Assembly: GCF_029504655.1 (NCBI RefSeq)
Contig: NZ_JAQFIL010000001.1
Span: 4,903,001 to 4,967,000 of the forward strand
Length of the DNA: 64,000 bases
DNA from: Catalinimonas alkaloidigena
GTDB taxonomy: Bacteria > Bacteroidota > Bacteroidia > Cytophagales > Cyclobacteriaceae
Direction of reading: 5' to 3'
Shown here: in pieces, positions 1 to 64,000 of the stretch
How the letters are laid out: each line of letters starts with the position of its first letter
Numbering within the stretch: position 1 is the first letter of the stretch
Translations under genes and position numbers: made by a program
Notes under the pieces: generated by a model
What the model saw: only the letters and a program-made list of their open reading frames with translations
Databases searched by the model: none
Told to the model about the DNA's origin: nothing

Positions 1-636
1 TTCCTGCTGGCCATCAGGAAGATCAAACTGATCAGAAAGGTCTTCAAATGCAATAGGCGATACCAGGGCCAGTTGAGGAGCATGCTCACCATTGTACTGC
101 TGGTCGAGCGTATGCTGCACAAACGCATCCAGCTCAGCCTTATAACTTTCTATTCCACTTTCTCCCTGAAATGACTCGCTATAACCAAAGAAAGCGATGA
201 TGATGTCAGCTTCCAGTCGCGTAAGCCATTGGTCTTCTGTTTCAAAATGACCTTTGCTGTCGGAGTTGAGTCCTTTGTCGGTAGTGGAGAAATGTCCGCT
301 GCTATCAGGGTAGTTGGCCAGGGCAGTCTGGTATTTTTCTGCTCCGGGAAATGCCCAGGGAGAGTTTCGGCTGGCATGCGGCCTGAAGCCGGGGGTATTG
401 CCGCCATCGCTCATGTTACGGATAAAAAGGAGGCTGTCTGGGTAGCGTAGCTGAAGTTCGGTCTCAAAGTAACCGTAGTTCATCATCCTTGAACTCAGGT
501 TGTTACCGATCAGCAGGATGTGGTCACTTTTTGAAAGCTTTAGTTTTGGGGTTTCTGATGAGCTGCACCCCCATATGCAGGCAGCTATAATGCCCATGCA
601 TATAGTGTGGAAGAGTGTTCTGAAGCTGGTTGTCAT
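1..636 (-). CDS. SGNH/GDSL-like lipoprotein, 3' end outside window
   Basis: Reading the minus strand from the ATG at 634-636 gives an open frame of 212 codons that runs off the window edge. The N-terminus is a lipoprotein signal ending in IWGC, with Cys at about residue 24. It is followed by ILLIGNNLSSRM, which resembles the first block of SGNH hydrolases, and by NMSDGGNTPGFRPH. In Bacteroidota and Planctomycetes this kind of domain is often the N-terminal part of very large PVC-type heme-binding/HEAT proteins, so the missing 3' part may hold a dehydrogenase and cytochrome domain; that is inference. The next gene upstream in transcription is outside the operon of SusD at 773. Function as an esterase is not shown, because the C-terminal Asp-His block is not in view. 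Confidence 0.7.
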   Translation of the reverse strand, partial: MTTSFRTLFHTICMGIIAACIWGCSSSETPKLKLSKSDHILLIGNNLSSRMMNYGYFETELQLRYPDSLLFIRNMSDGGNTPGFRPHASRNSPWAFPGAEKYQTALANYPDSSGHFSTTDKGLNSDSKGHFETEDQWLTRLEADIIIAFFGYSESFQGESGIESYKAELDAFVQHTLDQQYNGEHAPQLALVSPIAFEDLSDQFDLPDGQQE

Positions 637-772
637 GTATTAGTTGTTATCGTAGAGGGTATGCTTATCTGTTCAGCCTTGTAGGCGTTTGTATACTCAA
701 AGCAGAGAAGATAAGTGAAGCTTGTCACCTATCCTCTCTTCAGTATATGAGAATTATAGCGTATGTGTCTGA

Positions 773-2278
773 TTAATATCCTTCGTTTTGTACCAGATGT
801 TCGTTGTTTCTAAGTTCATCTGTAGGAATAGGATAAAGAAGCTCTCTTTCAGTTAGCGTAGGGCCGTTGATGAACTGATAGCCTACATAATCTTCAAACT
901 CCAGGGTGTTGAGGTTAAAGCCTTTTCTGATTCTCACCATATCAAACCAGGTTTTGTTTTCGTAGCTCAGCTCATGCCAAAGCTCTTTCCACACCGCTTC
1001 TCTAAACTCATCTTTACTCAGTCCGGAGAGCTCAGGCAGCTCTGCCCTTCTACGAATTTTATTCACTGCTTCATAAGCTTCAGCAGTAGGCCCTGAGACT
1101 TCGTTGGAAGCTTCTGCGTAAATGAGTAAAACTTCAGCATAGCGTATAAGAGGCCAGTTAAGGTCACTGCTAGCCGTATTAAGATTGGCTTCTACATCAA
1201 AATGCTTATACAGATAGTAGCCCCCCAGGTTGATAGTATCTGACCTATCGGCTTTAAGTGAATAGTAGTGGTAATAAAACTGTTTTTCTTCGGCTCTCTT
1301 ATCGCCGGGCTCGTAAGACTCCACAAATTTTTCTTCTGCAAAAATAGCCCCTGTCTGTGCAGAATAGGCAGAGATGTTCTGGTTATAAGGGATAATAAGA
1401 GGCTGCCAGTTCGCTGGATCTACAAACGCAGCAAACTGTACCATAAAAATGTGCTCTCCTGTATTTTTCAAAGCCGGGTCATGCAAGTCGTCATAGCCAG
1501 GGAAGAGGGCAAACTCGCCTGAGTCAATCACTTCTTTGGCTTTATTCGCCGCTCTTTGATAGTACTCACTCCCTTTTTGCAAAGGATAGCCCGCCATGGT
1601 AAGGTATACACTAGACAACAAAGATTTTACAGCACCCAGCGTAGCTCTCCCATCGGGGTCGGTGTATGGAAGTCCAGACTGCTCTGCTTCTATCAGATCA
1701 GCTACAATCAGCTCATACACTTCTTCTACTGAAGACTGAGGGGGGTAAAGTATGGGCGAATTCAAATCCACAGGCTCGGTAATCAGCGGTATTTCACCAA
1801 AAATTCTTACCAAGTTATAATAATAGTATGCACGTAAAAACCTGGCTTCGCCCAGCAGCCTTTGCTTGAGGCCTTCATCCATAGTGATACCAGGGATATT
1901 AGCCAGGGCAATGTTGGCATTGGCTATTCCACGATAGCTGCTGTTCCAGTGGGTTACACCATACCCATTGTCCGAAGTATTAACCAGGTCACGAATGATC
2001 TGACTATCTTGGGCTTGCCCCAATTCGGTATTGGCTAGGCCGGTCTGAAACTCCAGCATCAGCCAGGGGCTTCCTCCGTAGCCTCCCCCCCTGATATCTT
2101 TCAGGCTGGCATAGATGGAAGTTATTGCACTTTCGGCATGCCCTTGTGTTTGAAAATAATTTTCAACAGTAAAATTAGACGGATCAGATTCATCCAGAAA
2201 ATCAGTACAGGCAGTACCCATCATAGAAAGTAGTGCTACAAGGCACAAAGAGCAGTATGTATTTATATTAAATTTCAT
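773..2278 (-). CDS. SusD/RagB-family glycan-binding lipoprotein
   Basis: A 501-residue surface glycan-binding lipoprotein that pairs with the SusC transporter upstream in transcription. It has a lipoprotein signal with lipobox GTAC (Cys about residue 24). Family features visible are the N-terminal TDFLDE segment, the TPR-like motif LLGEARFLRAYYYYNLVRIFGEIPL near residues 140-160, the RYAEVLLIYAEA block near 390, and the C-terminal LYPIPTDELRNN...QNEGY ending typical of SusD proteins. The gap to SusC is 31 nt, so the two are surely co-transcribed. The substrate cannot be read from the sequence. Confidence 0.95.
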   Translation of the reverse strand: MKFNINTYCSLCLVALLSMMGTACTDFLDESDPSNFTVENYFQTQGHAESAITSIYASLKDIRGGGYGGSPWLMLEFQTGLANTELGQAQDSQIIRDLVNTSDNGYGVTHWNSSYRGIANANIALANIPGITMDEGLKQRLLGEARFLRAYYYYNLVRIFGEIPLITEPVDLNSPILYPPQSSVEEVYELIVADLIEAEQSGLPYTDPDGRATLGAVKSLLSSVYLTMAGYPLQKGSEYYQRAANKAKEVIDSGEFALFPGYDDLHDPALKNTGEHIFMVQFAAFVDPANWQPLIIPYNQNISAYSAQTGAIFAEEKFVESYEPGDKRAEEKQFYYHYYSLKADRSDTINLGGYYLYKHFDVEANLNTASSDLNWPLIRYAEVLLIYAEASNEVSGPTAEAYEAVNKIRRRAELPELSGLSKDEFREAVWKELWHELSYENKTWFDMVRIRKGFNLNTLEFEDYVGYQFINGPTLTERELLYPIPTDELRNNEHLVQNEGY

Positions 2279-2309
2279 AGTATTATCGTTTTTCTGTCAG
2301 TCAGGAATT

Positions 2310-5300
2310 TTAGAAAGAGGCATTCAAACCGATCATAAATACTCTGGGCTTAGGGTATTCATTGTAGGAAATATAGCCCTGCCCAAAGGTATGCCCTGAA
2401 GTCTGAGACTCGGGATCATAGCCGGGAAATTCCGTACTGAGAAAGAAGTTCTGTACTGAGCCGTATACTCTGAGTCTTTTCAGCCTAAGCCTGTCAGTAA
2501 TCTCTGGAGAGAAATTGTAGCCCAGCAAGATATTTCTGCCTCTGATGAATGAGCCATCATAGATTTTAGAGGCATCATCGTTGGTATCATAACCTGCCGC
2601 GATAGGGCGGATCTGGGCAATGCGCGTATCCTGATTGTCTGGCGTCCAGGCGTCGAGCACTGAGGCAAAACTGTTAGCAATTCCCTGGCGGTCTTCCAGT
2701 GAGTGTTGCGCTCTCCATAGTACTTCGTTTCCGTACTGAAACTGCAGGTCAATCAGCAGGTCAAAGTTTTTGTACTTAAACGTATTGCTAAATGTGCCGA
2801 AGCCATCGGGAATACCTTTACCCAGAATAGCGCGATCTGCCTGGTTGATTTTGCCATCCTCGTTAATATCCAGATACTTTACATCTCCGGGAAGGCGGTT
2901 GTACTGGGCGGCGGTTGATTCTTCATCGGTATTCCAGGTACCTACATGCACCAGCCCAAAGAAAGTACTCACCGGCTCACCCACTCGAATAATGTTAGCA
3001 CCGTTGAAGATATCACTACCACCGGAGAGCGCGGTCACTTCATTTTTATTGATTGAGATATTAAAGTTGGTAGACCAGCTAAAGTCATTATTCTCTACAT
3101 TGATCGTATGGATGGCGAACTCCACTCCCTTGTTTACCATGCTTCCGATGTTTTTGGTGACGGTAGTATATCCGCTACTTGCAGGTACCGGAGATTGTAA
3201 AAGCATGTCGGTCGTTAGCTTACGATACACATCGGCTTCCAGTGACAAACGACCATTGAACAGCCCCAACTCAACACCGGCGTCTATTTGTTTGGTTTTC
3301 TCCCATTGTAAACTTGGATTAGCCAGACGGTTGATACCAGTACCGGTATTCAAACTTCCTCCAAATATGTAATTGTAGTTTTGCATACCTGCCAGCGCCT
3401 GATAAGCTGCGATCTCTGAGTTTCCAGTTACTCCATAGCTGGTGCGTAACTTTAGATTGTAAATGGCGGGAATATTTTTGATAAACTCCTCTTCAGACAC
3501 TCGCCAGGCCAGCGCCGCAGAAGGGAAAAACGCATAACGGTTAGCTTCACCAAATTTTGAAGAACCATCCATACGTCCGGTCACAGTTACCAGATACTTA
3601 TCCAGCAGGCCGTAGTTTATTCTACCAAAATAGGAGTTAAGTCCGTAGCCATAAGCATTTGAGTTTGGTGCTACTACCACTGAGCCCGCCCCCAGATTGT
3701 TGAAGCTATAATAATCATCAGTAAAGTTCTGGGTTCTCGCATTGAAGCTAAAGCGGTCAATGTGCTGCCAGGAGACTCCTAAAAGCCCTGTGAATGTATG
3801 GTCTTCAATTTCTTTGGTATAGGTGAGATAGTTTTCCAACTGCCATGAGACATGCTGGTCCGTAGTTAAAGAGGCATCACCTTTCTGGTTGCTGGAGATA
3901 AAACTAAGCTCGCGCCCACCATAGGTACTGATTCTTTGTTCAATATTATTAACACCTACTGTAGTTCTCAGGTCCAGCCCTTCAGCTAAGGTGATGTTGG
4001 TAAATACATTACCCAGCACGGTATTGGTTTTCAGGTAGTTTTCGTATTCCTCACCAACCCTTACCGGATTAGGACCACCTTCCATACCCGGATAGTCAGA
4101 GTTGCCTCCCCAGCTTCCGTCAGGATATTTTACCGGTACTATAGGCAGATTTTCCACCATATTTCTTCCAACCCAAACGCCCTGTACATGTCTTTCATTC
4201 TGATTGTTGTAACTGAGGCTACCTCCTACCTTAAACCACTCACGAATCTGGGTATCAAAAACAAAGCGGGCAGAGTACCTTTTTAACCAGGACTCTCTCA
4301 TCAGGCCTTCTTCATTCACATAGCCTAAAAATGCGCCATAGCTGCCTTTCTCATTTCCTCCGGTAAAAGATAGCTGATGGCTCTGACTAAAGGCTTTCTG
4401 AGTGACTTCATCCTGCCAGTCCGTATCGTAGATCGGATCACCGTTCTCATCAAATAACCTGGGGTCGGTTCTTTTTAGTGCAGGGTCCTGATATTTGCCG
4501 GCGGCAAAACCTACCGGATCATATTTTTCAGCATTCTGATAGGCAATGTCTTCTACCATCAGAAACTCTTCTGAGTTTAGTAAGGGAATTTTTTTAGGAA
4601 GTGTACCTAAGCTAAAATAATTATTATAGCTAACCTCTCCACCATTTTTATTTCCTCTCTTAGTGGTCACCATAATGACCCCGTTAGCACCTCTGGCACC
4701 ATAGATCGCGGTAGCCGAAGCATCTTTAAGTACTTCTATAGAAGCAATGTCATTGGGGTTAAGATAGTCAATGGGTGAACTACTGTTGGCCAGGCCTGAA
4801 GCTACCAGTATAACGCCATCCACTACGTAAAGCGGATCATTGGCTACACTTACAGAAGTGTTTCCCCTGATTCTGATATTAGTTTTCCCACCTGGACGCC
4901 CGGAGTTGGTAGAAACATTCACGCCTGTCATCCTACCTGATAGTGCCTGGTTGAGGGTCGCAGAAGGCCTTTCCTGTAGCGTTTCGCCTTTTACCGTAGA
5001 AACAGCACCTGTCAAGTCACTCTTTTTCTGCGTACCGTAGCCGATCACCACTACTTCGGAAAGAGATTGAATGTCAGGCATCATCTCCAGGTCAATAGTG
5101 GTACGGCCATTGATAGCAACTTCTTCAGTTACATAACCGATAGAAGAAAAAACCAGGCTAGTGACATCATCTGCAACACTGAGCCGATATGCGCCATCAA
5201 TGTCAGTGACTGTACCGGAAGTTGTACCCTTAGCCAGTACATTGACACCAGGCAGTACTTCTCCACTCTCCCCATCTTTTACCGTACCACTAATCTGCTG

Positions 5301-5744
5301 CTCTACTGGTTTGGTTGCCGCAAGCTTTTGAGGAGAGCTGGCACTTTTTTCGTCTGCCTTAAACTGATTGACACTATTTCTCCAACTGGAGCTTTCATAA
5401 ATGACATAATGCCCCTGCTTCAGCTTTTCGTACCTGAGGTCCAGTGGCAGGAGCAACTGATCCAATAATTCTTCCAGCGCTGTTTCTTCATTGCCAATAG
5501 CACGTACAGTGACACTATCAATCGTCTTTCCGCTAATCAGCTCGGTATTGTAGTTGAAACGTATTTTGTACGCTTTTTCCAGATCACGAATTACATTGAT
5601 AAGGGCTTTGCCCGATGGTTGTTTAGGATTAGCGTAATTGTTTGGCTTTGTTAGCGTAGCTAACTCCTGCGCATTGATGTTGGGTATGACGAGTCCTAGC
5701 AGAGCTATCAACATCATACTTCTGATCAGATAAGCTTTTTTCAT
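2310..5744 (-). CDS. SusC/RagA TonB-dependent transporter with STN signalling domain
   Basis: An 1144-residue outer-membrane transporter. Domains in order are a signal peptide, an STN domain (about residues 45-115, DLEKAYKIRFNYNTE through HYVIY), a carboxypeptidase-regulatory-like domain (about 150-225), the SusC linker VVVIGYGTQKKSDLTGAVS, a plug domain with IRIRGNTS and PLYVVDGVI, and a long beta-barrel ending in F. It is the only one of the four SusC proteins here that has an STN domain. STN domains contact FecR-type anti-sigma factors, and a FecR and an ECF sigma gene lie directly upstream. This transporter is therefore expected to sense its ligand and induce its own operon. Confidence 0.95.
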   Translation of the reverse strand: MKKAYLIRSMMLIALLGLVIPNINAQELATLTKPNNYANPKQPSGKALINVIRDLEKAYKIRFNYNTELISGKTIDSVTVRAIGNEETALEELLDQLLLPLDLRYEKLKQGHYVIYESSSWRNSVNQFKADEKSASSPQKLAATKPVEQQISGTVKDGESGEVLPGVNVLAKGTTSGTVTDIDGAYRLSVADDVTSLVFSSIGYVTEEVAINGRTTIDLEMMPDIQSLSEVVVIGYGTQKKSDLTGAVSTVKGETLQERPSATLNQALSGRMTGVNVSTNSGRPGGKTNIRIRGNTSVSVANDPLYVVDGVILVASGLANSSSPIDYLNPNDIASIEVLKDASATAIYGARGANGVIMVTTKRGNKNGGEVSYNNYFSLGTLPKKIPLLNSEEFLMVEDIAYQNAEKYDPVGFAAGKYQDPALKRTDPRLFDENGDPIYDTDWQDEVTQKAFSQSHQLSFTGGNEKGSYGAFLGYVNEEGLMRESWLKRYSARFVFDTQIREWFKVGGSLSYNNQNERHVQGVWVGRNMVENLPIVPVKYPDGSWGGNSDYPGMEGGPNPVRVGEEYENYLKTNTVLGNVFTNITLAEGLDLRTTVGVNNIEQRISTYGGRELSFISSNQKGDASLTTDQHVSWQLENYLTYTKEIEDHTFTGLLGVSWQHIDRFSFNARTQNFTDDYYSFNNLGAGSVVVAPNSNAYGYGLNSYFGRINYGLLDKYLVTVTGRMDGSSKFGEANRYAFFPSAALAWRVSEEEFIKNIPAIYNLKLRTSYGVTGNSEIAAYQALAGMQNYNYIFGGSLNTGTGINRLANPSLQWEKTKQIDAGVELGLFNGRLSLEADVYRKLTTDMLLQSPVPASSGYTTVTKNIGSMVNKGVEFAIHTINVENNDFSWSTNFNISINKNEVTALSGGSDIFNGANIIRVGEPVSTFFGLVHVGTWNTDEESTAAQYNRLPGDVKYLDINEDGKINQADRAILGKGIPDGFGTFSNTFKYKNFDLLIDLQFQYGNEVLWRAQHSLEDRQGIANSFASVLDAWTPDNQDTRIAQIRPIAAGYDTNDDASKIYDGSFIRGRNILLGYNFSPEITDRLRLKRLRVYGSVQNFFLSTEFPGYDPESQTSGHTFGQGYISYNEYPKPRVFMIGLNASF

Positions 5745-5790
5745 AATTGTTTTGTATTAGGGTTGTATTAGTAATATTGCCAACGTTCGT

Positions 5791-6807
5791 TTACGAGTTA
5801 ATTTCCTGCGCTGGCAGGGTATCTTTTTTGTACTTGACCAGCAGTACATTATCTCGTTTGTGTATATCCAGTTTGAATGACTTGCTAAGGGTCTGGAGCA
5901 GAAGCTTTGGGTCATCAGCAGCATTTGAACCCGAAAATCTCAAATCAGCTATGCCACTATCTTCAAATTGTACCTCGTAGCCGTAATTGTCTCTGATCAG
6001 GCCGAACACCTCATCAAGAGGAGTGTTTTCAAACTGAAGCCGGTTGTGTCGCCAGGAAGTATACAGCTCTGTATTGACTGCCTGCTGGTGCATCCCTTCC
6101 TGACTGAACTCGAGCATCTCTCCCGGCATCAGCAAGCGCTCTTCTTCATCAACCTCTGCGGGAGCCTTTACCTTTACTTTGCCTTCATTGAGCACTACCT
6201 GTATCCGTGCCTGCCGGTCATTCACATTAAATTTGGTTCCCAGGACCTCTACACTCAGCCCCTGACGGGTATGCACTACAAATTGCTGGTCTTCTTCAGT
6301 ATGCAGCACGGAGAAAAAGCCTTCACCAGTCAGCCAGACCTCTCGGACTTCCTCCTCATCCCAGTCATCATGCAGACGTAGACTAGAGTTGGCATTAAGC
6401 ATCACTTCTGAACCATCAGGAAGTTCAATGGTACGTACTTCACCGTATGCTGTGCTGTACTCCTGAGTAAGCTTGGCAAAAAAGAGCTGATAGCATACCC
6501 CCAGCAGAAGCAATACTCCTCCGATGGCCGCAGCCATCTGTAGCCTGCCCATGGGCTTAACTTTTTTCTTGGGAAGTACGACTTCTTCCTGCTCTGTATC
6601 CAGAATGTACTCAAGTATGTTGTCGGCACGTTTATTATTCAGGTCCGGCATGTCCTCTAGCCTGGCCTGTACTTCTTCTATACCGGGCAGGTTTTTTGAG
6701 TCTTCGGTCTTGTTGATGTAAGTCATCAGCATTTCAAGCTCTTCCCTACTGCACTTGCCTGCGATAAACTTTTCAAAAAGCGCCTTTATGTATTGGTCTT
6801 CTTTCAA
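5791..6807 (-). CDS. FecR-family anti-sigma factor
   Basis: A 338-residue inner-membrane anti-sigma factor that should hold the neighbouring ECF sigma factor until the STN domain of the SusC at 2310-5744 signals ligand binding. It has a cytoplasmic N-terminal helical region (FIAGKCSREELEML), one membrane segment near residues 90-110 (AAIGGVLLLLGVCYQLFF), a FecR domain (YGEVRTIELPDGSEVMLNA...) and a C-terminal DUF4974 domain (RLQFENTPLDEVFGLI...). The only possible start in frame is a TTG; an in-frame stop lies a few codons upstream. The 46-nt gap to SusC fits the usual sigma-FecR-SusC-SusD order. Confidence 0.93.
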   Translation of the reverse strand: MKEDQYIKALFEKFIAGKCSREELEMLMTYINKTEDSKNLPGIEEVQARLEDMPDLNNKRADNILEYILDTEQEEVVLPKKKVKPMGRLQMAAAIGGVLLLLGVCYQLFFAKLTQEYSTAYGEVRTIELPDGSEVMLNANSSLRLHDDWDEEEVREVWLTGEGFFSVLHTEEDQQFVVHTRQGLSVEVLGTKFNVNDRQARIQVVLNEGKVKVKAPAEVDEEERLLMPGEMLEFSQEGMHQQAVNTELYTSWRHNRLQFENTPLDEVFGLIRDNYGYEVQFEDSGIADLRFSGSNAADDPKLLLQTLSKSFKLDIHKRDNVLLVKYKKDTLPAQEINS

Positions 6808-7149
6808 GAGTTTAATTGATTAGTCTTTATATATAGTACACCTCCCAAAGACAGATAGACGATCGTGCATCAAATATTTTTTTAAATATTTAAACAAGGG
6901 AAGAAAACATGAGCCCAGAAACCACTGCTTGTTTAATGTATTGCGGCTCAAACATTTCCATTCTGTAGCAGAAGGAAGCATTTCAGAAAGGCCATATGGT
7001 AGAATTACTTTGCGTGTGACTTATCAATCTGAACTATTATAGATATCAATTAAATATTGATGAAAGAAATTAGAGGAGGGGAGAGGCAATCACTTCCTGA
7101 AGCTAAGGGGGGGGATATGCGATGAGGGTAAGTCTTTACCTGGAAATGT
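6808..7149 (-). other. Intergenic region between sigma and FecR genes
   Basis: 342 bases with no convincing gene. It holds an AT-rich inverted repeat (AAATATTT at 6872-6879 and again at 6884-6891, four T between) about 65-84 nt upstream of the FecR start. It also holds purine-rich runs near 7075-7125. A FecR/SusC/SusD promoter probably lies here, but I cannot name its elements with confidence. Confidence 0.4.
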
Positions 7150-7746
7150 TCACAGAAAAAGATGATTACAACAGACCAGCAGCATTGCTACATCTGCATG
7201 GGTGCGAAAGTATTCTTTGAGCGTTTTGGTAGCTTTTACAATTTGATCCTTCACCGTATTTGTAGAAATACCCAATTGCTGGGCGATCTCTTTATGGCTC
7301 AGGCCCTGCATCCGACTCATACGAAATATCCGCTGCCTTTGCGTAGGGAGCATGGCTATAATTTCGTTTTGCAGCTTCTCCAATTCATGATATGCAATCT
7401 GGTTTTCAGTCGCATGACAGATGTAGTCCTGCTGATAATACACCTGTGCCTTTAGCTTTTCGTCATTGGTTGCTTTCCTCAGCAGATTGTAAACATGATG
7501 CTTAGTGACGGTAAACAAATAAGGTTTAAAGGAGCGGCCAGAATCAAGCTGCTTTCGGTTTTGCCATATTTTCATGAACACCTCCTGCACTGTCTCTTCT
7601 GCTGTCATTTGTGAACGAGTGACCAAATAGCCATACTTATAAACTGTATTTTTGTACTGTTCAAATAATACCTTGAAAGCATTTTTATCTCCAGCTTTTA
7701 ACTGTTTGATTAACTTTTCTTCATTTTTTTTTCTTAATACACTCAA
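7150..7746 (-). CDS. ECF RNA polymerase sigma-70 factor
   Basis: A 198-residue ECF sigma factor. Region 2 spans about residues 10-95 (AFKVLFEQYKNTVYKY; AEETVQEVFMKIWQNR). Region 4 spans about 120-180, with the helix-turn-helix LSHKEIAQQLGISTNTVKDQI. It lacks the extra domains of housekeeping sigma factors. The start is a TTG: an in-frame stop lies eight codons upstream and there is no ATG in between. With the FecR gene and the STN-SusC gene downstream it forms a trans-envelope signalling unit, which in this family activates the SusC/SusD operon. Confidence 0.93.
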   Translation of the reverse strand: MSVLRKKNEEKLIKQLKAGDKNAFKVLFEQYKNTVYKYGYLVTRSQMTAEETVQEVFMKIWQNRKQLDSGRSFKPYLFTVTKHHVYNLLRKATNDEKLKAQVYYQQDYICHATENQIAYHELEKLQNEIIAMLPTQRQRIFRMSRMQGLSHKEIAQQLGISTNTVKDQIVKATKTLKEYFRTHADVAMLLVCCNHLFL

Positions 7747-8154
7747 TCTTATAAGATTAAAAATTATTCATTCCAGGATTATATTTCCTACTTTATATTT
7801 AATGACATTTTTTACATTTTCAAAATTTAACAAAAATTTAATGAATAACTAAAAATTAACCAAAGACGCATAATTGTGATTATGAATTTTTTAGTTTAAA
7901 AAATGTATTTGTTTTTAGCCAGACAAGCTGACAGGCTTTGAAATCGTAAGCTGCGTCTAAGAGATGTTCTCTCATTTGCGCTAAGCATAGATATCTATGA
8001 GGTCTGCTGACACGAAATACAACTTCCCAAAAAGCTCACTTTCAAACAGCTTTCTTCCTTCTCACTCTATTCATGGTATTGCTTTCTCCTGTATAAGCTG
8101 CTTCATGGATAGGACAAAAGGATATGCTCTCCAGTGAGCAAAAGGATAGACTCT
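7747..8154. other. AT-rich intergenic region
   Basis: 408 bases without a supported gene, lying upstream of the ECF sigma gene and after the end of the ATPase gene. The stretch 7770-7915 is strongly AT-rich and probably contains the sigma gene promoter. No repeat, RNA gene or clear terminator was seen. Confidence 0.4.
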
Positions 8155-8691
8155 TTATTGTTTTTGAAGAAAAGAAATGATGAATTGTGCTCTGTGGCTG
8201 GCTGATGTTTTGGGTAGCTCATACAAGCTGTAGCCTAATTCAATGTAAATTTCTCTAAGTTTATCTCCAAAAGCTTTTGCCTGGAGGTATGTCATTTTAC
8301 GTTCATCATCGGTAGTATAAATCTCTGGCCAGTCTGGCGTAACAAAGACTGTGGCATGGTAAGGGTAGCGCTCAGCTGCCTGCTGATATACCTGTAGATC
8401 TAACCCAAACAAATCAGCATAACCGATCATATCAGCAATGCCTCTATCAAAGAGGATAGGATGCGTAACCTGTGCATGCTCACGATAGTGATAAATAGCC
8501 CTGGAAAGCATCAGGTCAGTAAAGTGTTGAGGATCTATTTCCGGTACGCCTCTGCCACCAAAGCTTCTTTGTTCGGCAAGGATCTGACGAGCTGGCTCGT
8601 GGATTACAGGAATATGAAGTTTTTCTAATTCCGTGCATAGCGTTGATTTACCACTGCCCATAGCGCCTGTGAGAATAAAGTAGTGTTGCAT
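8155..8691 (-). CDS. Small P-loop ATPase/kinase-like protein (AAA_28 type)
   Basis: A 178-residue cytoplasmic P-loop protein with Walker A GAMGSGKST at residues 9-17 and a probable Walker B-type LFDRGIADMIGY near residue 103. The layout resembles the AAA_28/NadR-kinase-like group, in which the DRG motif follows a strand. The true substrate is unknown; a nucleoside- or cofactor-kinase role is possible, but the sequence gives no proof. It stands alone, with more than 400 nt on each side, and does not look like part of the glycan operons. Confidence 0.7.
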   Translation of the reverse strand: MQHYFILTGAMGSGKSTLCTELEKLHIPVIHEPARQILAEQRSFGGRGVPEIDPQHFTDLMLSRAIYHYREHAQVTHPILFDRGIADMIGYADLFGLDLQVYQQAAERYPYHATVFVTPDWPEIYTTDDERKMTYLQAKAFGDKLREIYIELGYSLYELPKTSASHRAQFIISFLQKQ

Positions 8692-9096
8692 ACTTATTTC
8701 TATTGGTATGTGAGGTATAATTGTAATGATACCATCTAAAACCCGCTTGATGATATGAAGTTCGGCTTTGTTCTTCCTACGCTAGCGTAATACATCTTCA
8801 GGCTATTGACCTAAATGTATACATAACCAGTACAAACCTAATTTAAGTGGGCTGTGTACCCAGCGTGTTTTTTCGCTAACATGTTTGCGTCCCTCCCTCA
8901 CAACCCTCTGAATGATGAAGATCATGTCTGTCATATCCCACCTTCCCTCCTACTTTACTTCAATATCTTTTGGCAGTGAGTGGGATCAAGCAATGAATCT
9001 GGTGACTGTTAGCCTTAAGCATAGATGTTAGAAAGCCTGTATAGGAAGGAACTGATGTTTCTCATACCTCTGAACTGTGTGCGTATAGCTATTTTG
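8692..9096. other. Intergenic region with a 12-bp palindrome
   Basis: 405 bases without a supported gene between the DUF1080 gene and the ATPase gene. The only clear structure is a perfect 12-bp palindrome, TACGCTAGCGTA, at 8778-8789, 87 nt upstream of the ATPase start codon. It may be a protein-binding site, but a single occurrence gives weak support. Confidence 0.35.
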
Positions 9097-9852
9097 CTAT
9101 AGACGCTTGATCTTAATATTGCGGAAATAGACCTTATCATGATGGTCGGTAAGCATTATATGTCCACTTGGCACCTCACCATAATTAGTGTAATTTTTAA
9201 ATTTGGTATTCATTTTCTTTTGAAGAAAATCCTGACTTCCTCTTTCATAACTGACCACCTTTACTCCATTCAGCCAGTGTTCTACCTGATTATTTTTAGA
9301 TACGATGCTTCCCTGGTTCCATTGTCCGGGAGGTAAAAGCTTTTTGTTTTCAGGACTGTATAAAAGATAAAGCGCGGCAGTAGTTACTGTTTCGTCTTTA
9401 CGATCCTGTATATCAGGATTATTCACGTCGTCAATAATCTGATATTCTGGGCCATTTATCGCTGTTTCACCATTTTTTTCGTTGGTAATCTCAGCCACAT
9501 AATACTTAATCCCACTGTTAGCCCCTTCGGTGAGGTTAAACTCAAAGCTAAGATTAAAGTCACCATATTTCTCTTTGGTGACAATGTTCCCTCCCTCATG
9601 CAATACCAAAGCTCCATTTTCTATTTCCCAGCCGTTTTCAGGGAATTGATCGGTACCCAGTTCTACCCAATGGTCAGTACCACTTCCATCAAATAACATG
9701 GTCCAGCCTTCGGACTCACTACTGCTGAACTGCTCCTTATCTTCTTTTGTAGCATTTTCTTCCTGACTATTCTCCGTATGATTTCCCCGGGGGCTGGAAC
9801 AGCCTAAGACAGCAGACAAAAAAGTAAATATTACTATTGATTTGATCATCAT
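9097..9852 (-). CDS. DUF1080 (3-keto-disaccharide hydrolase) lipoprotein
   Basis: A 251-residue lipoprotein with a signal ending in VLGC, a low-complexity acidic/Ser linker (about 20-48) and one concanavalin-like DUF1080 domain. It shows the family start GWTMLFDGSGTDHW, a central GxNSGIKYYV, and the ending GHIMLTDHHDKVYFRNIKIKRL. Members of this family are exported in Bacteroidota, and some cleave 3-keto-glycosides made by Gfo/Idh/MocA oxidoreductases. Several exported Gfo/Idh proteins are encoded in this window. It lies 70 nt behind the propeller gene at 9923-11296 and is probably the last gene of that operon. Whether it is a hydrolase or a lyase cannot be told. Confidence 0.85.
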   Translation of the reverse strand: MMIKSIVIFTFLSAVLGCSSPRGNHTENSQEENATKEDKEQFSSSESEGWTMLFDGSGTDHWVELGTDQFPENGWEIENGALVLHEGGNIVTKEKYGDFNLSFEFNLTEGANSGIKYYVAEITNEKNGETAINGPEYQIIDDVNNPDIQDRKDETVTTAALYLLYSPENKKLLPPGQWNQGSIVSKNNQVEHWLNGVKVVSYERGSQDFLQKKMNTKFKNYTNYGEVPSGHIMLTDHHDKVYFRNIKIKRL

Positions 9853-9922
9853 GTTTCAAGTTATGGTTTAGTAAAAGTGATTTATGTTATAAATTCTATG
9901 AAAATATTTTTTGACAGAAATC

Positions 9923-11296
9923 CTATATTTTAGCAAGAGGATCAGCAAATTTTACCAGATCCTGAATCTGTTTTCCTTCATGCTCAAATCTGGCGAGCAT
10001 ATAAATATGACCATCTTTACCTACTGCAATGGAATTCACATAGGTAGGCCTTGAGCCATCCTGATAAAAAACACGACCATGATCCTGGTATTTTTGCCGT
10101 TGGATATTGTAGGTTACCAAATGCAAATTCTCCAGCCCCTTTGCCGCTCCTTTTGCTATGGATTTCTTACCCTCAATCCGCTTTCCATTTTTGTAGATAG
10201 GTCCACCGGTAAGATAATAGATGGTTTCACCATCGGGTGCTAACTGAAATCCCAGATAACCATAACTAAACTGGTCATACATACCACTTTTTCTGGAGGG
10301 TGCAGAGGTAATCCGCTCTACCAGTTCTACTGTCTTTTTGGTTGGGTCAAAGCGGAATAGATAGCCTGAGTTACCATGAACTCCATAGGCAACTTCTTCC
10401 GGAGGATACCAGAAAATTTTTCTCCAGTTGTAGCCCATACTGCCGGGTCTGTCGGTATCATATACGCCAAAATAGTCTCGCCTTAAATTCACTTCTTCCA
10501 ATTTCTGTATTGCCCCCCTTTCTGGACAAAAGAAAAATATATCACCTTCGGCAGAAGAGAAATAAACTTTACCATCACGGGGGTCCACACACAAAGAGCG
10601 ACAAAGTACCCGATAGTCTTCTCCCGGCACACCGGCTTCTCCCATAGCGGAGACCAGGCCATAGCTGGTCAGTTTGTCTTGGCAGATATCATACCTAATA
10701 AAATTTCCTTTGGGCCAGGTGATTCCATAAAGCTGCTTTCGCTGCTTATCCATCGTCATTGTCAGGATACCTTCTCCCTCCGGTACGGTCGCTAAATCTA
10801 TGTATTTCCCAGTCCTGAGGTCATAAGCCAGAAAATGGCCACCACCGTAGCGTTGATATCCCGGGGGAGGGTTTTCTGGCATACGATCCATACCATTAAT
10901 TAGTTCATAATACCCGATATGCGTAGCAAAGTAGAGCCTTCCATCATTTTCTTCAAAATTGACATGACTTTTACCCTGAGGTATTCGCTTCATGTCTTTC
11001 TCACCACATATTTCAGTTAAATCAGCTAGAAAGCTGATCTGATCAGTTTTGGGATCATATACACACATTTGTCCCCCTACTTCTATAGAGTCTGAAGAAA
11101 GTATGTAATAAATTTTGCCATCACTGGCTAAAGAAATGGCATTGTAAGTATCGTGTGCTTTGTCAAATCCAGAGAAATAGGGTTTTGCAATAAGGTGATC
11201 ATTCTCTATATCACTTATTGCGTTAAGGTTGTTAGCTTCAATCATTTTTAATGTATTTCCTTTTACTAAGGAAGAATGATATAATCTATCCTCCAT
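9923..11296 (-). CDS. Beta-propeller-like protein of unknown function
   Basis: A 457-residue protein with repeated blade-like motifs (GKIYYILSSDS, GRLYFATH, KQLYGITWPKG, GKVYFSSAEGDIFFF, ETIYYLTGG, GHIYMLARFEH), so a six- to seven-bladed propeller is likely. I chose the ATG at 11294-11296; a TTG two codons upstream is the alternative. No signal peptide is visible, although the neighbours upstream are exported, so either it is cytoplasmic or its location is unresolved. It starts 11 nt after the ceramidase-like gene and is clearly co-transcribed with it. I do not recognise a catalytic function. Confidence 0.75.
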   Translation of the reverse strand: MEDRLYHSSLVKGNTLKMIEANNLNAISDIENDHLIAKPYFSGFDKAHDTYNAISLASDGKIYYILSSDSIEVGGQMCVYDPKTDQISFLADLTEICGEKDMKRIPQGKSHVNFEENDGRLYFATHIGYYELINGMDRMPENPPPGYQRYGGGHFLAYDLRTGKYIDLATVPEGEGILTMTMDKQRKQLYGITWPKGNFIRYDICQDKLTSYGLVSAMGEAGVPGEDYRVLCRSLCVDPRDGKVYFSSAEGDIFFFCPERGAIQKLEEVNLRRDYFGVYDTDRPGSMGYNWRKIFWYPPEEVAYGVHGNSGYLFRFDPTKKTVELVERITSAPSRKSGMYDQFSYGYLGFQLAPDGETIYYLTGGPIYKNGKRIEGKKSIAKGAAKGLENLHLVTYNIQRQKYQDHGRVFYQDGSRPTYVNSIAVGKDGHIYMLARFEHEGKQIQDLVKFADPLAKI

Positions 11297-11307
11297 CAGC
11301 AAAGTTT

Positions 11308-12693
11308 TTATTCGTTTATTAATTTTGATTCTACTTTTTTCACACCGGCCTGCTTTGCCAGCTCTATCATTCCATTGATAATATTAGATTCTATATCCGG
11401 GGACCAGGTAGAAGGCAGACCATATACAATTTGCGAACTTGCTCCTTCATAGCCCCCCTCACGTAGAATAGTAGTTGAGGGAATATAAGCCATGACATCG
11501 TTGGAATACCCCAGGACAAATATTTCATGGCCAAAAATCTGCTTGAGGAGTATGGAATATTCTACCACCAACTCACCGCCCAAACTGAATATAGGCTGAT
11601 CGCCTAACTTCAATATCTGCAGCGGATAAGGGTAGGAGCTTTCAAAAGCTTCGTCATGCTCCAGCTTGCTCAACATCTTCTGTGCCCACCTTTTCTGATA
11701 AGAGGATGATTCATCTATCATTTTTGTCAATGTTTCCTTGGTCGGCGGGCTGTCCAGCGACAAAGCTATCTCGGTATAAGCCGTGGTGAGATGCGGAGCC
11801 AGCTCTTTCATTTCTTCACTTAACACCCTCACAACTGCCGCAGCCAATGTCTGTCCGTACTGCTTTGCCAATGCCACCGTTCTTCTGGGCAGTGGATTCT
11901 GATCCGCACCAGCACCCTGAAAGAACAATGCGGTAGCATCGGGGTATCTTTTCTCTAATTCCATCTGGGCGAAACCCGGATAATCTCCTGACCATTGATA
12001 AAAACTGAGTACCGTAGGATGACAGGCATATCCAAATGCAATTGCCATCATCTCTCCCCCTTCTTTCTGAACTTTCATGACTGGCACCGCATAATCATTA
12101 GGCCCATTTAGATCGGTCTGCATATGTAAAGTAGCAGCATTGTTATTTCTTCTATTCACTTGAAAGCGGCTTGTGCCATTCCCTGTGAAGATCTTTACAG
12201 GTTCTAATGAGGCAAAAGCCTCGCTTACCAAATGCACAATCTGATCTTCCAAAACTGCCGAATAACCAGCTACTTCATTCAGTTGAGCCTCATTCAGCGG
12301 ATAGATATCGGATAAAGATTCCTCCAGTACAGGTCCTGAATGGGTATGAGAGCTATTCAGGAGAATCTGCGCCCTTGTCAAGTTCAGTTTTTCGTTCAAA
12401 CGATCTCTGATGCGATCCGATAATTTTTTAGGGACGCCTAGCAAGTCTGTAGAAATTAATACCGCCCGTTGACCAGACGCATCTTCTATGACCAGTGCTT
12501 TAGCCCATAAATCATGTAGCTTCCCTTCAGCGGGATGATCTCTAGCCCCATATCCAGCCATCCAAAGGTTTTGTTGGGGGGTAATGATCACTTTAGCTAC
12601 ACCTGCTTTCCAGCCCTCGGATGAAGATTGCGCATATACTATATTGGCGAAGAAAGCTGATGCCAAAACCGTTAGTATTAGTATTTCTTTCAT
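11308..12693 (-). CDS. Neutral/alkaline ceramidase-like secreted protein
   Basis: A 461-residue exported protein with a signal peptide ending near VYAQ. It belongs to the N-terminal domain family of neutral/alkaline non-lysosomal ceramidases: GWKAGVAKVIITP, LWAKALVIED, LISTDLLG, LNSSHTHSGP (zinc/active-site region) and AFGYACHPTVLS followed by FQGAGADQNP. True ceramidases are longer with a C-terminal beta domain, which is missing here, and this short type is common in polysaccharide loci, so a ceramide substrate is doubtful. Its ATG overlaps the stop of the aminotransferase gene by four bases (ATGA), which implies translational coupling. A paralogue is at 29526-30935. Confidence 0.85.
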   Translation of the reverse strand: MKEILILTVLASAFFANIVYAQSSSEGWKAGVAKVIITPQQNLWMAGYGARDHPAEGKLHDLWAKALVIEDASGQRAVLISTDLLGVPKKLSDRIRDRLNEKLNLTRAQILLNSSHTHSGPVLEESLSDIYPLNEAQLNEVAGYSAVLEDQIVHLVSEAFASLEPVKIFTGNGTSRFQVNRRNNNAATLHMQTDLNGPNDYAVPVMKVQKEGGEMMAIAFGYACHPTVLSFYQWSGDYPGFAQMELEKRYPDATALFFQGAGADQNPLPRRTVALAKQYGQTLAAAVVRVLSEEMKELAPHLTTAYTEIALSLDSPPTKETLTKMIDESSSYQKRWAQKMLSKLEHDEAFESSYPYPLQILKLGDQPIFSLGGELVVEYSILLKQIFGHEIFVLGYSNDVMAYIPSTTILREGGYEGASSQIVYGLPSTWSPDIESNIINGMIELAKQAGVKKVESKLINE

Positions 12694-14075
12694 CCTGCCG
12701 CGATATAAGATTTGATTTTACCCGCATTCTGCTGGATTTTCGCAATAGCTGAAGCTATATCATCCATATCAGATTTACTGCTCAGCAACATGCTTTGCGA
12801 TATCCATACTGCTTCTTCATTACATATGATGTCATTTTCAGGGCACTGGTTTCTTTCATGGTAAGCATCAATATCCAGCATTTCCGGAGAATACATCCTC
12901 TGGTAATTCTTTGTCTTAAATGCATTCCCCAGGTAAGGCATCTTATTCAGAGGGGCGTAACCTTTGTAGCAGGGTACTCCTTCTGCCTGTAGTGCTTTCA
13001 GGAAAGTTTCTCTGGGAAGGCCCTCAAAACCTTCTTTTTTATACCGGAATGGAAAAAGATGGAAGGCTGCCCGGGTCACGTTTTCATATAACTTATAAGG
13101 TACAATACCAGGAATATCTTTGATTTGTGCCCTAAGATATTCGGCATTCCGGCTGCGGATCTCTGTTTGTTCTTCCAAACGCTTTAACTGTGCCAGACCG
13201 ATAGCCGCCTGATATTCAGTGATGCGTAGTTTCGTTCCCAGCATGATAGTTCCGGCACCCACTTCCCCTACTACTGTTCCATAAGGGTTTCCGTAGTTAT
13301 GGTAAGCGTAACACCTATCCATAAATTCATCATCATCACTCACTATTGCCCCACCCTCACCTATGGGTAAGTTTTTAGAATTTTGAAAACTAAAGCATCC
13401 GGCATGGCCGAAGGTGCCCATTTTTTTGTGGTTAATTTCGGCAAGCCATGCCTGGCAAGCGTCTTCTACAACTACCAGCTTATGTTTGTTTGCAATTTGC
13501 ATGATCCTCTCCATATTACTGGGTAGACCTAAAATGTGTACCGGCATAATTGCTTTGGTACGAGGAGTGATTTTAGCTTCAATTTTATCAGGATCTATCT
13601 GAAATGTTTCAGGATCTATATCTGCAAAAACGGGAATCGCACCGGTTGCCAGGATGGCCTGTGCAGAAGCGATAAATGTATAGGGGGGCAAGATCACCTC
13701 ATCACCACCCCCTACATCCTGCTGTACCAAAGCCGCTATCAAAGCATTGGTGCCATTTACTACCGCGAGAGCCCGTTTAGCGCCTATAGTCTCAGCCCAT
13801 TTATTTTCAAACTCTTTGGCGATGTCAGATCTTGACCATACACCACTGCGAAGCACCTCAATTACCTTATCTTCATCTTGCTGAGGATGCCACTGGGGCC
13901 ACTCGGGCCACTCTTCTTTTCTTACTGCTTCTCCACCCATTAGCGCGGGTTTATTCTTATCGCTTATGATAGGGTTAAAATATTCGGCGTTCACACTTAT
14001 TGGTAACATAGCCCCCAATCCTGTTAAGGTATTTTGCTTTATAAACCGACGTCTTGAATACTCATTATTTTTCAT
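12690..14075 (-). CDS. DegT/DnrJ/EryC1/StrS aminotransferase with Tat signal
   Basis: A 461-residue fold-type I PLP-dependent protein. It starts with a Tat-like signal (SRRRFIKQNTLTGLGAMLPIS). The sugar-aminotransferase core then follows with ALAVVNGTNALIAAL, DEVILPPYTFIASAQAIL, VVVEDACQAW (Asp that holds the PLP pyridine) and FSFQNSKNLPIGEGG, where Lys should form the Schiff base. Usual family members act on nucleotide sugars in the cytoplasm. An exported copy is unusual, and Tat export would let it leave folded with PLP bound. It sits between a BNR_4 propeller gene and a ceramidase-like gene that it overlaps, so an extracytoplasmic keto-sugar or another carbonyl compound is the likely substrate; this is inference. 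Confidence 0.88.
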   Translation of the reverse strand: MKNNEYSRRRFIKQNTLTGLGAMLPISVNAEYFNPIISDKNKPALMGGEAVRKEEWPEWPQWHPQQDEDKVIEVLRSGVWSRSDIAKEFENKWAETIGAKRALAVVNGTNALIAALVQQDVGGGDEVILPPYTFIASAQAILATGAIPVFADIDPETFQIDPDKIEAKITPRTKAIMPVHILGLPSNMERIMQIANKHKLVVVEDACQAWLAEINHKKMGTFGHAGCFSFQNSKNLPIGEGGAIVSDDDEFMDRCYAYHNYGNPYGTVVGEVGAGTIMLGTKLRITEYQAAIGLAQLKRLEEQTEIRSRNAEYLRAQIKDIPGIVPYKLYENVTRAAFHLFPFRYKKEGFEGLPRETFLKALQAEGVPCYKGYAPLNKMPYLGNAFKTKNYQRMYSPEMLDIDAYHERNQCPENDIICNEEAVWISQSMLLSSKSDMDDIASAIAKIQQNAGKIKSYIAAG

Positions 14076-14133
14076 ACCGCGTTCTAATTTATTTTCACAC
14101 TTGTAAATAATTATTATAACATTTAGCGCTTTC

Positions 14134-15480
14134 TTAAAAGTTATTAGAAATTAATCCATACACTTTCAGATCATAATTACGATAAGTAGTATAGCGCCCT
14201 TTCAACCACAACAAAACCTCCCTTTGGTCACTACAGACAAGCATAGGGCGAATATTATCTTCATCTGAATTTTCAGTAACAGCCGTCCACTGCCAGCTAG
14301 CGCCCTGGTCTTTGGTGATGCCATGAAATATCTCATAACGCTGAGGGCCATTTTCCTGCAATGGACTTCCTGTCTCAGGATGTACGTCAGTAGAGATATA
14401 GACCACATCAGGGTCATTGGGATGCAGGCTGATGAGACCCGTGTATTCGTTTTCACCAGCATACAGCCGCGTGCCGGCATAGGCTATCTCATATGCATGC
14501 CACTGCTCTCCATCCCAGCGGGCATAATGATAGCGATGGTCAAAGCCTCCTTCTTCGGTATGCGTGGTCTCTCCCTGCCTGATGGGATCTTTGGTTACCG
14601 AAAAACCTACATATGGATAACCATTTTTATCTAATTCTATGTCACTGGTCCATGCTACATTTTTTCGGGTGCTAGAGTCACCATCATAGATGCAGGTAAA
14701 ATCATATGGTTTGAGACGGCTATTTTCCTGCTTGCTTAGCCCGCCTGCTTTCTGCCCGTCAGAGCCAAATACTTCATCACCTTCAATATATCCGTGATAG
14801 ATACTGTTATTATAATGCCTGGGATGTTCTTCAGTGGTGATAAAATGTATACGGTCCTTTTGATTCGTTGCATATCTCAGGTAAGGGCGCCCCGGAAAAG
14901 AAAATAGCTGCCTCCCATAGCTCCAGTTTTCTCCATCATCTTCTGAAACCATATAGTTCGGGTTATTGCCAATTCCCCGGTGAAAGTTATAGGTTTTGCC
15001 ACTTTCTGAAAGTCTGAACACATTTGAATAGGTGGTTCTTCCTCCTGTCTCGGCAGTTTTTTCTTCACCCCACTCACTGATATCGCCAGGGTTGGTGGAG
15101 ATACGGTAACGCATTTTCGTCTCTACCCCATGACCGGCATATACCGTCAGATATCTTCCGTCGGGGCGCTTGAGTAATGCTCCCACATTATGGTCATCTG
15201 CTTCAAAGGTTTGATCATTGATGACCACAGTCTGCTTCTCGCCCGTCTTCATGTTATAGCTGGTAACTGTATTCGCTCCTTCAGAAGTCACACCGGTAAA
15301 AAGTACCTGCTCCCCATCAATGAGGGCTCTGTCATCCTGAAACCAGCACCAACTGGAGTTATCATTTAATAAAACAGCCTGCTCTTGAATATCAGGTTTT
15401 TTATCAGTTCGCAAGGTATCCGAGAAAAGCGCAAAAACACTGGTGAATAAGTACAAGATGAAGGTGGTAAGTATATTCAT
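14134..15480 (-). CDS. Secreted BNR_4-type beta-propeller protein
   Basis: A 448-residue exported protein from the ATG at 15478-15480; a TTG eleven codons upstream is less likely. The start gives a clean signal peptide (MNILTTFILYLFTSVFA). The motifs WCWFQDDRALIDGEQVLF, ADDHNVGALL, GRTTYSNVFRLSES and VSEDDGENWSYG match the BNR_4 repeat family. That family includes polysaccharide lyases such as ulvan-lyase-like propellers, but also many uncharacterised members. It is the first gene after the hairpin at 15541-15600 and heads the tight run of exported genes down to 9097. A carbohydrate-active role is likely; the activity is unknown. Confidence 0.8.
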   Translation of the reverse strand: MNILTTFILYLFTSVFALFSDTLRTDKKPDIQEQAVLLNDNSSWCWFQDDRALIDGEQVLFTGVTSEGANTVTSYNMKTGEKQTVVINDQTFEADDHNVGALLKRPDGRYLTVYAGHGVETKMRYRISTNPGDISEWGEEKTAETGGRTTYSNVFRLSESGKTYNFHRGIGNNPNYMVSEDDGENWSYGRQLFSFPGRPYLRYATNQKDRIHFITTEEHPRHYNNSIYHGYIEGDEVFGSDGQKAGGLSKQENSRLKPYDFTCIYDGDSSTRKNVAWTSDIELDKNGYPYVGFSVTKDPIRQGETTHTEEGGFDHRYHYARWDGEQWHAYEIAYAGTRLYAGENEYTGLISLHPNDPDVVYISTDVHPETGSPLQENGPQRYEIFHGITKDQGASWQWTAVTENSDEDNIRPMLVCSDQREVLLWLKGRYTTYRNYDLKVYGLISNNF

Positions 15481-15540
15481 AAGTAGGTTGTGATCAGTAA
15501 TGAATAAAACCAAATGAAAATAGTCATTATTTTTTTATAG

Positions 15541-15600
15541 AGTATTAAGCTGTTATGGAACCTTTCCATTGCTCCGCTGGCTCCCTAACAGCTTAATATT
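15541..15600 (-). terminator. Long inverted repeat after SusD, probable terminator
   Basis: The arms 15541-15555 and 15586-15600 are complementary at 14 of 15 positions (TTAAGCTGTTA against TAACAGCTTAA). The 30-base loop holds a second perfect hairpin, ATGGAA-CCT-TTCCAT, at 15555-15569. It begins 5 nt beyond the SusD stop in the direction of transcription and precedes the BNR_4 gene. That position fits a terminator or an attenuating or mRNA-stabilising structure between the two operons. No strong U-run follows, so intrinsic termination may be partial. Confidence 0.6.
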
Positions 15601-15604
15601 AAAG

Positions 15605-17383
15605 TTATTCCACACCTGTACTCTCGTCTATCGTTTCAAGTGGGGGTGCGTTATTTTCAGCGCCTACATATCCTTCATTTTGATTGATCACTCCTTTGGT
15701 GTTGGCAGTGATAACATCCGCATCTATGGGCCAAAGCACATGATATGGTGCAATCCGTGGACTGTTCCCAATAATTACGGGCTGAATTTCATACATGATA
15801 TTATGAGCCATCACCCGGTCGTACCACCAGTTGTTTTCGCTGAAGGCCTCCAGGCTGTATCCATCCATTCCCAAGCTCGCCATGATATAAGATACCCTTA
15901 CTAATTCTGAATGCCGGGGGGATTCAATGAAAAGTTCTCTGGCTCGTTCATCAAAGATATAGTCAATGCTTACATCTCCTGCGGTGATCAGGTCGGCATT
16001 TGCACGTTCTCTTACAACATTGATGTCACTGGCTGCACTGGCAAAATCACCTTTCCAGTAATATGCCTCAGCCCTTAAAAGATACGTTTCTGCCAGCCGG
16101 AATATGTACCAATCACCATTTCCTCCCATAGGAACTGCATTTGGATCTTGTTGAGGCGCATAAGTTTTGTAAAAAGGAAAAGGAAAAAGAAGCTGCACCG
16201 AATCCTGCGGATCAGCATAATTCATAGGGTCAATAGGCTCACCAAAATCAGCAGATGCAGGATTGTTATAGACCAGTTCATGTTTATCTACCCAGTTAAT
16301 ATCACTTCTCCTCAGGTCGGGAGTATTTTGCCAGTTATAGGCATCTGTTTCCCAGATGTCGTAGTAGCCATAGGGCGTACTCACCAGGTCAGGATTGCCT
16401 CTCCCCAGCGTATCATACATAGGACCCGAATCCATGGTGCCTGCCAGGCCTTCACTATCGCGGTTTCTACTGTGCCACCAGGAGGAATGATAGTGTCTCA
16501 TGGTATAAAGGCCAGTGGACTGTGCACCATTAGGGGCCTCAAAACGATCTACTGTCGCCAAGATAGTCTCTGTATTTTCAGGGCTATTCTTATTTTCCGG
16601 ACGATGAAGGTCCCAGATGAGATTTCTCACCGGATCATCTGCACTTACGCCAAATCTTTCGGTCATTAATGCATAAGGTCCATTAATGACCCTTGTGGCA
16701 GCTTCTATCGCCTTGTCAAATTCAAGATTGGCAAGGTATATTTTGGTAAGTAAATGGTTGCCCGCACCTTGGGTAATCGCTCCCGGAACTGCCGATTCTG
16801 GTAAATATTGAACCGCAAATTCCATATCAGCCTGGATTTTGTCCAGTATAGCCCAGCGGCTGTGGGTGAAGTAGTCCAGCTTGGCTCCTTGTACCTCCTG
16901 CCCTACAAAAGGCACGTCTCCATAGGCGTTTACTAACCAGTAGTACCAATAAGCACGGTGCCAGTAACCTTCGGCCAGAATGGTATTTCTTTCTTCCGGG
17001 CTATCCCACTCAATCTCATCAATACGTCCGATGAGTACATTGGTGTTTTTGATAAATTCGTATGCCTCAGAGAATAAAGGAAGAAAAGTGTAGTAGCGGT
17101 CAAAATAGGGCGTAGTCTGGTACCAATCCATCTGAAAAGTGGGGACGCCTGCTTCGGACGCAGCCCACTCTCCAACCATATAATACCTTCTGCCACCTGT
17201 AACCCCTTCGGTCAACGCTTTTCTCATTGTTACCAGCGCAGCTTCAAAGCCCGCCTCATCATTGAAAACATTAGAAGGAGAAAAAAAGGATAGCGGCTTG
17301 GGTTCCAGCAAGTCATCTGAGCAGGAAACCTGCAACAGAAATACCAGGAACAGTACCAAATATCTATTGAATATACGTTTCAT
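15605..17383 (-). CDS. SusD/RagB-family glycan-binding lipoprotein
   Basis: A 592-residue SusD, longer than the usual 500-550. It has a lipoprotein signal ending in LQVSC (Cys about residue 21), then DDLLEPKPLSFFSPSNVF. The TPR-like block ILAEGYWHRAYWYYWLVNAYGDVPF lies near residues 133-157, FRLAETYLLRAEAYYWKGD near 425, and the ending is LWPIDADVITANTKGVINQNEGY plus a short tail. It follows its SusC by 31 nt and ends right before an inverted repeat. With esterase and amidohydrolase genes directly upstream, the pair probably binds an esterified glycan fragment; that substrate guess is inference. Confidence 0.93.
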   Translation of the reverse strand: MKRIFNRYLVLFLVFLLQVSCSDDLLEPKPLSFFSPSNVFNDEAGFEAALVTMRKALTEGVTGGRRYYMVGEWAASEAGVPTFQMDWYQTTPYFDRYYTFLPLFSEAYEFIKNTNVLIGRIDEIEWDSPEERNTILAEGYWHRAYWYYWLVNAYGDVPFVGQEVQGAKLDYFTHSRWAILDKIQADMEFAVQYLPESAVPGAITQGAGNHLLTKIYLANLEFDKAIEAATRVINGPYALMTERFGVSADDPVRNLIWDLHRPENKNSPENTETILATVDRFEAPNGAQSTGLYTMRHYHSSWWHSRNRDSEGLAGTMDSGPMYDTLGRGNPDLVSTPYGYYDIWETDAYNWQNTPDLRRSDINWVDKHELVYNNPASADFGEPIDPMNYADPQDSVQLLFPFPFYKTYAPQQDPNAVPMGGNGDWYIFRLAETYLLRAEAYYWKGDFASAASDINVVRERANADLITAGDVSIDYIFDERARELFIESPRHSELVRVSYIMASLGMDGYSLEAFSENNWWYDRVMAHNIMYEIQPVIIGNSPRIAPYHVLWPIDADVITANTKGVINQNEGYVGAENNAPPLETIDESTGVE

Positions 17384-17414
17384 AGTTTAATTTTTTTACA
17401 GTGATAGCTCTACA

Positions 17415-20400
17415 TTAAAGGGATATATTTACGCCTACACTAAATGTCTTGGGCATCGGCCCATCTGCTGTACCACTCAGCCCCGTCTCAGGATCCCAAC
17501 CTGGCCAGTCTGTGAAGGTGAAAAGGTTGCGGGCAGAAACAAAAATGCGCAGGCTATTCACATTAATTCGCTCAGCAAAGGTCATTGGTATATTATAAGC
17601 CAACGAGATATCCTGCACCCTCACAAATGATCGGGGCTTGAAGATTCTCAGTCCTCCACCATAAGCTCCGTGGACTTCAGATGTCCGTGCGTATTCATTG
17701 TTTCCATTGGTAGGCGTCCAGTAGGGTATGTTCCAGATATTGATCCTGTCATAGGTGGAAGATTCGTGCACCGCATAGTCAAACGCTCCGATGTGCCCCA
17801 GGTCAGCACGTATGAATACTGAAGCAGTAAAATCTTTCAAAAAGCTAAAATCGTTTCTCAATCCCAGGCGATATCTGGGTTGTTCATAGCCTATGAACTG
17901 CTTATCTACCAAAGCATCATACGTTTTACTATCATCAACATCTACAGCTTTGTAGTCGCCAGGCACCATATTGTACTCAGCTGCTTCCGAGGCCTCATCC
18001 AGCTGCCATACACCCACAACATCATATTCCCAAACTACATCAATTGCTTCGTCCGGAAACCATAGGTTGGTATAATCAGGAATTTCTCTGGTGATGGTTT
18101 CACCGTTTACCTCTACCTCTTCATAATCGCCAAATAGACTTTCAATCTTGTTTCTGTTCAAAGAAAACACAAAGCTGGATTTCCAGGAAAGGTTCTGATT
18201 GCTAATGTTTACGGTATTGAGGCTTAATTCCATACCCCGATTGCTTAACTCACCCAGGTTTGAAATGATGCTGGTAAAACCGGTAATCTCAGGAAGTTTA
18301 CGGCTCATGAGTAAGTCGGTCGTCCGCATGTCATATACATTGGCAGAAAGGTCAATGCGGTCATCTAACAGTCCCATATCAACGCCAATGTTGAAGGATT
18401 CAGTTCTTTCCCAGCGCAGGCCGGGGTTGGCCAGCGTATTATTATACAGTCCCATCTGGACGTTGGTACCATCGTAATATAATTCGGAACCGATTTGAGC
18501 CAATGCTGAATAAATTCCTATATCACGGTTGCCATTTACCCCCCACGACAACCTCAGTTTCAGACGATTGACAAGCTCACTATTGTAAAAGCTTTCATCA
18601 GAAATTTTCCAGGCAAGTGCCGCGGCTGGAAAAGTAGCAGTGGGGTGTTCCTGTCCAAATGCAGAATACCCATCACGCCTTACAGATGCCGTCAACAAAT
18701 ACCTATCCAGTAAAGTATAATTCAGGCGTGCCATCAACGCCTCCCCTCCTGCTTCTGTATCATTGGTACTTACCAGAGGCTTAGAACCAAACTGCAAGCC
18801 GTTGTAGCCAAGCTGCTGATTGGGTAAGAAAGTCTGGTTTTCTCCGTAAGAATTGTAGGTCTTGGTCTGTTCTGCATTGTAGAGCAAGGTTACATCAAAA
18901 GCATGGACACCGAATTGTTGATTCCAACTCAGAATATTGTCAATCATCCAGGCATTGAGCGTACCATCCTCGCGCGTGCCATAACCATCCAGATAAGTAC
19001 GTCCTCCGACAATGGTTTCAGAGTCCCAAAAGTTATAGTCTTTGGCAAACTCCATGCGTGGCTGGAAAGACACCCGATAATTAAAGCCAAAGGGAAGGGC
19101 AACATCAGCAAACATCGCAGCAAACAGGCTGTGGGTCCTGTCGTATTTTTCCTGCCCATAATAATTAATAAGCGGATTGGTCACTATGGAATACCCATGA
19201 GGATACCATTCCAGCTTATTGTCTTCATCATATATACGGCTGTAAGGACTAATACTGCTGAAATTCATACTGGCAGGTACTGTACTTTGATCCCGATGCG
19301 TATACTGGGCATTGACACCCACATTCAGCCAATCGGTGACGGCGAAATCCACATTTAATCTCGTTCGTATCGCGGTAAAATCATCACCTGCAATCACTCC
19401 TTCATTATCTACATATCCTATTGACCAGTAGTAATTAAAGTTTTCAGCTCCCCCCCCCACACTGAGGTCATAGTTTTGCCTTAGCCCGGGCCGGATAATT
19501 TCATCAAACCAATTCACTGTTTCTCCTGCCAGGTACTGATCAATTTCAGTGTTAAAAAAGTTGAGTCTTCCCAGGTATTCCTGTGTGTCATCAGGATTTG
19601 GATTGGGGTTGGCATTTCGCCACTGCTCCAGCGTCACTCCACTTCTCAGGTCGTTGGGATCGTCCCAGTACCAGTCTTCTCTGTTGGCGATGCCTACCGT
19701 TCTGAAGTAATCTCTTCTGAAATCTTCATACTCAGCTGCATTTCGCGGCCTGAAATCGTAATTCGTAAGCAGGCTTACCCCAGTTTTAGCGGTAAAATTA
19801 ATCGTAGGTTTTCCTCTTTCTCCCTTTTTGGTAGTGATAATCACTACTCCGGAGGCAGCTTTTGACCCGTATACTGCCGCCGAGCTGGCATCTTTCAAGA
19901 CATCAATATGTTCAATATCATTCGGGTTGATATCAGCGATATTTCCATTAAATATCACTCCATCAAGTACAATCAGGGGGTCTGTACCTCCGGTAAGTGA
20001 GGTAGGACCTCTCACTTCCATAGCTCCCCCTCCAGCTGGAGAGGGGCTCTGATTCGCATAAATGCCGGCTACCTGTCCGGAGAGCATTTCAGTCACTTGT
20101 GTATAGCTTTTATTTTGGATGCTCTCACCATCCACCCGTGACACTGCCCCGGTCAGATCACTTTTTTTCTGTGTACCATAACCAATGACAACCACTTCAT
20201 CTAACTGAGCCTGATCTGCCGAAAGGTTTACATCTATAGTGTTGGAATTGCCGACCGTTACTTCCTGTGAAATGTAGCCAACAAAAGAAAACACCAAGAT
20301 AGATTTCGAAGAGGGTACTTCTAAGGAATACTCCCCATTGATATTGGTGACAGCACCCGTGCCAGTACCCTGTACAATGACGTTCACCCCTGGTAAAGGC

Positions 20401-20504
20401 ATATTATCCTCTACCGATGTGACCGTACCAGAGACATTGATTCCCTGCCCTACAGCCGCATGAGCCAGGAGAGCAAAGAACAAGCAATAGAAAAATTGTT
20501 TCAT
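17415..20504 (-). CDS. SusC/RagA TonB-dependent transporter
   Basis: A 1029-residue outer-membrane transporter without an STN domain. It has a signal peptide (ending AVGQ), a carboxypeptidase-regulatory-like domain (about residues 24-97), the linker VVVIGYGTQKKSDLTGAVSRV, a plug with MEVRGPTSLTGGTDPLIVLDGVI, then the barrel up to a C-terminal VNISL. It lacks a nearby sigma/FecR pair, so it is probably controlled by another regulator. The adjacent SusD follows by 31 nt. Identity of the imported glycan is not visible. Confidence 0.95.
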   Translation of the reverse strand: MKQFFYCLFFALLAHAAVGQGINVSGTVTSVEDNMPLPGVNVIVQGTGTGAVTNINGEYSLEVPSSKSILVFSFVGYISQEVTVGNSNTIDVNLSADQAQLDEVVVIGYGTQKKSDLTGAVSRVDGESIQNKSYTQVTEMLSGQVAGIYANQSPSPAGGGAMEVRGPTSLTGGTDPLIVLDGVIFNGNIADINPNDIEHIDVLKDASSAAVYGSKAASGVVIITTKKGERGKPTINFTAKTGVSLLTNYDFRPRNAAEYEDFRRDYFRTVGIANREDWYWDDPNDLRSGVTLEQWRNANPNPNPDDTQEYLGRLNFFNTEIDQYLAGETVNWFDEIIRPGLRQNYDLSVGGGAENFNYYWSIGYVDNEGVIAGDDFTAIRTRLNVDFAVTDWLNVGVNAQYTHRDQSTVPASMNFSSISPYSRIYDEDNKLEWYPHGYSIVTNPLINYYGQEKYDRTHSLFAAMFADVALPFGFNYRVSFQPRMEFAKDYNFWDSETIVGGRTYLDGYGTREDGTLNAWMIDNILSWNQQFGVHAFDVTLLYNAEQTKTYNSYGENQTFLPNQQLGYNGLQFGSKPLVSTNDTEAGGEALMARLNYTLLDRYLLTASVRRDGYSAFGQEHPTATFPAAALAWKISDESFYNSELVNRLKLRLSWGVNGNRDIGIYSALAQIGSELYYDGTNVQMGLYNNTLANPGLRWERTESFNIGVDMGLLDDRIDLSANVYDMRTTDLLMSRKLPEITGFTSIISNLGELSNRGMELSLNTVNISNQNLSWKSSFVFSLNRNKIESLFGDYEEVEVNGETITREIPDYTNLWFPDEAIDVVWEYDVVGVWQLDEASEAAEYNMVPGDYKAVDVDDSKTYDALVDKQFIGYEQPRYRLGLRNDFSFLKDFTASVFIRADLGHIGAFDYAVHESSTYDRINIWNIPYWTPTNGNNEYARTSEVHGAYGGGLRIFKPRSFVRVQDISLAYNIPMTFAERINVNSLRIFVSARNLFTFTDWPGWDPETGLSGTADGPMPKTFSVGVNISL

Positions 20505-20607
20505 GTTTAGTTTGTTAAAGTTGCGGTTTAGAATAATGCGCTTGAATGTTTAAGGTTGCCGGTCAAAGAAATTCCATTTGAACATCAGCTATTGACCACT
20601 CATACTT

Positions 20608-22989
20608 TTATTTTAAATGTATACTTTCGGTTTTTTTATCACTGGCTATCGCATCCAGCCAGTTCACCAGCATTTCCCTTTGGAAAGCATTTTGTGAAGT
20701 AGTGAATCCGCTAAACTCGTGAGGTGATTTAAATTCCAGATGGTCTTTTGCATCGTACAGCCGATATACTGTCGATGCCTCTTTGATACTTTCACGCACG
20801 TTATCAAAATCAGCATGTCGGTCTAGTTCCGGAGCAATGACCAATAAGGGTTTTGGCGCAATAGCTGAGATGATCTCATTATAGTCAACAGGTAATCTGT
20901 TTTCATTCCCCAGGAAAAACCCCAGGCGAGGCAGCAAGCCATACAGGTGTGAGTATGCTTTTATTCCCTCCAGCCCCTCATTACCTTCTCTATCTCTGAG
21001 TGGTGTATAAGCACTGACCACAGCCGTAGCGGTAACTCTGTCATCTAGTGCCGCAGTAAATAAACTTACGGTTCCACCCAGTGAGTAGCCCGCCAGGTAA
21101 ACCTTATCCTGATCTACAAAATCCAGCGTTTCCAACGCATCAATGGCTGCCCTTGTGTCGCTCACCATTTTACCCAGTTTAGACCAATGCGGATAGCGCT
21201 GATAGAAGTAAGTCCCCTCCTCTATTCTTGTACCAAAGCCAATCATGTCCATCGCCAGAACCGCCATGCCACGGGATAAAATATTTTCAAACAAATCAGT
21301 CAGTTCAGCGTCAAAGCCAGTATTTGAATATTTGTGCAGGTAAATGACTACTGGGATTTTTCCATCAGCCCTGGTCTTCATTTCTCCCTGTTCATTGGTA
21401 GGGTAATACAGTGAGCCGTATAAATAATCGCCCAGCGCATTATAAGGGGCAATATTCATTTTCTCTCCGTTTTCAGGACTGGGACGGTTGATCAGGCTGG
21501 TGATATAATCTTCTCTTCTGCTGAGTTGACGGATGGGGCTGGCCGAAACTCCTGCCGGTTCATCTCCCAACACCCAGTTGATTTGCTTCTTTATGTCTTC
21601 CTTTTTCTCCTGCCACGCCTCTGCTGTTTTAATCTTCTCTCCCTTTTGGTTGGTGAGCACATCATAGCTTTCGGCAACTACAGGAAAAACCGTAGGGTCA
21701 ATGTTTTCTCCACTTATATCCTTCCACTTGTCAAAAGAGTAATGATAAAAAAGCTTGTTTTCCCAGCGCATGTCTTTTCTCCCAAACTGTATATCCAGCC
21801 AATCCACATACGCCTCAATATCCCTGGAAGAAACACCATGCCCCCCATCTCTAAGGCGAATGCCTAATTTTTCTGGCACGCCCAGGAACTCATAGACACC
21901 TCTGAGGGAAAGGTACATTTGTTCTACTGCCCAGGCATCCCCCCCTCCTCCCTCCCGAATGGAAGAGCTTAACAATAAAGCATCAGGGGCAATCAAAGCC
22001 ATCAGGGAGTTCTGGTCAATAGGCATTTTATGTTCTCTGCCAGTATAAAAGCGTATCCTGGGATGAAACCAATGGGTACGGCGAACATTGAGAAATTCAA
22101 TAGATTCATTGGAATGTCTTTCATCGGTATAACGATAGGGAAACTCCCCCCCCGTGCCTCCGCTACTGGAGATGACTGCATCGATACGCTCATCAAATGC
22201 TGCTGCCAGAAGAGACTGCTTGCCATTGCGCGAGTGGCCGGTAATAGCAATTTTGGAAGTGTCTACGCTGGGCAGGGTGTACAAATAATCTACTGCCCGC
22301 TGTGCTCCCCAAGCCCTACGCATTAGCGTACTCCAGTCATGTTCCGGATAACGCTCAAGATAAGCCTGGGTATCATCTTTGGCATCCGCTCCTGCATAAA
22401 CCACTCCTATATAACCTCGCCTGAGAGCGATCTGTGCCCAGCCTCTGTGGTTCCACTGCGTCATAAATACCGGGAAAGGCCCCTCCCCTGGAGGTGTCAT
22501 GATCTCAAGGGTAAGCTTTATCTGATCATTTTTTCCAAACTTCAGCACTATCATTTCAACTTTTACTCCATTCTCAAATTTTTCATCCAGCACTGTAAGT
22601 TCAGTATGTTCAGGAGCTTCGGGAAAAGTACCGGAAATGATATGCTTTACCTGTTCTTTGATCCAGGCTCTTTTTTCTTTCCATTGTTCCTGGGTTTTAA
22701 CCGGAATATTCTCACCTCCTTCGTCTAAAATTAATGGGTCGGGTAAAAAAGGCAAGGACGGTATGTCTTCAAAGTTAGGAGGCAAAGCACCAGTACGCTC
22801 CACCCAGTCCAGCCAGCTAGCATCATGGAAATTCACATATTCATCATGCGAGGAGGGGCGCTCCTGTAGCTCAATCAGTTCTTCCAGATAAGCTTCTCTT
22901 TTGGCCTGATCCTGCTGCGCCTCAGCCGAAGAAGCATAGAAAAAGACAAGACTTAAAGTTAAAGATATGTACCTGTGAAATCTATGCAT
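20608..22989 (-). CDS. Exported two-domain alpha/beta-hydrolase (CE15-like plus AXE-like esterase)
   Basis: A 793-residue secreted protein (signal ending AEAQ) with two alpha/beta-hydrolase domains in tandem. Domain 1 (about 85-400) has the nucleophile elbow GHSRNGK followed by SSGGTGG, the pattern of CE15 glucuronoyl-esterase-like enzymes. Domain 2 (about 430-785) has GYSLGG and a late Asp/His region (APELDRHADF, DAKDHLEF), like acetyl-xylan-esterase/dienelactone-hydrolase folds. It is probably an esterase acting on decorated polysaccharide in the periplasm or at the surface. It lies 103 nt before the SusC gene. A damaged paralogue lies at 34159-36497. Confidence 0.82.
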   Translation of the reverse strand: MHRFHRYISLTLSLVFFYASSAEAQQDQAKREAYLEELIELQERPSSHDEYVNFHDASWLDWVERTGALPPNFEDIPSLPFLPDPLILDEGGENIPVKTQEQWKEKRAWIKEQVKHIISGTFPEAPEHTELTVLDEKFENGVKVEMIVLKFGKNDQIKLTLEIMTPPGEGPFPVFMTQWNHRGWAQIALRRGYIGVVYAGADAKDDTQAYLERYPEHDWSTLMRRAWGAQRAVDYLYTLPSVDTSKIAITGHSRNGKQSLLAAAFDERIDAVISSSGGTGGEFPYRYTDERHSNESIEFLNVRRTHWFHPRIRFYTGREHKMPIDQNSLMALIAPDALLLSSSIREGGGGDAWAVEQMYLSLRGVYEFLGVPEKLGIRLRDGGHGVSSRDIEAYVDWLDIQFGRKDMRWENKLFYHYSFDKWKDISGENIDPTVFPVVAESYDVLTNQKGEKIKTAEAWQEKKEDIKKQINWVLGDEPAGVSASPIRQLSRREDYITSLINRPSPENGEKMNIAPYNALGDYLYGSLYYPTNEQGEMKTRADGKIPVVIYLHKYSNTGFDAELTDLFENILSRGMAVLAMDMIGFGTRIEEGTYFYQRYPHWSKLGKMVSDTRAAIDALETLDFVDQDKVYLAGYSLGGTVSLFTAALDDRVTATAVVSAYTPLRDREGNEGLEGIKAYSHLYGLLPRLGFFLGNENRLPVDYNEIISAIAPKPLLVIAPELDRHADFDNVRESIKEASTVYRLYDAKDHLEFKSPHEFSGFTTSQNAFQREMLVNWLDAIASDKKTESIHLK

Positions 22990-23016
22990 AGGTTTTAGTT
23001 ATAATATTTTGCTCAA

Positions 23017-23814
23017 TTATATCATCTCCCCTAAAATTCTCTTCGCATTTCCATATCTCAAAAGCGCTTTGGTTTCCTCATCCGCTTCTTCTGGCCTGAG
23101 AGACTCAATGCGCAGAAGTCCGGTGAGGTAATCCAGTATGGGGGAATGCGTACCAAAAGCGAGTTTATCTTTGCCCAAAGTATCCAGCAAGCTAACAATG
23201 CGGTTGATGCCCCGACCTGAGGTATCTATGACAACATTTGTGTTTCTTATTAGCGCTGTTTCTTCTTCATTGAGTGCTGTGCTTCCCGCCACATTGACGA
23301 TCATATATTTAGCATCTGGCACTTCACGGAGGATAGGCAACACATCCTTTAAGGTCCATTCGGTTTTTCTCTCCAGATCCAGCCATGAGCTGGGCCGGCT
23401 ATCCACCATGCGCAATGAAAATGCTACCGGTATATCCTGGTCACGAGCCATCTTTACTAGCTCCACACATGCCGGATTAGTCAGGTCATAGCCATGATAC
23501 CTGGGAAACATACGAATGCCTCTCATATTCATTTGCTGCGTGCTCACTTTAAAGTCATCTTTCCAGCCACTATAAATGGGATTAATAATCGCAAAAGGAA
23601 TGAAACGGTCCTGAAACGCCTGCTTACTCTTAAGTTCTTCGTAAAGCTCCTCATTAGCCGTTTGCGTATTTTTATAAAAAATCCCATTCATATTACTCAC
23701 CACAGAGGCATCCACGCCAAACTGCTTCATTCTACCCAGCAGGGCTGTACAGGAGCTATACTCACGATGTCTGAATGGCCAGTGTCCTACATATGCGTTT
23801 GTATCAACCAACAT
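23017..23814 (-). CDS. Amidohydrolase-2-like protein with altered metal ligands
   Basis: A 265-residue cytoplasmic TIM-barrel protein of the Amidohydro_2 type. The first strand reads DTNAYVGHWPFR, where most metal-dependent members have an HxH pair. The last motif is LAFGTHSP, where family members usually have GSD with a catalytic Asp. The usual metal centre is thus changed, and a metal-free or structural role is possible. The start overlaps the end of the exported amidohydrolase gene at 23804-24751 by 11 bp, so the two are translated together. The 27-nt gap to the downstream esterase gene places it in the same operon. Confidence 0.8.
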   Translation of the reverse strand: MLVDTNAYVGHWPFRHREYSSCTALLGRMKQFGVDASVVSNMNGIFYKNTQTANEELYEELKSKQAFQDRFIPFAIINPIYSGWKDDFKVSTQQMNMRGIRMFPRYHGYDLTNPACVELVKMARDQDIPVAFSLRMVDSRPSSWLDLERKTEWTLKDVLPILREVPDAKYMIVNVAGSTALNEEETALIRNTNVVIDTSGRGINRIVSLLDTLGKDKLAFGTHSPILDYLTGLLRIESLRPEEADEETKALLRYGNAKRILGEMI

Positions 23815-24751
23815 GATTACCTGACTTTTTTAAGATGTTGTTATAATTTTCAAAAAAGATCTTCCTGCGCTGTGCCTCACTAAGGTTTGCGGAAAGCATG
23901 TGCCCTACTCCCTGGTAGAAGCTATTATCACAGCCAAATAGTATCCGGTCTTCGCCTAAATATTTTATGGCAAAGTCAATGATAAAGGCATCATTGTTAC
24001 TACCTGACACATCCACATATACATTGGAAGCGTGTTTGAGAGCTTTGACCGCATCTTCCCAGTCTTCTCCCCCGGCCAGGTGCGCAAACTGAAACATGGC
24101 TTCCGGATATCTTCGGGAAACCTCTACAAAGTCTGCGGGGATAGATACATTTTCAGGTTCTCCGGGATCATAAGTAATACGTGATTTGCCAATACCCACA
24201 TGCATCAGGATAATCATATTCAGATCAATAAACTTCTCTATAATCGGGTAAAAAAGAGGATCACTGATTTTTACATGATTATAGACTTTTAAACCCACCA
24301 TCCCTTGGTCCGTACAGCGCCTGATCTCTTCCAGTGACTCTTTTTTGTATGTAGGATTTAGGGTCATCTGCCCGATAAACCTGTCAGGATACTTTTTTAC
24401 ACATTCCAGTATCAGATCATTACAGGCTCTAAACTCTTCGGGTGTACCCTCACTCCCTGGTTTCATAGGACGAGAAATTACCAGTTTGTCAATTCCCAGG
24501 CGGTCGGCAAAATCAATCTGGTACTCCGGGCTGTCCTCCGAAAAATACACATGCGCGTGGGAATCTATCTTAGGAAACTTCATCACCTCTTCCATAATGT
24601 TGTAATCAGAAGCAGATGAATCGGAAAGAGGGAGAGCGCTGGTCTCTCCCTTCGTGGAACATCCTATGAAGTTACTTCCCAGCATCAGGCCCGCTGCCGA
24701 GAGTGCGGTATCAGCAAAGAACTTCCTACGATTGATCGTTTTTACTTTCAT
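23804..24751 (-). CDS. Exported amidohydrolase (Amidohydro_2 family)
   Basis: A 315-residue protein with a Tat-like lipoprotein signal (NRRKFFADTALSAAGLMLGSNFIGC, Cys about residue 32, shown in two parts here: NRRKFF and NFIGC). The metal ligands look complete: DSHAHVY at the first strand, MHVGIGKS and FAHLAGGE for the middle histidines, and LFGCDNS for the catalytic Asp. It probably hydrolyses a cyclic ester, lactone or amide, or decarboxylates, as relatives do; the substrate is unknown. It is the first gene of a run with the non-canonical amidohydrolase, the esterase and a SusC/SusD pair. Confidence 0.82.
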   Translation of the reverse strand: MKVKTINRRKFFADTALSAAGLMLGSNFIGCSTKGETSALPLSDSSASDYNIMEEVMKFPKIDSHAHVYFSEDSPEYQIDFADRLGIDKLVISRPMKPGSEGTPEEFRACNDLILECVKKYPDRFIGQMTLNPTYKKESLEEIRRCTDQGMVGLKVYNHVKISDPLFYPIIEKFIDLNMIILMHVGIGKSRITYDPGEPENVSIPADFVEVSRRYPEAMFQFAHLAGGEDWEDAVKALKHASNVYVDVSGSNNDAFIIDFAIKYLGEDRILFGCDNSFYQGVGHMLSANLSEAQRRKIFFENYNNILKKSGNHVG

Positions 24752-24836
24752 TGTCTGTTTAGTTTCTTATTCAACTGCCCGTAAACTTCCAGTAGTAATT
24801 TACAGTACAAAGCAACTCTTTTCCATGACCTGAGGA

Positions 24837-26312
24837 TTAATATCCTTCATTCTGAGTCAGTCCGTTAGCTTCAGTAAGATCTAACTGGTTTTGAGGAATT
24901 GGAAAATACCTCTGATAAGGCTTAGGATCCAGGTTTACTACCTGTGGAGTTGCAGTACCCACATTATAATACCACTCAACTTCTTCAAGCGCTTCCACAA
25001 ACCTGTCAGTTCTTACCAGGTCAAACCAACGCTCATTTTCAAAAGCAAATTCAAGTCTTCTTTCCAGTAGAAGCTTATCCATAAAGCTTTCCATGTCTGA
25101 GATATCAGACATCTCATAGTTGTGTGAAGTATCTCCAAAAGCCCTGCTACGGACTCTGTTCAACTCAGCCAGAGCTTCTTCCGGCTGGTTTAAGTGATAC
25201 AGCACTTCCGCTCGCAGTAACACTACATCGGCATACCTCAATACCGGCAGGTCGAGCCCTGAAGCCCAAGGGGTATGCGGTACTGCAAACTTGCTTACAT
25301 AAGGGTACCATGCCGGAGGCTCTTCTTCCGGACTGCCGGGAGACTTCCAGTATTCAGTGATGGTTACTTCCTTACGGCTATCCTCATCTTCATAATGCTT
25401 ATGCAAATCCCAGGAAGGGAATGCATTTTCAAGTCCACTGGCAGCAATACCAGTTACTCCGAAATAAGGCAAAAAGTCCGTGGACAATACGTGATCATTG
25501 GTCTCTTCCAGGTATTTTATAGAGAATATTGCCTCATCATTATCTTCGTTATCCAGCGTCCACAAAGAAGCAAAATCATCCAGGAGCTGATGATTGAAAG
25601 AAGACATCATATCCAGGTAAGTCTTGGCATTTTCCCAATCTTCGCGATAGACATACACTTTACCCAACAAAGCTACCGCAGCGCTTTTGTGCGCTCTCCC
25701 CATAGCGATATTTTCTTTCATCGGCAATAAGTCAATAGCACGCTTCAAATCCTCAATGACAAGACTGTAAATTTCATCTACTGAAGCCCGGGGAGTAGAT
25801 TTAGCTTCTTCTACCGAAAGTAAATCCGTCACTTTCGGTACTCCACCAAACATACGTACCAGGTCAAAGTAAAACAGAGCCCTCATAAAATGAGCCTCAC
25901 CCACCAACTGATCTTTTTGACTCTCAGTGTAATCTGTAGGGTTATCAATGTAGGCTAAAACAGCATTGGCTCTGAAAATACCATTATACGTACTTTCCCA
26001 AAAATCTGCAAATAGTGGATTTCCGGGGGTAAAAGCCAGGTTGTTGAGTTCATCAAGCCCACCAATACCGTAGTACCCGGTGCGGTGAAGGTTATCAGTA
26101 GGCATTTCTAGAATTGCCCAGTCCCTGGGTAGCCTTGACTGAAAACGACTGTAGATACCCAGTACTGCTCCCTCCATGTCATCCGCAGAGTGATAAAAAT
26201 CAGCTTCTGTAAGGACGGATGGGGGGGTTAATTCTAATATTTCATCATGACAGGCACCCAATGTCAGGGCCAGTAACACCATGCTTATTTTTAAATAAAT
26301 ATTAGTTTTCAT
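24837..26312 (-). CDS. SusD/RagB-family glycan-binding lipoprotein
   Basis: A 491-residue SusD from the ATG at 26310-26312, which gives a standard lipoprotein signal (MKTNIYLKISMVLLALTLGAC). Another ATG six codons upstream lies only one base beyond the SusC stop and is less likely. It has the TPR-like block LVGEAHFMRALFYFDLVRMFGGVP, the block LRYADVVLLRAEVLYHLNQ, and the ending YFPIPQNQLDLTEANGLTQNEGY. It is paired with the SusC immediately upstream. The operon then ends; 85 nt separate it from the exported amidohydrolase gene. Confidence 0.94.
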   Translation of the reverse strand: MKTNIYLKISMVLLALTLGACHDEILELTPPSVLTEADFYHSADDMEGAVLGIYSRFQSRLPRDWAILEMPTDNLHRTGYYGIGGLDELNNLAFTPGNPLFADFWESTYNGIFRANAVLAYIDNPTDYTESQKDQLVGEAHFMRALFYFDLVRMFGGVPKVTDLLSVEEAKSTPRASVDEIYSLVIEDLKRAIDLLPMKENIAMGRAHKSAAVALLGKVYVYREDWENAKTYLDMMSSFNHQLLDDFASLWTLDNEDNDEAIFSIKYLEETNDHVLSTDFLPYFGVTGIAASGLENAFPSWDLHKHYEDEDSRKEVTITEYWKSPGSPEEEPPAWYPYVSKFAVPHTPWASGLDLPVLRYADVVLLRAEVLYHLNQPEEALAELNRVRSRAFGDTSHNYEMSDISDMESFMDKLLLERRLEFAFENERWFDLVRTDRFVEALEEVEWYYNVGTATPQVVNLDPKPYQRYFPIPQNQLDLTEANGLTQNEGY

Positions 26313-26331
26313 ATCGTTAAAATTAATCATC

Positions 26332-29300
26332 TTAAAAATTTACATTGACACCAAAAGCATAAGCACGGTTGACTGGCGCTGCCCCATTGTTAAAGCCGGG
26401 CATACTGTTGATACCGCTTATCCCTCCTTGGGTGTACCCTTCCGGATTGTAGCCATGAAACTCATCTTTGGTAAGAAGAAGCATATTGCTCAGGGAGATA
26501 TACAGCCTGCAGTTATTCAACCTTAATTTTTCCGCGATAGTGGAAGGGAGGGTGTAACCAAAATTGATATTTCTGATTGCCAGAAATGAAGCATCTTCCA
26601 GGTAATAATCACTGTTAGCCACATAAGACAGCTGGCTAAGTGCAGTAGCTGGAGACATACCATCACCAGGTTCTTCTGCTGACCACCACTGGTCTTCAAT
26701 TAGTGAGCGCCTCATCGCACTTACGGTAGGTCCTTCGTAGTATAGGTTTTCTAAATTGTACCGTTTGGCCCCTAGTGAAGCCTGCATGATGATACTGAGA
26801 TCAAAGTTTTTCCAGGCAAAGTTATTGATCAAGCCCATAAAGGCTGTAGGTTGAAAGTTACCCAGTATCACTCTGTCCTCAGGAGTAATGGTACCATCTC
26901 CATTGGTGTCCTGATATTTTGCGTTCCCAGGTTTTGAACCGGGAATCACTGGCGAATTGGCCACATCCTCTTCATCCTGCAATACACCAATGAGTTTGTA
27001 TCCATAGAAAGAAAACATAGGTTCACCTACACGCAGTAGCCAGCCCATCCCCCTACTGTGCGTATTGATAATTTCATCCACTCCTCCCAGGCCGACAACC
27101 TCATTTCTGTTCCTGGAAAAGTTAAAAGAAGTTTCCCACTTAAAATTACCGGTAAAATTCTTGGTTGTAAGCTCTAACTCTATTCCTTTATTATTTACAT
27201 CACCCACATTGATGATTGAGTTGGTGAACCCGGTAATTGCCGGTATAGAAACATTGTAGAGCAGGTCGTTGGTATTTTTGTTATAATAGTCAAAAACGAA
27301 GTTAACTCTATTGTTAAACAAGCCCAGTTCTACGCCTATATCAAAGCTTTCAGTCCTTTCCCACCTTAGTTCAGGATTACCGAATGTGGTCTGAGCCTGG
27401 CCTTTTACAAGGATATCATCGGGTGAGTAGTAGGTGTCACTAATGGTTCCTAAATACTGAAAATCACCAATGTTAAAGTTACCCACTACCCCGTAACTAG
27501 CGCGTAGCTTCAGCTCACTGACTGGCGCTAGCTGCTGCATAAACGCTTCTTCTGAAACTCTCCAGGCGGCGGATGCAGAAGGGAAGTTACCCCAGCGGTT
27601 CTCTGGTCCGAAACGGGAACTAGCATCTGTTCTGAAAGATGCGGATAACAGATACTTATTTTCATAATCATAGTTCACCCTGCTGAAATAAGACACGAGC
27701 CCCCACTCCGATTTTGAGGTATAGGATGAAGTAGGTGAAATGATCGCATTGTTTAAAGTTCTGACGATATCATTCCCAAAACTTCCTGCTTCAGCTCCCA
27801 TCGTTGCGAACCTTGAGTTAGCTTTTTGGTACGAAGCCCCCAGTATCGCACTGATATGGTGGATTTTGTTTATACTTTTGTCATAGCTCAGTACATTTTC
27901 GTTGATCAGGTTGATATTTCTGGAGTCAGAAGCGGAGCCTGAGATCTGATTCCGACTGGTGGCCATTGCTTCACGGTAATACTCTCTGGTGGCAAATGTC
28001 ACATTTCCCCCTACCGATGTTTTGAATCGTAAACCCTCCGCGATATTAAAGTTCAGGAACATTTCTCCCACATTATTCATGGAAGTAGAGTAATTGTGGT
28101 TACCATGCAATACTGCCAGGGGGTTCATCTGGCCAGATACCGAATAGCTCCAGTAATCCCGGGGACGGGGATAATTTCCCTGCTCATTAAGCTCTGTAGC
28201 AACGAATGGAGCGGTTTTTACAATAGACTGCATACCTACCGGGGCAGTTCTTCGCTTTGCGTAGTTAGGACTGATCATAAATCCGGTACTCACTACAGAA
28301 TTGATATCTACATTGACATTCGCCCTGAGGTTGTAAGTTTTATAGTTAGTATTCAGGAGTGTGCCCTCCTCATTTTTGTACGTACCAGAAATGTAGTAAG
28401 AGACATTATCACTTGCTCCTGAATAAGAAAGATTATAATTCTGTATAGGAGCCGGGTTTAATAATTCATCTTCCCAGTCTACACTTCTTTCCATAATTAC
28501 AGGATTGACCCGATAGGTAGTCGGCCGGCGTTCATCTCCCCACAGAGGCAGAGAGGGGTCTCCACCTTCCCAGACGAAATCCCGGTTTTTGTAGCGAGCC
28601 TGATAATCATAATACTCCTGTCCAAAAATCCAGTCATCATACTTAATTGCAGTAGAAATACCATAGTAGGCATTAAAGTTTAATTTAGGTTTGCCAGCCT
28701 TACCCTGTTTGGTAGTGATAATGATAACTCCTCCAGAACCTCTTGATCCATAGATTGCCGCGGCTGAAGCATCTTTGAGCACTTCAATAGACTCTACATC
28801 GTTCATATTCACATTGGATAAGCTACCCCCTGGAAAGCCATCTATCACTACCAAAGGATCATTGCTGGCAGAAATTGACCCTATTCCTCTTATATTTATT
28901 TCAGGTGCCGCTCCGGGCCTACTATTAGAGGTCGTAATATTAACACCGGCCATTCGGCCTACAAGCGCTGTTTCTGCTCTACCTGCGGGTATCTGATCCA
29001 GATTTACATTTTCAACTTTAGAGATTGCTGAGGTAACAGAGCTTTTTTTCTGGGTGCCATATCCTACTACCACCACTTCATCAAGCTGGCCAAGGTCCGG
29101 TTGAAGACTAACATTGATGACCGCCTCATTTCCTATACTTACCTCTTGTGACTCATAGCCTACAAAGGAAAAAACCAGTACGGAGGATGATGAAGGGAGT
29201 TCCAGTCTGTACTTTCCTTCAATGTCAGTAATGGTGCCTACTGTAGATTCTTTTACCAGTACATTTACTCCTGGCAGAGGGTCATTATCGTCAGATGAAG

Positions 29301-29385
29301 TAACAGTACCTGTTACAGTGATGCCCTGTCCCATCGCACAATGCACGAATAAGCCAAAGCATAGGCTGAAGATCAAATGTTTCAT
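26332..29385 (-). CDS. SusC/RagA TonB-dependent transporter
   Basis: A 1017-residue transporter with a signal peptide (ending AMGQ), a carboxypeptidase-regulatory-like domain (about 22-95), the linker VVVVGYGTQKKSSVTSAIS, a plug with INIRGIGSISASNDPLVVIDGF, and a barrel ending NVNF. It lacks an STN domain. It resembles the SusC at 17415-20504 in its first 90 residues, including the ending of the regulatory domain, so the two probably share a recent origin there. It is followed by its SusD after 19 nt. Confidence 0.95.
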   Translation of the reverse strand: MKHLIFSLCFGLFVHCAMGQGITVTGTVTSSDDNDPLPGVNVLVKESTVGTITDIEGKYRLELPSSSSVLVFSFVGYESQEVSIGNEAVINVSLQPDLGQLDEVVVVGYGTQKKSSVTSAISKVENVNLDQIPAGRAETALVGRMAGVNITTSNSRPGAAPEINIRGIGSISASNDPLVVIDGFPGGSLSNVNMNDVESIEVLKDASAAAIYGSRGSGGVIIITTKQGKAGKPKLNFNAYYGISTAIKYDDWIFGQEYYDYQARYKNRDFVWEGGDPSLPLWGDERRPTTYRVNPVIMERSVDWEDELLNPAPIQNYNLSYSGASDNVSYYISGTYKNEEGTLLNTNYKTYNLRANVNVDINSVVSTGFMISPNYAKRRTAPVGMQSIVKTAPFVATELNEQGNYPRPRDYWSYSVSGQMNPLAVLHGNHNYSTSMNNVGEMFLNFNIAEGLRFKTSVGGNVTFATREYYREAMATSRNQISGSASDSRNINLINENVLSYDKSINKIHHISAILGASYQKANSRFATMGAEAGSFGNDIVRTLNNAIISPTSSYTSKSEWGLVSYFSRVNYDYENKYLLSASFRTDASSRFGPENRWGNFPSASAAWRVSEEAFMQQLAPVSELKLRASYGVVGNFNIGDFQYLGTISDTYYSPDDILVKGQAQTTFGNPELRWERTESFDIGVELGLFNNRVNFVFDYYNKNTNDLLYNVSIPAITGFTNSIINVGDVNNKGIELELTTKNFTGNFKWETSFNFSRNRNEVVGLGGVDEIINTHSRGMGWLLRVGEPMFSFYGYKLIGVLQDEEDVANSPVIPGSKPGNAKYQDTNGDGTITPEDRVILGNFQPTAFMGLINNFAWKNFDLSIIMQASLGAKRYNLENLYYEGPTVSAMRRSLIEDQWWSAEEPGDGMSPATALSQLSYVANSDYYLEDASFLAIRNINFGYTLPSTIAEKLRLNNCRLYISLSNMLLLTKDEFHGYNPEGYTQGGISGINSMPGFNNGAAPVNRAYAFGVNVNF

Positions 29386-29525
29386 AATTGAAAGGTTTAG
29401 TTTAGTTACAGTTCATGAAAAGCATGTACCTATCCTGGTATAAGCCTGATACAAGGCTTACTGTAGCTTTTCTAGTGGTTTTATTTTACTTACTATCCTA
29501 CTTCGCTATATATTTCATTCAGGTC

Positions 29526-30935
29526 TTATTCCTGTTTTAAGACCTCCTGTATTGTCTGCATTAGTATTTCTTCTGAGCCGGATCCCACCCTGGAGGCTCG
29601 CTCGCTGGTTTCATAGCCTCCTTCAGCATATGCTTTTTTGATACCAATATAGCCTGGTCCGTACTCCTCGTAAGCAGCGGTTACTACTTCATCTTGGGGT
29701 CTCATTTGCTGGGCAGCCAACTGATACTCAACAAATAGTTCACCGGGTAAATTTAACATCCACACCTTCCCCAGCTTCAGAGAGGACACATCTATGAGAT
29801 GACCTTCCTGCGTGCGTTGTAACCAGGCCAGGTGCTTGGCTGCGGAAAATTTTTGGTCTTCGGAAGTAGTATCAGAGGCGAGTATCGCCTTCAGGTCATT
29901 TTCTACCAGATGCTTACCCAAGGGTAGCTTTACCGATACACCTTTCCATCCCACCTCTTCATTCCTGAGGGGAAATTTATCAATATTTTCCCAGGCTTGT
30001 CGCATGGCTTCTTCCATGCGTTTTGCCAATATGGGCCGCCTTTCTACCGAACCATCATTGTATTTTCCGGCCGCTACATTTCCACCTGCTCCATTAAAAT
30101 GGATGTGAGGCAACCCACCTAAGGCTTTCTCCCGCTCGTTGCGCGCTATTCCTACAAACTCACAGGTAACGTCTCCCTCACCATAATAACTTTGGGGATG
30201 TACTGCATAGTAGGTCAAAACGGCCAGCGGTGTATCATCCTGCCAGAAACTGACACTTTTAAGCCAGGGGTCAATCAATCCTTCCGGGGCTGCAATCGCC
30301 AGTGAATCAGTAGACTTACTCCATCGCATAATTTTCACCTTACCGTCCTCACCAAGTATCCTCCGGTTGGATGCTACTTTTTTAACTTTGGCCTTGCCAA
30401 AACCCAGGTGAGTTACCGGCTCAGCCGATTCATAAGCATGCCTTACTGCTTTAGCTACACTCTCAATGGTGCTTAGCAGGAAAGCAGTATCGTAGCGAGT
30501 ACCTCCCAGACCATATTCATCCAGTATAGACTCTACCGTGAAATCACATCGTAATCCATCATGCTGATGTAAAGCATGTACAGAAACCCTGTCAGTAGTG
30601 GTATGGGCCGCTTTTGCCAGGCTTTCTTTCCACCTGTCCATCCCTTCGTTGGCAATGCCTAACCAATCCACTGCACAAAGTACTATAGGAGCTTTGTCTG
30701 AAAGAATGACCACCCCTCTGGCACTCAGGGAGTCCACTATTTTTCTGGCTGGAGCATAAGCTACAGGGCTTCCGATAGGAGGCGAAGCATCTACATGAAA
30801 TACACCTATCCGGATTTGCTCGTTCTTTTCACTACAGCCAGTAGTCAAAAATACAAGCACCCCCAGAATAGCCACTATATGTAGCATGCACCTGCTATGA
30901 TAGCTTATCTGTAACTCATTGCACGAGGTCTCCAT
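29526..30935 (-). CDS. Ceramidase-like lipoprotein
   Basis: A lipoprotein of the neutral/alkaline ceramidase N-terminal type: IRIGVFHVDASPPIG, VVILSDKAPIVLCAVDWLGI, VSVHALHQHDGLRCD (active-site histidines), YYAVHPQSYYGEGDV and HFNGAGGNVAAGKYND. The ATG at 30933-30935 gives 469 residues. A Met 16 codons later (position 30887) gives a cleaner lipoprotein signal ending in LTTGC and may be the true start. It is a paralogue of 11308-12693 but diverged. It follows the HiPIP gene by 66 nt, so it may be the last gene of the dehydrogenase operon. Confidence 0.82.
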   Translation of the reverse strand: METSCNELQISYHSRCMLHIVAILGVLVFLTTGCSEKNEQIRIGVFHVDASPPIGSPVAYAPARKIVDSLSARGVVILSDKAPIVLCAVDWLGIANEGMDRWKESLAKAAHTTTDRVSVHALHQHDGLRCDFTVESILDEYGLGGTRYDTAFLLSTIESVAKAVRHAYESAEPVTHLGFGKAKVKKVASNRRILGEDGKVKIMRWSKSTDSLAIAAPEGLIDPWLKSVSFWQDDTPLAVLTYYAVHPQSYYGEGDVTCEFVGIARNEREKALGGLPHIHFNGAGGNVAAGKYNDGSVERRPILAKRMEEAMRQAWENIDKFPLRNEEVGWKGVSVKLPLGKHLVENDLKAILASDTTSEDQKFSAAKHLAWLQRTQEGHLIDVSSLKLGKVWMLNLPGELFVEYQLAAQQMRPQDEVVTAAYEEYGPGYIGIKKAYAEGGYETSERASRVGSGSEEILMQTIQEVLKQE

Positions 30936-31001
30936 AGGTTTCTTGATTAGGTCATTAAATCAGTTTTTATTTCATCTGGCTGAATTATACTAGTTTTATC
31001 G

Positions 31002-31358
31002 TTACACTTTGGGTGCCCAGTAAGTGCAGTAACCTTCTGCATGCACAGGCCCCTTAAATAGCATACATCCTCCACAGGCCTTATCACCTGGTGGTAAATA
31101 CAGATTACAGTTGTTACACTGATTGTCAGCAATAGGTGTATCTGCAACATAGCCCAGGTTTTCTCTTTTCTGAATTTCTTCAGCACTTACATTACTCAAA
31201 TCACTGCAGGGATCACCGGAATAAGCCGTTGCCTGTTCCTCCTGCTCCTGCTTTCCTTTCGTACAACTACTGATGAACAGTCCTCCCCCCAGTAAGAGGG
31301 TGCCGGCACGTATGTACTGACGAAAGAAGTCTCTGCGTGATCTTTTGTGGTTTAGCAT
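31002..31358 (-). CDS. High-potential iron-sulfur protein (HiPIP), exported
   Basis: A 118-residue electron carrier. It has a twin-arginine signal (SRRDFFRQYI) with a possible lipobox at FISSC (Cys32). The cluster cysteines are Cys81, Cys84, Cys98 and Cys111, giving C-x2-C-x13-C-x12-C as in HiPIPs, plus an extra Cys95; aromatic GYCTYW closes the fold. HiPIPs carry one [4Fe-4S] cluster and act as periplasmic one-electron carriers. It starts 2 nt after the PVC-type dehydrogenase gene and is its probable redox partner. Confidence 0.88.
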   Translation of the reverse strand: MLNHKRSRRDFFRQYIRAGTLLLGGGLFISSCTKGKQEQEEQATAYSGDPCSDLSNVSAEEIQKRENLGYVADTPIADNQCNNCNLYLPPGDKACGGCMLFKGPVHAEGYCTYWAPKV

Positions 31359-31360
31359 AG

Positions 31361-33469
31361 TCAGATAGATTTATGATAATAAGCGTTCAGCTTTTCAATG
31401 GCGGCCTTAGGTTCCATTTCAGCATTAGCTTCTATATTTTCAATAATTTTTTGTATGCCTTCCTCATCATTTTTTTTCAACCCTTTTACAAGCCCACTGA
31501 TACCCGCTTCCTGAACCTCTTTCTGTTTCTCTGCCAGTAAGCTTAAATAAGCTGCGACTTCCTGTTCATCATTTTTAGACCCAATAGAATAAGAGATATC
31601 CTCTACAAAATCTAATTTCCAGGCTTCAGTTTGCTGGAAAAAAGACGCTTCTTCGCTAACCGTTCTCATGAGGTCAAATGATGCCCCCGCTGCAGAGCTG
31701 AGAACGGCAGTTTTGAACCAGGGGTCAGCCCCTTTTTCTCTCACTACGCCCGCTAGTGCAGGTACTATCTCATCATTTTCAAAATTGCCTAAACTTAGAC
31801 TGGCCTGAAAAGCTACCCTGGAAGCACTATCTTTGAGGCATTGTACAATTTGTGGCAGCATCTGCGGAAAACGTTCTGCTAAAATGAGGCTGTGCTCCCT
31901 CACACCTGGATGACTATCATGCATTGCCTTCTCCACATGTTCGGGTTTCAGACTATTCAGCCCTTCCAAAACATATAATGCATGTAAACGTACTCTAGGG
32001 TCCTGATGCTGCTGAAACACAGTTTCTATTTTTGAAACTACGCCAAGGTCCTGTCTTTCCACTAAAAGCCTTTGTGCCTGAAGACGCCACCACTGATTCG
32101 GATGAGAAAGTAATTCCGCCAGCTTCTGCGTTTCCATCTCTTTCAGCTTAGGAATGATTTTACTTTTGGATTCCGCATTCACCGGCTTTATCCGGTAGAT
32201 CCTTCCCATATCACTTCCATTGAGAAAGTCCATATCCTCTTTGAGATCTTCAGGTATAGAGAGGGGGGTTTCTATATGCTGACGATACATGTCAATCACA
32301 TACAGATACCCATCCGGTCCTACCGTAAAATTTACCGGACGGAACCAGGGATCAACAGAGCTCAGAAACTCCTTGTCGGCTTCCGACGCATGCCGTTGCG
32401 CAACAAAAGTGGGACTATCATCCATAGGGGTCAAAACATCTCTGTGAATAAGATTTCCAGCGACATCTCCTGTAAAGATATTACCATAATATGCCTCAGG
32501 AAAGGCGTCACCGGTATATATGGTACCCCCTGATGCGCCGGTAAAATGGTCTTCTGCATATTCTACTCTGTCCAGTCCCTGTTCATCATACTGTTTTTGC
32601 CTTCTACGCGTACGCTCTGCTCGCCAGTAGGGAGCGGGTGTTTCCTGATACATGCGGAGATCATGATCAGAGATATTGAATGCTGCAGTGGAAGTAGACA
32701 GGTGAGCATGCCTGTCCAGATATCTTATAGGGATTACAGCATGACGTATATGAATCGTATTTTGTGTGATGAATCTATGTCCCCAATCATCAATCGTATG
32801 TCCAAATTGTCCCGGACCGCTGGCAAGCTCAAATTCTCCCCGGTCAAGACGAAAGCGAAAATCACCTCCCCGCATTGACAATTTAGGAGCATCAGGATTC
32901 CTGCTAAAGCTCACCTCTCCAGCCTGCCCGTGATTGGCAGCATATATCCAGTTGTCCACACTATACCTGAGGTTGGTTATTTGCGCTTCAGAGTTATTTT
33001 CAAAAAAGCCAGTAAACAAAACTTCTTTGGAATCGGCCTGATGATCGCCGTCAGTATCTTTCAGGTAAAGAATATCCGGTGCGGAGGTCACCAGAAGTCC
33101 ATCTTTCCAGGGTAAAACGCTGGTAGCTTCAGACAGTTTATCAGCAAATACTACTGAATCATCAATCCTGCCATCATGATCGGTATCTATCAGCATCTTG
33201 ATTCGTCCTGCCGCTTCACCTTCCTCAGGCTTATAGGGATAATCAGGCATTTCCACTACATAGGCATTTCCATTTTCATCAAACACCAGCTCTACCGGGT
33301 CTTTGACATAGGGTTCAGCAGCAAATAATTCAATTTCAAAGCCTTCATGCAGACGGAAACTCTCTAATGCCTCTTCAGTACTTAGCGCATCTGGATATAG
33401 CTTTTCCTGATTACAAGAAGTTGACAAAATGATACATACAGATAATAAAACTGTAGAATTATACTTCAT
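31361..33469 (-). CDS. PVC-type membrane-bound dehydrogenase domain protein with HEAT repeats
   Basis: A 702-residue lipoprotein (signal ending STSC, Cys about residue 19). It starts with the PVC-type dehydrogenase propeller domain (LHEGFEIELFAAEP, DPVELVFDENGNAYVVEMPDY, VGPDGYLYVIDMYRQHIETP, ending near residue 410 with GRIYRI). It has two calcium-loop-like stretches (DTDHDGRIDD, DTDGDHQAD) and a C-terminal HEAT-like helical region (about 425-690). Many family members end in a CxxCH cytochrome c domain; none is present here, and the frame ends at NAYYHKSI. The adjacent HiPIP gene may supply the missing electron acceptor. An 18-bp palindromic operator lies upstream at 34014. Confidence 0.88.
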   Translation of the reverse strand: MKYNSTVLLSVCIILSTSCNQEKLYPDALSTEEALESFRLHEGFEIELFAAEPYVKDPVELVFDENGNAYVVEMPDYPYKPEEGEAAGRIKMLIDTDHDGRIDDSVVFADKLSEATSVLPWKDGLLVTSAPDILYLKDTDGDHQADSKEVLFTGFFENNSEAQITNLRYSVDNWIYAANHGQAGEVSFSRNPDAPKLSMRGGDFRFRLDRGEFELASGPGQFGHTIDDWGHRFITQNTIHIRHAVIPIRYLDRHAHLSTSTAAFNISDHDLRMYQETPAPYWRAERTRRRQKQYDEQGLDRVEYAEDHFTGASGGTIYTGDAFPEAYYGNIFTGDVAGNLIHRDVLTPMDDSPTFVAQRHASEADKEFLSSVDPWFRPVNFTVGPDGYLYVIDMYRQHIETPLSIPEDLKEDMDFLNGSDMGRIYRIKPVNAESKSKIIPKLKEMETQKLAELLSHPNQWWRLQAQRLLVERQDLGVVSKIETVFQQHQDPRVRLHALYVLEGLNSLKPEHVEKAMHDSHPGVREHSLILAERFPQMLPQIVQCLKDSASRVAFQASLSLGNFENDEIVPALAGVVREKGADPWFKTAVLSSAAGASFDLMRTVSEEASFFQQTEAWKLDFVEDISYSIGSKNDEQEVAAYLSLLAEKQKEVQEAGISGLVKGLKKNDEEGIQKIIENIEANAEMEPKAAIEKLNAYYHKSI

Positions 33470-33533
33470 TCGTTTCTTTTAATTAATTGATAGTTGGTTC
33501 CCATATATTATGCATGTTTTACAAAGCAGCTAC

Positions 33534-33998
33534 TTAAGGCGGTGAATCTAATGACAACTTTTTAGTCCGGATGAAGCTAGTCATCGCGGATTTTACTGAA
33601 GTTATTTCTGAAGATATATTCGGACTTCCTACTCTCCCTGTTTTCTCTAGTAGCCCAAATTTTCCAGCCCCTGCGCATGCTTTCAATTCGTTATCTACCA
33701 TCATCAGCTCCCGGTTTTGATCACCAATGTACTTGATGGTCAAAAAGTCACCTTGTCGGCAAGCTGACCGTTTATCATTGCTCAGATGTACACTTTTACC
33801 TGCATACTCTGACAAGCTGTTATCCTCCTCGGGAGTGGAAAACAAGCGCTTCCTTTTAGCTCCGCTTGTAATTTTATGTCGCAGCCCTGTAGGCAAAAAA
33901 CTAGTATAATATGGCGGCTGCAAGAGATTGAGTATCACCCTTACCGTTAATCTCTGCTCCTCTATGAGCATATTAGTGTAGAACTTTGACTGTTTCAT
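33534..33998 (-). pseudogene. Unrecognised ORF, possibly a degraded Gfo/Idh remnant
   Basis: A 154-codon frame from the ATG at 33996-33998 (a GTG inside the operator at 34022 is the only longer start). No family is recognised and the composition looks unlike its neighbours. One segment, GDFLTIK near residue 95, is identical to GDFLTIK in the Gfo/Idh/MocA protein at 41851-42918. Also, the operator lies 15 nt before this start and 16 nt before that gene's start. It may therefore be the remnant of a duplicated regulated gene; it could also be a chance open frame in the leader of the dehydrogenase operon. Confidence 0.3.
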
Positions 33999-34013
33999 GT
34001 TGAGCTTTTGGTT

Positions 34014-34031
34014 TTCGGGCACGTACCCGAA
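34014..34031. promoter_or_regulatory. LacI-type operator site 1
   Basis: TTCGGGCACGTACCCGAA, an 18-bp near-perfect palindrome (one mismatched pair around the central ACGT). It is in the intergenic region before the ORF at 33998 and the PVC dehydrogenase/HiPIP genes, and is the site furthest from the LacI gene. Identical to the site at 42935. Confidence 0.8.
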
Positions 34032-34158
34032 TTTAATGAATATTTCTCTTTATCTATAATTTTTAGTCTTTTAAGTACTGAGTTTTTTTTGAACACTAAT
34101 TATTGGGTTGATTCCAAATTATCCCCCTCACCGTTTGTATCGTTATGCATAAGGTTTC

Positions 34159-36497
34159 TCAAGGTTTCAGACTCTCCTCTACAAAATTTTCTTTAGCCCA
34201 TTTGAGCATGAGTGCTTTCGTATCAGGTGAGAGCCTGTTGTAATCTTCGGGTCCTTCTAACTGAAGCTTGTCTTCCGAATGATACAGCCCATACACTTTT
34301 TTTGCTTCCAATACCGTCTTCTTAACATCTTCATATGCATGGTACTGATCCCAGCTGGGAGCGATCACAAGCATGGGCCGAGGGGCTACCGAAGCGAGGA
34401 TTTCATGATAATCATAGGGGATCCTGTCTTCATTTTCCGCAAAGAAACCTAATCGCGGCAACAGTCCGTGCAAATGGGAATAGCCATAAAATACCCTCCG
34501 CTGTTTTTCCTGTCCGGTTGAGTCTCAGAGGAGAGAACCCACTGACCGAAATCACTCCGGCTATGCGATCGTCTTTCGCGGCAGTGTATAAACCAACGGT
34601 AGCTCCCAGAGAATAGCCAGCCACCACCATTTTATCCTTGTCCAAAAACTCGAGCTGAGATAGCTCATCTATTGCCCAGCGGACGTCTGATACCATTCTC
34701 CCCAGCTTACTCCAATGGGGAAAACGTTCGTAAAATAACCTCCCCTCTTCAATACGACTTCCAAAACCGATCTGGTCAAAAGCGTATACGGCAAAACCGG
34801 CATCCAGAAACTGCTTAATGATATCTGTGGATTTAACAAAGCCCTTGGCGTAGCTGTACTCGTGCAGATAAATGACGAGCGGAAGGTCTTTCTGAGCTGA
34901 TTTCCCATCTTCCGTAAGTGGAAAATACAGCCGCCCAAACGAAATCGCCTGGCTTCCAAAGCCCGTGGGTATATTAGGAAGCCCCACCACTTCCCGCATA
35001 TAATCTGACTGTTTCCCCGGGCCTATAGAGGGCGGTTCGTCTCCCATTGCCCAATCCAGCCAATGCTCGACTTCTTTCTCTTTCTGCTCCCACTCGGGCA
35101 CCGATCTGATTTTCTTTCCTTTCTGATTGACCAGTATATTGTCAATTCCTTTCGACTCGTAGGCAAGCGGGTCAATTAACTCTTCCGACAGGCCCAGCCA
35201 ACGGGAAAAACTGTAGTTGTAATATTGTTGATTGTTCGGCACGATGCTGCCCCACCCAAAAATGTAGTCGAAGAAATCCAGGTAGCGCTCCATATCCCTG
35301 GCCGAAGGGGCATGCAGCCCATGCCTCAGGTCCAATGCTATTTTATCAGCAGCCCCCAGAAACTCATAGGCTTTTTGGGCTGACGTATACGCTTGCTCAA
35401 TCCCCCAGGGTCCCCCCTGAGATTCGGTGATAGATGAGCTTAGCATGAGCCCCCGGGGCGCGATCAGTGCCATTAATGAATTCTGGTCTACCGGAAGCTT
35501 ATGCTCCCTGCCAACAAAAAAGCGAATCCGGGGATGTAGCCAGTGAGGCTGCCAGCGGCTAAGAAGTTCAATGGTTTCATTGTCGTATTTATCTGAGGTA
35601 TAGCGAAAGGGATTTTCCCCGCCTGTACCCCCGCTGATAGGTACTACCGCTTTAATCCGCTCATCATAAGCTGCTGCCCATAGCGACATTTTACCATTAC
35701 GCGACAAACCAGTAAGCGCAATCTGCTCCTTATTCACTTTTGGTAAGCTATAGAGGTAGTCTATTGTTCGGGAGACTGCCCAGGCCCAGCGATTGATGGT
35801 ACTAAAGTCATAGTCGGGCCACCAGATTTCCTCATACGCTTCGCTATCATCCGGATACCCGTACTTAGGGTCGGTCGCCCTGAACCTTACCGCCATATAT
35901 CCACGCCGGACAGCCGCCTGTACCCAGTCGTAGCGGTTTTCCTTCCACGGACAGAGAAAAACAGGGAACGACTTTTCGCCGGGGGGAATCAGCAAGCTGA
36001 TATGAAGCCGGGCCTGATGATCAGGACCAAACTCCAGTAGCACCTCTTTTTCAGTCAAAGCCCCTAGGGTTCTTTCATGCAGCAAGCTAGCTTTCAGCTT
36101 GTCCGGGGCCGGTGGCATCGTACCGGTAATCCAGTGTTGCGCCTGTTCCTTAATCCACTGACGCTTTTTGTACCACTGTTCCATCGTTTTGACGGGAATA
36201 TTTTCTCCTCCTTCGTCCAGTATCAATGGGTCAGGCAGAAAAGGGAGTGAAGGCAACTGGGTAAAATCGGGCGGTAGTTCTCCGCTACGTTGCTGCCAGC
36301 TTGACCAGGTAGAATCAACCGGAGTAGGCGGTGGCGCATCGGATCGCCTCTGGCTGTCGGGGGGTAACACTGACTTGAGCTGCCTAAGATACTCTTCTCT
36401 TCGTTCCAATGTACTTTGAGAAGCCTCCTGCGCCACAGCCGGCAGAAATTCCCAACTACAAACAATGAAAATGAACAAAAGGCGGTATAGTTTTCAT
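34159..36497 (-). pseudogene. Frameshifted two-domain esterase (paralogue of 20608-22989)
   Basis: The minus-strand sequence encodes a protein closely like the intact two-domain esterase, with GLSRNGK and SGGTGGE in domain 1 and GYSLGA in domain 2. Two lesions break it. Near 34488-34491 a run of four A has one base too many: the frame reads EGILWLFP, whereas the shifted frame reads YGYSHLHGLLPRLGFF and continues as the paralogue does. At the 5' end the natural ATG (36495-36497) leads into MKTIPP and a stop, while the signal peptide LLFIFIVCSWEF lies in another frame with no nearby ATG. Both are single-base events; sequencing error is possible but needs to have happened twice. Confidence 0.8.
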
Positions 36498-36573
36498 CGG
36501 TTTTATTTTTGACTAGGAGAAAATATTCCGGGGGTATTGTAGTCCGGCATATCTTTTTCCAGTTTGAAATTAA

Positions 36574-38310
36574 CTACCAGTTTGGGTTTTGAACAAGCTC
36601 TGGATTTAGTTCAATCTCCTGTATTGGTATAGGGTAGAAATAATCTTTAGTTTCATCCCATGTTTTGCTAATGTGTGGGTTGATCAGTACTCTTCCCCCA
36701 TTTGCACCGTTTTCCAATTCAATATCCGATCCTAATTTCAGATACTGAAGGTTCTGGTCGGCAGGTTGATCTCCTTCATAAAGCACAACATCAATAGTAC
36801 CGTCATGGTCCAGATCATACTCCCCTAAACCAGGGAAATACATTCCATAAAATTGTCGGGTAAGCAGCTTACCTTCTTTCCATCTGAGCAAATCGTCCCA
36901 GCGGAAACCTTCCATAACCAGTTCAATACCTCTTTCCCGAATAATCTCCAGCAGTACTCCGGTGTTTTTTCCACTCAAATGGGTGTACATATCCATAAGA
37001 TAAGGATCGGGATTATTATTAGCGTCTGCCAAATTCAGGAAAGGCATATCTACCCGGGCCCTTAGCAGATTCAGCGACAGGTCAAGATCATCCTGCGTAA
37101 GCGTACCCAACTCTGCTTTGGCCTCGGCATAGTTGAGCAACACCTCAGCATACCGGAAAACAGGAATATCATTGTGCGAGCGATCGTAAGGATCATTCTC
37201 CACGCCTGTCACGAACTTTGCCAGCTGGTATCCGGTAATAGACTGGCCAAACTGGGGCAACACAGGTTCATTTTCGCCGATTCGGGTATAGCCGGGCGTG
37301 CGTATCGTTTGTGCCAGGCGAGGGTCACGGTTCTGAGTTTCTTCGTAAAACTCCATTTGCGCAAAGTCGGGCAAATCCGTAAAGCGGGAACCATTCTTCA
37401 TCAGATATGTATTCACAAAACTTTTTTCCAGCCCGGCTTTATCACCTTGCCTCGCATAAGAATTTACATTGTGATATACGGCCAGCTCTGCGCTATATTT
37501 TCTGGCTAAAATAACCTCATCTTCAATCGCGTCCATTGAGGCAAAAAGATCTAAATAGACTTCTTCGGGCTCACCCATGTAGATGCGATAAGGACTTTCG
37601 CTGATCAGTTGAGCAGACGCGTCAGCACTTTCCTGCAGAAACTTTTCTGCATCGGACAAGTCAAATTCGGGATGATACTTACGAAAAGTTCCCTCAAACA
37701 GACATATGCGCGACTTAAGGGCCAAGGCTGTCCATTTGGTTGCTTTATCAACACTAGGATTGGTAGTCATATGCTCTACGGCAAAATTGATATCTGCCAG
37801 GACTGAATCCATAACAAGTGTTCGTGAGTCTCTGGCCTTGGTGAGGAGTTCTTCATCGTTTACCGAAAGTGGTTCAGCATACCAGGGAACATCTCCAAAC
37901 CTTTTTACTTTTTTAAAATAAAACCACGCTCTGAAAAACCGGGCTTCACCTACATACGGCCGGGTGATTTCCTCACTCAGGCCTTGCCGATCATAATTCG
38001 TAAGAAAGTAATTGATTTTGCGCAGGTTATTCCAGTTCCAGCCTCCCCCGCTAGTAGGCACGATCCGTCTTCCGGTTAATTCTTCCGAGACGGTACTCTT
38101 CACGATATTATCCACACTCTCGGTATAGATACTTGATCCGGTAGGGACGATACCATCGTACAATGAGTTAAGGTAGAGTCTCAGGTCTTTCTCACTCGTA
38201 AAAAAAGAATTAGGTGAAACTTCTCCTAAAGGCTCTCTGTCCAGGAAGTCTTCCTGACATGAGCTTGTCAGAATAATGAATACTAATAATAATATGCTTA
38301 TCTGTTTCAT
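36574..38310 (-). CDS. SusD/RagB-family glycan-binding lipoprotein
   Basis: A 578-residue SusD lipoprotein (signal ending LTSSC, Cys about residue 18, then QEDFLDREPLGEVSPNSFF). It carries the TPR-like block YVGEARFFRAWFYFKKVKRFGDVPWY, the block FRYAEVLLNYAEAKAELG and the ending FYPIPIQEIELNPELVQNPNW. It is paired with the SusC 58 nt upstream, a wider gap than in the other three pairs. The damaged esterase gene lies 76 nt downstream, suggesting this pair once worked with that esterase. Confidence 0.94.
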   Translation of the reverse strand: MKQISILLLVFIILTSSCQEDFLDREPLGEVSPNSFFTSEKDLRLYLNSLYDGIVPTGSSIYTESVDNIVKSTVSEELTGRRIVPTSGGGWNWNNLRKINYFLTNYDRQGLSEEITRPYVGEARFFRAWFYFKKVKRFGDVPWYAEPLSVNDEELLTKARDSRTLVMDSVLADINFAVEHMTTNPSVDKATKWTALALKSRICLFEGTFRKYHPEFDLSDAEKFLQESADASAQLISESPYRIYMGEPEEVYLDLFASMDAIEDEVILARKYSAELAVYHNVNSYARQGDKAGLEKSFVNTYLMKNGSRFTDLPDFAQMEFYEETQNRDPRLAQTIRTPGYTRIGENEPVLPQFGQSITGYQLAKFVTGVENDPYDRSHNDIPVFRYAEVLLNYAEAKAELGTLTQDDLDLSLNLLRARVDMPFLNLADANNNPDPYLMDMYTHLSGKNTGVLLEIIRERGIELVMEGFRWDDLLRWKEGKLLTRQFYGMYFPGLGEYDLDHDGTIDVVLYEGDQPADQNLQYLKLGSDIELENGANGGRVLINPHISKTWDETKDYFYPIPIQEIELNPELVQNPNW

Positions 38311-38368
38311 TGGTCTTTAATGATTGAGGTTAGATCAAAATTTCGGCCTGGGTTAATCATTGACATTC

Positions 38369-41300
38369 CTAAAAGGATAGATCCACCCCGAATGAATACG
38401 TTTTACCGAATGGGTATACCCTAGCATGAGAGCTTGCCGCTGCCTGCTCAGGATCAATAAGGTCGGTTTCCAGTTTGGTTAGAGTAAACAGGTTCTCACC
38501 GCTAAAGTACAGCCTTACCTTACTGAGTTTTATTTTCTCAATCAAGGATGAAGGGAGTGAATAGCCGAGCGTTAGGTTTTTCATCCTCAGATACGCCAGA
38601 TCCTGTAGATACTTATCATTATTTACCGATAAGGAACTGCCACTGGTGAGGGCAATATACCCCCGCAAATTAGGGAAATAGGCATTAGGATTTTCCGGGC
38701 TCCATACCTTGTCCATAAAGTCTTCCGAGATAAATGAATAGTAGGGGCGTGCGTAGGGTCCCCAGAATCTTCCGGCATTGTTACCGGGATACCAGTTTTG
38801 TTTGCCGATTCCCTGAACAAAAAATGAAAGATCAAATCCATTCCAGTTTGCCCCTCCTCTAAACCCAAAGGCATAGCGGGCCTGGGTGTTTCCGATTAAC
38901 GTTAAGTCGCCGTGATCATTCAGTGTGTTCTGTCCGGGGCTGATGATCCCGTCCCCATTCAAATCTCTGAACTTGATATCCCCGGCTCTCAACTGCCCCC
39001 ATTCCCCCGGTGCCCTAAGGATACGGCTGTTGACCAGCGTTTGATCTATGGGATGGTCTGCCGCTTCCTGATCAGACGCAAAATAACCTTCTATGTTGTA
39101 GCCCCAGATTTCTCCCAGTTCCTGTCCTACATAGTACTGATTCAATAATTTGGTAGGGTTGTCAAACTTGGTTATGATCGTTTTATTATCTGAAACCACC
39201 AACCCTAGATTATAGGATAGGGCTTTACCTGCCAAAGTTCCATGGTTACGCCAGTCCATCGCCACTTCCCATCCTCTGGTTCGTAAATCCGCCGCATTTT
39301 CCTGAGGTTCATTGGCGCCAAATACTTCAGGCAAGGTTTTACCCTTCGTTAACATGTCTTTTGTATTACGGTTATACCAGTCAAAAGAACCCGTTAAGCG
39401 GTTATCAAAAAAGCCCAGGTCTATCCCTACGTTAGTGGAAGTAATGGTTTCCCAGGTCAGACTAGGGGAGATTGGATTCGGGGCAGTAATATACTCGGTT
39501 TTGCTATCATCCATGATATAGCTCGAGGTGCCGCTATTCATGACAGGGATGTAGGCATACGTACTTACCTGCTGATTTCCCAAAGATCCATATGAAGCTC
39601 TGAGTTTCATATCGCTTACTAAACCATTGAGCGGAGCGAAAAAGCTTTCCTCACTCACCCTCCAGCCGGCAGAAACTGATGGAAAAAAGCCAAACCGGCT
39701 ATCCTCGGGAAAGCGCGATGTACCATCATACCGCCCATTCACTTCAAGCAGATATTTTCCTGCAAAATCATATCCTAAGCGGTAGAAAGCCCCGATTAAT
39801 GCCCATTCGCTGGCTGTGCCATTGATATTCTCTTCTCCCGTTCCCAGGTTCAGCTCATTCAGCTCTTCAGAAAGCAGGTTATTTCTGGAACCATACATCA
39901 CCTTAAATTTTTTCAATTCCTGATTATAGCCAGCCATGGCTGATACGGTATGTTTGCCTAAGGTTTTGGAATAATTACCGTAAATATTCGCCACATGGTA
40001 CTGATCCAGGTTCATTGCTTCGTATAACCTATCATTACCCAGATAGTTGATTTCTCCCGGATAGATGGACCAAGGCGCCTGAGTGCTTCGGCTAAAGCTG
40101 GAATAGGGGCTTAGGCTAAAAGTGTAATTACCGACTATATTCAGGTCATCTGTAATTTTAGCATTCGCTTCTACCGTATTGATGAAATCATAATTCTGGT
40201 TACCTCCTTTGGACTTTCCGTGAAGCAACTCAGCAAAGATGCCATCTCCAATACTAAAATTATTCAGGTTGGTCCGATAGAGCGCTGTACCGTCGGGGTT
40301 CACTGGTACATAAGACGGTAATGCATGCACTGTCGTTAGCAGGAAATTGGTGTTAGGCTCTCTTCCCGGATAGGTATAGCTGGATGCATTGAATCTAGTA
40401 TTGGTTGACAGCTGTAACCAGGGTGAGAGTTCAGCATCAATCTTTGCCCGGAAGTTGATACCCTTATAAATGTCTTGATTAAACCGCATCATCCCTTTCT
40501 TCTGATAATACCGGCCTGAGATCATATACTTTACCTTCTCACTTCCTCCCGACATCCGTAAAGAGTGTTCCACAGAAGGCTGAACATCTCTAAAAAAGTA
40601 ATGCCACCAGTCAGTGTTGCCGTAGTGCACATACATATCTCTACCATCTCGGTTTTGGACGACCACCTGGGGGAGGTTAGGATCGTTCCTTCTTTTTAAG
40701 AATTCCTCATAATCCTGATCAGTATATCCGGTATAGTATCTTCCATAAGCTCGGTAGTATGAGTCATCCCACAACTTAGCCGCTTCATAGGGGTCAGTCA
40801 GAAAGTCGGTGCTTACTGTAGGGGTAGACCAGCTAAAGTTATTACTGTAATTTACCTGAATCCCTCCTTTTTTTCCACTTTTGGTAGTAATCAAAATTAC
40901 CCCAAAGGCCCCTCGGGCGCCATAAATTGCCGAGGAGGATGCATCTTTTAGTACCGAGACACTTTCTATGTCTCTCGGGTTTATCATGTCCAGATCACCA
41001 GGTACCCCATCAATCACTACCAGTGGAGAGCCCCCGCTAATGGAGTTTGTGCCCCGTATGTTTAATGTTGCATTGCTGCCGGGACGCCCATCTCCAAAAG
41101 ATACATTCAGATTAGGAACCGCTCCCTGTAATGCCTGGGTGACATTCGCTACAGGACGGTCGTCTAAAGCTTTGGAATCAATTTGGCTCACCGCACCCGT
41201 CAGGTTTACTTTTTTCTTGGTTCCGTATCCAACTACAACCACTTCCTGTAACTGATCAATGTCTTCCTGCAGTTGTATATCAATTACGGTTTGGTTATTT

Positions 41301-41557
41301 ACCGGAATTTCCTGAGTGATAAATCCCACTGAAGAAAAGATCAGGTGGTCTGTGGGGCTTACTAATATTGAATATTTTCCATTACTATCCGTAATGGTTC
41401 CTACCGCACCATCCTTTACCAAAACTGTTACCCCAGGTAGAGGGTCATTATTAGTTACATCGGTTACTATGCCCATAACCTCTAGTTCCTGAGCTTTCAC
41501 CCAGTTACATACTGAGCAACAGCTCACTAAAATTATGATAATAAGATACTTTTTCAT
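38369..41557 (-). CDS. SusC/RagA TonB-dependent transporter
   Basis: A 1062-residue transporter with a signal peptide (ending VKAQ), a carboxypeptidase-regulatory-like domain (about 27-95), the linker VVVVGYGTKKKVNLTGAVSQI, a plug with LNIRGTNSISGGSPLVVIDGVP, and a barrel ending GVDLSF. It lacks an STN domain. The linker has KKK instead of QKK, so it belongs to a different SusC branch from the other three. It has its SusD directly downstream and no operator palindrome in front of it. Confidence 0.95.
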   Translation of the reverse strand: MKKYLIIIILVSCCSVCNWVKAQELEVMGIVTDVTNNDPLPGVTVLVKDGAVGTITDSNGKYSILVSPTDHLIFSSVGFITQEIPVNNQTVIDIQLQEDIDQLQEVVVVGYGTKKKVNLTGAVSQIDSKALDDRPVANVTQALQGAVPNLNVSFGDGRPGSNATLNIRGTNSISGGSPLVVIDGVPGDLDMINPRDIESVSVLKDASSSAIYGARGAFGVILITTKSGKKGGIQVNYSNNFSWSTPTVSTDFLTDPYEAAKLWDDSYYRAYGRYYTGYTDQDYEEFLKRRNDPNLPQVVVQNRDGRDMYVHYGNTDWWHYFFRDVQPSVEHSLRMSGGSEKVKYMISGRYYQKKGMMRFNQDIYKGINFRAKIDAELSPWLQLSTNTRFNASSYTYPGREPNTNFLLTTVHALPSYVPVNPDGTALYRTNLNNFSIGDGIFAELLHGKSKGGNQNYDFINTVEANAKITDDLNIVGNYTFSLSPYSSFSRSTQAPWSIYPGEINYLGNDRLYEAMNLDQYHVANIYGNYSKTLGKHTVSAMAGYNQELKKFKVMYGSRNNLLSEELNELNLGTGEENINGTASEWALIGAFYRLGYDFAGKYLLEVNGRYDGTSRFPEDSRFGFFPSVSAGWRVSEESFFAPLNGLVSDMKLRASYGSLGNQQVSTYAYIPVMNSGTSSYIMDDSKTEYITAPNPISPSLTWETITSTNVGIDLGFFDNRLTGSFDWYNRNTKDMLTKGKTLPEVFGANEPQENAADLRTRGWEVAMDWRNHGTLAGKALSYNLGLVVSDNKTIITKFDNPTKLLNQYYVGQELGEIWGYNIEGYFASDQEAADHPIDQTLVNSRILRAPGEWGQLRAGDIKFRDLNGDGIISPGQNTLNDHGDLTLIGNTQARYAFGFRGGANWNGFDLSFFVQGIGKQNWYPGNNAGRFWGPYARPYYSFISEDFMDKVWSPENPNAYFPNLRGYIALTSGSSLSVNNDKYLQDLAYLRMKNLTLGYSLPSSLIEKIKLSKVRLYFSGENLFTLTKLETDLIDPEQAAASSHARVYPFGKTYSFGVDLSF

Positions 41558-41850
41558 TTCACACAGAATAGTTAGGTGTTGAGATAATAGTATTTTGAAA
41601 GATATACTTGCGCTTCTCTGTATAATCCTTAACTGGGTATCAAACCCGATGGGCTGCTTTCCAAGGGACTTTCCAGATCACCGAAGCTGACTAGATTTCA
41701 TACGCATTTCTAAACACATATGAATTTACCCTCCCTCTCTTACCGGCTACAATTATGAATTGGGAATCACGCATTCCGCTATTAATTAAAAGATCAGGTG
41801 CTGACAAGCTTATACAATCCTCCGTATGGCGACATGTAATGGAATTGTCA
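41558..41850. other. Intergenic region upstream of SusC
   Basis: 293 bases between the SusC start and the end of the Gfo/Idh gene. Short open frames here run across the neighbouring gene in the wrong frame and are not supported. It probably holds the promoter of the SusC/SusD pair; I see no LacI-type palindrome. Confidence 0.4.
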
Positions 41851-42918
41851 CTAAGGAGGGGCTTCCAAAAATATTTTCCTGTTTTCCTTATTGCTCTTGA
41901 TAGCAGCTTCAATAATAGCAATCACCTGCATGGCCTGACTTGCTTTCACCTCAGGTTCTTTTCCTTCACGGATCGCAGCATATATGCTGTCATAATACCC
42001 TAAGTAAGAACCTGGTAGCGTCTCAACTTCTCCTTGCATATGCAGACCATTTATATCGGTATTAATCTTTCCCCAATGCCCCTTTTTCTCTTGCCCCCAC
42101 CCTTCTTCCAAGGGTGATCTCCCGGATTTTAGTAATGCCTCCTGAGGGTCAGCGCCATGCTTAACGAAACTTCCTTTACTACCATGCAGCACATAGCGGG
42201 GGCCGGGCTCTCTTACCAGATAACTGGATTTAAGGGTTACCTTTAACTGATCATAGGCAAGTATCAACTCAAAGTTATCCTCCACTTTTCCGCCCGGGCG
42301 TTGAATTCTGATATCTGCCTGTACAGATTGAGGCCAGCCAAATAACACCAGGACCTGATCTATCATATGGGAGCCCAGGTTATATAATACACCAGTACCA
42401 GGATGAGGCTCTTCTTTCCAGTTGTTTTCCTCTACATAGTTGCGATATCGATCATAATGGGCCTCATAATCCACTAGCTCACCTAAAAGCTTATGATCAA
42501 CCACCTGCTTAATGGTCAAAAAGTCACCATGCCAACGACTGTTCTGGAAAACGCTGAGCATTTTAGCCTGTTTCTGGGCAAGATCAATCAACTGCCTGGC
42601 CTCTGATGTAGTAGGGGTAAAGGCCTTTTCCAATACCACATGCTTGCCTGCTTCCAGGGCCTGCGAGGCCATTTCATAATGCAGGTACTCTGGCGTGTTG
42701 ACAATGATAAGTTCAACCGCTTCATTATCCAGCAAAGCCTGGTAGTCAGATACTACTTTAAGATCAGGGTATTTCTGCCTGGCATCATTTTTACTTCTCT
42801 GAAGAATTGAATGCAGTTTGAAACCAGCGTGCGCATCCAGCAAAGGAGCATGAAACACCCTGCCTGACATTCCATAGGCAGCCAATGCTGTATTAATTAC
42901 TGGTTCATTTTTTTTCAT
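41851..42918 (-). CDS. Cytoplasmic Gfo/Idh/MocA oxidoreductase
   Basis: A 355-residue NAD(P)-dependent sugar or polyol dehydrogenase-like protein without signal peptide. The N-terminal Rossmann part starts ALAAYGMSGRVFHAPLLDAH. The nucleotide-domain end GKHVVLEKAFTPT carries the catalytic-type Lys of the family's EKP motif (here EKA). The C-terminal alpha/beta domain has the LYNLGSHMIDQVLVLFG motif with a His typical of the active site. It is the likely cytoplasmic dehydrogenase or reductase of the LacI-controlled locus. Three copies of the operator lie in the 359 bases in front of it. Confidence 0.88.
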   Translation of the reverse strand: MKKNEPVINTALAAYGMSGRVFHAPLLDAHAGFKLHSILQRSKNDARQKYPDLKVVSDYQALLDNEAVELIIVNTPEYLHYEMASQALEAGKHVVLEKAFTPTTSEARQLIDLAQKQAKMLSVFQNSRWHGDFLTIKQVVDHKLLGELVDYEAHYDRYRNYVEENNWKEEPHPGTGVLYNLGSHMIDQVLVLFGWPQSVQADIRIQRPGGKVEDNFELILAYDQLKVTLKSSYLVREPGPRYVLHGSKGSFVKHGADPQEALLKSGRSPLEEGWGQEKKGHWGKINTDINGLHMQGEVETLPGSYLGYYDSIYAAIREGKEPEVKASQAMQVIAIIEAAIKSNKENRKIFLEAPP

Positions 42919-42934
42919 TATTATTTGCTTGTAT

Positions 42935-42952
42935 TTCGGGCACGTACCCGAA
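42935..42952. promoter_or_regulatory. LacI-type operator site 2
   Basis: TTCGGGCACGTACCCGAA, identical to the site at 34014, ending 16 nt before the ATG of the Gfo/Idh gene on the minus strand. Confidence 0.82.
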
Positions 42953-43044
42953 ATGATTAAAAAAAATTTTGAGTCAGGTTATCGATGTCAGCATATATGT
43001 AATTTAATGTTTGTTAGTTGAAGCCACTGTGACAATTATTTTTT

Positions 43045-43062
43045 TACGGGCACGTACCCGAA
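43045..43062. promoter_or_regulatory. LacI-type operator site 3
   Basis: TACGGGCACGTACCCGAA, same core as site 2 with one changed outer base; middle copy of the three-site array. Confidence 0.8.
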
Positions 43063-43144
43063 TATAAATAATTCTCCGGGAGATCAAAAGATTTTACACG
43101 CTTTTATACACATTTCTAATTCCATACAGGAAAAAATAATTATG

Positions 43145-43162
43145 CACGGGCACGTACCCGAA
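43145..43162. promoter_or_regulatory. LacI-type operator site 4
   Basis: CACGGGCACGTACCCGAA; the upstream-most copy of the array, 116 nt beyond the stop of the lipoprotein Gfo/Idh gene. Confidence 0.78.
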
Positions 43163-43277
43163 AGTATAAAATATTTTATTCATGCAAAAGCATATTAACA
43201 ATATATTGTATAGGTGGCGCTTTTTTTTTCGGAAGATATATGCACGATAAAAATTTTATGCCTTATAAAATTTTAAA

Positions 43278-44678
43278 TCACATATGACTTTTAGCATATG
43301 CCTGCGTTGTTATATAATACTTACTGAGGAGGATGTCGCGCTCCCATTCAGGCAGCTTACCATGATGTATGAACTCAAGATACTTTTGCATCACTATTGA
43401 AAAATGAGCTTCATGTCCGGTTTTATACGTTTCCGGTATGACAACTTCCCAGCCCTCTCTGCTTTTCTTATAAGTGACTCCCGGATAGGTTTGTCCAATC
43501 TTCTCAATAGCATTATTGATTACCTCTTCGCTCAATGGCTGCGCAGTATTCGCAGACTCAATGTATAAAACAGGCTGGTAATCCTGTGCTTTATTTTGTC
43601 TGATTACCAGTTTTGCCTTACTACCTCTCATCATAGACAAGTGTGTATCCCCTCCCCTTTCAGGTGCCTGATAATTCCAGCTTACTGATACCTTCGCGAA
43701 AGTACCTCCTACCTGAAAAACAAATTCGCCATTGGAAAAAACATTCAGTACTGAGTCATTTACTATATCTTTTTGTAAATATTCGGGATATTCGCTTAAC
43801 GCTGTCACCTGCTCAAACTGAGTAGGTGTAATTGGAGTAGGCCAGCGATGAGCCTGTACAACCGCCACCTCTTCCCGGGCTACCATCTGGTCGGGAAAAC
43901 AACTCCATAAAATCAAATCAACAAAATGGGTGGAAACATCTATTATACCTTCTCCCTGCTGAGCTACATCAAAATACCAGGCAGGACGTATCAGGGGTGT
44001 ACCGGATACATTCTTATAAAAATGATGTACACTCTCTTTACTGATGGCAGGGTTGTCAGGAGTGCCTTTTTCCAACTCACCGAATAAATTTTCCATCAAC
44101 AAAAGCTCTCTCTGTATAATGTTGATGATTGCATAGCGCTCTGTCATGATATCATACAAAATCAGACCTTTCTCCTCAGCCATCTCAAAGGCTTCTTCTA
44201 ACTTTGGATACCCATCAGGGTGAATCACCATGGGCTTATCTGCCAATACATGCAGACCGGACTCTATGGAGGATTGGATATATTCTATTTTCCTGCCATT
44301 CTTACCTGCCAGGACTACCAGGTCACCGGCTTTATCATCCAGCATTTTTTCCAGATAATCCGGACCGGTGTATACCTTTTCTACCCATTCAGTAGCCTCC
44401 TCAGGCTGTCGGTTGTACTGATCAATTTTTTGTAGATGGAGCTGTACATCTTTTCCTTCAGGAGCATATACATGGACTTCATTATCCAAGGCTTCGTACA
44501 TTCTCTTCTGGACAAGAGCGGCATGAAAGTGTCCCGGGTCAAGGGTAATTAATCTAAGTTGATGGCTTTCTCTCATGACGTCTGATGAGGAAATATTTTC
44601 AGAAGAAGAATGCTTACACGCAGGTAACACGAGCAAACTCAGGACCGCTATGATGAAAGTTTGTGCTTTGTAATTCAT
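43278..44678 (-). CDS. Gfo/Idh/MocA-like lipoprotein (putative oxidoreductase C-terminal domain)
   Basis: A 466-residue lipoprotein (signal ending VLPAC, Cys about residue 21). The N-terminal Rossmann-like half shows LITLDPGHFHAALVQ and VLAGKNGRK. The ending GLHVLADKPMVI carries the Lys-Pro pair of the Gfo/Idh EKP motif. The C-terminal half (about 200-460) matches the larger group annotated as putative oxidoreductase C-terminal domain, with GIIDVSTHFVDLILW. It is a periplasmic or surface oxidoreductase, the last gene of the long operon starting at 52751. NAD supply outside the cytoplasm is a problem for all such exported members, so a tightly bound cofactor is likely. Confidence 0.85.
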   Translation of the reverse strand: MNYKAQTFIIAVLSLLVLPACKHSSSENISSSDVMRESHQLRLITLDPGHFHAALVQKRMYEALDNEVHVYAPEGKDVQLHLQKIDQYNRQPEEATEWVEKVYTGPDYLEKMLDDKAGDLVVLAGKNGRKIEYIQSSIESGLHVLADKPMVIHPDGYPKLEEAFEMAEEKGLILYDIMTERYAIINIIQRELLLMENLFGELEKGTPDNPAISKESVHHFYKNVSGTPLIRPAWYFDVAQQGEGIIDVSTHFVDLILWSCFPDQMVAREEVAVVQAHRWPTPITPTQFEQVTALSEYPEYLQKDIVNDSVLNVFSNGEFVFQVGGTFAKVSVSWNYQAPERGGDTHLSMMRGSKAKLVIRQNKAQDYQPVLYIESANTAQPLSEEVINNAIEKIGQTYPGVTYKKSREGWEVVIPETYKTGHEAHFSIVMQKYLEFIHHGKLPEWERDILLSKYYITTQAYAKSHM

Positions 44679-44723
44679 TGGGTTTAATAAAGGTATTGTA
44701 TCGCCTTGAATGGTTATAGAAAG

Positions 44724-45872
44724 TTATCCTCCGAAAACTATCCGGCCTTTTTTAATCACCTGAATAACCTCAATCTTTTTTTTCTGATTGATCTTAAACA
44801 CCACCAGATCAGCAGCTTGATTAGGCGCTATGCCAGGGGCCGGATAACCTAAAAAGCTTGCAGGGTAAACCGATCCCATTTTCCAGGCTTCGGCAAGCTC
44901 AACTAACTTCCGGTCCAGTAAATACTGCATATCTTCCAGTAAGCATTTGGTAGCTCCAGCCAGCAGACCCGGTGAATTTTTCATTGATAACCTGCCGTCT
45001 TTTTCCAGCATCACTTCTTCTCCGATATGGGATTTATACACTCCGGATGACATGCCTGAAAAACAAGTAGCATCGCTCACTAAAAAAACTTTTTCGCCTT
45101 TGGTTCTGATCGCAGTTGCGAGAAATGCGTCAGGCAGGTGGAAGCCATCGGCAATGATACTGGCATAGAGCTTATCCTGGGCCAGCTGCTCCCACAACAA
45201 ATTGGGATGGCGAGGCAGCATCAGGGGCGCCCCATTACCCAGGTGGGTAGACAAGCTGGCACCAGCTTTAGCTGCGGATTGAATTTCTTTGGGGGTAGCA
45301 TTGGAGTGTCCAATGGCGACCAGAATTGCATGCGATACACACTGATGAATGAAGGCAGAAGAGCCTTCCCATTCAGGAGAAAAGGTCACTATTTTAATTT
45401 TACCACCGGATATTTCCTGGCAATGTTTTACCCACTCCCAATCCGGTGCTTTGATATATTTCAGATCATGAGCGCCTCTGGCACCCTCTGCTTTGGATAT
45501 AAAAGGGCCTTCCAGATGAATTCCACTTACACAGGCATCAACCAAGGGATACGCACGACACGCCCTGACAATGATGTTTATCAGTTGGTGAATATTTTCG
45601 TCCGAATTGGTAATGAGGGTTGGAATATAAGTAGTGACTCCTTTGCTCAACAAATACTGGGTGGCTTTTAATACATCTTCAGGCTTTAAAGTAATATCAT
45701 TAAAGTCGATCCCATCAATTCCATTGACTTGAATATCAATCAAGCCTGGTCCGAAGAAAGTACTGTCATGATCCGGACTTTCACCAGAGCTGATTTTCTC
45801 CACCCTCCCTTTGCTGATTGTCAGTCTTTCCTGCTCCCCTGATATACAGTTTACTCCTTCAACAATTTTCAC
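44724..45872 (-). CDS. nagA: N-acetylglucosamine-6-phosphate deacetylase-like protein
   Basis: An amidohydrolase of the NagA type. Metal and catalytic regions are present: FGPGLIDIQVNGIDG at the first strand, GIHLEGPF, AIGHSNA, STHLGNG, IADGFHLP and the catalytic Asp in FLVSDATCFSG. Classical NagA has HLxNAM where this has HLGNGAP, so a related N-acyl sugar phosphate is possible. I chose GTG at 45870-45872, which follows nagB by 25 nt; the longer choice is TTG at 45929, which would overlap nagB by 32 nt and add 19 residues. It should give a deacetylated amino-sugar phosphate for the neighbouring NagB. Confidence 0.85.
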   Translation of the reverse strand: MKIVEGVNCISGEQERLTISKGRVEKISSGESPDHDSTFFGPGLIDIQVNGIDGIDFNDITLKPEDVLKATQYLLSKGVTTYIPTLITNSDENIHQLINIIVRACRAYPLVDACVSGIHLEGPFISKAEGARGAHDLKYIKAPDWEWVKHCQEISGGKIKIVTFSPEWEGSSAFIHQCVSHAILVAIGHSNATPKEIQSAAKAGASLSTHLGNGAPLMLPRHPNLLWEQLAQDKLYASIIADGFHLPDAFLATAIRTKGEKVFLVSDATCFSGMSSGVYKSHIGEEVMLEKDGRLSMKNSPGLLAGATKCLLEDMQYLLDRKLVELAEAWKMGSVYPASFLGYPAPGIAPNQAADLVVFKINQKKKIEVIQVIKKGRIVFGG

Positions 45873-45897
45873 CTCAGCGTATTCTTGCTTATTATTC

Positions 45898-46674
45898 TTA
45901 TATGCTTTTACCGTACGATTCAATGTCAAGGTACATTTTGCAGTGAGTATGCGTTTTTAAAATAGTCGCAGGGCAATCCGTAGATACTTCCTGATGCAGT
46001 GTTTTGTAGACCGCCATTTGCTTGGTTTTGCCGGGCACCAAACAATAGAGAAAACTTCCCTTCATGAGCGTAGGTATAGTGAGGGTAAGCGCTTTTTGAG
46101 GCACTTGTTCTAAAGAGGCAAAACAGCCATCGTTCACCTGCTGCTGGCGACACTCCTGATCAAGTTCTACTGTTTTAATAATTTCAGGATCATCAAAATC
46201 AGCCACTGGAGGGTCATTAAAAGCAATGTGACCGTTTTCTCCTATGCCCAGGCACACGATATCAATGGGCTTTTCAGCAACTAATGCAGCGTACCTTCTA
46301 CACTCCGCATCAGTATTTTGATTTCCATCTATGAGATGTACTGCTTTACAAGCTACATGATCAAAAAGATGTGCTTTCAGAAAGTTTGCAAAGCGCTGAG
46401 GAGCATCAGGTGCTAAACCTATGTACTCATCCATATGGAAAGCTGTAATATGATGCCAGGGTATCTGTGATGACTGCCTCAAATAAGCCAGCACTTCATT
46501 TTGAGAAGGCGCGGCCGCAAAGATCATCCTGATCTCATTTTTCTTTTCCAGCAACTCCAGAATTTTACTTTCCACAGCTTTTCCGGCTGCTTCTCCTATC
46601 TCCTTACGAGATGCAAATACCTGAACTTCCATTTCGGAAGCTTTAAATTTTTTTATAGTGTCGTTCATCATCAT
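45898..46674 (-). CDS. nagB: Glucosamine-6-phosphate deaminase family protein
   Basis: A 258-residue NagB/6-phosphogluconolactonase-fold enzyme. It shows HMDEYIGL (residues about 80-87) and the signature LGIGENGHIAFNDPP (about 136-150), which hold the catalytic Asp and His of glucosamine-6-phosphate deaminase. The reaction is GlcN-6-P to fructose-6-phosphate plus ammonia. Three Met codons in a row at 46674, 46671 and 46668 could serve as start; all overlap the end of the symporter gene by about 25-32 nt. Paired with the NagA-type gene, it points to an N-acetyl amino-sugar-like substrate for the locus. Confidence 0.9.
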   Translation of the reverse strand: MMMNDTIKKFKASEMEVQVFASRKEIGEAAGKAVESKILELLEKKNEIRMIFAAAPSQNEVLAYLRQSSQIPWHHITAFHMDEYIGLAPDAPQRFANFLKAHLFDHVACKAVHLIDGNQNTDAECRRYAALVAEKPIDIVCLGIGENGHIAFNDPPVADFDDPEIIKTVELDQECRQQQVNDGCFASLEQVPQKALTLTIPTLMKGSFLYCLVPGKTKQMAVYKTLHQEVSTDCPATILKTHTHCKMYLDIESYGKSI

Positions 46675-48136
46675 TTTCCTGAATTGAAGCCAATAATTTT
46701 TTTACACGTTCGGGTACTTCTTTTCTATTGATGTATCCCATACCCACATAGACAATAGTAGAAACGAATACTGGTAAGCCTATTTCCAAAGCCATACTTC
46801 CCATCTCTACATTTTTGGTAATGATAAATGTAATAAGTCCGGCAGCGATGGAAGCGATTGCCGCCCTGGGTCCGCAACTTTTGAAAGCTGGTAATAGTCC
46901 AAAGAGCATAGGTACAGCTATAGGTCCCAGTAAGGCACCAAACCAGGAAATAATCAGCCCCACAACCCCTCCAAATCGTTCCTGCTGTAAGGCTACAGTG
47001 ATGGTCAGAAGAGTAAAGACGAAGGTAGTGATCCGCGCTGTGGTCAGCGACCTTCTTTCATCTTTAAAGCGGGCTGAAACTACCGGCAGTATGTCACGGG
47101 TAATGACGGCGGAAATGGTATTCACATCTGATGAAGTCATTGACATGGTGTTTGCAAATAATGATGCGATGACCAAACCAATGAGTCCGGAAGGTAGCAG
47201 TTCCAGGGTAAGCGCACCATAAGCTTGTGAAGGATCTTCTAAACCTGGCAAGATAATCGGAGCTGCCCACATAGGGAAAAAAAGTATCAAGGGCCATATC
47301 AGATATAAAATTCCAGAAAGGTAGGCTGCTTTAGAGGCCTCTTTTTCATTAGGGGATGAGATATAGCGGGTGGCCAGGTTCCAACTTCCACCATTGTAGC
47401 TGAGAAAGTTGATAAACAGAAAAGCCAGCGCAAATGCCACAGTATAGGGCTCATTAAAGAGCTGACTATTTTCCTGTGGTAACTGTTCCCACACACTAAA
47501 AACAGAGTCAAATCCATCTAACCTTTTCACTACCACCACAAACATGACAATACCTGCCACGATCTGTACTATAAACTGGGTGAAATCCGTGATAATAACT
47601 GCCCAAAGCCCACCAAAAGTGATGTAGATCAGGGATATTCCCCCTGAAATCAGAATTCCTGTGCTGAGGGATAAACCTGTAAATATATTCAACAGGATAG
47701 CGATAGCAGCCCATTTGGCCCCTACATCAAATAGCTTAAGCAACACTCCACTCCAGGCCATAATTTGCTGGGTAAGCACATTGTAGCGGTTAGCCAGGTA
47801 TTCCAGCGGAGACTGTATTCTGAATTTTTTACGTAAGCGTACCCAGAAGGCAGGGAAGATCCTGGCACTTATGATGATAGAAAATCCAATGGTGAATGCC
47901 CACCAGATGTATAAGGAAAATCCATGTGTGTAAGCTAGTGCGGCATAGGCTACAAAGACTGCTCCGCTGTAGCCTGACACATGATGAGAAATACCGGATA
48001 ACCACCAGGGCAGGTTTCCACCAGCCACAAAGTAGTCTTCTACATTCTTGTTTTTGAAATAAGACCAAAAACCTATCAGAAGCATGGCCAGGAAGAATGA
48101 TCCAATGACAATAAGGTCAATGTTACTTAATTCCAT
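46643..48136 (-). CDS. Sodium:solute symporter (SSS family)
   Basis: A 497-residue inner-membrane SSS transporter, expected to have about 13-14 membrane helices. It starts with LIVIGSFFLAMLLIGFWSYF, contains DYFVAGGNLPWWLSGISHHVSGYSG (residues about 35-60), and has the conserved late block MSMTSSDVNTISAVITRDI near 330, which includes serines that bind Na+ in vSGLT-like proteins. It overlaps nagB at its 3' end, so it very likely carries the pathway's sugar or sugar acid into the cytoplasm. A second, fused SSS protein is at 59304-61799. Confidence 0.92.
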   Translation of the reverse strand: MELSNIDLIVIGSFFLAMLLIGFWSYFKNKNVEDYFVAGGNLPWWLSGISHHVSGYSGAVFVAYAALAYTHGFSLYIWWAFTIGFSIIISARIFPAFWVRLRKKFRIQSPLEYLANRYNVLTQQIMAWSGVLLKLFDVGAKWAAIAILLNIFTGLSLSTGILISGGISLIYITFGGLWAVIITDFTQFIVQIVAGIVMFVVVVKRLDGFDSVFSVWEQLPQENSQLFNEPYTVAFALAFLFINFLSYNGGSWNLATRYISSPNEKEASKAAYLSGILYLIWPLILFFPMWAAPIILPGLEDPSQAYGALTLELLPSGLIGLVIASLFANTMSMTSSDVNTISAVITRDILPVVSARFKDERRSLTTARITTFVFTLLTITVALQQERFGGVVGLIISWFGALLGPIAVPMLFGLLPAFKSCGPRAAIASIAAGLITFIITKNVEMGSMALEIGLPVFVSTIVYVGMGYINRKEVPERVKKLLASIQENDDERHYKKI

Positions 48137-48162
48137 CGTGATTTTTTAAAGTAAATAATTTA

Positions 48163-49224
48163 TTATCGCAGCCACTTTTCCAGCTTCTCTTTCACAAAAG
48201 CATCATCATTGAGTTCCGGATAGGCCTGGTATACTCTGGTGATCTCTTCACTTTGCCCAGCAGACATACATTCATCAGGATTGAGGCACCATGTACCTTC
48301 AAGTAAGCCTTGTCTTCGCAATACTTCGTGTATGCCAGCGATACAGCCTTTGAAGTGGTTGGCTGAATCAAAAAAAGCAGCATTGGAATCGGTAACCGCA
48401 ATGCCTCGGGTGAGCATCTCGCCTGCTACAGCATTTCCATTGTCTCTGATTTTTTTGATCTCGTCCAGCAGTTCCACTGCTTTCCTTGTCCATACTGCCC
48501 AGTGTCCGAGCAGCCCTCCTACAATAGCTTTTTCCCTTTCCTCACCCTGGACCCTAAAGCGATAAGTGGTAAGTAAGTCGGCTACAATATTGTCATCATT
48601 ACCCGTATACAGAGCAATATCCCTGTGGCGAGAAGAATGACATACGGCTCTTACGACATCCAGGGTCTGGTAACGGTTAAAGGGTGCCATCTTAATCGCT
48701 TGTACATTGGGTATTTCGGCAAAATCTTTCCAGAAATCAAAACTCAGCACCTTACCTCCCACCGCTGGCTGGAGGTAAAACCCAAATACAGGAATTACTT
48801 CAGCGATCTTCTCCGTTCTTTTAATCAGTTGTGCTTCTGAAAGCTCTGCCAGACCACCATTGCTCACCAAGCCCAGGTCGTATCCCAGTTCTACAGCAAG
48901 CGCTGCTTCCTGCAAAGCCTGTGCTGTAGGTCCTACAATCCCTGCTATTTTGATGAAGGGTCGGTTTAGCTGTGCCTGCTCCACTTCTTCCGCGGCCAGT
49001 TTCAGCACGGGCTTAAACAGCTCAAACTCCTTTTTCCTGATTTCAAACTGGGTGGTATGTACACCTACGGCTATACCGCCTGCACCACTATCTATGTAAT
49101 ATCGCGTAAGGGCACGCTGCCGCTTTTCATCCATTTTCCTGGATTTATCTAAAGCCAGGGGGTGTGCAGGAATGACGGTCCCTTCAAAAAGTAATTCTTT
49201 AATCGCTGGTTCTAATGATCTCAT
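48163..49224 (-). CDS. DHDPS/N-acetylneuraminate-lyase-family aldolase
   Basis: A 353-residue class I aldolase-like TIM-barrel protein. The Schiff-base Lys is in AIKMAPFN and the catalytic Tyr in FGFYLQPAV. The substrate loop, usually GSTGE, reads VGVHTTQF, so it is not a standard DapA or NanA. It is about 50 residues longer than those enzymes, mostly at the C-terminus. It probably cleaves or forms a C-C bond in a keto-acid intermediate. It lies 26 nt before the SSS gene and 27 nt after the SDR-like gene. No NanE or NanK is nearby, which argues against plain sialic acid breakdown. Confidence 0.85.
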   Translation of the reverse strand: MRSLEPAIKELLFEGTVIPAHPLALDKSRKMDEKRQRALTRYYIDSGAGGIAVGVHTTQFEIRKKEFELFKPVLKLAAEEVEQAQLNRPFIKIAGIVGPTAQALQEAALAVELGYDLGLVSNGGLAELSEAQLIKRTEKIAEVIPVFGFYLQPAVGGKVLSFDFWKDFAEIPNVQAIKMAPFNRYQTLDVVRAVCHSSRHRDIALYTGNDDNIVADLLTTYRFRVQGEEREKAIVGGLLGHWAVWTRKAVELLDEIKKIRDNGNAVAGEMLTRGIAVTDSNAAFFDSANHFKGCIAGIHEVLRRQGLLEGTWCLNPDECMSAGQSEEITRVYQAYPELNDDAFVKEKLEKWLR

Positions 49225-49251
49225 TTGTTAATTCTTGTAAGTCACTCATCA

Positions 49252-50268
49252 TTAAAAAGCCCCTTTTCTTTCCTGAAAATGGGTAGGTTTATTAATAGTA
49301 TCTCCTCCACTGCTAAGCCAGATGGTTAGAACTTCAATCATTGCCTTCAGGCTTACTTTCGGGTACCCAAAAAGCTGATGGGCAGTGGATGCATTGTTGA
49401 GCAAAGCTGTAGGTTGCTCTTCATTGACAAAGAGCGGCTTTTTATTAAAAATTTTCCCGAACTCCTCAGCAGCCCAACGGATGGAAACGGTCTCTGGTCC
49501 GGTAATATTCAGCTTACGGGGCGGTGACTCGCAAAACTTGAAAGCTCTCAAGGCATACTCATTCGCATCACCCTGCCAGATTACATTTACATGTCCGGTG
49601 GACAGGTCAATTTCTTTCCCCTCTAATACCGACTTGGCTATTTCCAACAATACACCGTACTTAAAGTCTATAGCGTAATTGAGACGATAGATCAGCGTTG
49701 GAATCTGATATAAGTTAGAAAAGTGTTCAAACATCCGCTCTCTGCCAAGGCAGGATTGCGCATACTCTCCTACCGGCCCAGGCGTTGTCTCTTCTGTGGC
49801 TCCTCCTGAATAAACCGGTACAAAAGGATAGACATTGCCGGTAGAGAAAACCACAATCTTCGAATTTCTAAATTTCTCTGCTACTTTTCCCGGCAGGTAA
49901 GCATTCATAGCCCAGGTAAATGACTCTTTTCCGGTTGTACCAAACTTGGTTCCCGCCATAAAGATTACATTCTTTACCGCTGGCAGACTTTCAAGTTGTT
50001 CGTTATCAAGCAGATCAGCTTTGATCGTCTGAACCCCCTGACTTTCCAAATCCTGCTGAAGAGATGAATCCGAAAATCTGGAGACTCCAATCACCGCATT
50101 ATCTTTGCCCGCGGCTATCAGAGCCTGCTTGGCTAATACTGCCAGACTAGGTCCCATCTTCCCGCCTACTCCCAGCAGCAATATATCTCCATCCAAGGTC
50201 TGCATATCACTGATAAGATCCTGGCTCGGAGCTAATAGTTGTTTTTCCAGTGTTGCTAAGTCTTTCAT
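49252..50268 (-). CDS. NAD-dependent epimerase/dehydratase-like (extended SDR)
   Basis: A 338-residue extended-SDR protein. The nucleotide-binding motif GVGGKMG lies at residues 33-39. The active-site Ser/Thr region is VFSTGNVYPF. At about residue 170 the motif reads YAQSC, where the family has YxxxK, so the catalytic Lys is absent (an Arg follows four residues later in LGRE). It may be a modified reductase or have lost the usual chemistry. It is 7 nt after the Nramp-like gene and 27 nt before the DHDPS-type gene, so it is part of the operon. Confidence 0.82.
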   Translation of the reverse strand: MKDLATLEKQLLAPSQDLISDMQTLDGDILLLGVGGKMGPSLAVLAKQALIAAGKDNAVIGVSRFSDSSLQQDLESQGVQTIKADLLDNEQLESLPAVKNVIFMAGTKFGTTGKESFTWAMNAYLPGKVAEKFRNSKIVVFSTGNVYPFVPVYSGGATEETTPGPVGEYAQSCLGRERMFEHFSNLYQIPTLIYRLNYAIDFKYGVLLEIAKSVLEGKEIDLSTGHVNVIWQGDANEYALRAFKFCESPPRKLNITGPETVSIRWAAEEFGKIFNKKPLFVNEEQPTALLNNASTAHQLFGYPKVSLKAMIEVLTIWLSSGGDTINKPTHFQERKGAF

Positions 50269-50275
50269 AATATTT

Positions 50276-51469
50276 TTATCTAATGAATTGCAAATAAACC
50301 TGACTGGCCGATAAAAAGAGTAGCAGTCCCAGTCCCAGTATACCTCCTATATTTTTCCAGTGATTGTTCTTCAAATCTCCCATGCGAGCCTTGTCATTGG
50401 CCAGCACCAGTAATGCTATACCTACCAGAGGTGCAATGATGATGGTGATGGCCTGAGCAAATACGATTAATTCTAATGGCAACCTTCCAAACCTGAGGGC
50501 AATAGCCGCTCCTATCACCATGACCAACATAATCATGCCCCTTACTTTGGGAGATTTAAGTTGATTGCCTAATGAAAAAGCGTCGGCCAGTAATGAGCCG
50601 CCGATGGTAGCATTCCCGATCAGCGATGAAAAAGATGCACCGAACAAACCTAACATAAAAATGACAGTAGCGGTACTTCCGTAAAGAGGCTCCAGTGCCA
50701 ATCCCATATCAGTAGCTGAGTTGACCTGTATGCCTTTAGGGTATAAGATGGCCGCAGCATTGATTAGGATGAACAATGAGATCATTCCTAAAACCATCAC
50801 GCCAGTAATAGCTTCTTTTTTACCTTGCTTGATTTGATTTTTCTTCCACCCTTTTTCTTTCACCAGATAGCCCTGATAAAAAGCCCCTACCACTGAAAAG
50901 CTGGAAGCGATCAATGCGATGGTCAACACTTCAGAGCCTGAAGGTAATGTGGGGACTAAACCTAAGCCAACCGCTGCCAGATCAGGTTTGGCTAATGCCA
51001 GGGTGATCAGGAAAGAGAGTAGCATCACTGCTACTAATGCGATCATCACTTTTTCCAACACTTTATAAAATGACCTGAAAAAAAGCAGGCTAATCGCAGT
51101 AAGTGTAAATGCTAAGACCCAGGGCTCTACATTGGTATGAAAAAGCTCAGCAAGGGCAAGGCTTGCCCCTACCGTATTCCCTGCCTGAAAAGAGGCAGTG
51201 ATAGCAAATATGCCTAAACCTAAAATAATGGAAGCCGCTTTACCCCATTTATCTTTTATGATGCTTAGCAATGAGGATTCCGTAGCAATGCCTATGCGGG
51301 CTCCCATCTCTGTAAAAATCACCATAAAAAAAATGGCGCTTACGATCACCCAAATATGGTTGTAGGCATATAAAGAGCCCAGTTTAGAGGTAATAGTAAG
51401 ACTACCGGGGCCAAATACAAGAGCTGCTGTAATGATTCCAGGGCCTAAATACCTGAAAAGATGTTTCAT
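50276..51469 (-). CDS. Nramp-fold transporter without the metal-binding motifs
   Basis: A 397-residue inner-membrane protein of the Nramp/APC fold, about 11 helices. In metal-carrying Nramps helix 1 has DPGN; here the same place reads GPGS. The helix-6 MPH motif is replaced by SVVGAFYQGY. The general frame is otherwise kept (LGPGIITAAL, FTEMGARIGIATESSLL, ASFQAGNTVGASLALAELF). The ligand set for divalent metals is therefore missing and an organic substrate or another ion is more likely. It sits inside a sugar operon directly after a Tat-exported Gfo/Idh gene. Confidence 0.85.
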   Translation of the reverse strand: MKHLFRYLGPGIITAALVFGPGSLTITSKLGSLYAYNHIWVIVSAIFFMVIFTEMGARIGIATESSLLSIIKDKWGKAASIILGLGIFAITASFQAGNTVGASLALAELFHTNVEPWVLAFTLTAISLLFFRSFYKVLEKVMIALVAVMLLSFLITLALAKPDLAAVGLGLVPTLPSGSEVLTIALIASSFSVVGAFYQGYLVKEKGWKKNQIKQGKKEAITGVMVLGMISLFILINAAAILYPKGIQVNSATDMGLALEPLYGSTATVIFMLGLFGASFSSLIGNATIGGSLLADAFSLGNQLKSPKVRGMIMLVMVIGAAIALRFGRLPLELIVFAQAITIIIAPLVGIALLVLANDKARMGDLKNNHWKNIGGILGLGLLLFLSASQVYLQFIR

Positions 51470-51530
51470 ATAGCGGCTGGAATCAGTGGGTTCGAGGACG
51501 ATGTATACTGTTTGTTAATCATAATATAAT

Positions 51531-52751
51531 CTATAAAGAATACTCCGGTTTCCAATATTGGTACTTCTCTTCCCGCATGGCTTTATTTCCCATGTGAACG
51601 GCCACACTTACATCTTTCCCGGTATCCACGTTAGAAAATGGTTTTTTGTCGTTTCTGATACAGTCAGCAAAGTTCAGCAGCGCATAGGCGGTAGGTGAGC
51701 GTTCAGCATTGTCTTCCGTTTTGTAATTCAACAAGCTGGGTTCTCCCTGCGTCCAGGCTTTAATTGTAGCTCCCGATACCCCATCAACCACGCCCAGTTC
51801 TGCCTTATCTGCTTCAGTATACAGGTAAGCTTTATCCCGCTGTATTTCTATGGTAGCCTCTGTCCCCAGGATACGAATAGAATACCCTTTATAGGCATTA
51901 CTGAGCACCGAGCTTACAGAAGCTTTAACACCGTTTGGATATTCATAGACTGTACGTACGTTGTCATAAGTTTCTCTCCCATCTTTCCAGTAATCTATAC
52001 CTCCCAGCCCTGAAACTTTAAGTGGCGGGCTATCATTCATCCAATTGACAATATCCAGCTGATGAGCACAAAGTTCAGCCATCAGTCCACCGGAAAATTC
52101 ACGATACATTCGCCAGTTGACCAGTTTTTCGTTTTTGGGATCTTTCACTTCCCGGCGCCAGTCATCATTACGATGATACTGGCACTCATAATGCTTTACT
52201 TCTCCACACCATCCTTTAGATAATACTTCATGCACCTTATGATATAAGGCATAATATCGGTACTGATGACCAATCTGAAAGACCAGCTTAGTAGCATTAA
52301 CTTTATCTACCATTTTCAGCGCCTGAGGAATGTCATAGCTCATCGTCTTTTCCAGGTACACATGCTTGCCCGCCTCCACGGCATGCATAGCCATTGGAAA
52401 ATGCAGGGACAATGGCGTTGCGATGATAAGCGCGTCTAAATCCTTATCGGAAAGCATTTTCTGATAATCAGTATAGGCTTTAGCCCCCTTGGCAGCCATG
52501 CTAATCCCTCTCTGTAAATGCTCCTCATTGATATCACAACAGGCCGATAATTCTACTCCTGGTAAATCTTTCAGGACATGTGCGATTCCCCCTCCCCTAC
52601 TGCCTACACCAATGAGTCCAACACGTACTTTTTCTAAATGGGTTGAAAAAGGGGCAAACACAGATGAAGCGTTGGAATACCCAAAAGCTGCCAGCCCGGA
52701 TAGCGCTGCAGCATTCGTTAATATGAATTTTCTGCGGGATGTATTTTTCAT
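51531..52751 (-). CDS. Tat-exported Gfo/Idh/MocA oxidoreductase
   Basis: A 406-residue exported oxidoreductase. The start at the ATG 52749-52751 gives a Tat-like signal (SRRKFILTNAAALSGLAAFG); an upstream GTG adds 8 residues. The Rossmann motif is VGLIGVGSRGGG. GKHVYLEKTMSYD has the family Lys, and the second domain has LMAELCAHQLDIVNWM with the active-site His. It is the first gene of the operon reaching 43278. The operator at 52785 is 33 nt before its start. Relatives oxidise or reduce glycosides at C3 or remove sugars by an oxidise-eliminate mechanism. Confidence 0.88.
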   Translation of the reverse strand: MKNTSRRKFILTNAAALSGLAAFGYSNASSVFAPFSTHLEKVRVGLIGVGSRGGGIAHVLKDLPGVELSACCDINEEHLQRGISMAAKGAKAYTDYQKMLSDKDLDALIIATPLSLHFPMAMHAVEAGKHVYLEKTMSYDIPQALKMVDKVNATKLVFQIGHQYRYYALYHKVHEVLSKGWCGEVKHYECQYHRNDDWRREVKDPKNEKLVNWRMYREFSGGLMAELCAHQLDIVNWMNDSPPLKVSGLGGIDYWKDGRETYDNVRTVYEYPNGVKASVSSVLSNAYKGYSIRILGTEATIEIQRDKAYLYTEADKAELGVVDGVSGATIKAWTQGEPSLLNYKTEDNAERSPTAYALLNFADCIRNDKKPFSNVDTGKDVSVAVHMGNKAMREEKYQYWKPEYSL

Positions 52752-53117
52752 TCTATATATTTTTACAAAAGGCACAAAACCACTAACGTGTACGTACCCG
52801 AAAGTATTAATAAAAAACTAAACTGAAAAGGTTTCATTGAATAAAATCGCATAGAAAATGAGGTCCTGCTGAATAAAGTGAGGTATAGACCTGTCATCTA
52901 AATTTTACTATATCTCAGAATAAGCCAGGAGATCGGCATCTTCAAAGCCAATCCACCTGTACTGTATTTTACTACCTTTTTCATACTTGAAAGTCTCTGC
53001 TTAAGGATGAAAAAGATCATCTCATTTGATTTCAAAAGAACGAATCAGCTTTTCAAGCTCAAAGTTACAATCTGTATCTTGATTCCTACTTGCTGATATA
53101 CTCTAAGTACTTATCAG
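52752..53117 (-). promoter_or_regulatory. Intergenic region carrying an operator
   Basis: 366 bases before the nine-gene-long operon. The only structured element is the palindrome at 52785. No gene or hairpin was found in the rest, which is mixed-composition sequence. Confidence 0.5.
52785..52802. promoter_or_regulatory. LacI-type operator site 5
   Basis: AACGTGTACGTACCCGAA: the right half-site is perfect and the left half is degraded. It is 33 nt upstream of the start of the Tat-exported Gfo/Idh gene, so it should control the whole operon down to 43278. Confidence 0.72.
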
Positions 53118-54158
53118 CTAATACCTGCCTTGCAGGGCTGACTGTGCTTTTTTCATCACATTCTCCACGCTCACTTCTTTGCCTCCCTGTCGTTTACTTT
53201 CGTCTGCTGCTTCCATAAAGGCAAAGATTTCAATAGTTTCTTCGGGTGCAACAGGGGGGTTTCCTGTATGGAAGAATTTTACTATTTCCACAACCAATGG
53301 CCTGTAGCCTGCATATGGACCTATTGGAGAAATACCTTCATCTCCGAAAGCAGTACCTCCGTATCCGAGTTTACCCGCCCGCATACCTCTAAATGTGCCT
53401 ATACGACCATCATTCCAGGTACCTACTACTACATCCATATCATCAGTATGGGTTCTTTTAACCTGCTGACACCCTACTCCCATCACGGTATAAAGCGTTT
53501 CTACACCATGCACACCATACCAGTATAAATCCGGATGTGTTTTTTCCAGATGAGCAGGACTGTAAGCATCAGCCCCCATTACTTTCCCTATTTTTTCGCC
53601 TCTGCGGATCCCCTGTGCATTTTCTGCATAGCGTAGTGAGGAAGAAGAAAACAGAGGCACCTTGTATTGTTTGGCTGCTTCAAAAATAGCAATCGCATCC
53701 GGCAAAGATGCAGCCACGGGTTTATCAATAAAAACCGGCTTACCTGCTTTAAAGACTTGTAAAGCCTGCTCAAGGTGTCGGCGCCCGTCATTGGTTTCCA
53801 GCAGAACCACATCTACTTTCTCCAGCAGTGCGTCCACAGAATCCACTATTTCCACTCCCAGCGCTTGAATTTCTTTGGTATAGCCGGGAATACGGCTTAC
53901 ACTTTTTTCAATGTCCTTACTGCCATGAGGATAGGCAGCCACTACCCTGACTCCAGCAATATCGGCAAGTGCTTCAGGATCGTTCAGCACTTTGGTAAAA
54001 GCCACACTATGAGAGGTATCCAGCCCGATGATACCCGCCTTCAGCTCCTTAGATGGTTTGCCTACCATACCATAAGATGGATAAGTAGCCAAACTGAGTC
54101 CCACTGCTGAAGCAGCTGAAGTTTTGATAAAATTTCGTCTTTTGATAATATTATTCAT
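53118..54158 (-). CDS. Tat-exported Gfo/Idh/MocA oxidoreductase
   Basis: A 346-residue protein from the ATG at 54156-54158 (a TTG 12 codons upstream is less likely). It has a Tat-like signal KRRNFIKTSAASAVGLSLATY, then KAGIIGLDTSHSVAFTKVL for the Rossmann part and GKPVFIDKPVAA, the DKP version of the family motif. The second domain has VHGVETLYTVMG. The group with LDTSH at the first strand differs from the standard GxGxxG and is often seen in exported Gfo/Idh copies. It lies 105 nt after the Gfo/Idh gene at 54264-55598 and probably shares its transcript. Confidence 0.85.
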   Translation of the reverse strand: MNNIIKRRNFIKTSAASAVGLSLATYPSYGMVGKPSKELKAGIIGLDTSHSVAFTKVLNDPEALADIAGVRVVAAYPHGSKDIEKSVSRIPGYTKEIQALGVEIVDSVDALLEKVDVVLLETNDGRRHLEQALQVFKAGKPVFIDKPVAASLPDAIAIFEAAKQYKVPLFSSSSLRYAENAQGIRRGEKIGKVMGADAYSPAHLEKTHPDLYWYGVHGVETLYTVMGVGCQQVKRTHTDDMDVVVGTWNDGRIGTFRGMRAGKLGYGGTAFGDEGISPIGPYAGYRPLVVEIVKFFHTGNPPVAPEETIEIFAFMEAADESKRQGGKEVSVENVMKKAQSALQGRY

Positions 54159-54263
54159 TTTGAATTTTATTTCTGATAATTGATCTATTGGCAAGAGAAA
54201 AATACTGACAAAAAAACTATACTGCTATTCTAACAGACATTTTATCGCTTACATCCGCTCAAT

Positions 54264-55598
54264 TTATACACTAGGATCCCAGCCGGATTCATACTCTCTA
54301 CCCCACAAAGCCATTGCCTCCTCATCACCAATTATTTTTCCATTTTTCGGATCACAGTTAAGTACACGCCTGGTACGATAGGCTATGTTACCCAAATGGC
54401 AGATATGTACGCTCTTATTGGCATCTTCAATATGCGATACCGGCTGTTTACCACTTAGAACACACTCTCTGAAATTGTTCAGGTGTCCCTGGTCCAGGTC
54501 AAAGCCCGGACCGGTGGTATCCAAAGCATTTGTTTGTTTTTGACTTGCTCTTTTGATCTCTTGATTACGGTTGTCGTATACCACATATCCATTGCCGTCA
54601 ATGACCAGGGTACCTTTCTCCCCATGAAAAGATGCCCCTGCGGACATCCCTTCCAGATTATGCCTGTTGCAGCTTCTACCCTCCCAGGATATGCTTTTTT
54701 GGTCCTCAAAATCGTAGTATGCGAGCTGTGTGTCCGGAGTTTGCCAGTCATCCTGAAATGCGTACCTTCCTCCACCTGAACTTACCCTGATCGGATAATC
54801 AACACCTAGCCCCCAGCGACACAAGTCTATAAAATGCGTTCCATTGTTGAGCAGTTCACCGGTCCCCCAATGCCACAGCCAGTGCCAGTTATAATGAATC
54901 AGATTGTCCTGATAGGGTTTACGAGGAGCTGGCCCCTGCCACAACTCATAGTCCAAACCGGCAGGCACCGCTGCTTGCTTGCCATATCCCATAGACCCTC
55001 TGGAATTAGCGTACCAGGCACGTGCAAAGTATGCACGCCCAATGATTCCGTCTTTCAGTTGCTGAATCCCTTCCACTACAAAAGGCCAGGATCTTCGTTG
55101 ATTACCCATTTGCACTACCCGATTGGATTTACGTGCGATATCCACCAGCATTTCACCTTCCTGGGGATTATGGCTACAGGGTTTTTCTACATACACATGT
55201 TTGCCTGCCTTCAAGGCCATGATAGCTGCCGGAGCATGCCAGTGATCGGGCGCAGCGATAGCAATAGCATCCACACCTGTATCTTCCAGTACTTTACGAA
55301 TATCTTTCTCCGCCTTTGGTGTTTTCTTTTGTCCGCCATCTTTGGTGGCCTGTATACCTTTTTCAATAGCCTGCTCATCTACATCACAGATATAGCCTAC
55401 CTCTGTGCCCTTTAGTTTGGCAAAACCTCTTGCTAACGCACTTCCACGGCTGTTGGTACCCATCACTGCCACTACTACTTTTTCGTTGGCAGATCCATTG
55501 TATTGAATAAATGGAGAGGATGCGCTAGTCAGGCTGATTCCCAGTCCTCCCACAGCTGCTTTTTTAATAAAGTCTCTTCGTTCGTTATGCTCTTCCAT
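54264..55598 (-). CDS. Tat-exported Gfo/Idh/MocA oxidoreductase
   Basis: A 444-residue exported oxidoreductase with the Tat-like signal ERRDFIKKAAVGGLGISLTS. The Rossmann part begins VAVMGTNSRGSALARGF, and GKHVYVEKPCSHNP is a perfect EKP motif. The second domain has LLNNGTHFIDLCRWGLGV with the active-site His region, plus a long middle with WHWLWHWGTGE. Homologues are common in Bacteroidota and Planctomycetes polysaccharide loci. A perfect 18-bp operator palindrome lies 126 nt upstream, between it and the LacI gene, so it is very likely a repressor target. Confidence 0.9.
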   Translation of the reverse strand: MEEHNERRDFIKKAAVGGLGISLTSASSPFIQYNGSANEKVVVAVMGTNSRGSALARGFAKLKGTEVGYICDVDEQAIEKGIQATKDGGQKKTPKAEKDIRKVLEDTGVDAIAIAAPDHWHAPAAIMALKAGKHVYVEKPCSHNPQEGEMLVDIARKSNRVVQMGNQRRSWPFVVEGIQQLKDGIIGRAYFARAWYANSRGSMGYGKQAAVPAGLDYELWQGPAPRKPYQDNLIHYNWHWLWHWGTGELLNNGTHFIDLCRWGLGVDYPIRVSSGGGRYAFQDDWQTPDTQLAYYDFEDQKSISWEGRSCNRHNLEGMSAGASFHGEKGTLVIDGNGYVVYDNRNQEIKRASQKQTNALDTTGPGFDLDQGHLNNFRECVLSGKQPVSHIEDANKSVHICHLGNIAYRTRRVLNCDPKNGKIIGDEEAMALWGREYESGWDPSV

Positions 55599-55724
55599 AG
55601 GTTTAGTAATAATTTATGTATTAGTAACTTTAATCAGAAGTTGAGATACACAAGCTCTATTGATCATCTGTGTGCTGTCAAAAGGAGGAAAGTATTCTTA
55701 ATGAGTTCAACTGAATTTATGATT

Positions 55725-55742
55725 TACGGGTACGTACCCGTA
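55725..55742. promoter_or_regulatory. LacI-type operator site 6, perfect palindrome
   Basis: TACGGGTACGTACCCGTA is a perfect 18-bp palindrome and the most symmetric of the six. It is in the 297-base gap between the LacI gene and the exported Gfo/Idh gene, 126 nt before the latter's start. Confidence 0.85.
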
Positions 55743-55895
55743 AAGTAGTTATTTTTTTTAGCAAACAAAATCTTTATTGTATTTTTCGTCAAATTCTACG
55801 GTACAAGGCAAATGGGAACACAGCATTATTTCTTCAACAGTTACTGTAGGAAACTGCTTGGTTTCTCTGTGAATAGCGGGATGATCAAACTGAAG

Positions 55896-56966
55896 TTAAT
55901 TACTATAATAAGCGTAATTTTCTCGGGTGATAATGTCAATGGGCATATAATGAACTTTATCCACCTTACCGGATAGAACCACCTGTTTGTACAAAGCCAT
56001 TACTCCTTTGAACCCCTGTTCTTCTGGTTTTTGACAGATCAGAAAATCAACGGTTTTACTTTTCAGGCATTCAATGTTGTCTTTCAGATAATCATAACCT
56101 ACTAACAGAAGATCATTTTTATTTACGGATTCTAGAAAACGGGCAACCGAGGAAACGCGAGAATTTGTGGTAAATACCGCCTTGATATCCGGATGCTCTT
56201 TAAAGACTGTCTTCAGCGAATCGCGAATGGCAGTATAGTTTGTCTGTAGTATGTCAACTTTTATTATGGGGTTAGAGAGAAGATTATCTTTAAAGTAATT
56301 CCTAAAGCCTTCTTCTTTTCTCAACAGATGGTGATGGTTATCAATTTCTTTGGAAATATTGACTACCAGCAGTTTGGCCATTTCACTCAGGCCATAATTC
56401 ATCAGATGAGCTGCCAGATAACCACTTTGTTTCAGATCCGGCCCGATGTAGCAAAGACTTTCCTGTTCGGGTATATCAGAGTCAATAAAAACATAGGGTA
56501 TATTACGAGCCTTGCATTTATTTAGAAACTCTACAGTCTCCTCTATAAATGAAGGAGCCAGGAGAATACCATCCGTTGAAGCATCTAATATTTGATTGGC
56601 TTTCTTTATAAATGAGGCTTTGCTATTGAGCTCAAACAAATACCTGCTCACACGAATGCCGTACTTACTGATTTCAGACGCTGCTCTTTCAATACCATCC
56701 AGCGGTGCCTGCCAGTAGTTTGTCTCCTTAGAGACTTTAGGGATTAATATAGCCAAGTCATAAACTTTTCGAGATGCCAATCGGCTGGCCAACAGATTGG
56801 GCTGGTAATCAATTTCGTCAATGATTTTTTGAATTTTCTTTCGGGTACTATCCGAAACGCCCGTTCTATTATGTATTACTCTATCCACAGTAGCTAGCGA
56901 AACTTTGGCCCGTCTGGCTATTTCCTTGACTCCACTTCTGTGATGACCACCATTATTTTTGCTCAT
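55896..56966 (-). CDS. LacI-family transcriptional regulator
   Basis: A 356-residue repressor. The N-terminal helix-turn-helix covers about residues 13-40 (VKEIARRAKVSLATVDRVIHNRTGVS). The hinge helix near 57-63 reads LLASRLASRK and would enter the minor groove at the central CG of the operators. The rest is a periplasmic-binding-protein-like sensor domain starting YDLAILIPKVSKETNYW, close to type I sugar-binding folds. It stands directly upstream of the exported Gfo/Idh genes and is the only LacI-type gene in the window, so it is the natural owner of the palindromes. The inducer is unknown. Confidence 0.93.
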   Translation of the reverse strand: MSKNNGGHHRSGVKEIARRAKVSLATVDRVIHNRTGVSDSTRKKIQKIIDEIDYQPNLLASRLASRKVYDLAILIPKVSKETNYWQAPLDGIERAASEISKYGIRVSRYLFELNSKASFIKKANQILDASTDGILLAPSFIEETVEFLNKCKARNIPYVFIDSDIPEQESLCYIGPDLKQSGYLAAHLMNYGLSEMAKLLVVNISKEIDNHHHLLRKEEGFRNYFKDNLLSNPIIKVDILQTNYTAIRDSLKTVFKEHPDIKAVFTTNSRVSSVARFLESVNKNDLLLVGYDYLKDNIECLKSKTVDFLICQKPEEQGFKGVMALYKQVVLSGKVDKVHYMPIDIITRENYAYYSN

Positions 56967-57795
56967 AAAAGGGTAAATTTTACAAAAAGAAATTTGACAA
57001 CTTTCTGCTGCTGATATGTTGAGGAGGTTTCAGAAATATAACAAATTAATATAATTTACTGCTAAAAATCTTGCGCATTGTAAAATGGGTTAAATTGTAA
57101 TGCGTTGCTCATTAGCCTGTCAGTTGTAAACATGAACTATCGAGAGTGAGCAGACTTTTTCACCTCCTTCATTCAATCGTAATTTCTTTAATATACTCAG
57201 ATTTTTTTATCCCAGGATATCTGCTTTACCTCGTCAATTCCTTAAGCGATCAAAAGTTCAATGCTCAACTTTCTGTTTTCCTGCTTTAATTAACCTTACA
57301 GTCGCCGCCTGCTCTCTCCTTACCGAAGCCTTATGCCGGCGATGACTAGGGGGGTGAAGCGCATATTCAGAGAAATTGAGTGAAGCATTTGAGAAAGAAA
57401 AGCCAATATATACATTCCCAAATAGCTTGAAATTCAAGTTGCACTCATCCTGGCTATATGCCTCAGGGTGCAGGTACTGCAAAGAGTATGTTTGTATGAA
57501 AGTAATAGCTGGAAGATTAGCCCCAGGATATATATCATGCGCTGACTCATCAGCGAATGAAGGATAGAACTGATCGCTGCACCATTAAAGTGCTAAGTAT
57601 ATCGCTTGCCTGAAATTTAGTATTAGAAAAGCATAAAAAAATAACAGATAAGATTGCCATCTAGATTTACTTTTGAAAATAAAGCTGGTGTTAAACCATA
57701 ATCGGTAATTTGGCCAGTCATACTTTAAATTATCGAGATGACATTCTTAGATAATACGCATCATCTCAATTACTTCCTAACCAATCAAAAGTTCC
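56967..57795. other. Long divergent intergenic region
   Basis: 829 bases between the LacI gene (minus) and the propeller gene (plus), so promoters of both lie here. Two opposing short frames overlap at 57258-57482 (minus, 74 codons) and 57376-57567 (plus, 63 codons). Neither has a recognisable domain or signal, so I do not call them genes. No LacI-type palindrome was found in it, which suggests the plus-strand operon is controlled otherwise. Confidence 0.5.
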
Positions 57796-59277
57796 ATGAA
57801 AAATATTGTCACAGGAGTCATAGCTAACAAGAGGCTATATGTTTTAATATTCACATGCTTAAGCTGCTTTACTACTATCAAAGCGCAGGATGAAATTACA
57901 ATACTCCAAAACCAGCGGGAATTATTTGTTGATGACTTTTTGATAGAAGAGACACAGAAATTAGATTTTCGTTTGGCTACGCCGGTTTCCGGGGGAAAAG
58001 TTATGGAATTTCATGAGCCCTGGGAGGGGCATTTCTGTGCCTATGTTACCATCATTCCTGATGGCCGATTATTTCATATGTATTACAGGGGGCTACAGGA
58101 CCAACAGGAAGTTACCTGCTATGCCGTTAGCGCTGATGGCATTCACTGGAGCAAGCCTCAATTAGGACTTTACGAAGTAAATGGAACGTTGGAAAACAAT
58201 GTGATTCTGCCTGATAATCCTCAGAAAAGTACCCATAATCTGAGTATCATGTACGATAATCGTGAGGGAGTGCCTCAGGAAGAAAAATTTAAAGCCATGG
58301 GCGGACATATCAGAAGCGGTGGTTTATATCGCTATATCTCCGCCGATGGTATACACTGGAACAGATATCAGGATACAACGGGTCTGTTTGGTGAATTACC
58401 ACTAGATTCTCATAATATCCTTAGCTGGATACCTTCAGAAAATCAATTTGCAGTGTATATGCGAGACTGGATAGCCTCGGAGCCGGGCAATGTTTTCTCT
58501 GGTATTCGCACGATCTCCCGTGCCACCTCCAAAGATTTTAAAAACTGGACTGAGCCGGTGAGAATGGATTTCGGAGATACTCCTCCCGAACATCTATATA
58601 CCAATGCTACTCATCCTTACTTCAGAGCTCCTCAAATACTGATCGCTATGCCCTTCCGGTTTACACCAGATAAGCAAGTACTCTCTGAAGATGAGCTCAT
58701 CAGTTTTGACGTGGATCCTACCCAGAGAAAAGGAGTATCTGATGCAGTGCTCATGACATCCAGAGGTGGAAATAAATATGACCGTAAGTACCTCACTTCT
58801 TTTGTCCGTCCTGGCAAGGATCAACGTAACTGGGCCGCACGCAGTAATATGCCTGCTATGGGAGTTATACCTACCGGAGAAAGAGAAATGTCATTTTTTG
58901 TTATCAGGGCCTATGGAACTCCCGATGTCTATCTGGAAAGAATGGTGTTGAGAAAAGATGGTTTTGCTTCTTTACATGCCGACTTTGAGGAAGGAAGTGC
59001 TATCAGTAAACCACTAATCTTAAAAGGAGACATACTTAAAGCGAATTATTCCACCTCCACCAAAGGCTATGTAAAAGTGGTAATTCTTGACGAAAAGGGT
59101 AATGAAGTTCCCGGTTATGGTGAAGCTGATGCCATTCCTGCCATTGGAGATCAGATAGACGGTACCCTCAGTTGGCAGAGCGGAAAAACGCTGCAAGCGC
59201 TCGGTGGCAAAAAAGTACGCATCAAGTTTATCATCAAGGACGCGGATTTATATTCATTTGGCGTTTTTGACAAATAA
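57796..59277 (+). CDS. Secreted beta-propeller protein, possible glycoside hydrolase
   Basis: A 493-residue exported protein (signal ending IKAQ). The segments LFVDDFLIEETQKLDFRLATP, LFHMYYRGLQDQQEVTCYAVSADGIHWSKPQLGLYE and RYISADGIHWNRYQD are blade motifs of five-bladed propellers such as GH32/43-like or sialidase-like families. Specific catalytic residues cannot be identified, so the activity is open. It starts the plus-strand operon and is followed after 26 nt by the fused symporter gene, so the protein probably releases or prepares the sugar which the symporter takes up. Confidence 0.75.
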   Translation: MKNIVTGVIANKRLYVLIFTCLSCFTTIKAQDEITILQNQRELFVDDFLIEETQKLDFRLATPVSGGKVMEFHEPWEGHFCAYVTIIPDGRLFHMYYRGLQDQQEVTCYAVSADGIHWSKPQLGLYEVNGTLENNVILPDNPQKSTHNLSIMYDNREGVPQEEKFKAMGGHIRSGGLYRYISADGIHWNRYQDTTGLFGELPLDSHNILSWIPSENQFAVYMRDWIASEPGNVFSGIRTISRATSKDFKNWTEPVRMDFGDTPPEHLYTNATHPYFRAPQILIAMPFRFTPDKQVLSEDELISFDVDPTQRKGVSDAVLMTSRGGNKYDRKYLTSFVRPGKDQRNWAARSNMPAMGVIPTGEREMSFFVIRAYGTPDVYLERMVLRKDGFASLHADFEEGSAISKPLILKGDILKANYSTSTKGYVKVVILDEKGNEVPGYGEADAIPAIGDQIDGTLSWQSGKTLQALGGKKVRIKFIIKDADLYSFGVFDK

Positions 59278-59303
59278 AACCCTAGCAAACCCGCTATAAA
59301 TTG

Positions 59304-61799
59304 ATGAAAAGCTCGCTATATCACTACTTTATTCTTCTAATAAGTTTAACATCTATACTTGGCTGTCAGCCAGCTACAGAAAACAAAAGCATATTATCTG
59401 AGGCAGAAAGAGCCCGGGCAGTTGAACAGCTCAGAAATAATTTGGCTAATCTGTCTCAATGGGAAAAAGTGCATGCCGCGGAATATCTCTTATGGTTAGG
59501 TTACCCCAAGGGAGTACAAAAAACTTTTGAGAAAGAGCGAAGCGCGTTTGAACATCAGCCCCCTTATCGCATTGGAATTTGGCGCGTTTTGGCGCAGGCG
59601 GCGCAAAACCCTGAGGACAGAAAGTTTTGGTCAAACAAAATACAAGAGGTATTCACTAACCTTCAGGCAGAGGACCGTACCCACGCGGCTGAGACATTAG
59701 CGAAACTTCGTACCTCCCCTGCCTCAAAGTTTGCACTGCGAGACGCTTTGAATAGTGATAATATCAGCTTATCAACATATAGCCGATGGGCTGACTTGTA
59801 TGCATCCACTGATTCAATACAATCAAAGAAAAATGTGTTCATACAAGGTATTCAAAACCAGGATTCGCAGGTCAGAAACATCACTGCTTATGCCATAAGC
59901 CGAATGGCTATGTTATCAGATGAGGAATGGAAATACTTATCAGAAACAGCCTTGTCTGAACCCGAAGACAGTCCCGCTAAAGTTAACTTACTGTGCGCAA
60001 CATTGATGACTGCGCCTCAGGATTCTACTGAATCAGAATCATACCTGCTGACCAAAAAACAGGTCCTTCAGCCAAAAGGAAGCCATACGGCAGCCGAGCT
60101 CAGCACTGTAGTAAACATGCTGGCCAAAGTGGGTACAGCAGATGAACTGCCCATGCTGTCAGAGATACTGGATATGAAAAGTGAAAGTAGTGCCGATTTA
60201 CGTTCCGCCGCTGCTTATGCCATTCTTAGCATTGATGCTCGTCAGGATTATAGCCTGGCTGCACTGGACTGGACTGTGATCGCCCTATATCTGTTAGGGA
60301 TGCTGGCTATCGGTTTTGTTTTCTCTATGAAAAACAAAAGTGAAAAAGATTTTTTGTTAGGTGGGGGGAATATGAACCCGGTAGCTGTAGGCTTATCACT
60401 TTTTGCTACCTTGCTAAGTTCTTTAAGCTATCTATCCTATCCCGGAGAAGCAATCAAATATGGCCCTGTCATTTTTACGGGTCTGGTTACCTTTCCACTG
60501 ATTTATTACCTGGTAGGCTGGTTTATGATCCCGAAATTCATGAACCTGAATGTGACCAGTGCTTACGAAATATTAGAAATCCGATTAGGCGTCAATGTAC
60601 GTTTACTGGCGACCTTTTTCTTCCTTTCCCTAAGGTTTCTATGGATGGCTACTATCATTTATGTGACAGTAAACACAGCTATCCTCACCTTGTTTGACCT
60701 GGACCCGGGCTATACGCTACTTGTCAGTGCTTTGCTCATGATCATTACCATCATTTACACTTCCATGGGTGGGCTAAAGGCGGTGGTAGCTACAGACGTG
60801 ATTCAGTCTATCGTACTGTTAGGAGGAGCTATCATCGCGATTATTGCGGTAAGTATTCACTTTGGCTCCTTTACTTCCTGGATACCTACGCAGTGGTTAC
60901 CGCAGTGGGGAGCATTCAAATGGGGAATAGATGCGCAGGAAAGACTTACCTTCGGCAATGCCCTGATTATGGTGTTTATCTGGCAGGTCTGCTCTGCCGG
61001 CTCTGACCAGATGGCGATCCAACGCTACCTGGCTACCAAAGACATTCGTTCAGCCCGCAAAACATTTGGCATTTCATTGCTTACCAATATGGCTGCCCAG
61101 CTCTTACTGGGTATGGTAGGCATCGCTATGATCGCCTTTTTTATGAAAAACCCTCATTATCTGCCCAATGGAAATGATATCAACACGCAGGCCGATTTGC
61201 TTTTTCCACGCTTCATATTGGTAGGACTGCCGGTTGGACTTTCAGGACTGATTACAGCAGGAATATTCGCTGCCGCCATGTCCAGCCTATCATCAGGACT
61301 CAACTCCTCTTCATCCGTAATTTCGGAAGATCTCATCAAACGCTTCAGCAGGAATCCGAATACCATTGAAAAAGCATTGAAAAGGGTAAAATATATTTCT
61401 CTGGGAGTGGGTATATTCACTTTGCTGCTAAGCATACTGGTAAGTAAAGTGGAAGGCAACCTTTATGACATCATCGTAAAGGTAGTTAACCTGTTCGTAA
61501 CTCCGCTATTTGTATTGTTCTTCATGGCTCTCTTTATTCCATTCGCTACCTCAAGAGGAACACTGGCCGGAGGGATATTAAGCCTGGCAGCGGCGATTGC
61601 CGTAGCATTTTATGGTTTTTTGGGTATTGAAGTACTGTTTATTACACCAACCGCATTAATAGTAGGTATCCTGGGTGGTGTATTTTTTAGTTATATGGAT
61701 TTTAAAATACTAGGAAATCAAGACACAATGCGAAATCGGCAAAAAGCAAGAAAGCAAGCTCAGCTTCAGGAAATAGAAGAGCATTCTGACATCATCTAG
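59304..61799 (+). CDS. Lipoprotein HEAT-like domain fused to sodium:solute symporter
   Basis: An 831-residue fusion. The start at ATG 59304 (a TTG lies just before) gives a lipoprotein signal ending SILGC (Cys about residue 21). Residues about 30-315 form an alpha-helical HEAT-like region (repeated LxxAEYLLWLG, DSQVRNITAYAISRMA, SADLRSAAAYAILSID). From about 320 an SSS symporter begins (LDWTVIALYLLGMLAIGF; SEKDFLLGGGNM) and ends with a short cytoplasmic tail rich in Lys and Gln. The known SSS topology has the N-terminus outside, so the helical domain would lie in the periplasm and could hold a partner enzyme or binding protein. Confidence 0.88.
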   Translation: MKSSLYHYFILLISLTSILGCQPATENKSILSEAERARAVEQLRNNLANLSQWEKVHAAEYLLWLGYPKGVQKTFEKERSAFEHQPPYRIGIWRVLAQAAQNPEDRKFWSNKIQEVFTNLQAEDRTHAAETLAKLRTSPASKFALRDALNSDNISLSTYSRWADLYASTDSIQSKKNVFIQGIQNQDSQVRNITAYAISRMAMLSDEEWKYLSETALSEPEDSPAKVNLLCATLMTAPQDSTESESYLLTKKQVLQPKGSHTAAELSTVVNMLAKVGTADELPMLSEILDMKSESSADLRSAAAYAILSIDARQDYSLAALDWTVIALYLLGMLAIGFVFSMKNKSEKDFLLGGGNMNPVAVGLSLFATLLSSLSYLSYPGEAIKYGPVIFTGLVTFPLIYYLVGWFMIPKFMNLNVTSAYEILEIRLGVNVRLLATFFFLSLRFLWMATIIYVTVNTAILTLFDLDPGYTLLVSALLMIITIIYTSMGGLKAVVATDVIQSIVLLGGAIIAIIAVSIHFGSFTSWIPTQWLPQWGAFKWGIDAQERLTFGNALIMVFIWQVCSAGSDQMAIQRYLATKDIRSARKTFGISLLTNMAAQLLLGMVGIAMIAFFMKNPHYLPNGNDINTQADLLFPRFILVGLPVGLSGLITAGIFAAAMSSLSSGLNSSSSVISEDLIKRFSRNPNTIEKALKRVKYISLGVGIFTLLLSILVSKVEGNLYDIIVKVVNLFVTPLFVLFFMALFIPFATSRGTLAGGILSLAAAIAVAFYGFLGIEVLFITPTALIVGILGGVFFSYMDFKILGNQDTMRNRQKARKQAQLQEIEEHSDII

Positions 61800-61870
61800 G
61801 ATATCATCGTAAGAAGATACGGCTGTTTCCAGCTTTAATAGCTAAGATCAAGATATTCATTTACCACTTT

Positions 61871-62650
61871 ATGAAAGATTTCTTCGGATTAAAGAATAAA
61901 GACATCTGGGTATTTGGAGGAGCCGGTTATCTGGGTCAGTCCATTGTAAGCTTTCTACATGATATGGAAGCTAAGGTCTTATGTATTGATCTTGAAGATC
62001 GAGCTTTGAATTTTGTACAACAAGCATCATTGGAGGGCAAAGTAAGTACTGCCAGTCTGGATGTACGTAACATCAGCGCATGCAAAGACTTTATTGACAA
62101 ACAACTTGAGCAGAGGGGAACACCTTTTGGCCTGGTCAATCTCACTTTCACTTCCACTTCTAAAAAATTGGAAGAACTCACTGAAAAGGACGTTGATGAT
62201 TCAAATCACGGTGGCTTGACTGCTACCTTATTGATTGCCAGACAAGTGGGTAGCGCTATGGCCATAGAAAAAAGAGGAAGTATCGTCCTCTTTTCCAGTA
62301 TGTATGGCATTGTTTCTCCTAAGCCTGACATTTATGAAGCCCCCATGGTAAAAAACCCCATAGAGTATGGAATAGGAAAAGCAGGGGTTATTCAAATGAC
62401 GCGCTACCTGGCAGTACACTGGGGCAACATGAACGTTAGGTGCAACTGCATTTCACCGGGCCCCTTTCCCAATCCTACAGTACAAAAAAACAACCCTTTA
62501 TTTACCGCAAAGCTGGCGCAACAATCCCCTTTAGGCCGCATAGGACAGGCTCACGAAATGTCCGGGTCCGTGGCGTATTTACTCTCCGATTTATCATCCT
62601 ATGTAAGCGGACATAACCTGATCGTGGATGGAGGGTGGACCTCCTGCTAG
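61871..62650 (+). CDS. Short-chain dehydrogenase/reductase (SDR)
   Basis: A 259-residue cytoplasmic SDR. It has the cofactor motif GGAGYLGQ (residues about 16-23), IDLEDR at the end of beta-2 (Asp suggests NAD preference), the catalytic Ser in VLFSSMYG, YGIGK for Tyr and Lys, and the ending VSGHNLIVDGGWTSC. It likely oxidises or reduces a sugar-derived hydroxyl. It follows the fused symporter by 71 nt in the same direction. The set secreted propeller, symporter, SDR looks like a small uptake and conversion operon. Confidence 0.9.
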   Translation: MKDFFGLKNKDIWVFGGAGYLGQSIVSFLHDMEAKVLCIDLEDRALNFVQQASLEGKVSTASLDVRNISACKDFIDKQLEQRGTPFGLVNLTFTSTSKKLEELTEKDVDDSNHGGLTATLLIARQVGSAMAIEKRGSIVLFSSMYGIVSPKPDIYEAPMVKNPIEYGIGKAGVIQMTRYLAVHWGNMNVRCNCISPGPFPNPTVQKNNPLFTAKLAQQSPLGRIGQAHEMSGSVAYLLSDLSSYVSGHNLIVDGGWTSC

Positions 62651-62665
62651 ATTTGAAATTTGTAA

Positions 62666-63928
62666 TCAGCCTGTTTTAAAATTCAGATTTGGGTTCTTCC
62701 AGTGAATTCGGGCTACGTATACACTACCATCACTACCGTACTTTTCTACTCCCTGAGGTTGCATCCATTCAGCTACCGTGACCCATGTTTCATCGGGGCT
62801 GACATCTGTCACGCCAAAATTACCCAGGCGTGCTCCTCTTTCAGGTACCAGTACCTGCTCTGTGTTACGAATGACACACAATTTTTCAGGATCTACCTGC
62901 GCCATAAATAAGGGGGCTCTATGTCGAAAGACATGATCGTTATTGGCACCTTTGCGGGTATAAAGCAGAAAAAGTCCATCACTATGCGATACCCAGTGCT
63001 GCTGCGTATTGTAATTGCCCAATCCTGAGCCATCATCAAATTTCCACTCCTGAATCGGTTCATAATGCAGGCCATCCTCACTTATGCTTACGTACCCACG
63101 ATTGTCATTGCGGATGGTGAGGTAATACACACCATTGAAGCGTGTGATAGAAGGTTCATGCAAGCCACGGCTCTCATCCTGAATACTGAGTTCATTGCCG
63201 TGTTCCAGATGCCGGAGTTCCTTTCCATCAAAACTACATCGGACTACTGTTACCCTGGAATTTGACTGCTTAGGCTTAAAGTAGATTGGAAGCAGTATAT
63301 TGCCATCTGCCTCATCGTAGCGCTGAACACAACCTGCACCTGCGCTCATAAACTTTTCATCATCGGGCATTATAAGCTTCTTCCAAGCTGACCACTGATT
63401 ATTGTCAGGCTCATAAATAGCATAGGCGGTATGCCTGGGGCGAGGGTTTCTGATCTCCCACTCAGGGGTGTAGACAATGGTGTGCCCCGTACCTAATAGT
63501 GTTTTGGTAGTAGCATGATATCCCGGCCAGAAATCGCTGGCAGCGACCGGATGCTGTACTCCATCAATATTTTCATAGCGAGGGGCCAGGCTTACCAAAT
63601 GTTGGGGGGGCGTCCAGAATTTACCCAGATCATCAGTATGCATCCCAAACATACCTTTAAAGACATCACTACCGCTGAGGTCTAGCGTATTCATGGTCAT
63701 GACCACCCGTGGATTACTTTTTTTCTCTGTAAGTGGAATAATCCCTGCCCTGGGATGTGCCCAGCATTTCTCTCCATCAAACAAGCGGGTGGGGACCTCT
63801 AAAGACAAGCGGTGTTCAGCCCCATCCTGTTCATCAGAAATTAATCTCTTAACTTTCAAAGATGGCAGTACACTTATTGAAATGCCAGTAATTAATGAAG
63901 TTTTTATGAATTCACGACGCTCATTCAT
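62666..63928 (-). CDS. Tat-exported sialidase-fold (BNR) protein
   Basis: A 420-residue exported propeller with a Tat-like signal ERREFIKTSLITGISISVLPS. It has aligned blade motifs typical of the sialidase superfamily, such as HTDDLGKFWTPP, VSISEDGLHYEPIQEW and DVSPDETWVTVAEW. The Arg triad of true sialidases cannot be confirmed by eye, so sialic acid specificity is not claimed; related proteins bind or cleave other sugars. It converges on the SDR gene with a 15-nt gap. Only 72 bases of the window remain upstream, so its promoter region is incomplete. Confidence 0.75.
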   Translation of the reverse strand: MNERREFIKTSLITGISISVLPSLKVKRLISDEQDGAEHRLSLEVPTRLFDGEKCWAHPRAGIIPLTEKKSNPRVVMTMNTLDLSGSDVFKGMFGMHTDDLGKFWTPPQHLVSLAPRYENIDGVQHPVAASDFWPGYHATTKTLLGTGHTIVYTPEWEIRNPRPRHTAYAIYEPDNNQWSAWKKLIMPDDEKFMSAGAGCVQRYDEADGNILLPIYFKPKQSNSRVTVVRCSFDGKELRHLEHGNELSIQDESRGLHEPSITRFNGVYYLTIRNDNRGYVSISEDGLHYEPIQEWKFDDGSGLGNYNTQQHWVSHSDGLFLLYTRKGANNDHVFRHRAPLFMAQVDPEKLCVIRNTEQVLVPERGARLGNFGVTDVSPDETWVTVAEWMQPQGVEKYGSDGSVYVARIHWKNPNLNFKTG

Positions 63929-64000
63929 TGGGTGGAATTAGGTTGTTATTAGATGGATGATAATCATTCTAAATCAGACATCCAATATATAAATATCATT

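Follow-up and report, generated by a model that had tools for sequence, protein, structure and literature searches.

Gene content of the locus

The window, the whole 64,000-nucleotide stretch of the Catalinimonas alkaloidigena genome analysed here, carries six palindromes and a LacI-family regulator gene within a gene cluster; all genes described in this section lie on the minus strand. The regulator gene (55896–56966) encodes a 356-aa protein with a LacI helix-turn-helix (PF00356) and a periplasmic-binding-protein-like sensor (PF13407), both above their cut-offs, and this protein is the predicted owner of the sites. Its recognition helix reads VSLATVDR and its hinge ASRLAS, with a leucine (window residue 63) that is invariant in an alignment of seven proteins. 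Beyond its stop codon, operator 6 (55725–55742) lies upstream of the next gene, GfoE (54264–55598; PF01408, PF19051), a Gfo/Idh/MocA oxidoreductase with a Tat-like N-terminus (RRDFIKK, read by eye). GfoD (53118–54194; PF01408), a Gfo/Idh-type protein, comes after GfoE and is the regulator's commonest partner, its cluster occurring in 45 of 84 sequences.

Operator 5 (CGTGTACGTACCCG; 52785–52802) precedes the predicted GfoC-to-GfoB operon. This begins with the Gfo/Idh oxidoreductase GfoC (51531–52775, ATG probably at 52751), whose N-terminus also reads by eye as Tat-like (SRRKF). There follow an Nramp-family transporter (50276–51469; PF01566, with NF037982 above cut-off), an NAD-dependent epimerase/dehydratase-like protein (49252–50268; PF01370), a DHDPS/NanA-like aldolase family protein (48163–49224; PF00701, with a weak match to N-acetylneuraminate lyase), a sodium:solute symporter (46643–48136; PF00474), a NagB-like glucosamine-6-phosphate isomerase/deaminase family protein (45898–46674; PF01182), a NagA-like amidohydrolase (44724–45929; PF01979, nearest solved structure 3egj) and the putative oxidoreductase GfoB (43278–44678; PF16490). 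A preliminary sequence-only reading had named a NagA/NagB/SSS/aldolase operon among the targets. Operator 5 precedes this operon. The scores of 'NagA' and 'NagB' fall short of curated cut-offs (135.5 bits for the NagB-like protein against TIGR00502, cut-off 236.9; 209.6 bits for the NagA-like protein against TIGR00221, cut-off 225.65). With such scores the effector and pathway can only be proposed; the pathway probably serves to break down an acylated amino sugar, or something related to one, via Gfo/Idh oxidoreductases.

Operators 4 (43145–43162), 3 (43045–43062) and 2 (42935–42952), the last about 25 bp from the start codon, lie upstream of GfoA (41851–42918), a Gfo/Idh oxidoreductase in which no export signal was noticed and whose nearest solved structure is 3fhl. 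The genes for a SusC-like TonB-dependent receptor (38369–41557; PF07715, PF00593) and a SusD-like lipoprotein (36574–38310; PF07980) possibly belong to the same unit. Operator 1 (34014–34031) precedes an ORF (33534–33998) without a Pfam or NCBIfam match, the first gene of a predicted fourth unit. The others encode a PVC-type CxxCH haem-binding protein (DUF7133; 31361–33469; PF23500, TIGR02604), whose cluster occurs in 6 of 84 sequences, a high-potential iron-sulfur protein (HiPIP; 31002–31358; PF01355), and a 469-aa protein (unk469; 29526–30935) that has no Pfam or NCBIfam match and recurs in other regulator loci (7 of 84 sequences).

Six palindromes confined to one cluster

All six palindromes reported by the sequence-only reading (34014, 42935, 43045, 43145, 52785 and 55725) were recovered at those positions with zero to three mismatches to TTCGGGYACGTACCCGAA, far beyond chance: dinucleotide shuffles of the window yielded a mean of 0.01 matches and at most one. 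Its description was also accurate in that the copy at 55725 is a perfect palindrome, extending to 22 bp with its flanks, that a central ACGT is present in every copy, and that a LacI-family gene directly adjoins the perfect site. All six can also be taken as intergenic, as that reading claimed, with a single doubt. The case of 34014 depends on the choice of start: with the listed GTG (34022) the site falls inside a 162-aa ORF, whereas with the in-frame ATG at 33998 (154 aa) it lies about 24 bp upstream.

For the genome scan we used the 14-bp core CGGGYACGTRCCCG. At up to one mismatch it occurs at six places among 7,923,645 bases, exactly the six of the window, against two for the backwards control. 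The earlier reading had posed random genome-wide distribution as a test, and near-perfect copies are instead restricted to the cluster, close to the regulator gene, as in a local regulon. At up to two mismatches the pattern is no commoner than its control (41 versus 39), so only near-perfect copies are meaningful and two-mismatch genome scans are uninformative.

Conservation beside orthologous regulators

Two congeneric genomes (G001 and G002) encode regulator orthologues (67–68%) and carry sites at two matching positions next to orthologous genes. The counterpart of 55725, upstream of the GfoE orthologue, has one mismatch in G001 and none in G002, and upstream of the orthologous Nramp gene both genomes carry a site with two mismatches to CGGGYACGTRCCCG; three of the four congener sites thus depart from the core by one or two bases. 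No site lies upstream of the regulator gene itself in the window, G001 or G002. Such sites are found in loci L058 and L105, and L056 has one on the edge of an overlong LacI ORF.

When perfect 12-bp palindromes were counted without bias across 80 LacI-orthologue loci, GGGTACGTACCC came first (38 loci; next best, 6). The degenerate pattern CGKGYACGTRCMCG, at up to one mismatch, has 119 matches in 67 of the 80 loci (reversed pattern, 4), and automatic ORF calls place 120 of 129 orthologue-locus sites between genes. Thirteen loci have no site at up to one mismatch, one of them with a site 1.7 kb outside the locus. In the negative control, 13 short loci around LacI proteins that are not orthologues all lack a site. 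Conservation of sites upstream of orthologous genes, a trait of local regulons that the earlier reading had proposed to look for as enrichment, is seen in both congeners and among the orthologue loci. The exception is the Cyclobacterium clade, where the regulator is kept and the motif is absent. A search of the clade without sites (L119, L125, L133 and L164–L170) for an alternative shared palindrome yielded none that stood out; L164 and L166 were dropped as near-identical to L119 and L125. No site lies within 1.5 kb of 15 of 27 further non-identical relatives, two relatives at 40–41% (L199 and L200) have neither a site nor a parsed helix, and 15 of 18 own-family genomes with an orthologue at E <= 1e-100 carry no exact CGKGYACGTRCMCG anywhere.

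In 21 other genomes, exact CGGGTACGTACCCG occurs at 18 places in 13 genomes (reversed control, 0), 16 of them no more than about 17 kb from a LacI relative. Exact CGKGYACGTRCMCG occurs at 60 places (reversed control, 3), of which 31 are within 10 kb and 39 within 20 kb of a regulator relative, a pattern that differs from random scatter. The 21 more distant sites include 17 that are intergenic. For five distant sites the nearest gene encodes a homologue (54–62% identity) of a window protein, namely GfoC (two sites), GfoE (one) and the SusC encoded at 26332–29385 (two); the GfoC homologues (56–58%) are in two Dyadobacter genomes. The sequence-only reading had also raised the presence of the motif in genomes lacking the regulator. 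In family genomes of other genera, the ten exact matches listed all lie inside long ORFs and none is within reach of a LacI homologue, as expected of chance.

Covariation of regulator and site

Residue 24 belongs to the recognition helix, and its identity covaries with that of the base three positions from the site centre. Where this residue is Ile, 192 of 196 half-sites have T at ±3; where it is Leu, Ala or Arg, 34 of 52 have C. Counted by locus, 8 of 10 loci with another residue have any C, compared with 3 of 59 loci with Ile (Fisher p 8e-7, without correction for relatedness), L091 and the second copy discussed below having no row in this count. By mutual information, likewise uncorrected for relatedness, residue 24 ranks first of 120 protein columns (0.378, next 0.219), a ranking that included 12 of 37 later loci, those that carried a site and were not identical to others. 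Thr-type relatives found later have C in 8 of 8 half-sites; L194–L196 were known before the prediction was written and L207–L228 came after. G397, G402 and G404 each contain a pair of paralogues, either of which lies next to its own type of site; in G407 the site of the Ile copy is mixed.

The rule has exceptions. L122 and L123 have Leu and carry T. When base 3 is unconstrained, the rule fails in 6 of 86 loci and Ile loci also yield 25 A and 7 G half-sites, the overall counts being T 249, C 51, A 25 and G 7. In the window, C stands at ±3 in just 4 of 12 half-sites, although residue 24 of the regulator is Leu. For the G/T variation at NT-5 the best columns (10 and 108) fall outside the recognition helix, and we therefore make no claim for that position.

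These preferences bear on a second LacI copy in the same genome (G000:C1:2843057), 63% identical to the window copy, which may share the window sites. That it owns them wholly or partly, controlling the cluster in trans, seems to us rather unlikely. Its DNA-binding domain is similar, differing at 10 of 58 positions by eye count; within the recognition helix residue 24 alone differs, being the ancestral Ile where the window copy has Leu. Ile would favour the two sites with T/T at ±3 (52785 and 55725). Moreover, the second copy sits where G001 keeps its LacI: its 533-aa neighbour shares 83% identity with the 528-aa one in G001. Set against this, the four sites with a single C/T at ±3 suit the Leu of the window copy, which also adjoins the sites, and within 20 kb of the second copy there is just one two-mismatch place, inside an ORF.

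Promoter overlap and predicted mode of action

From the 129 sites we removed 12 that lay over 250 bp from a start or too close to a sequence end, then 15 near-duplicates, and aligned the remainder. TTTG occurs at −41 to −33 in 25 of 102 aligned sites, against 3–11 in 22 control windows. The sequence TANNTTTG, at up to one mismatch, peaks at −13 (30/102) and −15 (14/102), compared with about one per position elsewhere; the match at −13 includes one G that belongs to the operator, and a smaller peak at −23 (13/102) falls in a T-rich stretch. In the window, TTTG precedes the centre by about 36 bp at operator 6 and about 35 bp at operators 3 and 4. A Bacteroidota-type promoter overlaps the operator in aligned sites, which makes repression by blocking of RNA polymerase likely. 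Some LacI-family proteins act as activators, and the same could be asked of this regulator; since in aligned sites the operators overlap the −7 box, an arrangement that suits repression, we think activation quite improbable.

We consider it highly probable that the LacI protein encoded at 55896–56966 uses the six palindromes as operators and represses four units by blocking their promoters. The ownership suggested by the sequence-only reading is now well supported by the congener sites, the 80 orthologue loci, the empty non-orthologue control and the covariation of residue 24. In the absence of inducer, which is probably a sugar-like intermediate, a regulator dimer would bind CGKGYACGTRCMCG, its recognition helices reading the arms and its hinge leucines presumably entering the central CG. 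The bound dimer, covering the −7 box, would then repress together four predicted units: GfoE-GfoD; GfoC-Nramp-epimerase-DHDPS-SSS-NagB-NagA-GfoB; GfoA, possibly followed by SusC-SusD; and orf-DUF7133-HiPIP-unk469.

Another regulator conserved with the cluster might bind the sites while the LacI protein merely travels along, as site and LacI gene are mostly close and linkage alone accounts for much of their co-occurrence. We give this little credence, since an even palindrome with a central CG is typical of LacI-family sites (PMC4052901), the site covaries with the LacI recognition helix, and the paralogues in G397, G402 and G404 each adjoin their own site type. It is very improbable that the palindromes are terminator- or riboswitch-like RNA hairpins: their inverted-repeat form would allow it, and pairing at ±3 would survive T-A to C-G changes, but they have no loop, their base changes track a residue of the recognition helix, they overlap a promoter box in aligned sites, and a single C/T breaks the ±3 pairing in four of the window's six.

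Relation to known LacI systems

The accessible portion of the RegPrecise study of LacI regulators (Ravcheev et al. 2014, PMC4052901) describes sites that are mostly even palindromes with a central CG, in local regulons of sugar-type genes; 72% of its regulators are autoregulated, and a single taxonomic group stands for the Bacteroides phylum. The present sites share the even palindrome with CG, the sugar-type genes and the position upstream of starts. They differ in that the window has no autoregulatory site, and the regulator, motif and target set were not found in that portion. UxaR, UxuR, UxmR and KdgR of Bacteroides are likewise LacI-family proteins that control sugar pathways, and they come from this phylum too, but the portion seen of Ravcheev et al. 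2013 (PMC3878776) assigns them to glucuronate, galacturonate and mannuronate pathways, a separation drawn from their described pathways. The best-scoring solved relative of the regulator is PDB 3gbv (162.6 bits), a putative LacI-family regulator, with a match that spans the ligand-binding part only (residues 63–355). In open-licence literature, neither the GGGTACGTACCC string and its motif nor LacI operator work on Dyadobacter was found, and LacI regulons beyond gut Bacteroides are little described there.

We regard the regulator and its sites as a new regulon of a known LacI type. The pair recurs in many related bacteria, and changes in the protein accompany changes in the site. An operator pattern can now be given for a widespread LacI subfamily, and a single signal ties together uncharacterised genes for Gfo/Idh enzymes, NagA/NagB-like proteins, a haem protein with HiPIP, and SusC/SusD.

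The published code for TVSR proteins couples AA-15/16 to NT-5/4, on an operator backbone that we read as having A at NT-3 (Camas et al. 2010, PMC2978694, seen in part). Common to both systems are the setting of bases by AA-15 of the recognition helix, the pairing of AA-20 Arg with G at NT-6, and the hinge Leu with a central CG. Here, in contrast, the helix is TVDR, and NT-3 departs from the canonical A, being mostly T or C and coupled to AA-15; neither 'TVDR' nor 'NT-3' occurs in the main text of that article as available. The TVDR helix and the NT-3 coupling lie outside the published LacI code and offer a residue-to-base rule that is directly testable. It is conceivable, and we offer it tentatively, that a TVDR subgroup spread over several Bacteroidota orders reads DNA in another geometry than the characterised TVSR proteins. 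AA-15 would contact the base pair three positions from the centre, and a single replacement of Ile by Leu, Ala, Thr or Arg would shift recognition from GTACGTAC to GCACGTGC, separating paralogues that share a cell.

Results

Predicted operators in the window and their gene cluster

All six 18-bp palindromes claimed by the sequence-only reading, at window positions 34014, 42935, 43045, 43145, 52785 and 55725, were confirmed. When up to one mismatch is allowed, the whole genome (7,923,645 bases) contains just six copies of the 14-bp core CGGGYACGTRCCCG, every one within a single 22-kb cluster, against two for a backwards control. When two are allowed, the pattern is about as common as its control (41 versus 39), so specificity resides in the near-perfect copies. 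The random genome-wide distribution that was to count against a regulon was not seen, near-perfect cores being confined to this cluster. The assignment of the sites to the LacI regulator at 55896..56966 (minus strand) holds, on better evidence than it was proposed with, and the regulon is new, its type already known. Searches of open-licence papers returned no published description of the motif. In PMC4052901, LacI operators are mostly even palindromes with a central CG and the Bacteroides phylum is represented by one taxonomic group; PMC3878776 lists four Bacteroides regulators of the LacI family that act on uronate pathways.

Besides the regulator, the cluster encodes five Gfo/Idh-type proteins, NagA-like and NagB-like proteins, SSS and Nramp transporters, DHDPS family and epimerase family proteins, SusC/SusD, a PVC-type haem protein (DUF7133) and a HiPIP. 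Every gene assigned between 29.5 and 57 kb lies on the minus strand, and the operator positions suggest four transcription units, whose predicted operators are centred about 135 bp upstream of the start for GfoE, 42 bp for GfoC (measured from its ATG), 25 bp for GfoA and 24 bp for the orf before DUF7133. GfoA has three predicted operators, spaced 110 and 100 bp.

When oriented with their genes, the sites show TTTG at -37 to -35 from the centre and TA..TT at -15 or -13, which is the spacing of the Bacteroidota -33/-7 promoter (consensus TTTG and TANNTTTG). Of the six sites in the window, three have TTTG in register (43045, 43145 and 55725), one G of the -13 match comes from the operator itself, and the promoter-box signal has a lesser peak at -23. 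The left arm of the operator overlaps the -7 box, so that a repressor bound there would sit over the start of the transcript.

Three further observations concern genes of the window. The NagB-like protein (45898-46674) has FNDP instead of the FNEP of the solved NagB 2bkv, at the position of the catalytic Glu, and its reaction may thus differ. A 469-aa protein (29526-30935), without a Pfam or NCBIfam match, recurs near the regulator in seven of the 84 sequences. The SSL_N-like, ceramidase-like and DegT-family genes at 9923-14075 have no site nearby in the window; other species also have such genes next to this regulator.

Conservation of the sites among orthologues

Two other species of the genus, G001 and G002, have a LacI orthologue (67-68% identical) followed by a largely matching cluster. 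The site upstream of GfoE is perfect in G002 and has one mismatch in G001; upstream of the Nramp operon, both carry a site with two mismatches to CGGGYACGTRCCCG and one to CGKGYACGTRCMCG. These are the counterparts of window sites 55725 and 52785, and none were seen for the other four in the 40-kb stretches of either species. G002 has two further two-mismatch places, one within an ORF and the other beside genes without a counterpart in the window cluster.

Eighty named orthologue loci, retrieved with an alignment of four LacI proteins, span Chitinophaga, Dyadobacter, Mucilaginibacter, Parapedobacter, Larkinella, Cyclobacterium and others. When every perfect 12-bp palindrome in them was counted, with no motif as input, the commonest was GGGTACGTACCC (38 of 80 loci), followed by GTGTACGTACAC, the G/T form of this motif, and AAAAATATTTTT, at six loci each. 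When up to one mismatch to CGKGYACGTRCMCG is tolerated, a site is present at 67 of the 80 loci and absent from 13, with 119 matches versus 4 for the reversed pattern. Including the window, G001 and G002, automatic ORF calls place 120 of 129 sites between genes, most frequently upstream of GfoD. The commonest partners of the regulator among the 84 sequences are GfoD (45), an MFS transporter (41), NagB-like proteins (40), an amidohydrolase (39) and GfoE (39). A further 27 non-identical relatives include 15 that lack a site within 1.5 kb.

A recognition-helix residue covaries with base 3 of the site

Within the recognition helix V-S-x-A-T-V-D-R, residue x (residue 24 of the window protein, AA-15 as numbered in PMC2978694) covaries with base 3 from the site centre. 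Ile is accompanied by T in 192 of 196 half-sites, and Leu, Ala or Arg by C in 34 of 52. Relatedness was taken into account only through separate places in the tree: non-Ile residues occur with C at L063, L092, L113, the L117-L121-L131-L132 clade and the window, and at another place, L122-L123, with T, contrary to the rule. When base 3 is allowed to vary, residue 24 ranks first of 120 columns (mutual information 0.378 versus 0.219 for the next), with 6 of 86 loci as exceptions to the rule. Later-found relatives in three Dyadobacter genomes have Thr at this residue and CACGTG sites 87-119 bp away; the site of the Ile copy is CGGGTACGTACCCG in G402 and G404 and mixed in G407. Once the prediction had been recorded, nine more non-identical loci that carry sites were obtained. 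The only Thr locus among them (n=1) has C on both sides, and seven of the eight Ile loci have only T, the eighth (L221) being a mixed match with one mismatch, in which the core is broken.

PMC2978694 gives a TVSR-protein code that pairs AA-15/16 with NT-5/4, AA-20 with NT-6, and NT-2 with AA-55, AA-15 and AA-5, on a backbone that we read as having A at NT-3. Our system agrees with that code in its Arg at AA-20 and G at NT-6, but differs in that NT-3 is T or C, coupled to AA-15.

Relatives without the site and a second LacI copy

Among 18 genomes of the window's own family whose orthologue reaches E <= 1e-100, 15 lack the exact site. Of these, seven were examined (five as tree rows, two near-identical to L119 and L125); the other eight lie outside the tree. 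The five rows and the loci L119, L125 and L133 form one clade of eight with 100/100 support, suggestive of a single change there. The neighbours of the regulator also differ in L119, L125 and L133, and a search for a replacement motif in the clade found none. This one clade of the family (L119, L125, L133 and L164-L170) keeps the regulator, with a near-identical recognition helix and no such palindrome nearby.

A second LacI copy in the genome under study (L022, G000:C1:2843057-2844124) is 63% identical and has Ile at residue 24. It sits where G001 keeps its LacI, with an 83% identical neighbour, so a diverged copy may have travelled with the window cluster. The two copies may share sites. Within 20 kb of the second copy there is a single site-like place, with two mismatches. 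The adjoining gene looks by eye like ribBA.

Sites distant from the regulator, and controls

Exact CGGGTACGTACCCG occurs at 18 places in 13 of 21 genomes drawn from those of the 80 loci (reversed control, 0); a LacI relative lies no more than about 17 kb from 16 of these places. For the wider pattern CGKGYACGTRCMCG, exact matches number 60 (reversed control, 3), 31 within 10 kb of a LacI relative, 39 within 20 kb and 21 beyond, 17 of these last being intergenic. The nearest genes of the distant sites (L243-L260) include homologues of GfoC (56 and 58%), GfoE (54%) and the window SusC at 26332-29385 (54 and 62%). Part of the predicted regulon thus lies in trans in other species, where far-off operator copies stand upstream of SusC, GfoC and GfoE homologues.

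The motif's presence in genomes lacking the regulator had been named as evidence against ownership. Among the matches listed for family genomes outside the genus, all ten exact ones fall within ORFs (341 to 4400 aa), and the surrounding 5.7-15.5 kb contain no LacI homologue; they look as chance matches would. No site was found at any of 13 loci of non-orthologous LacI proteins, or at L010 and L011, relatives of 33-34% identity. CGTGTACGTACACG lies upstream of distant relatives in the further genomes G005 (29-32% identical) and G023 (43%), in the latter 183 bp from the match.
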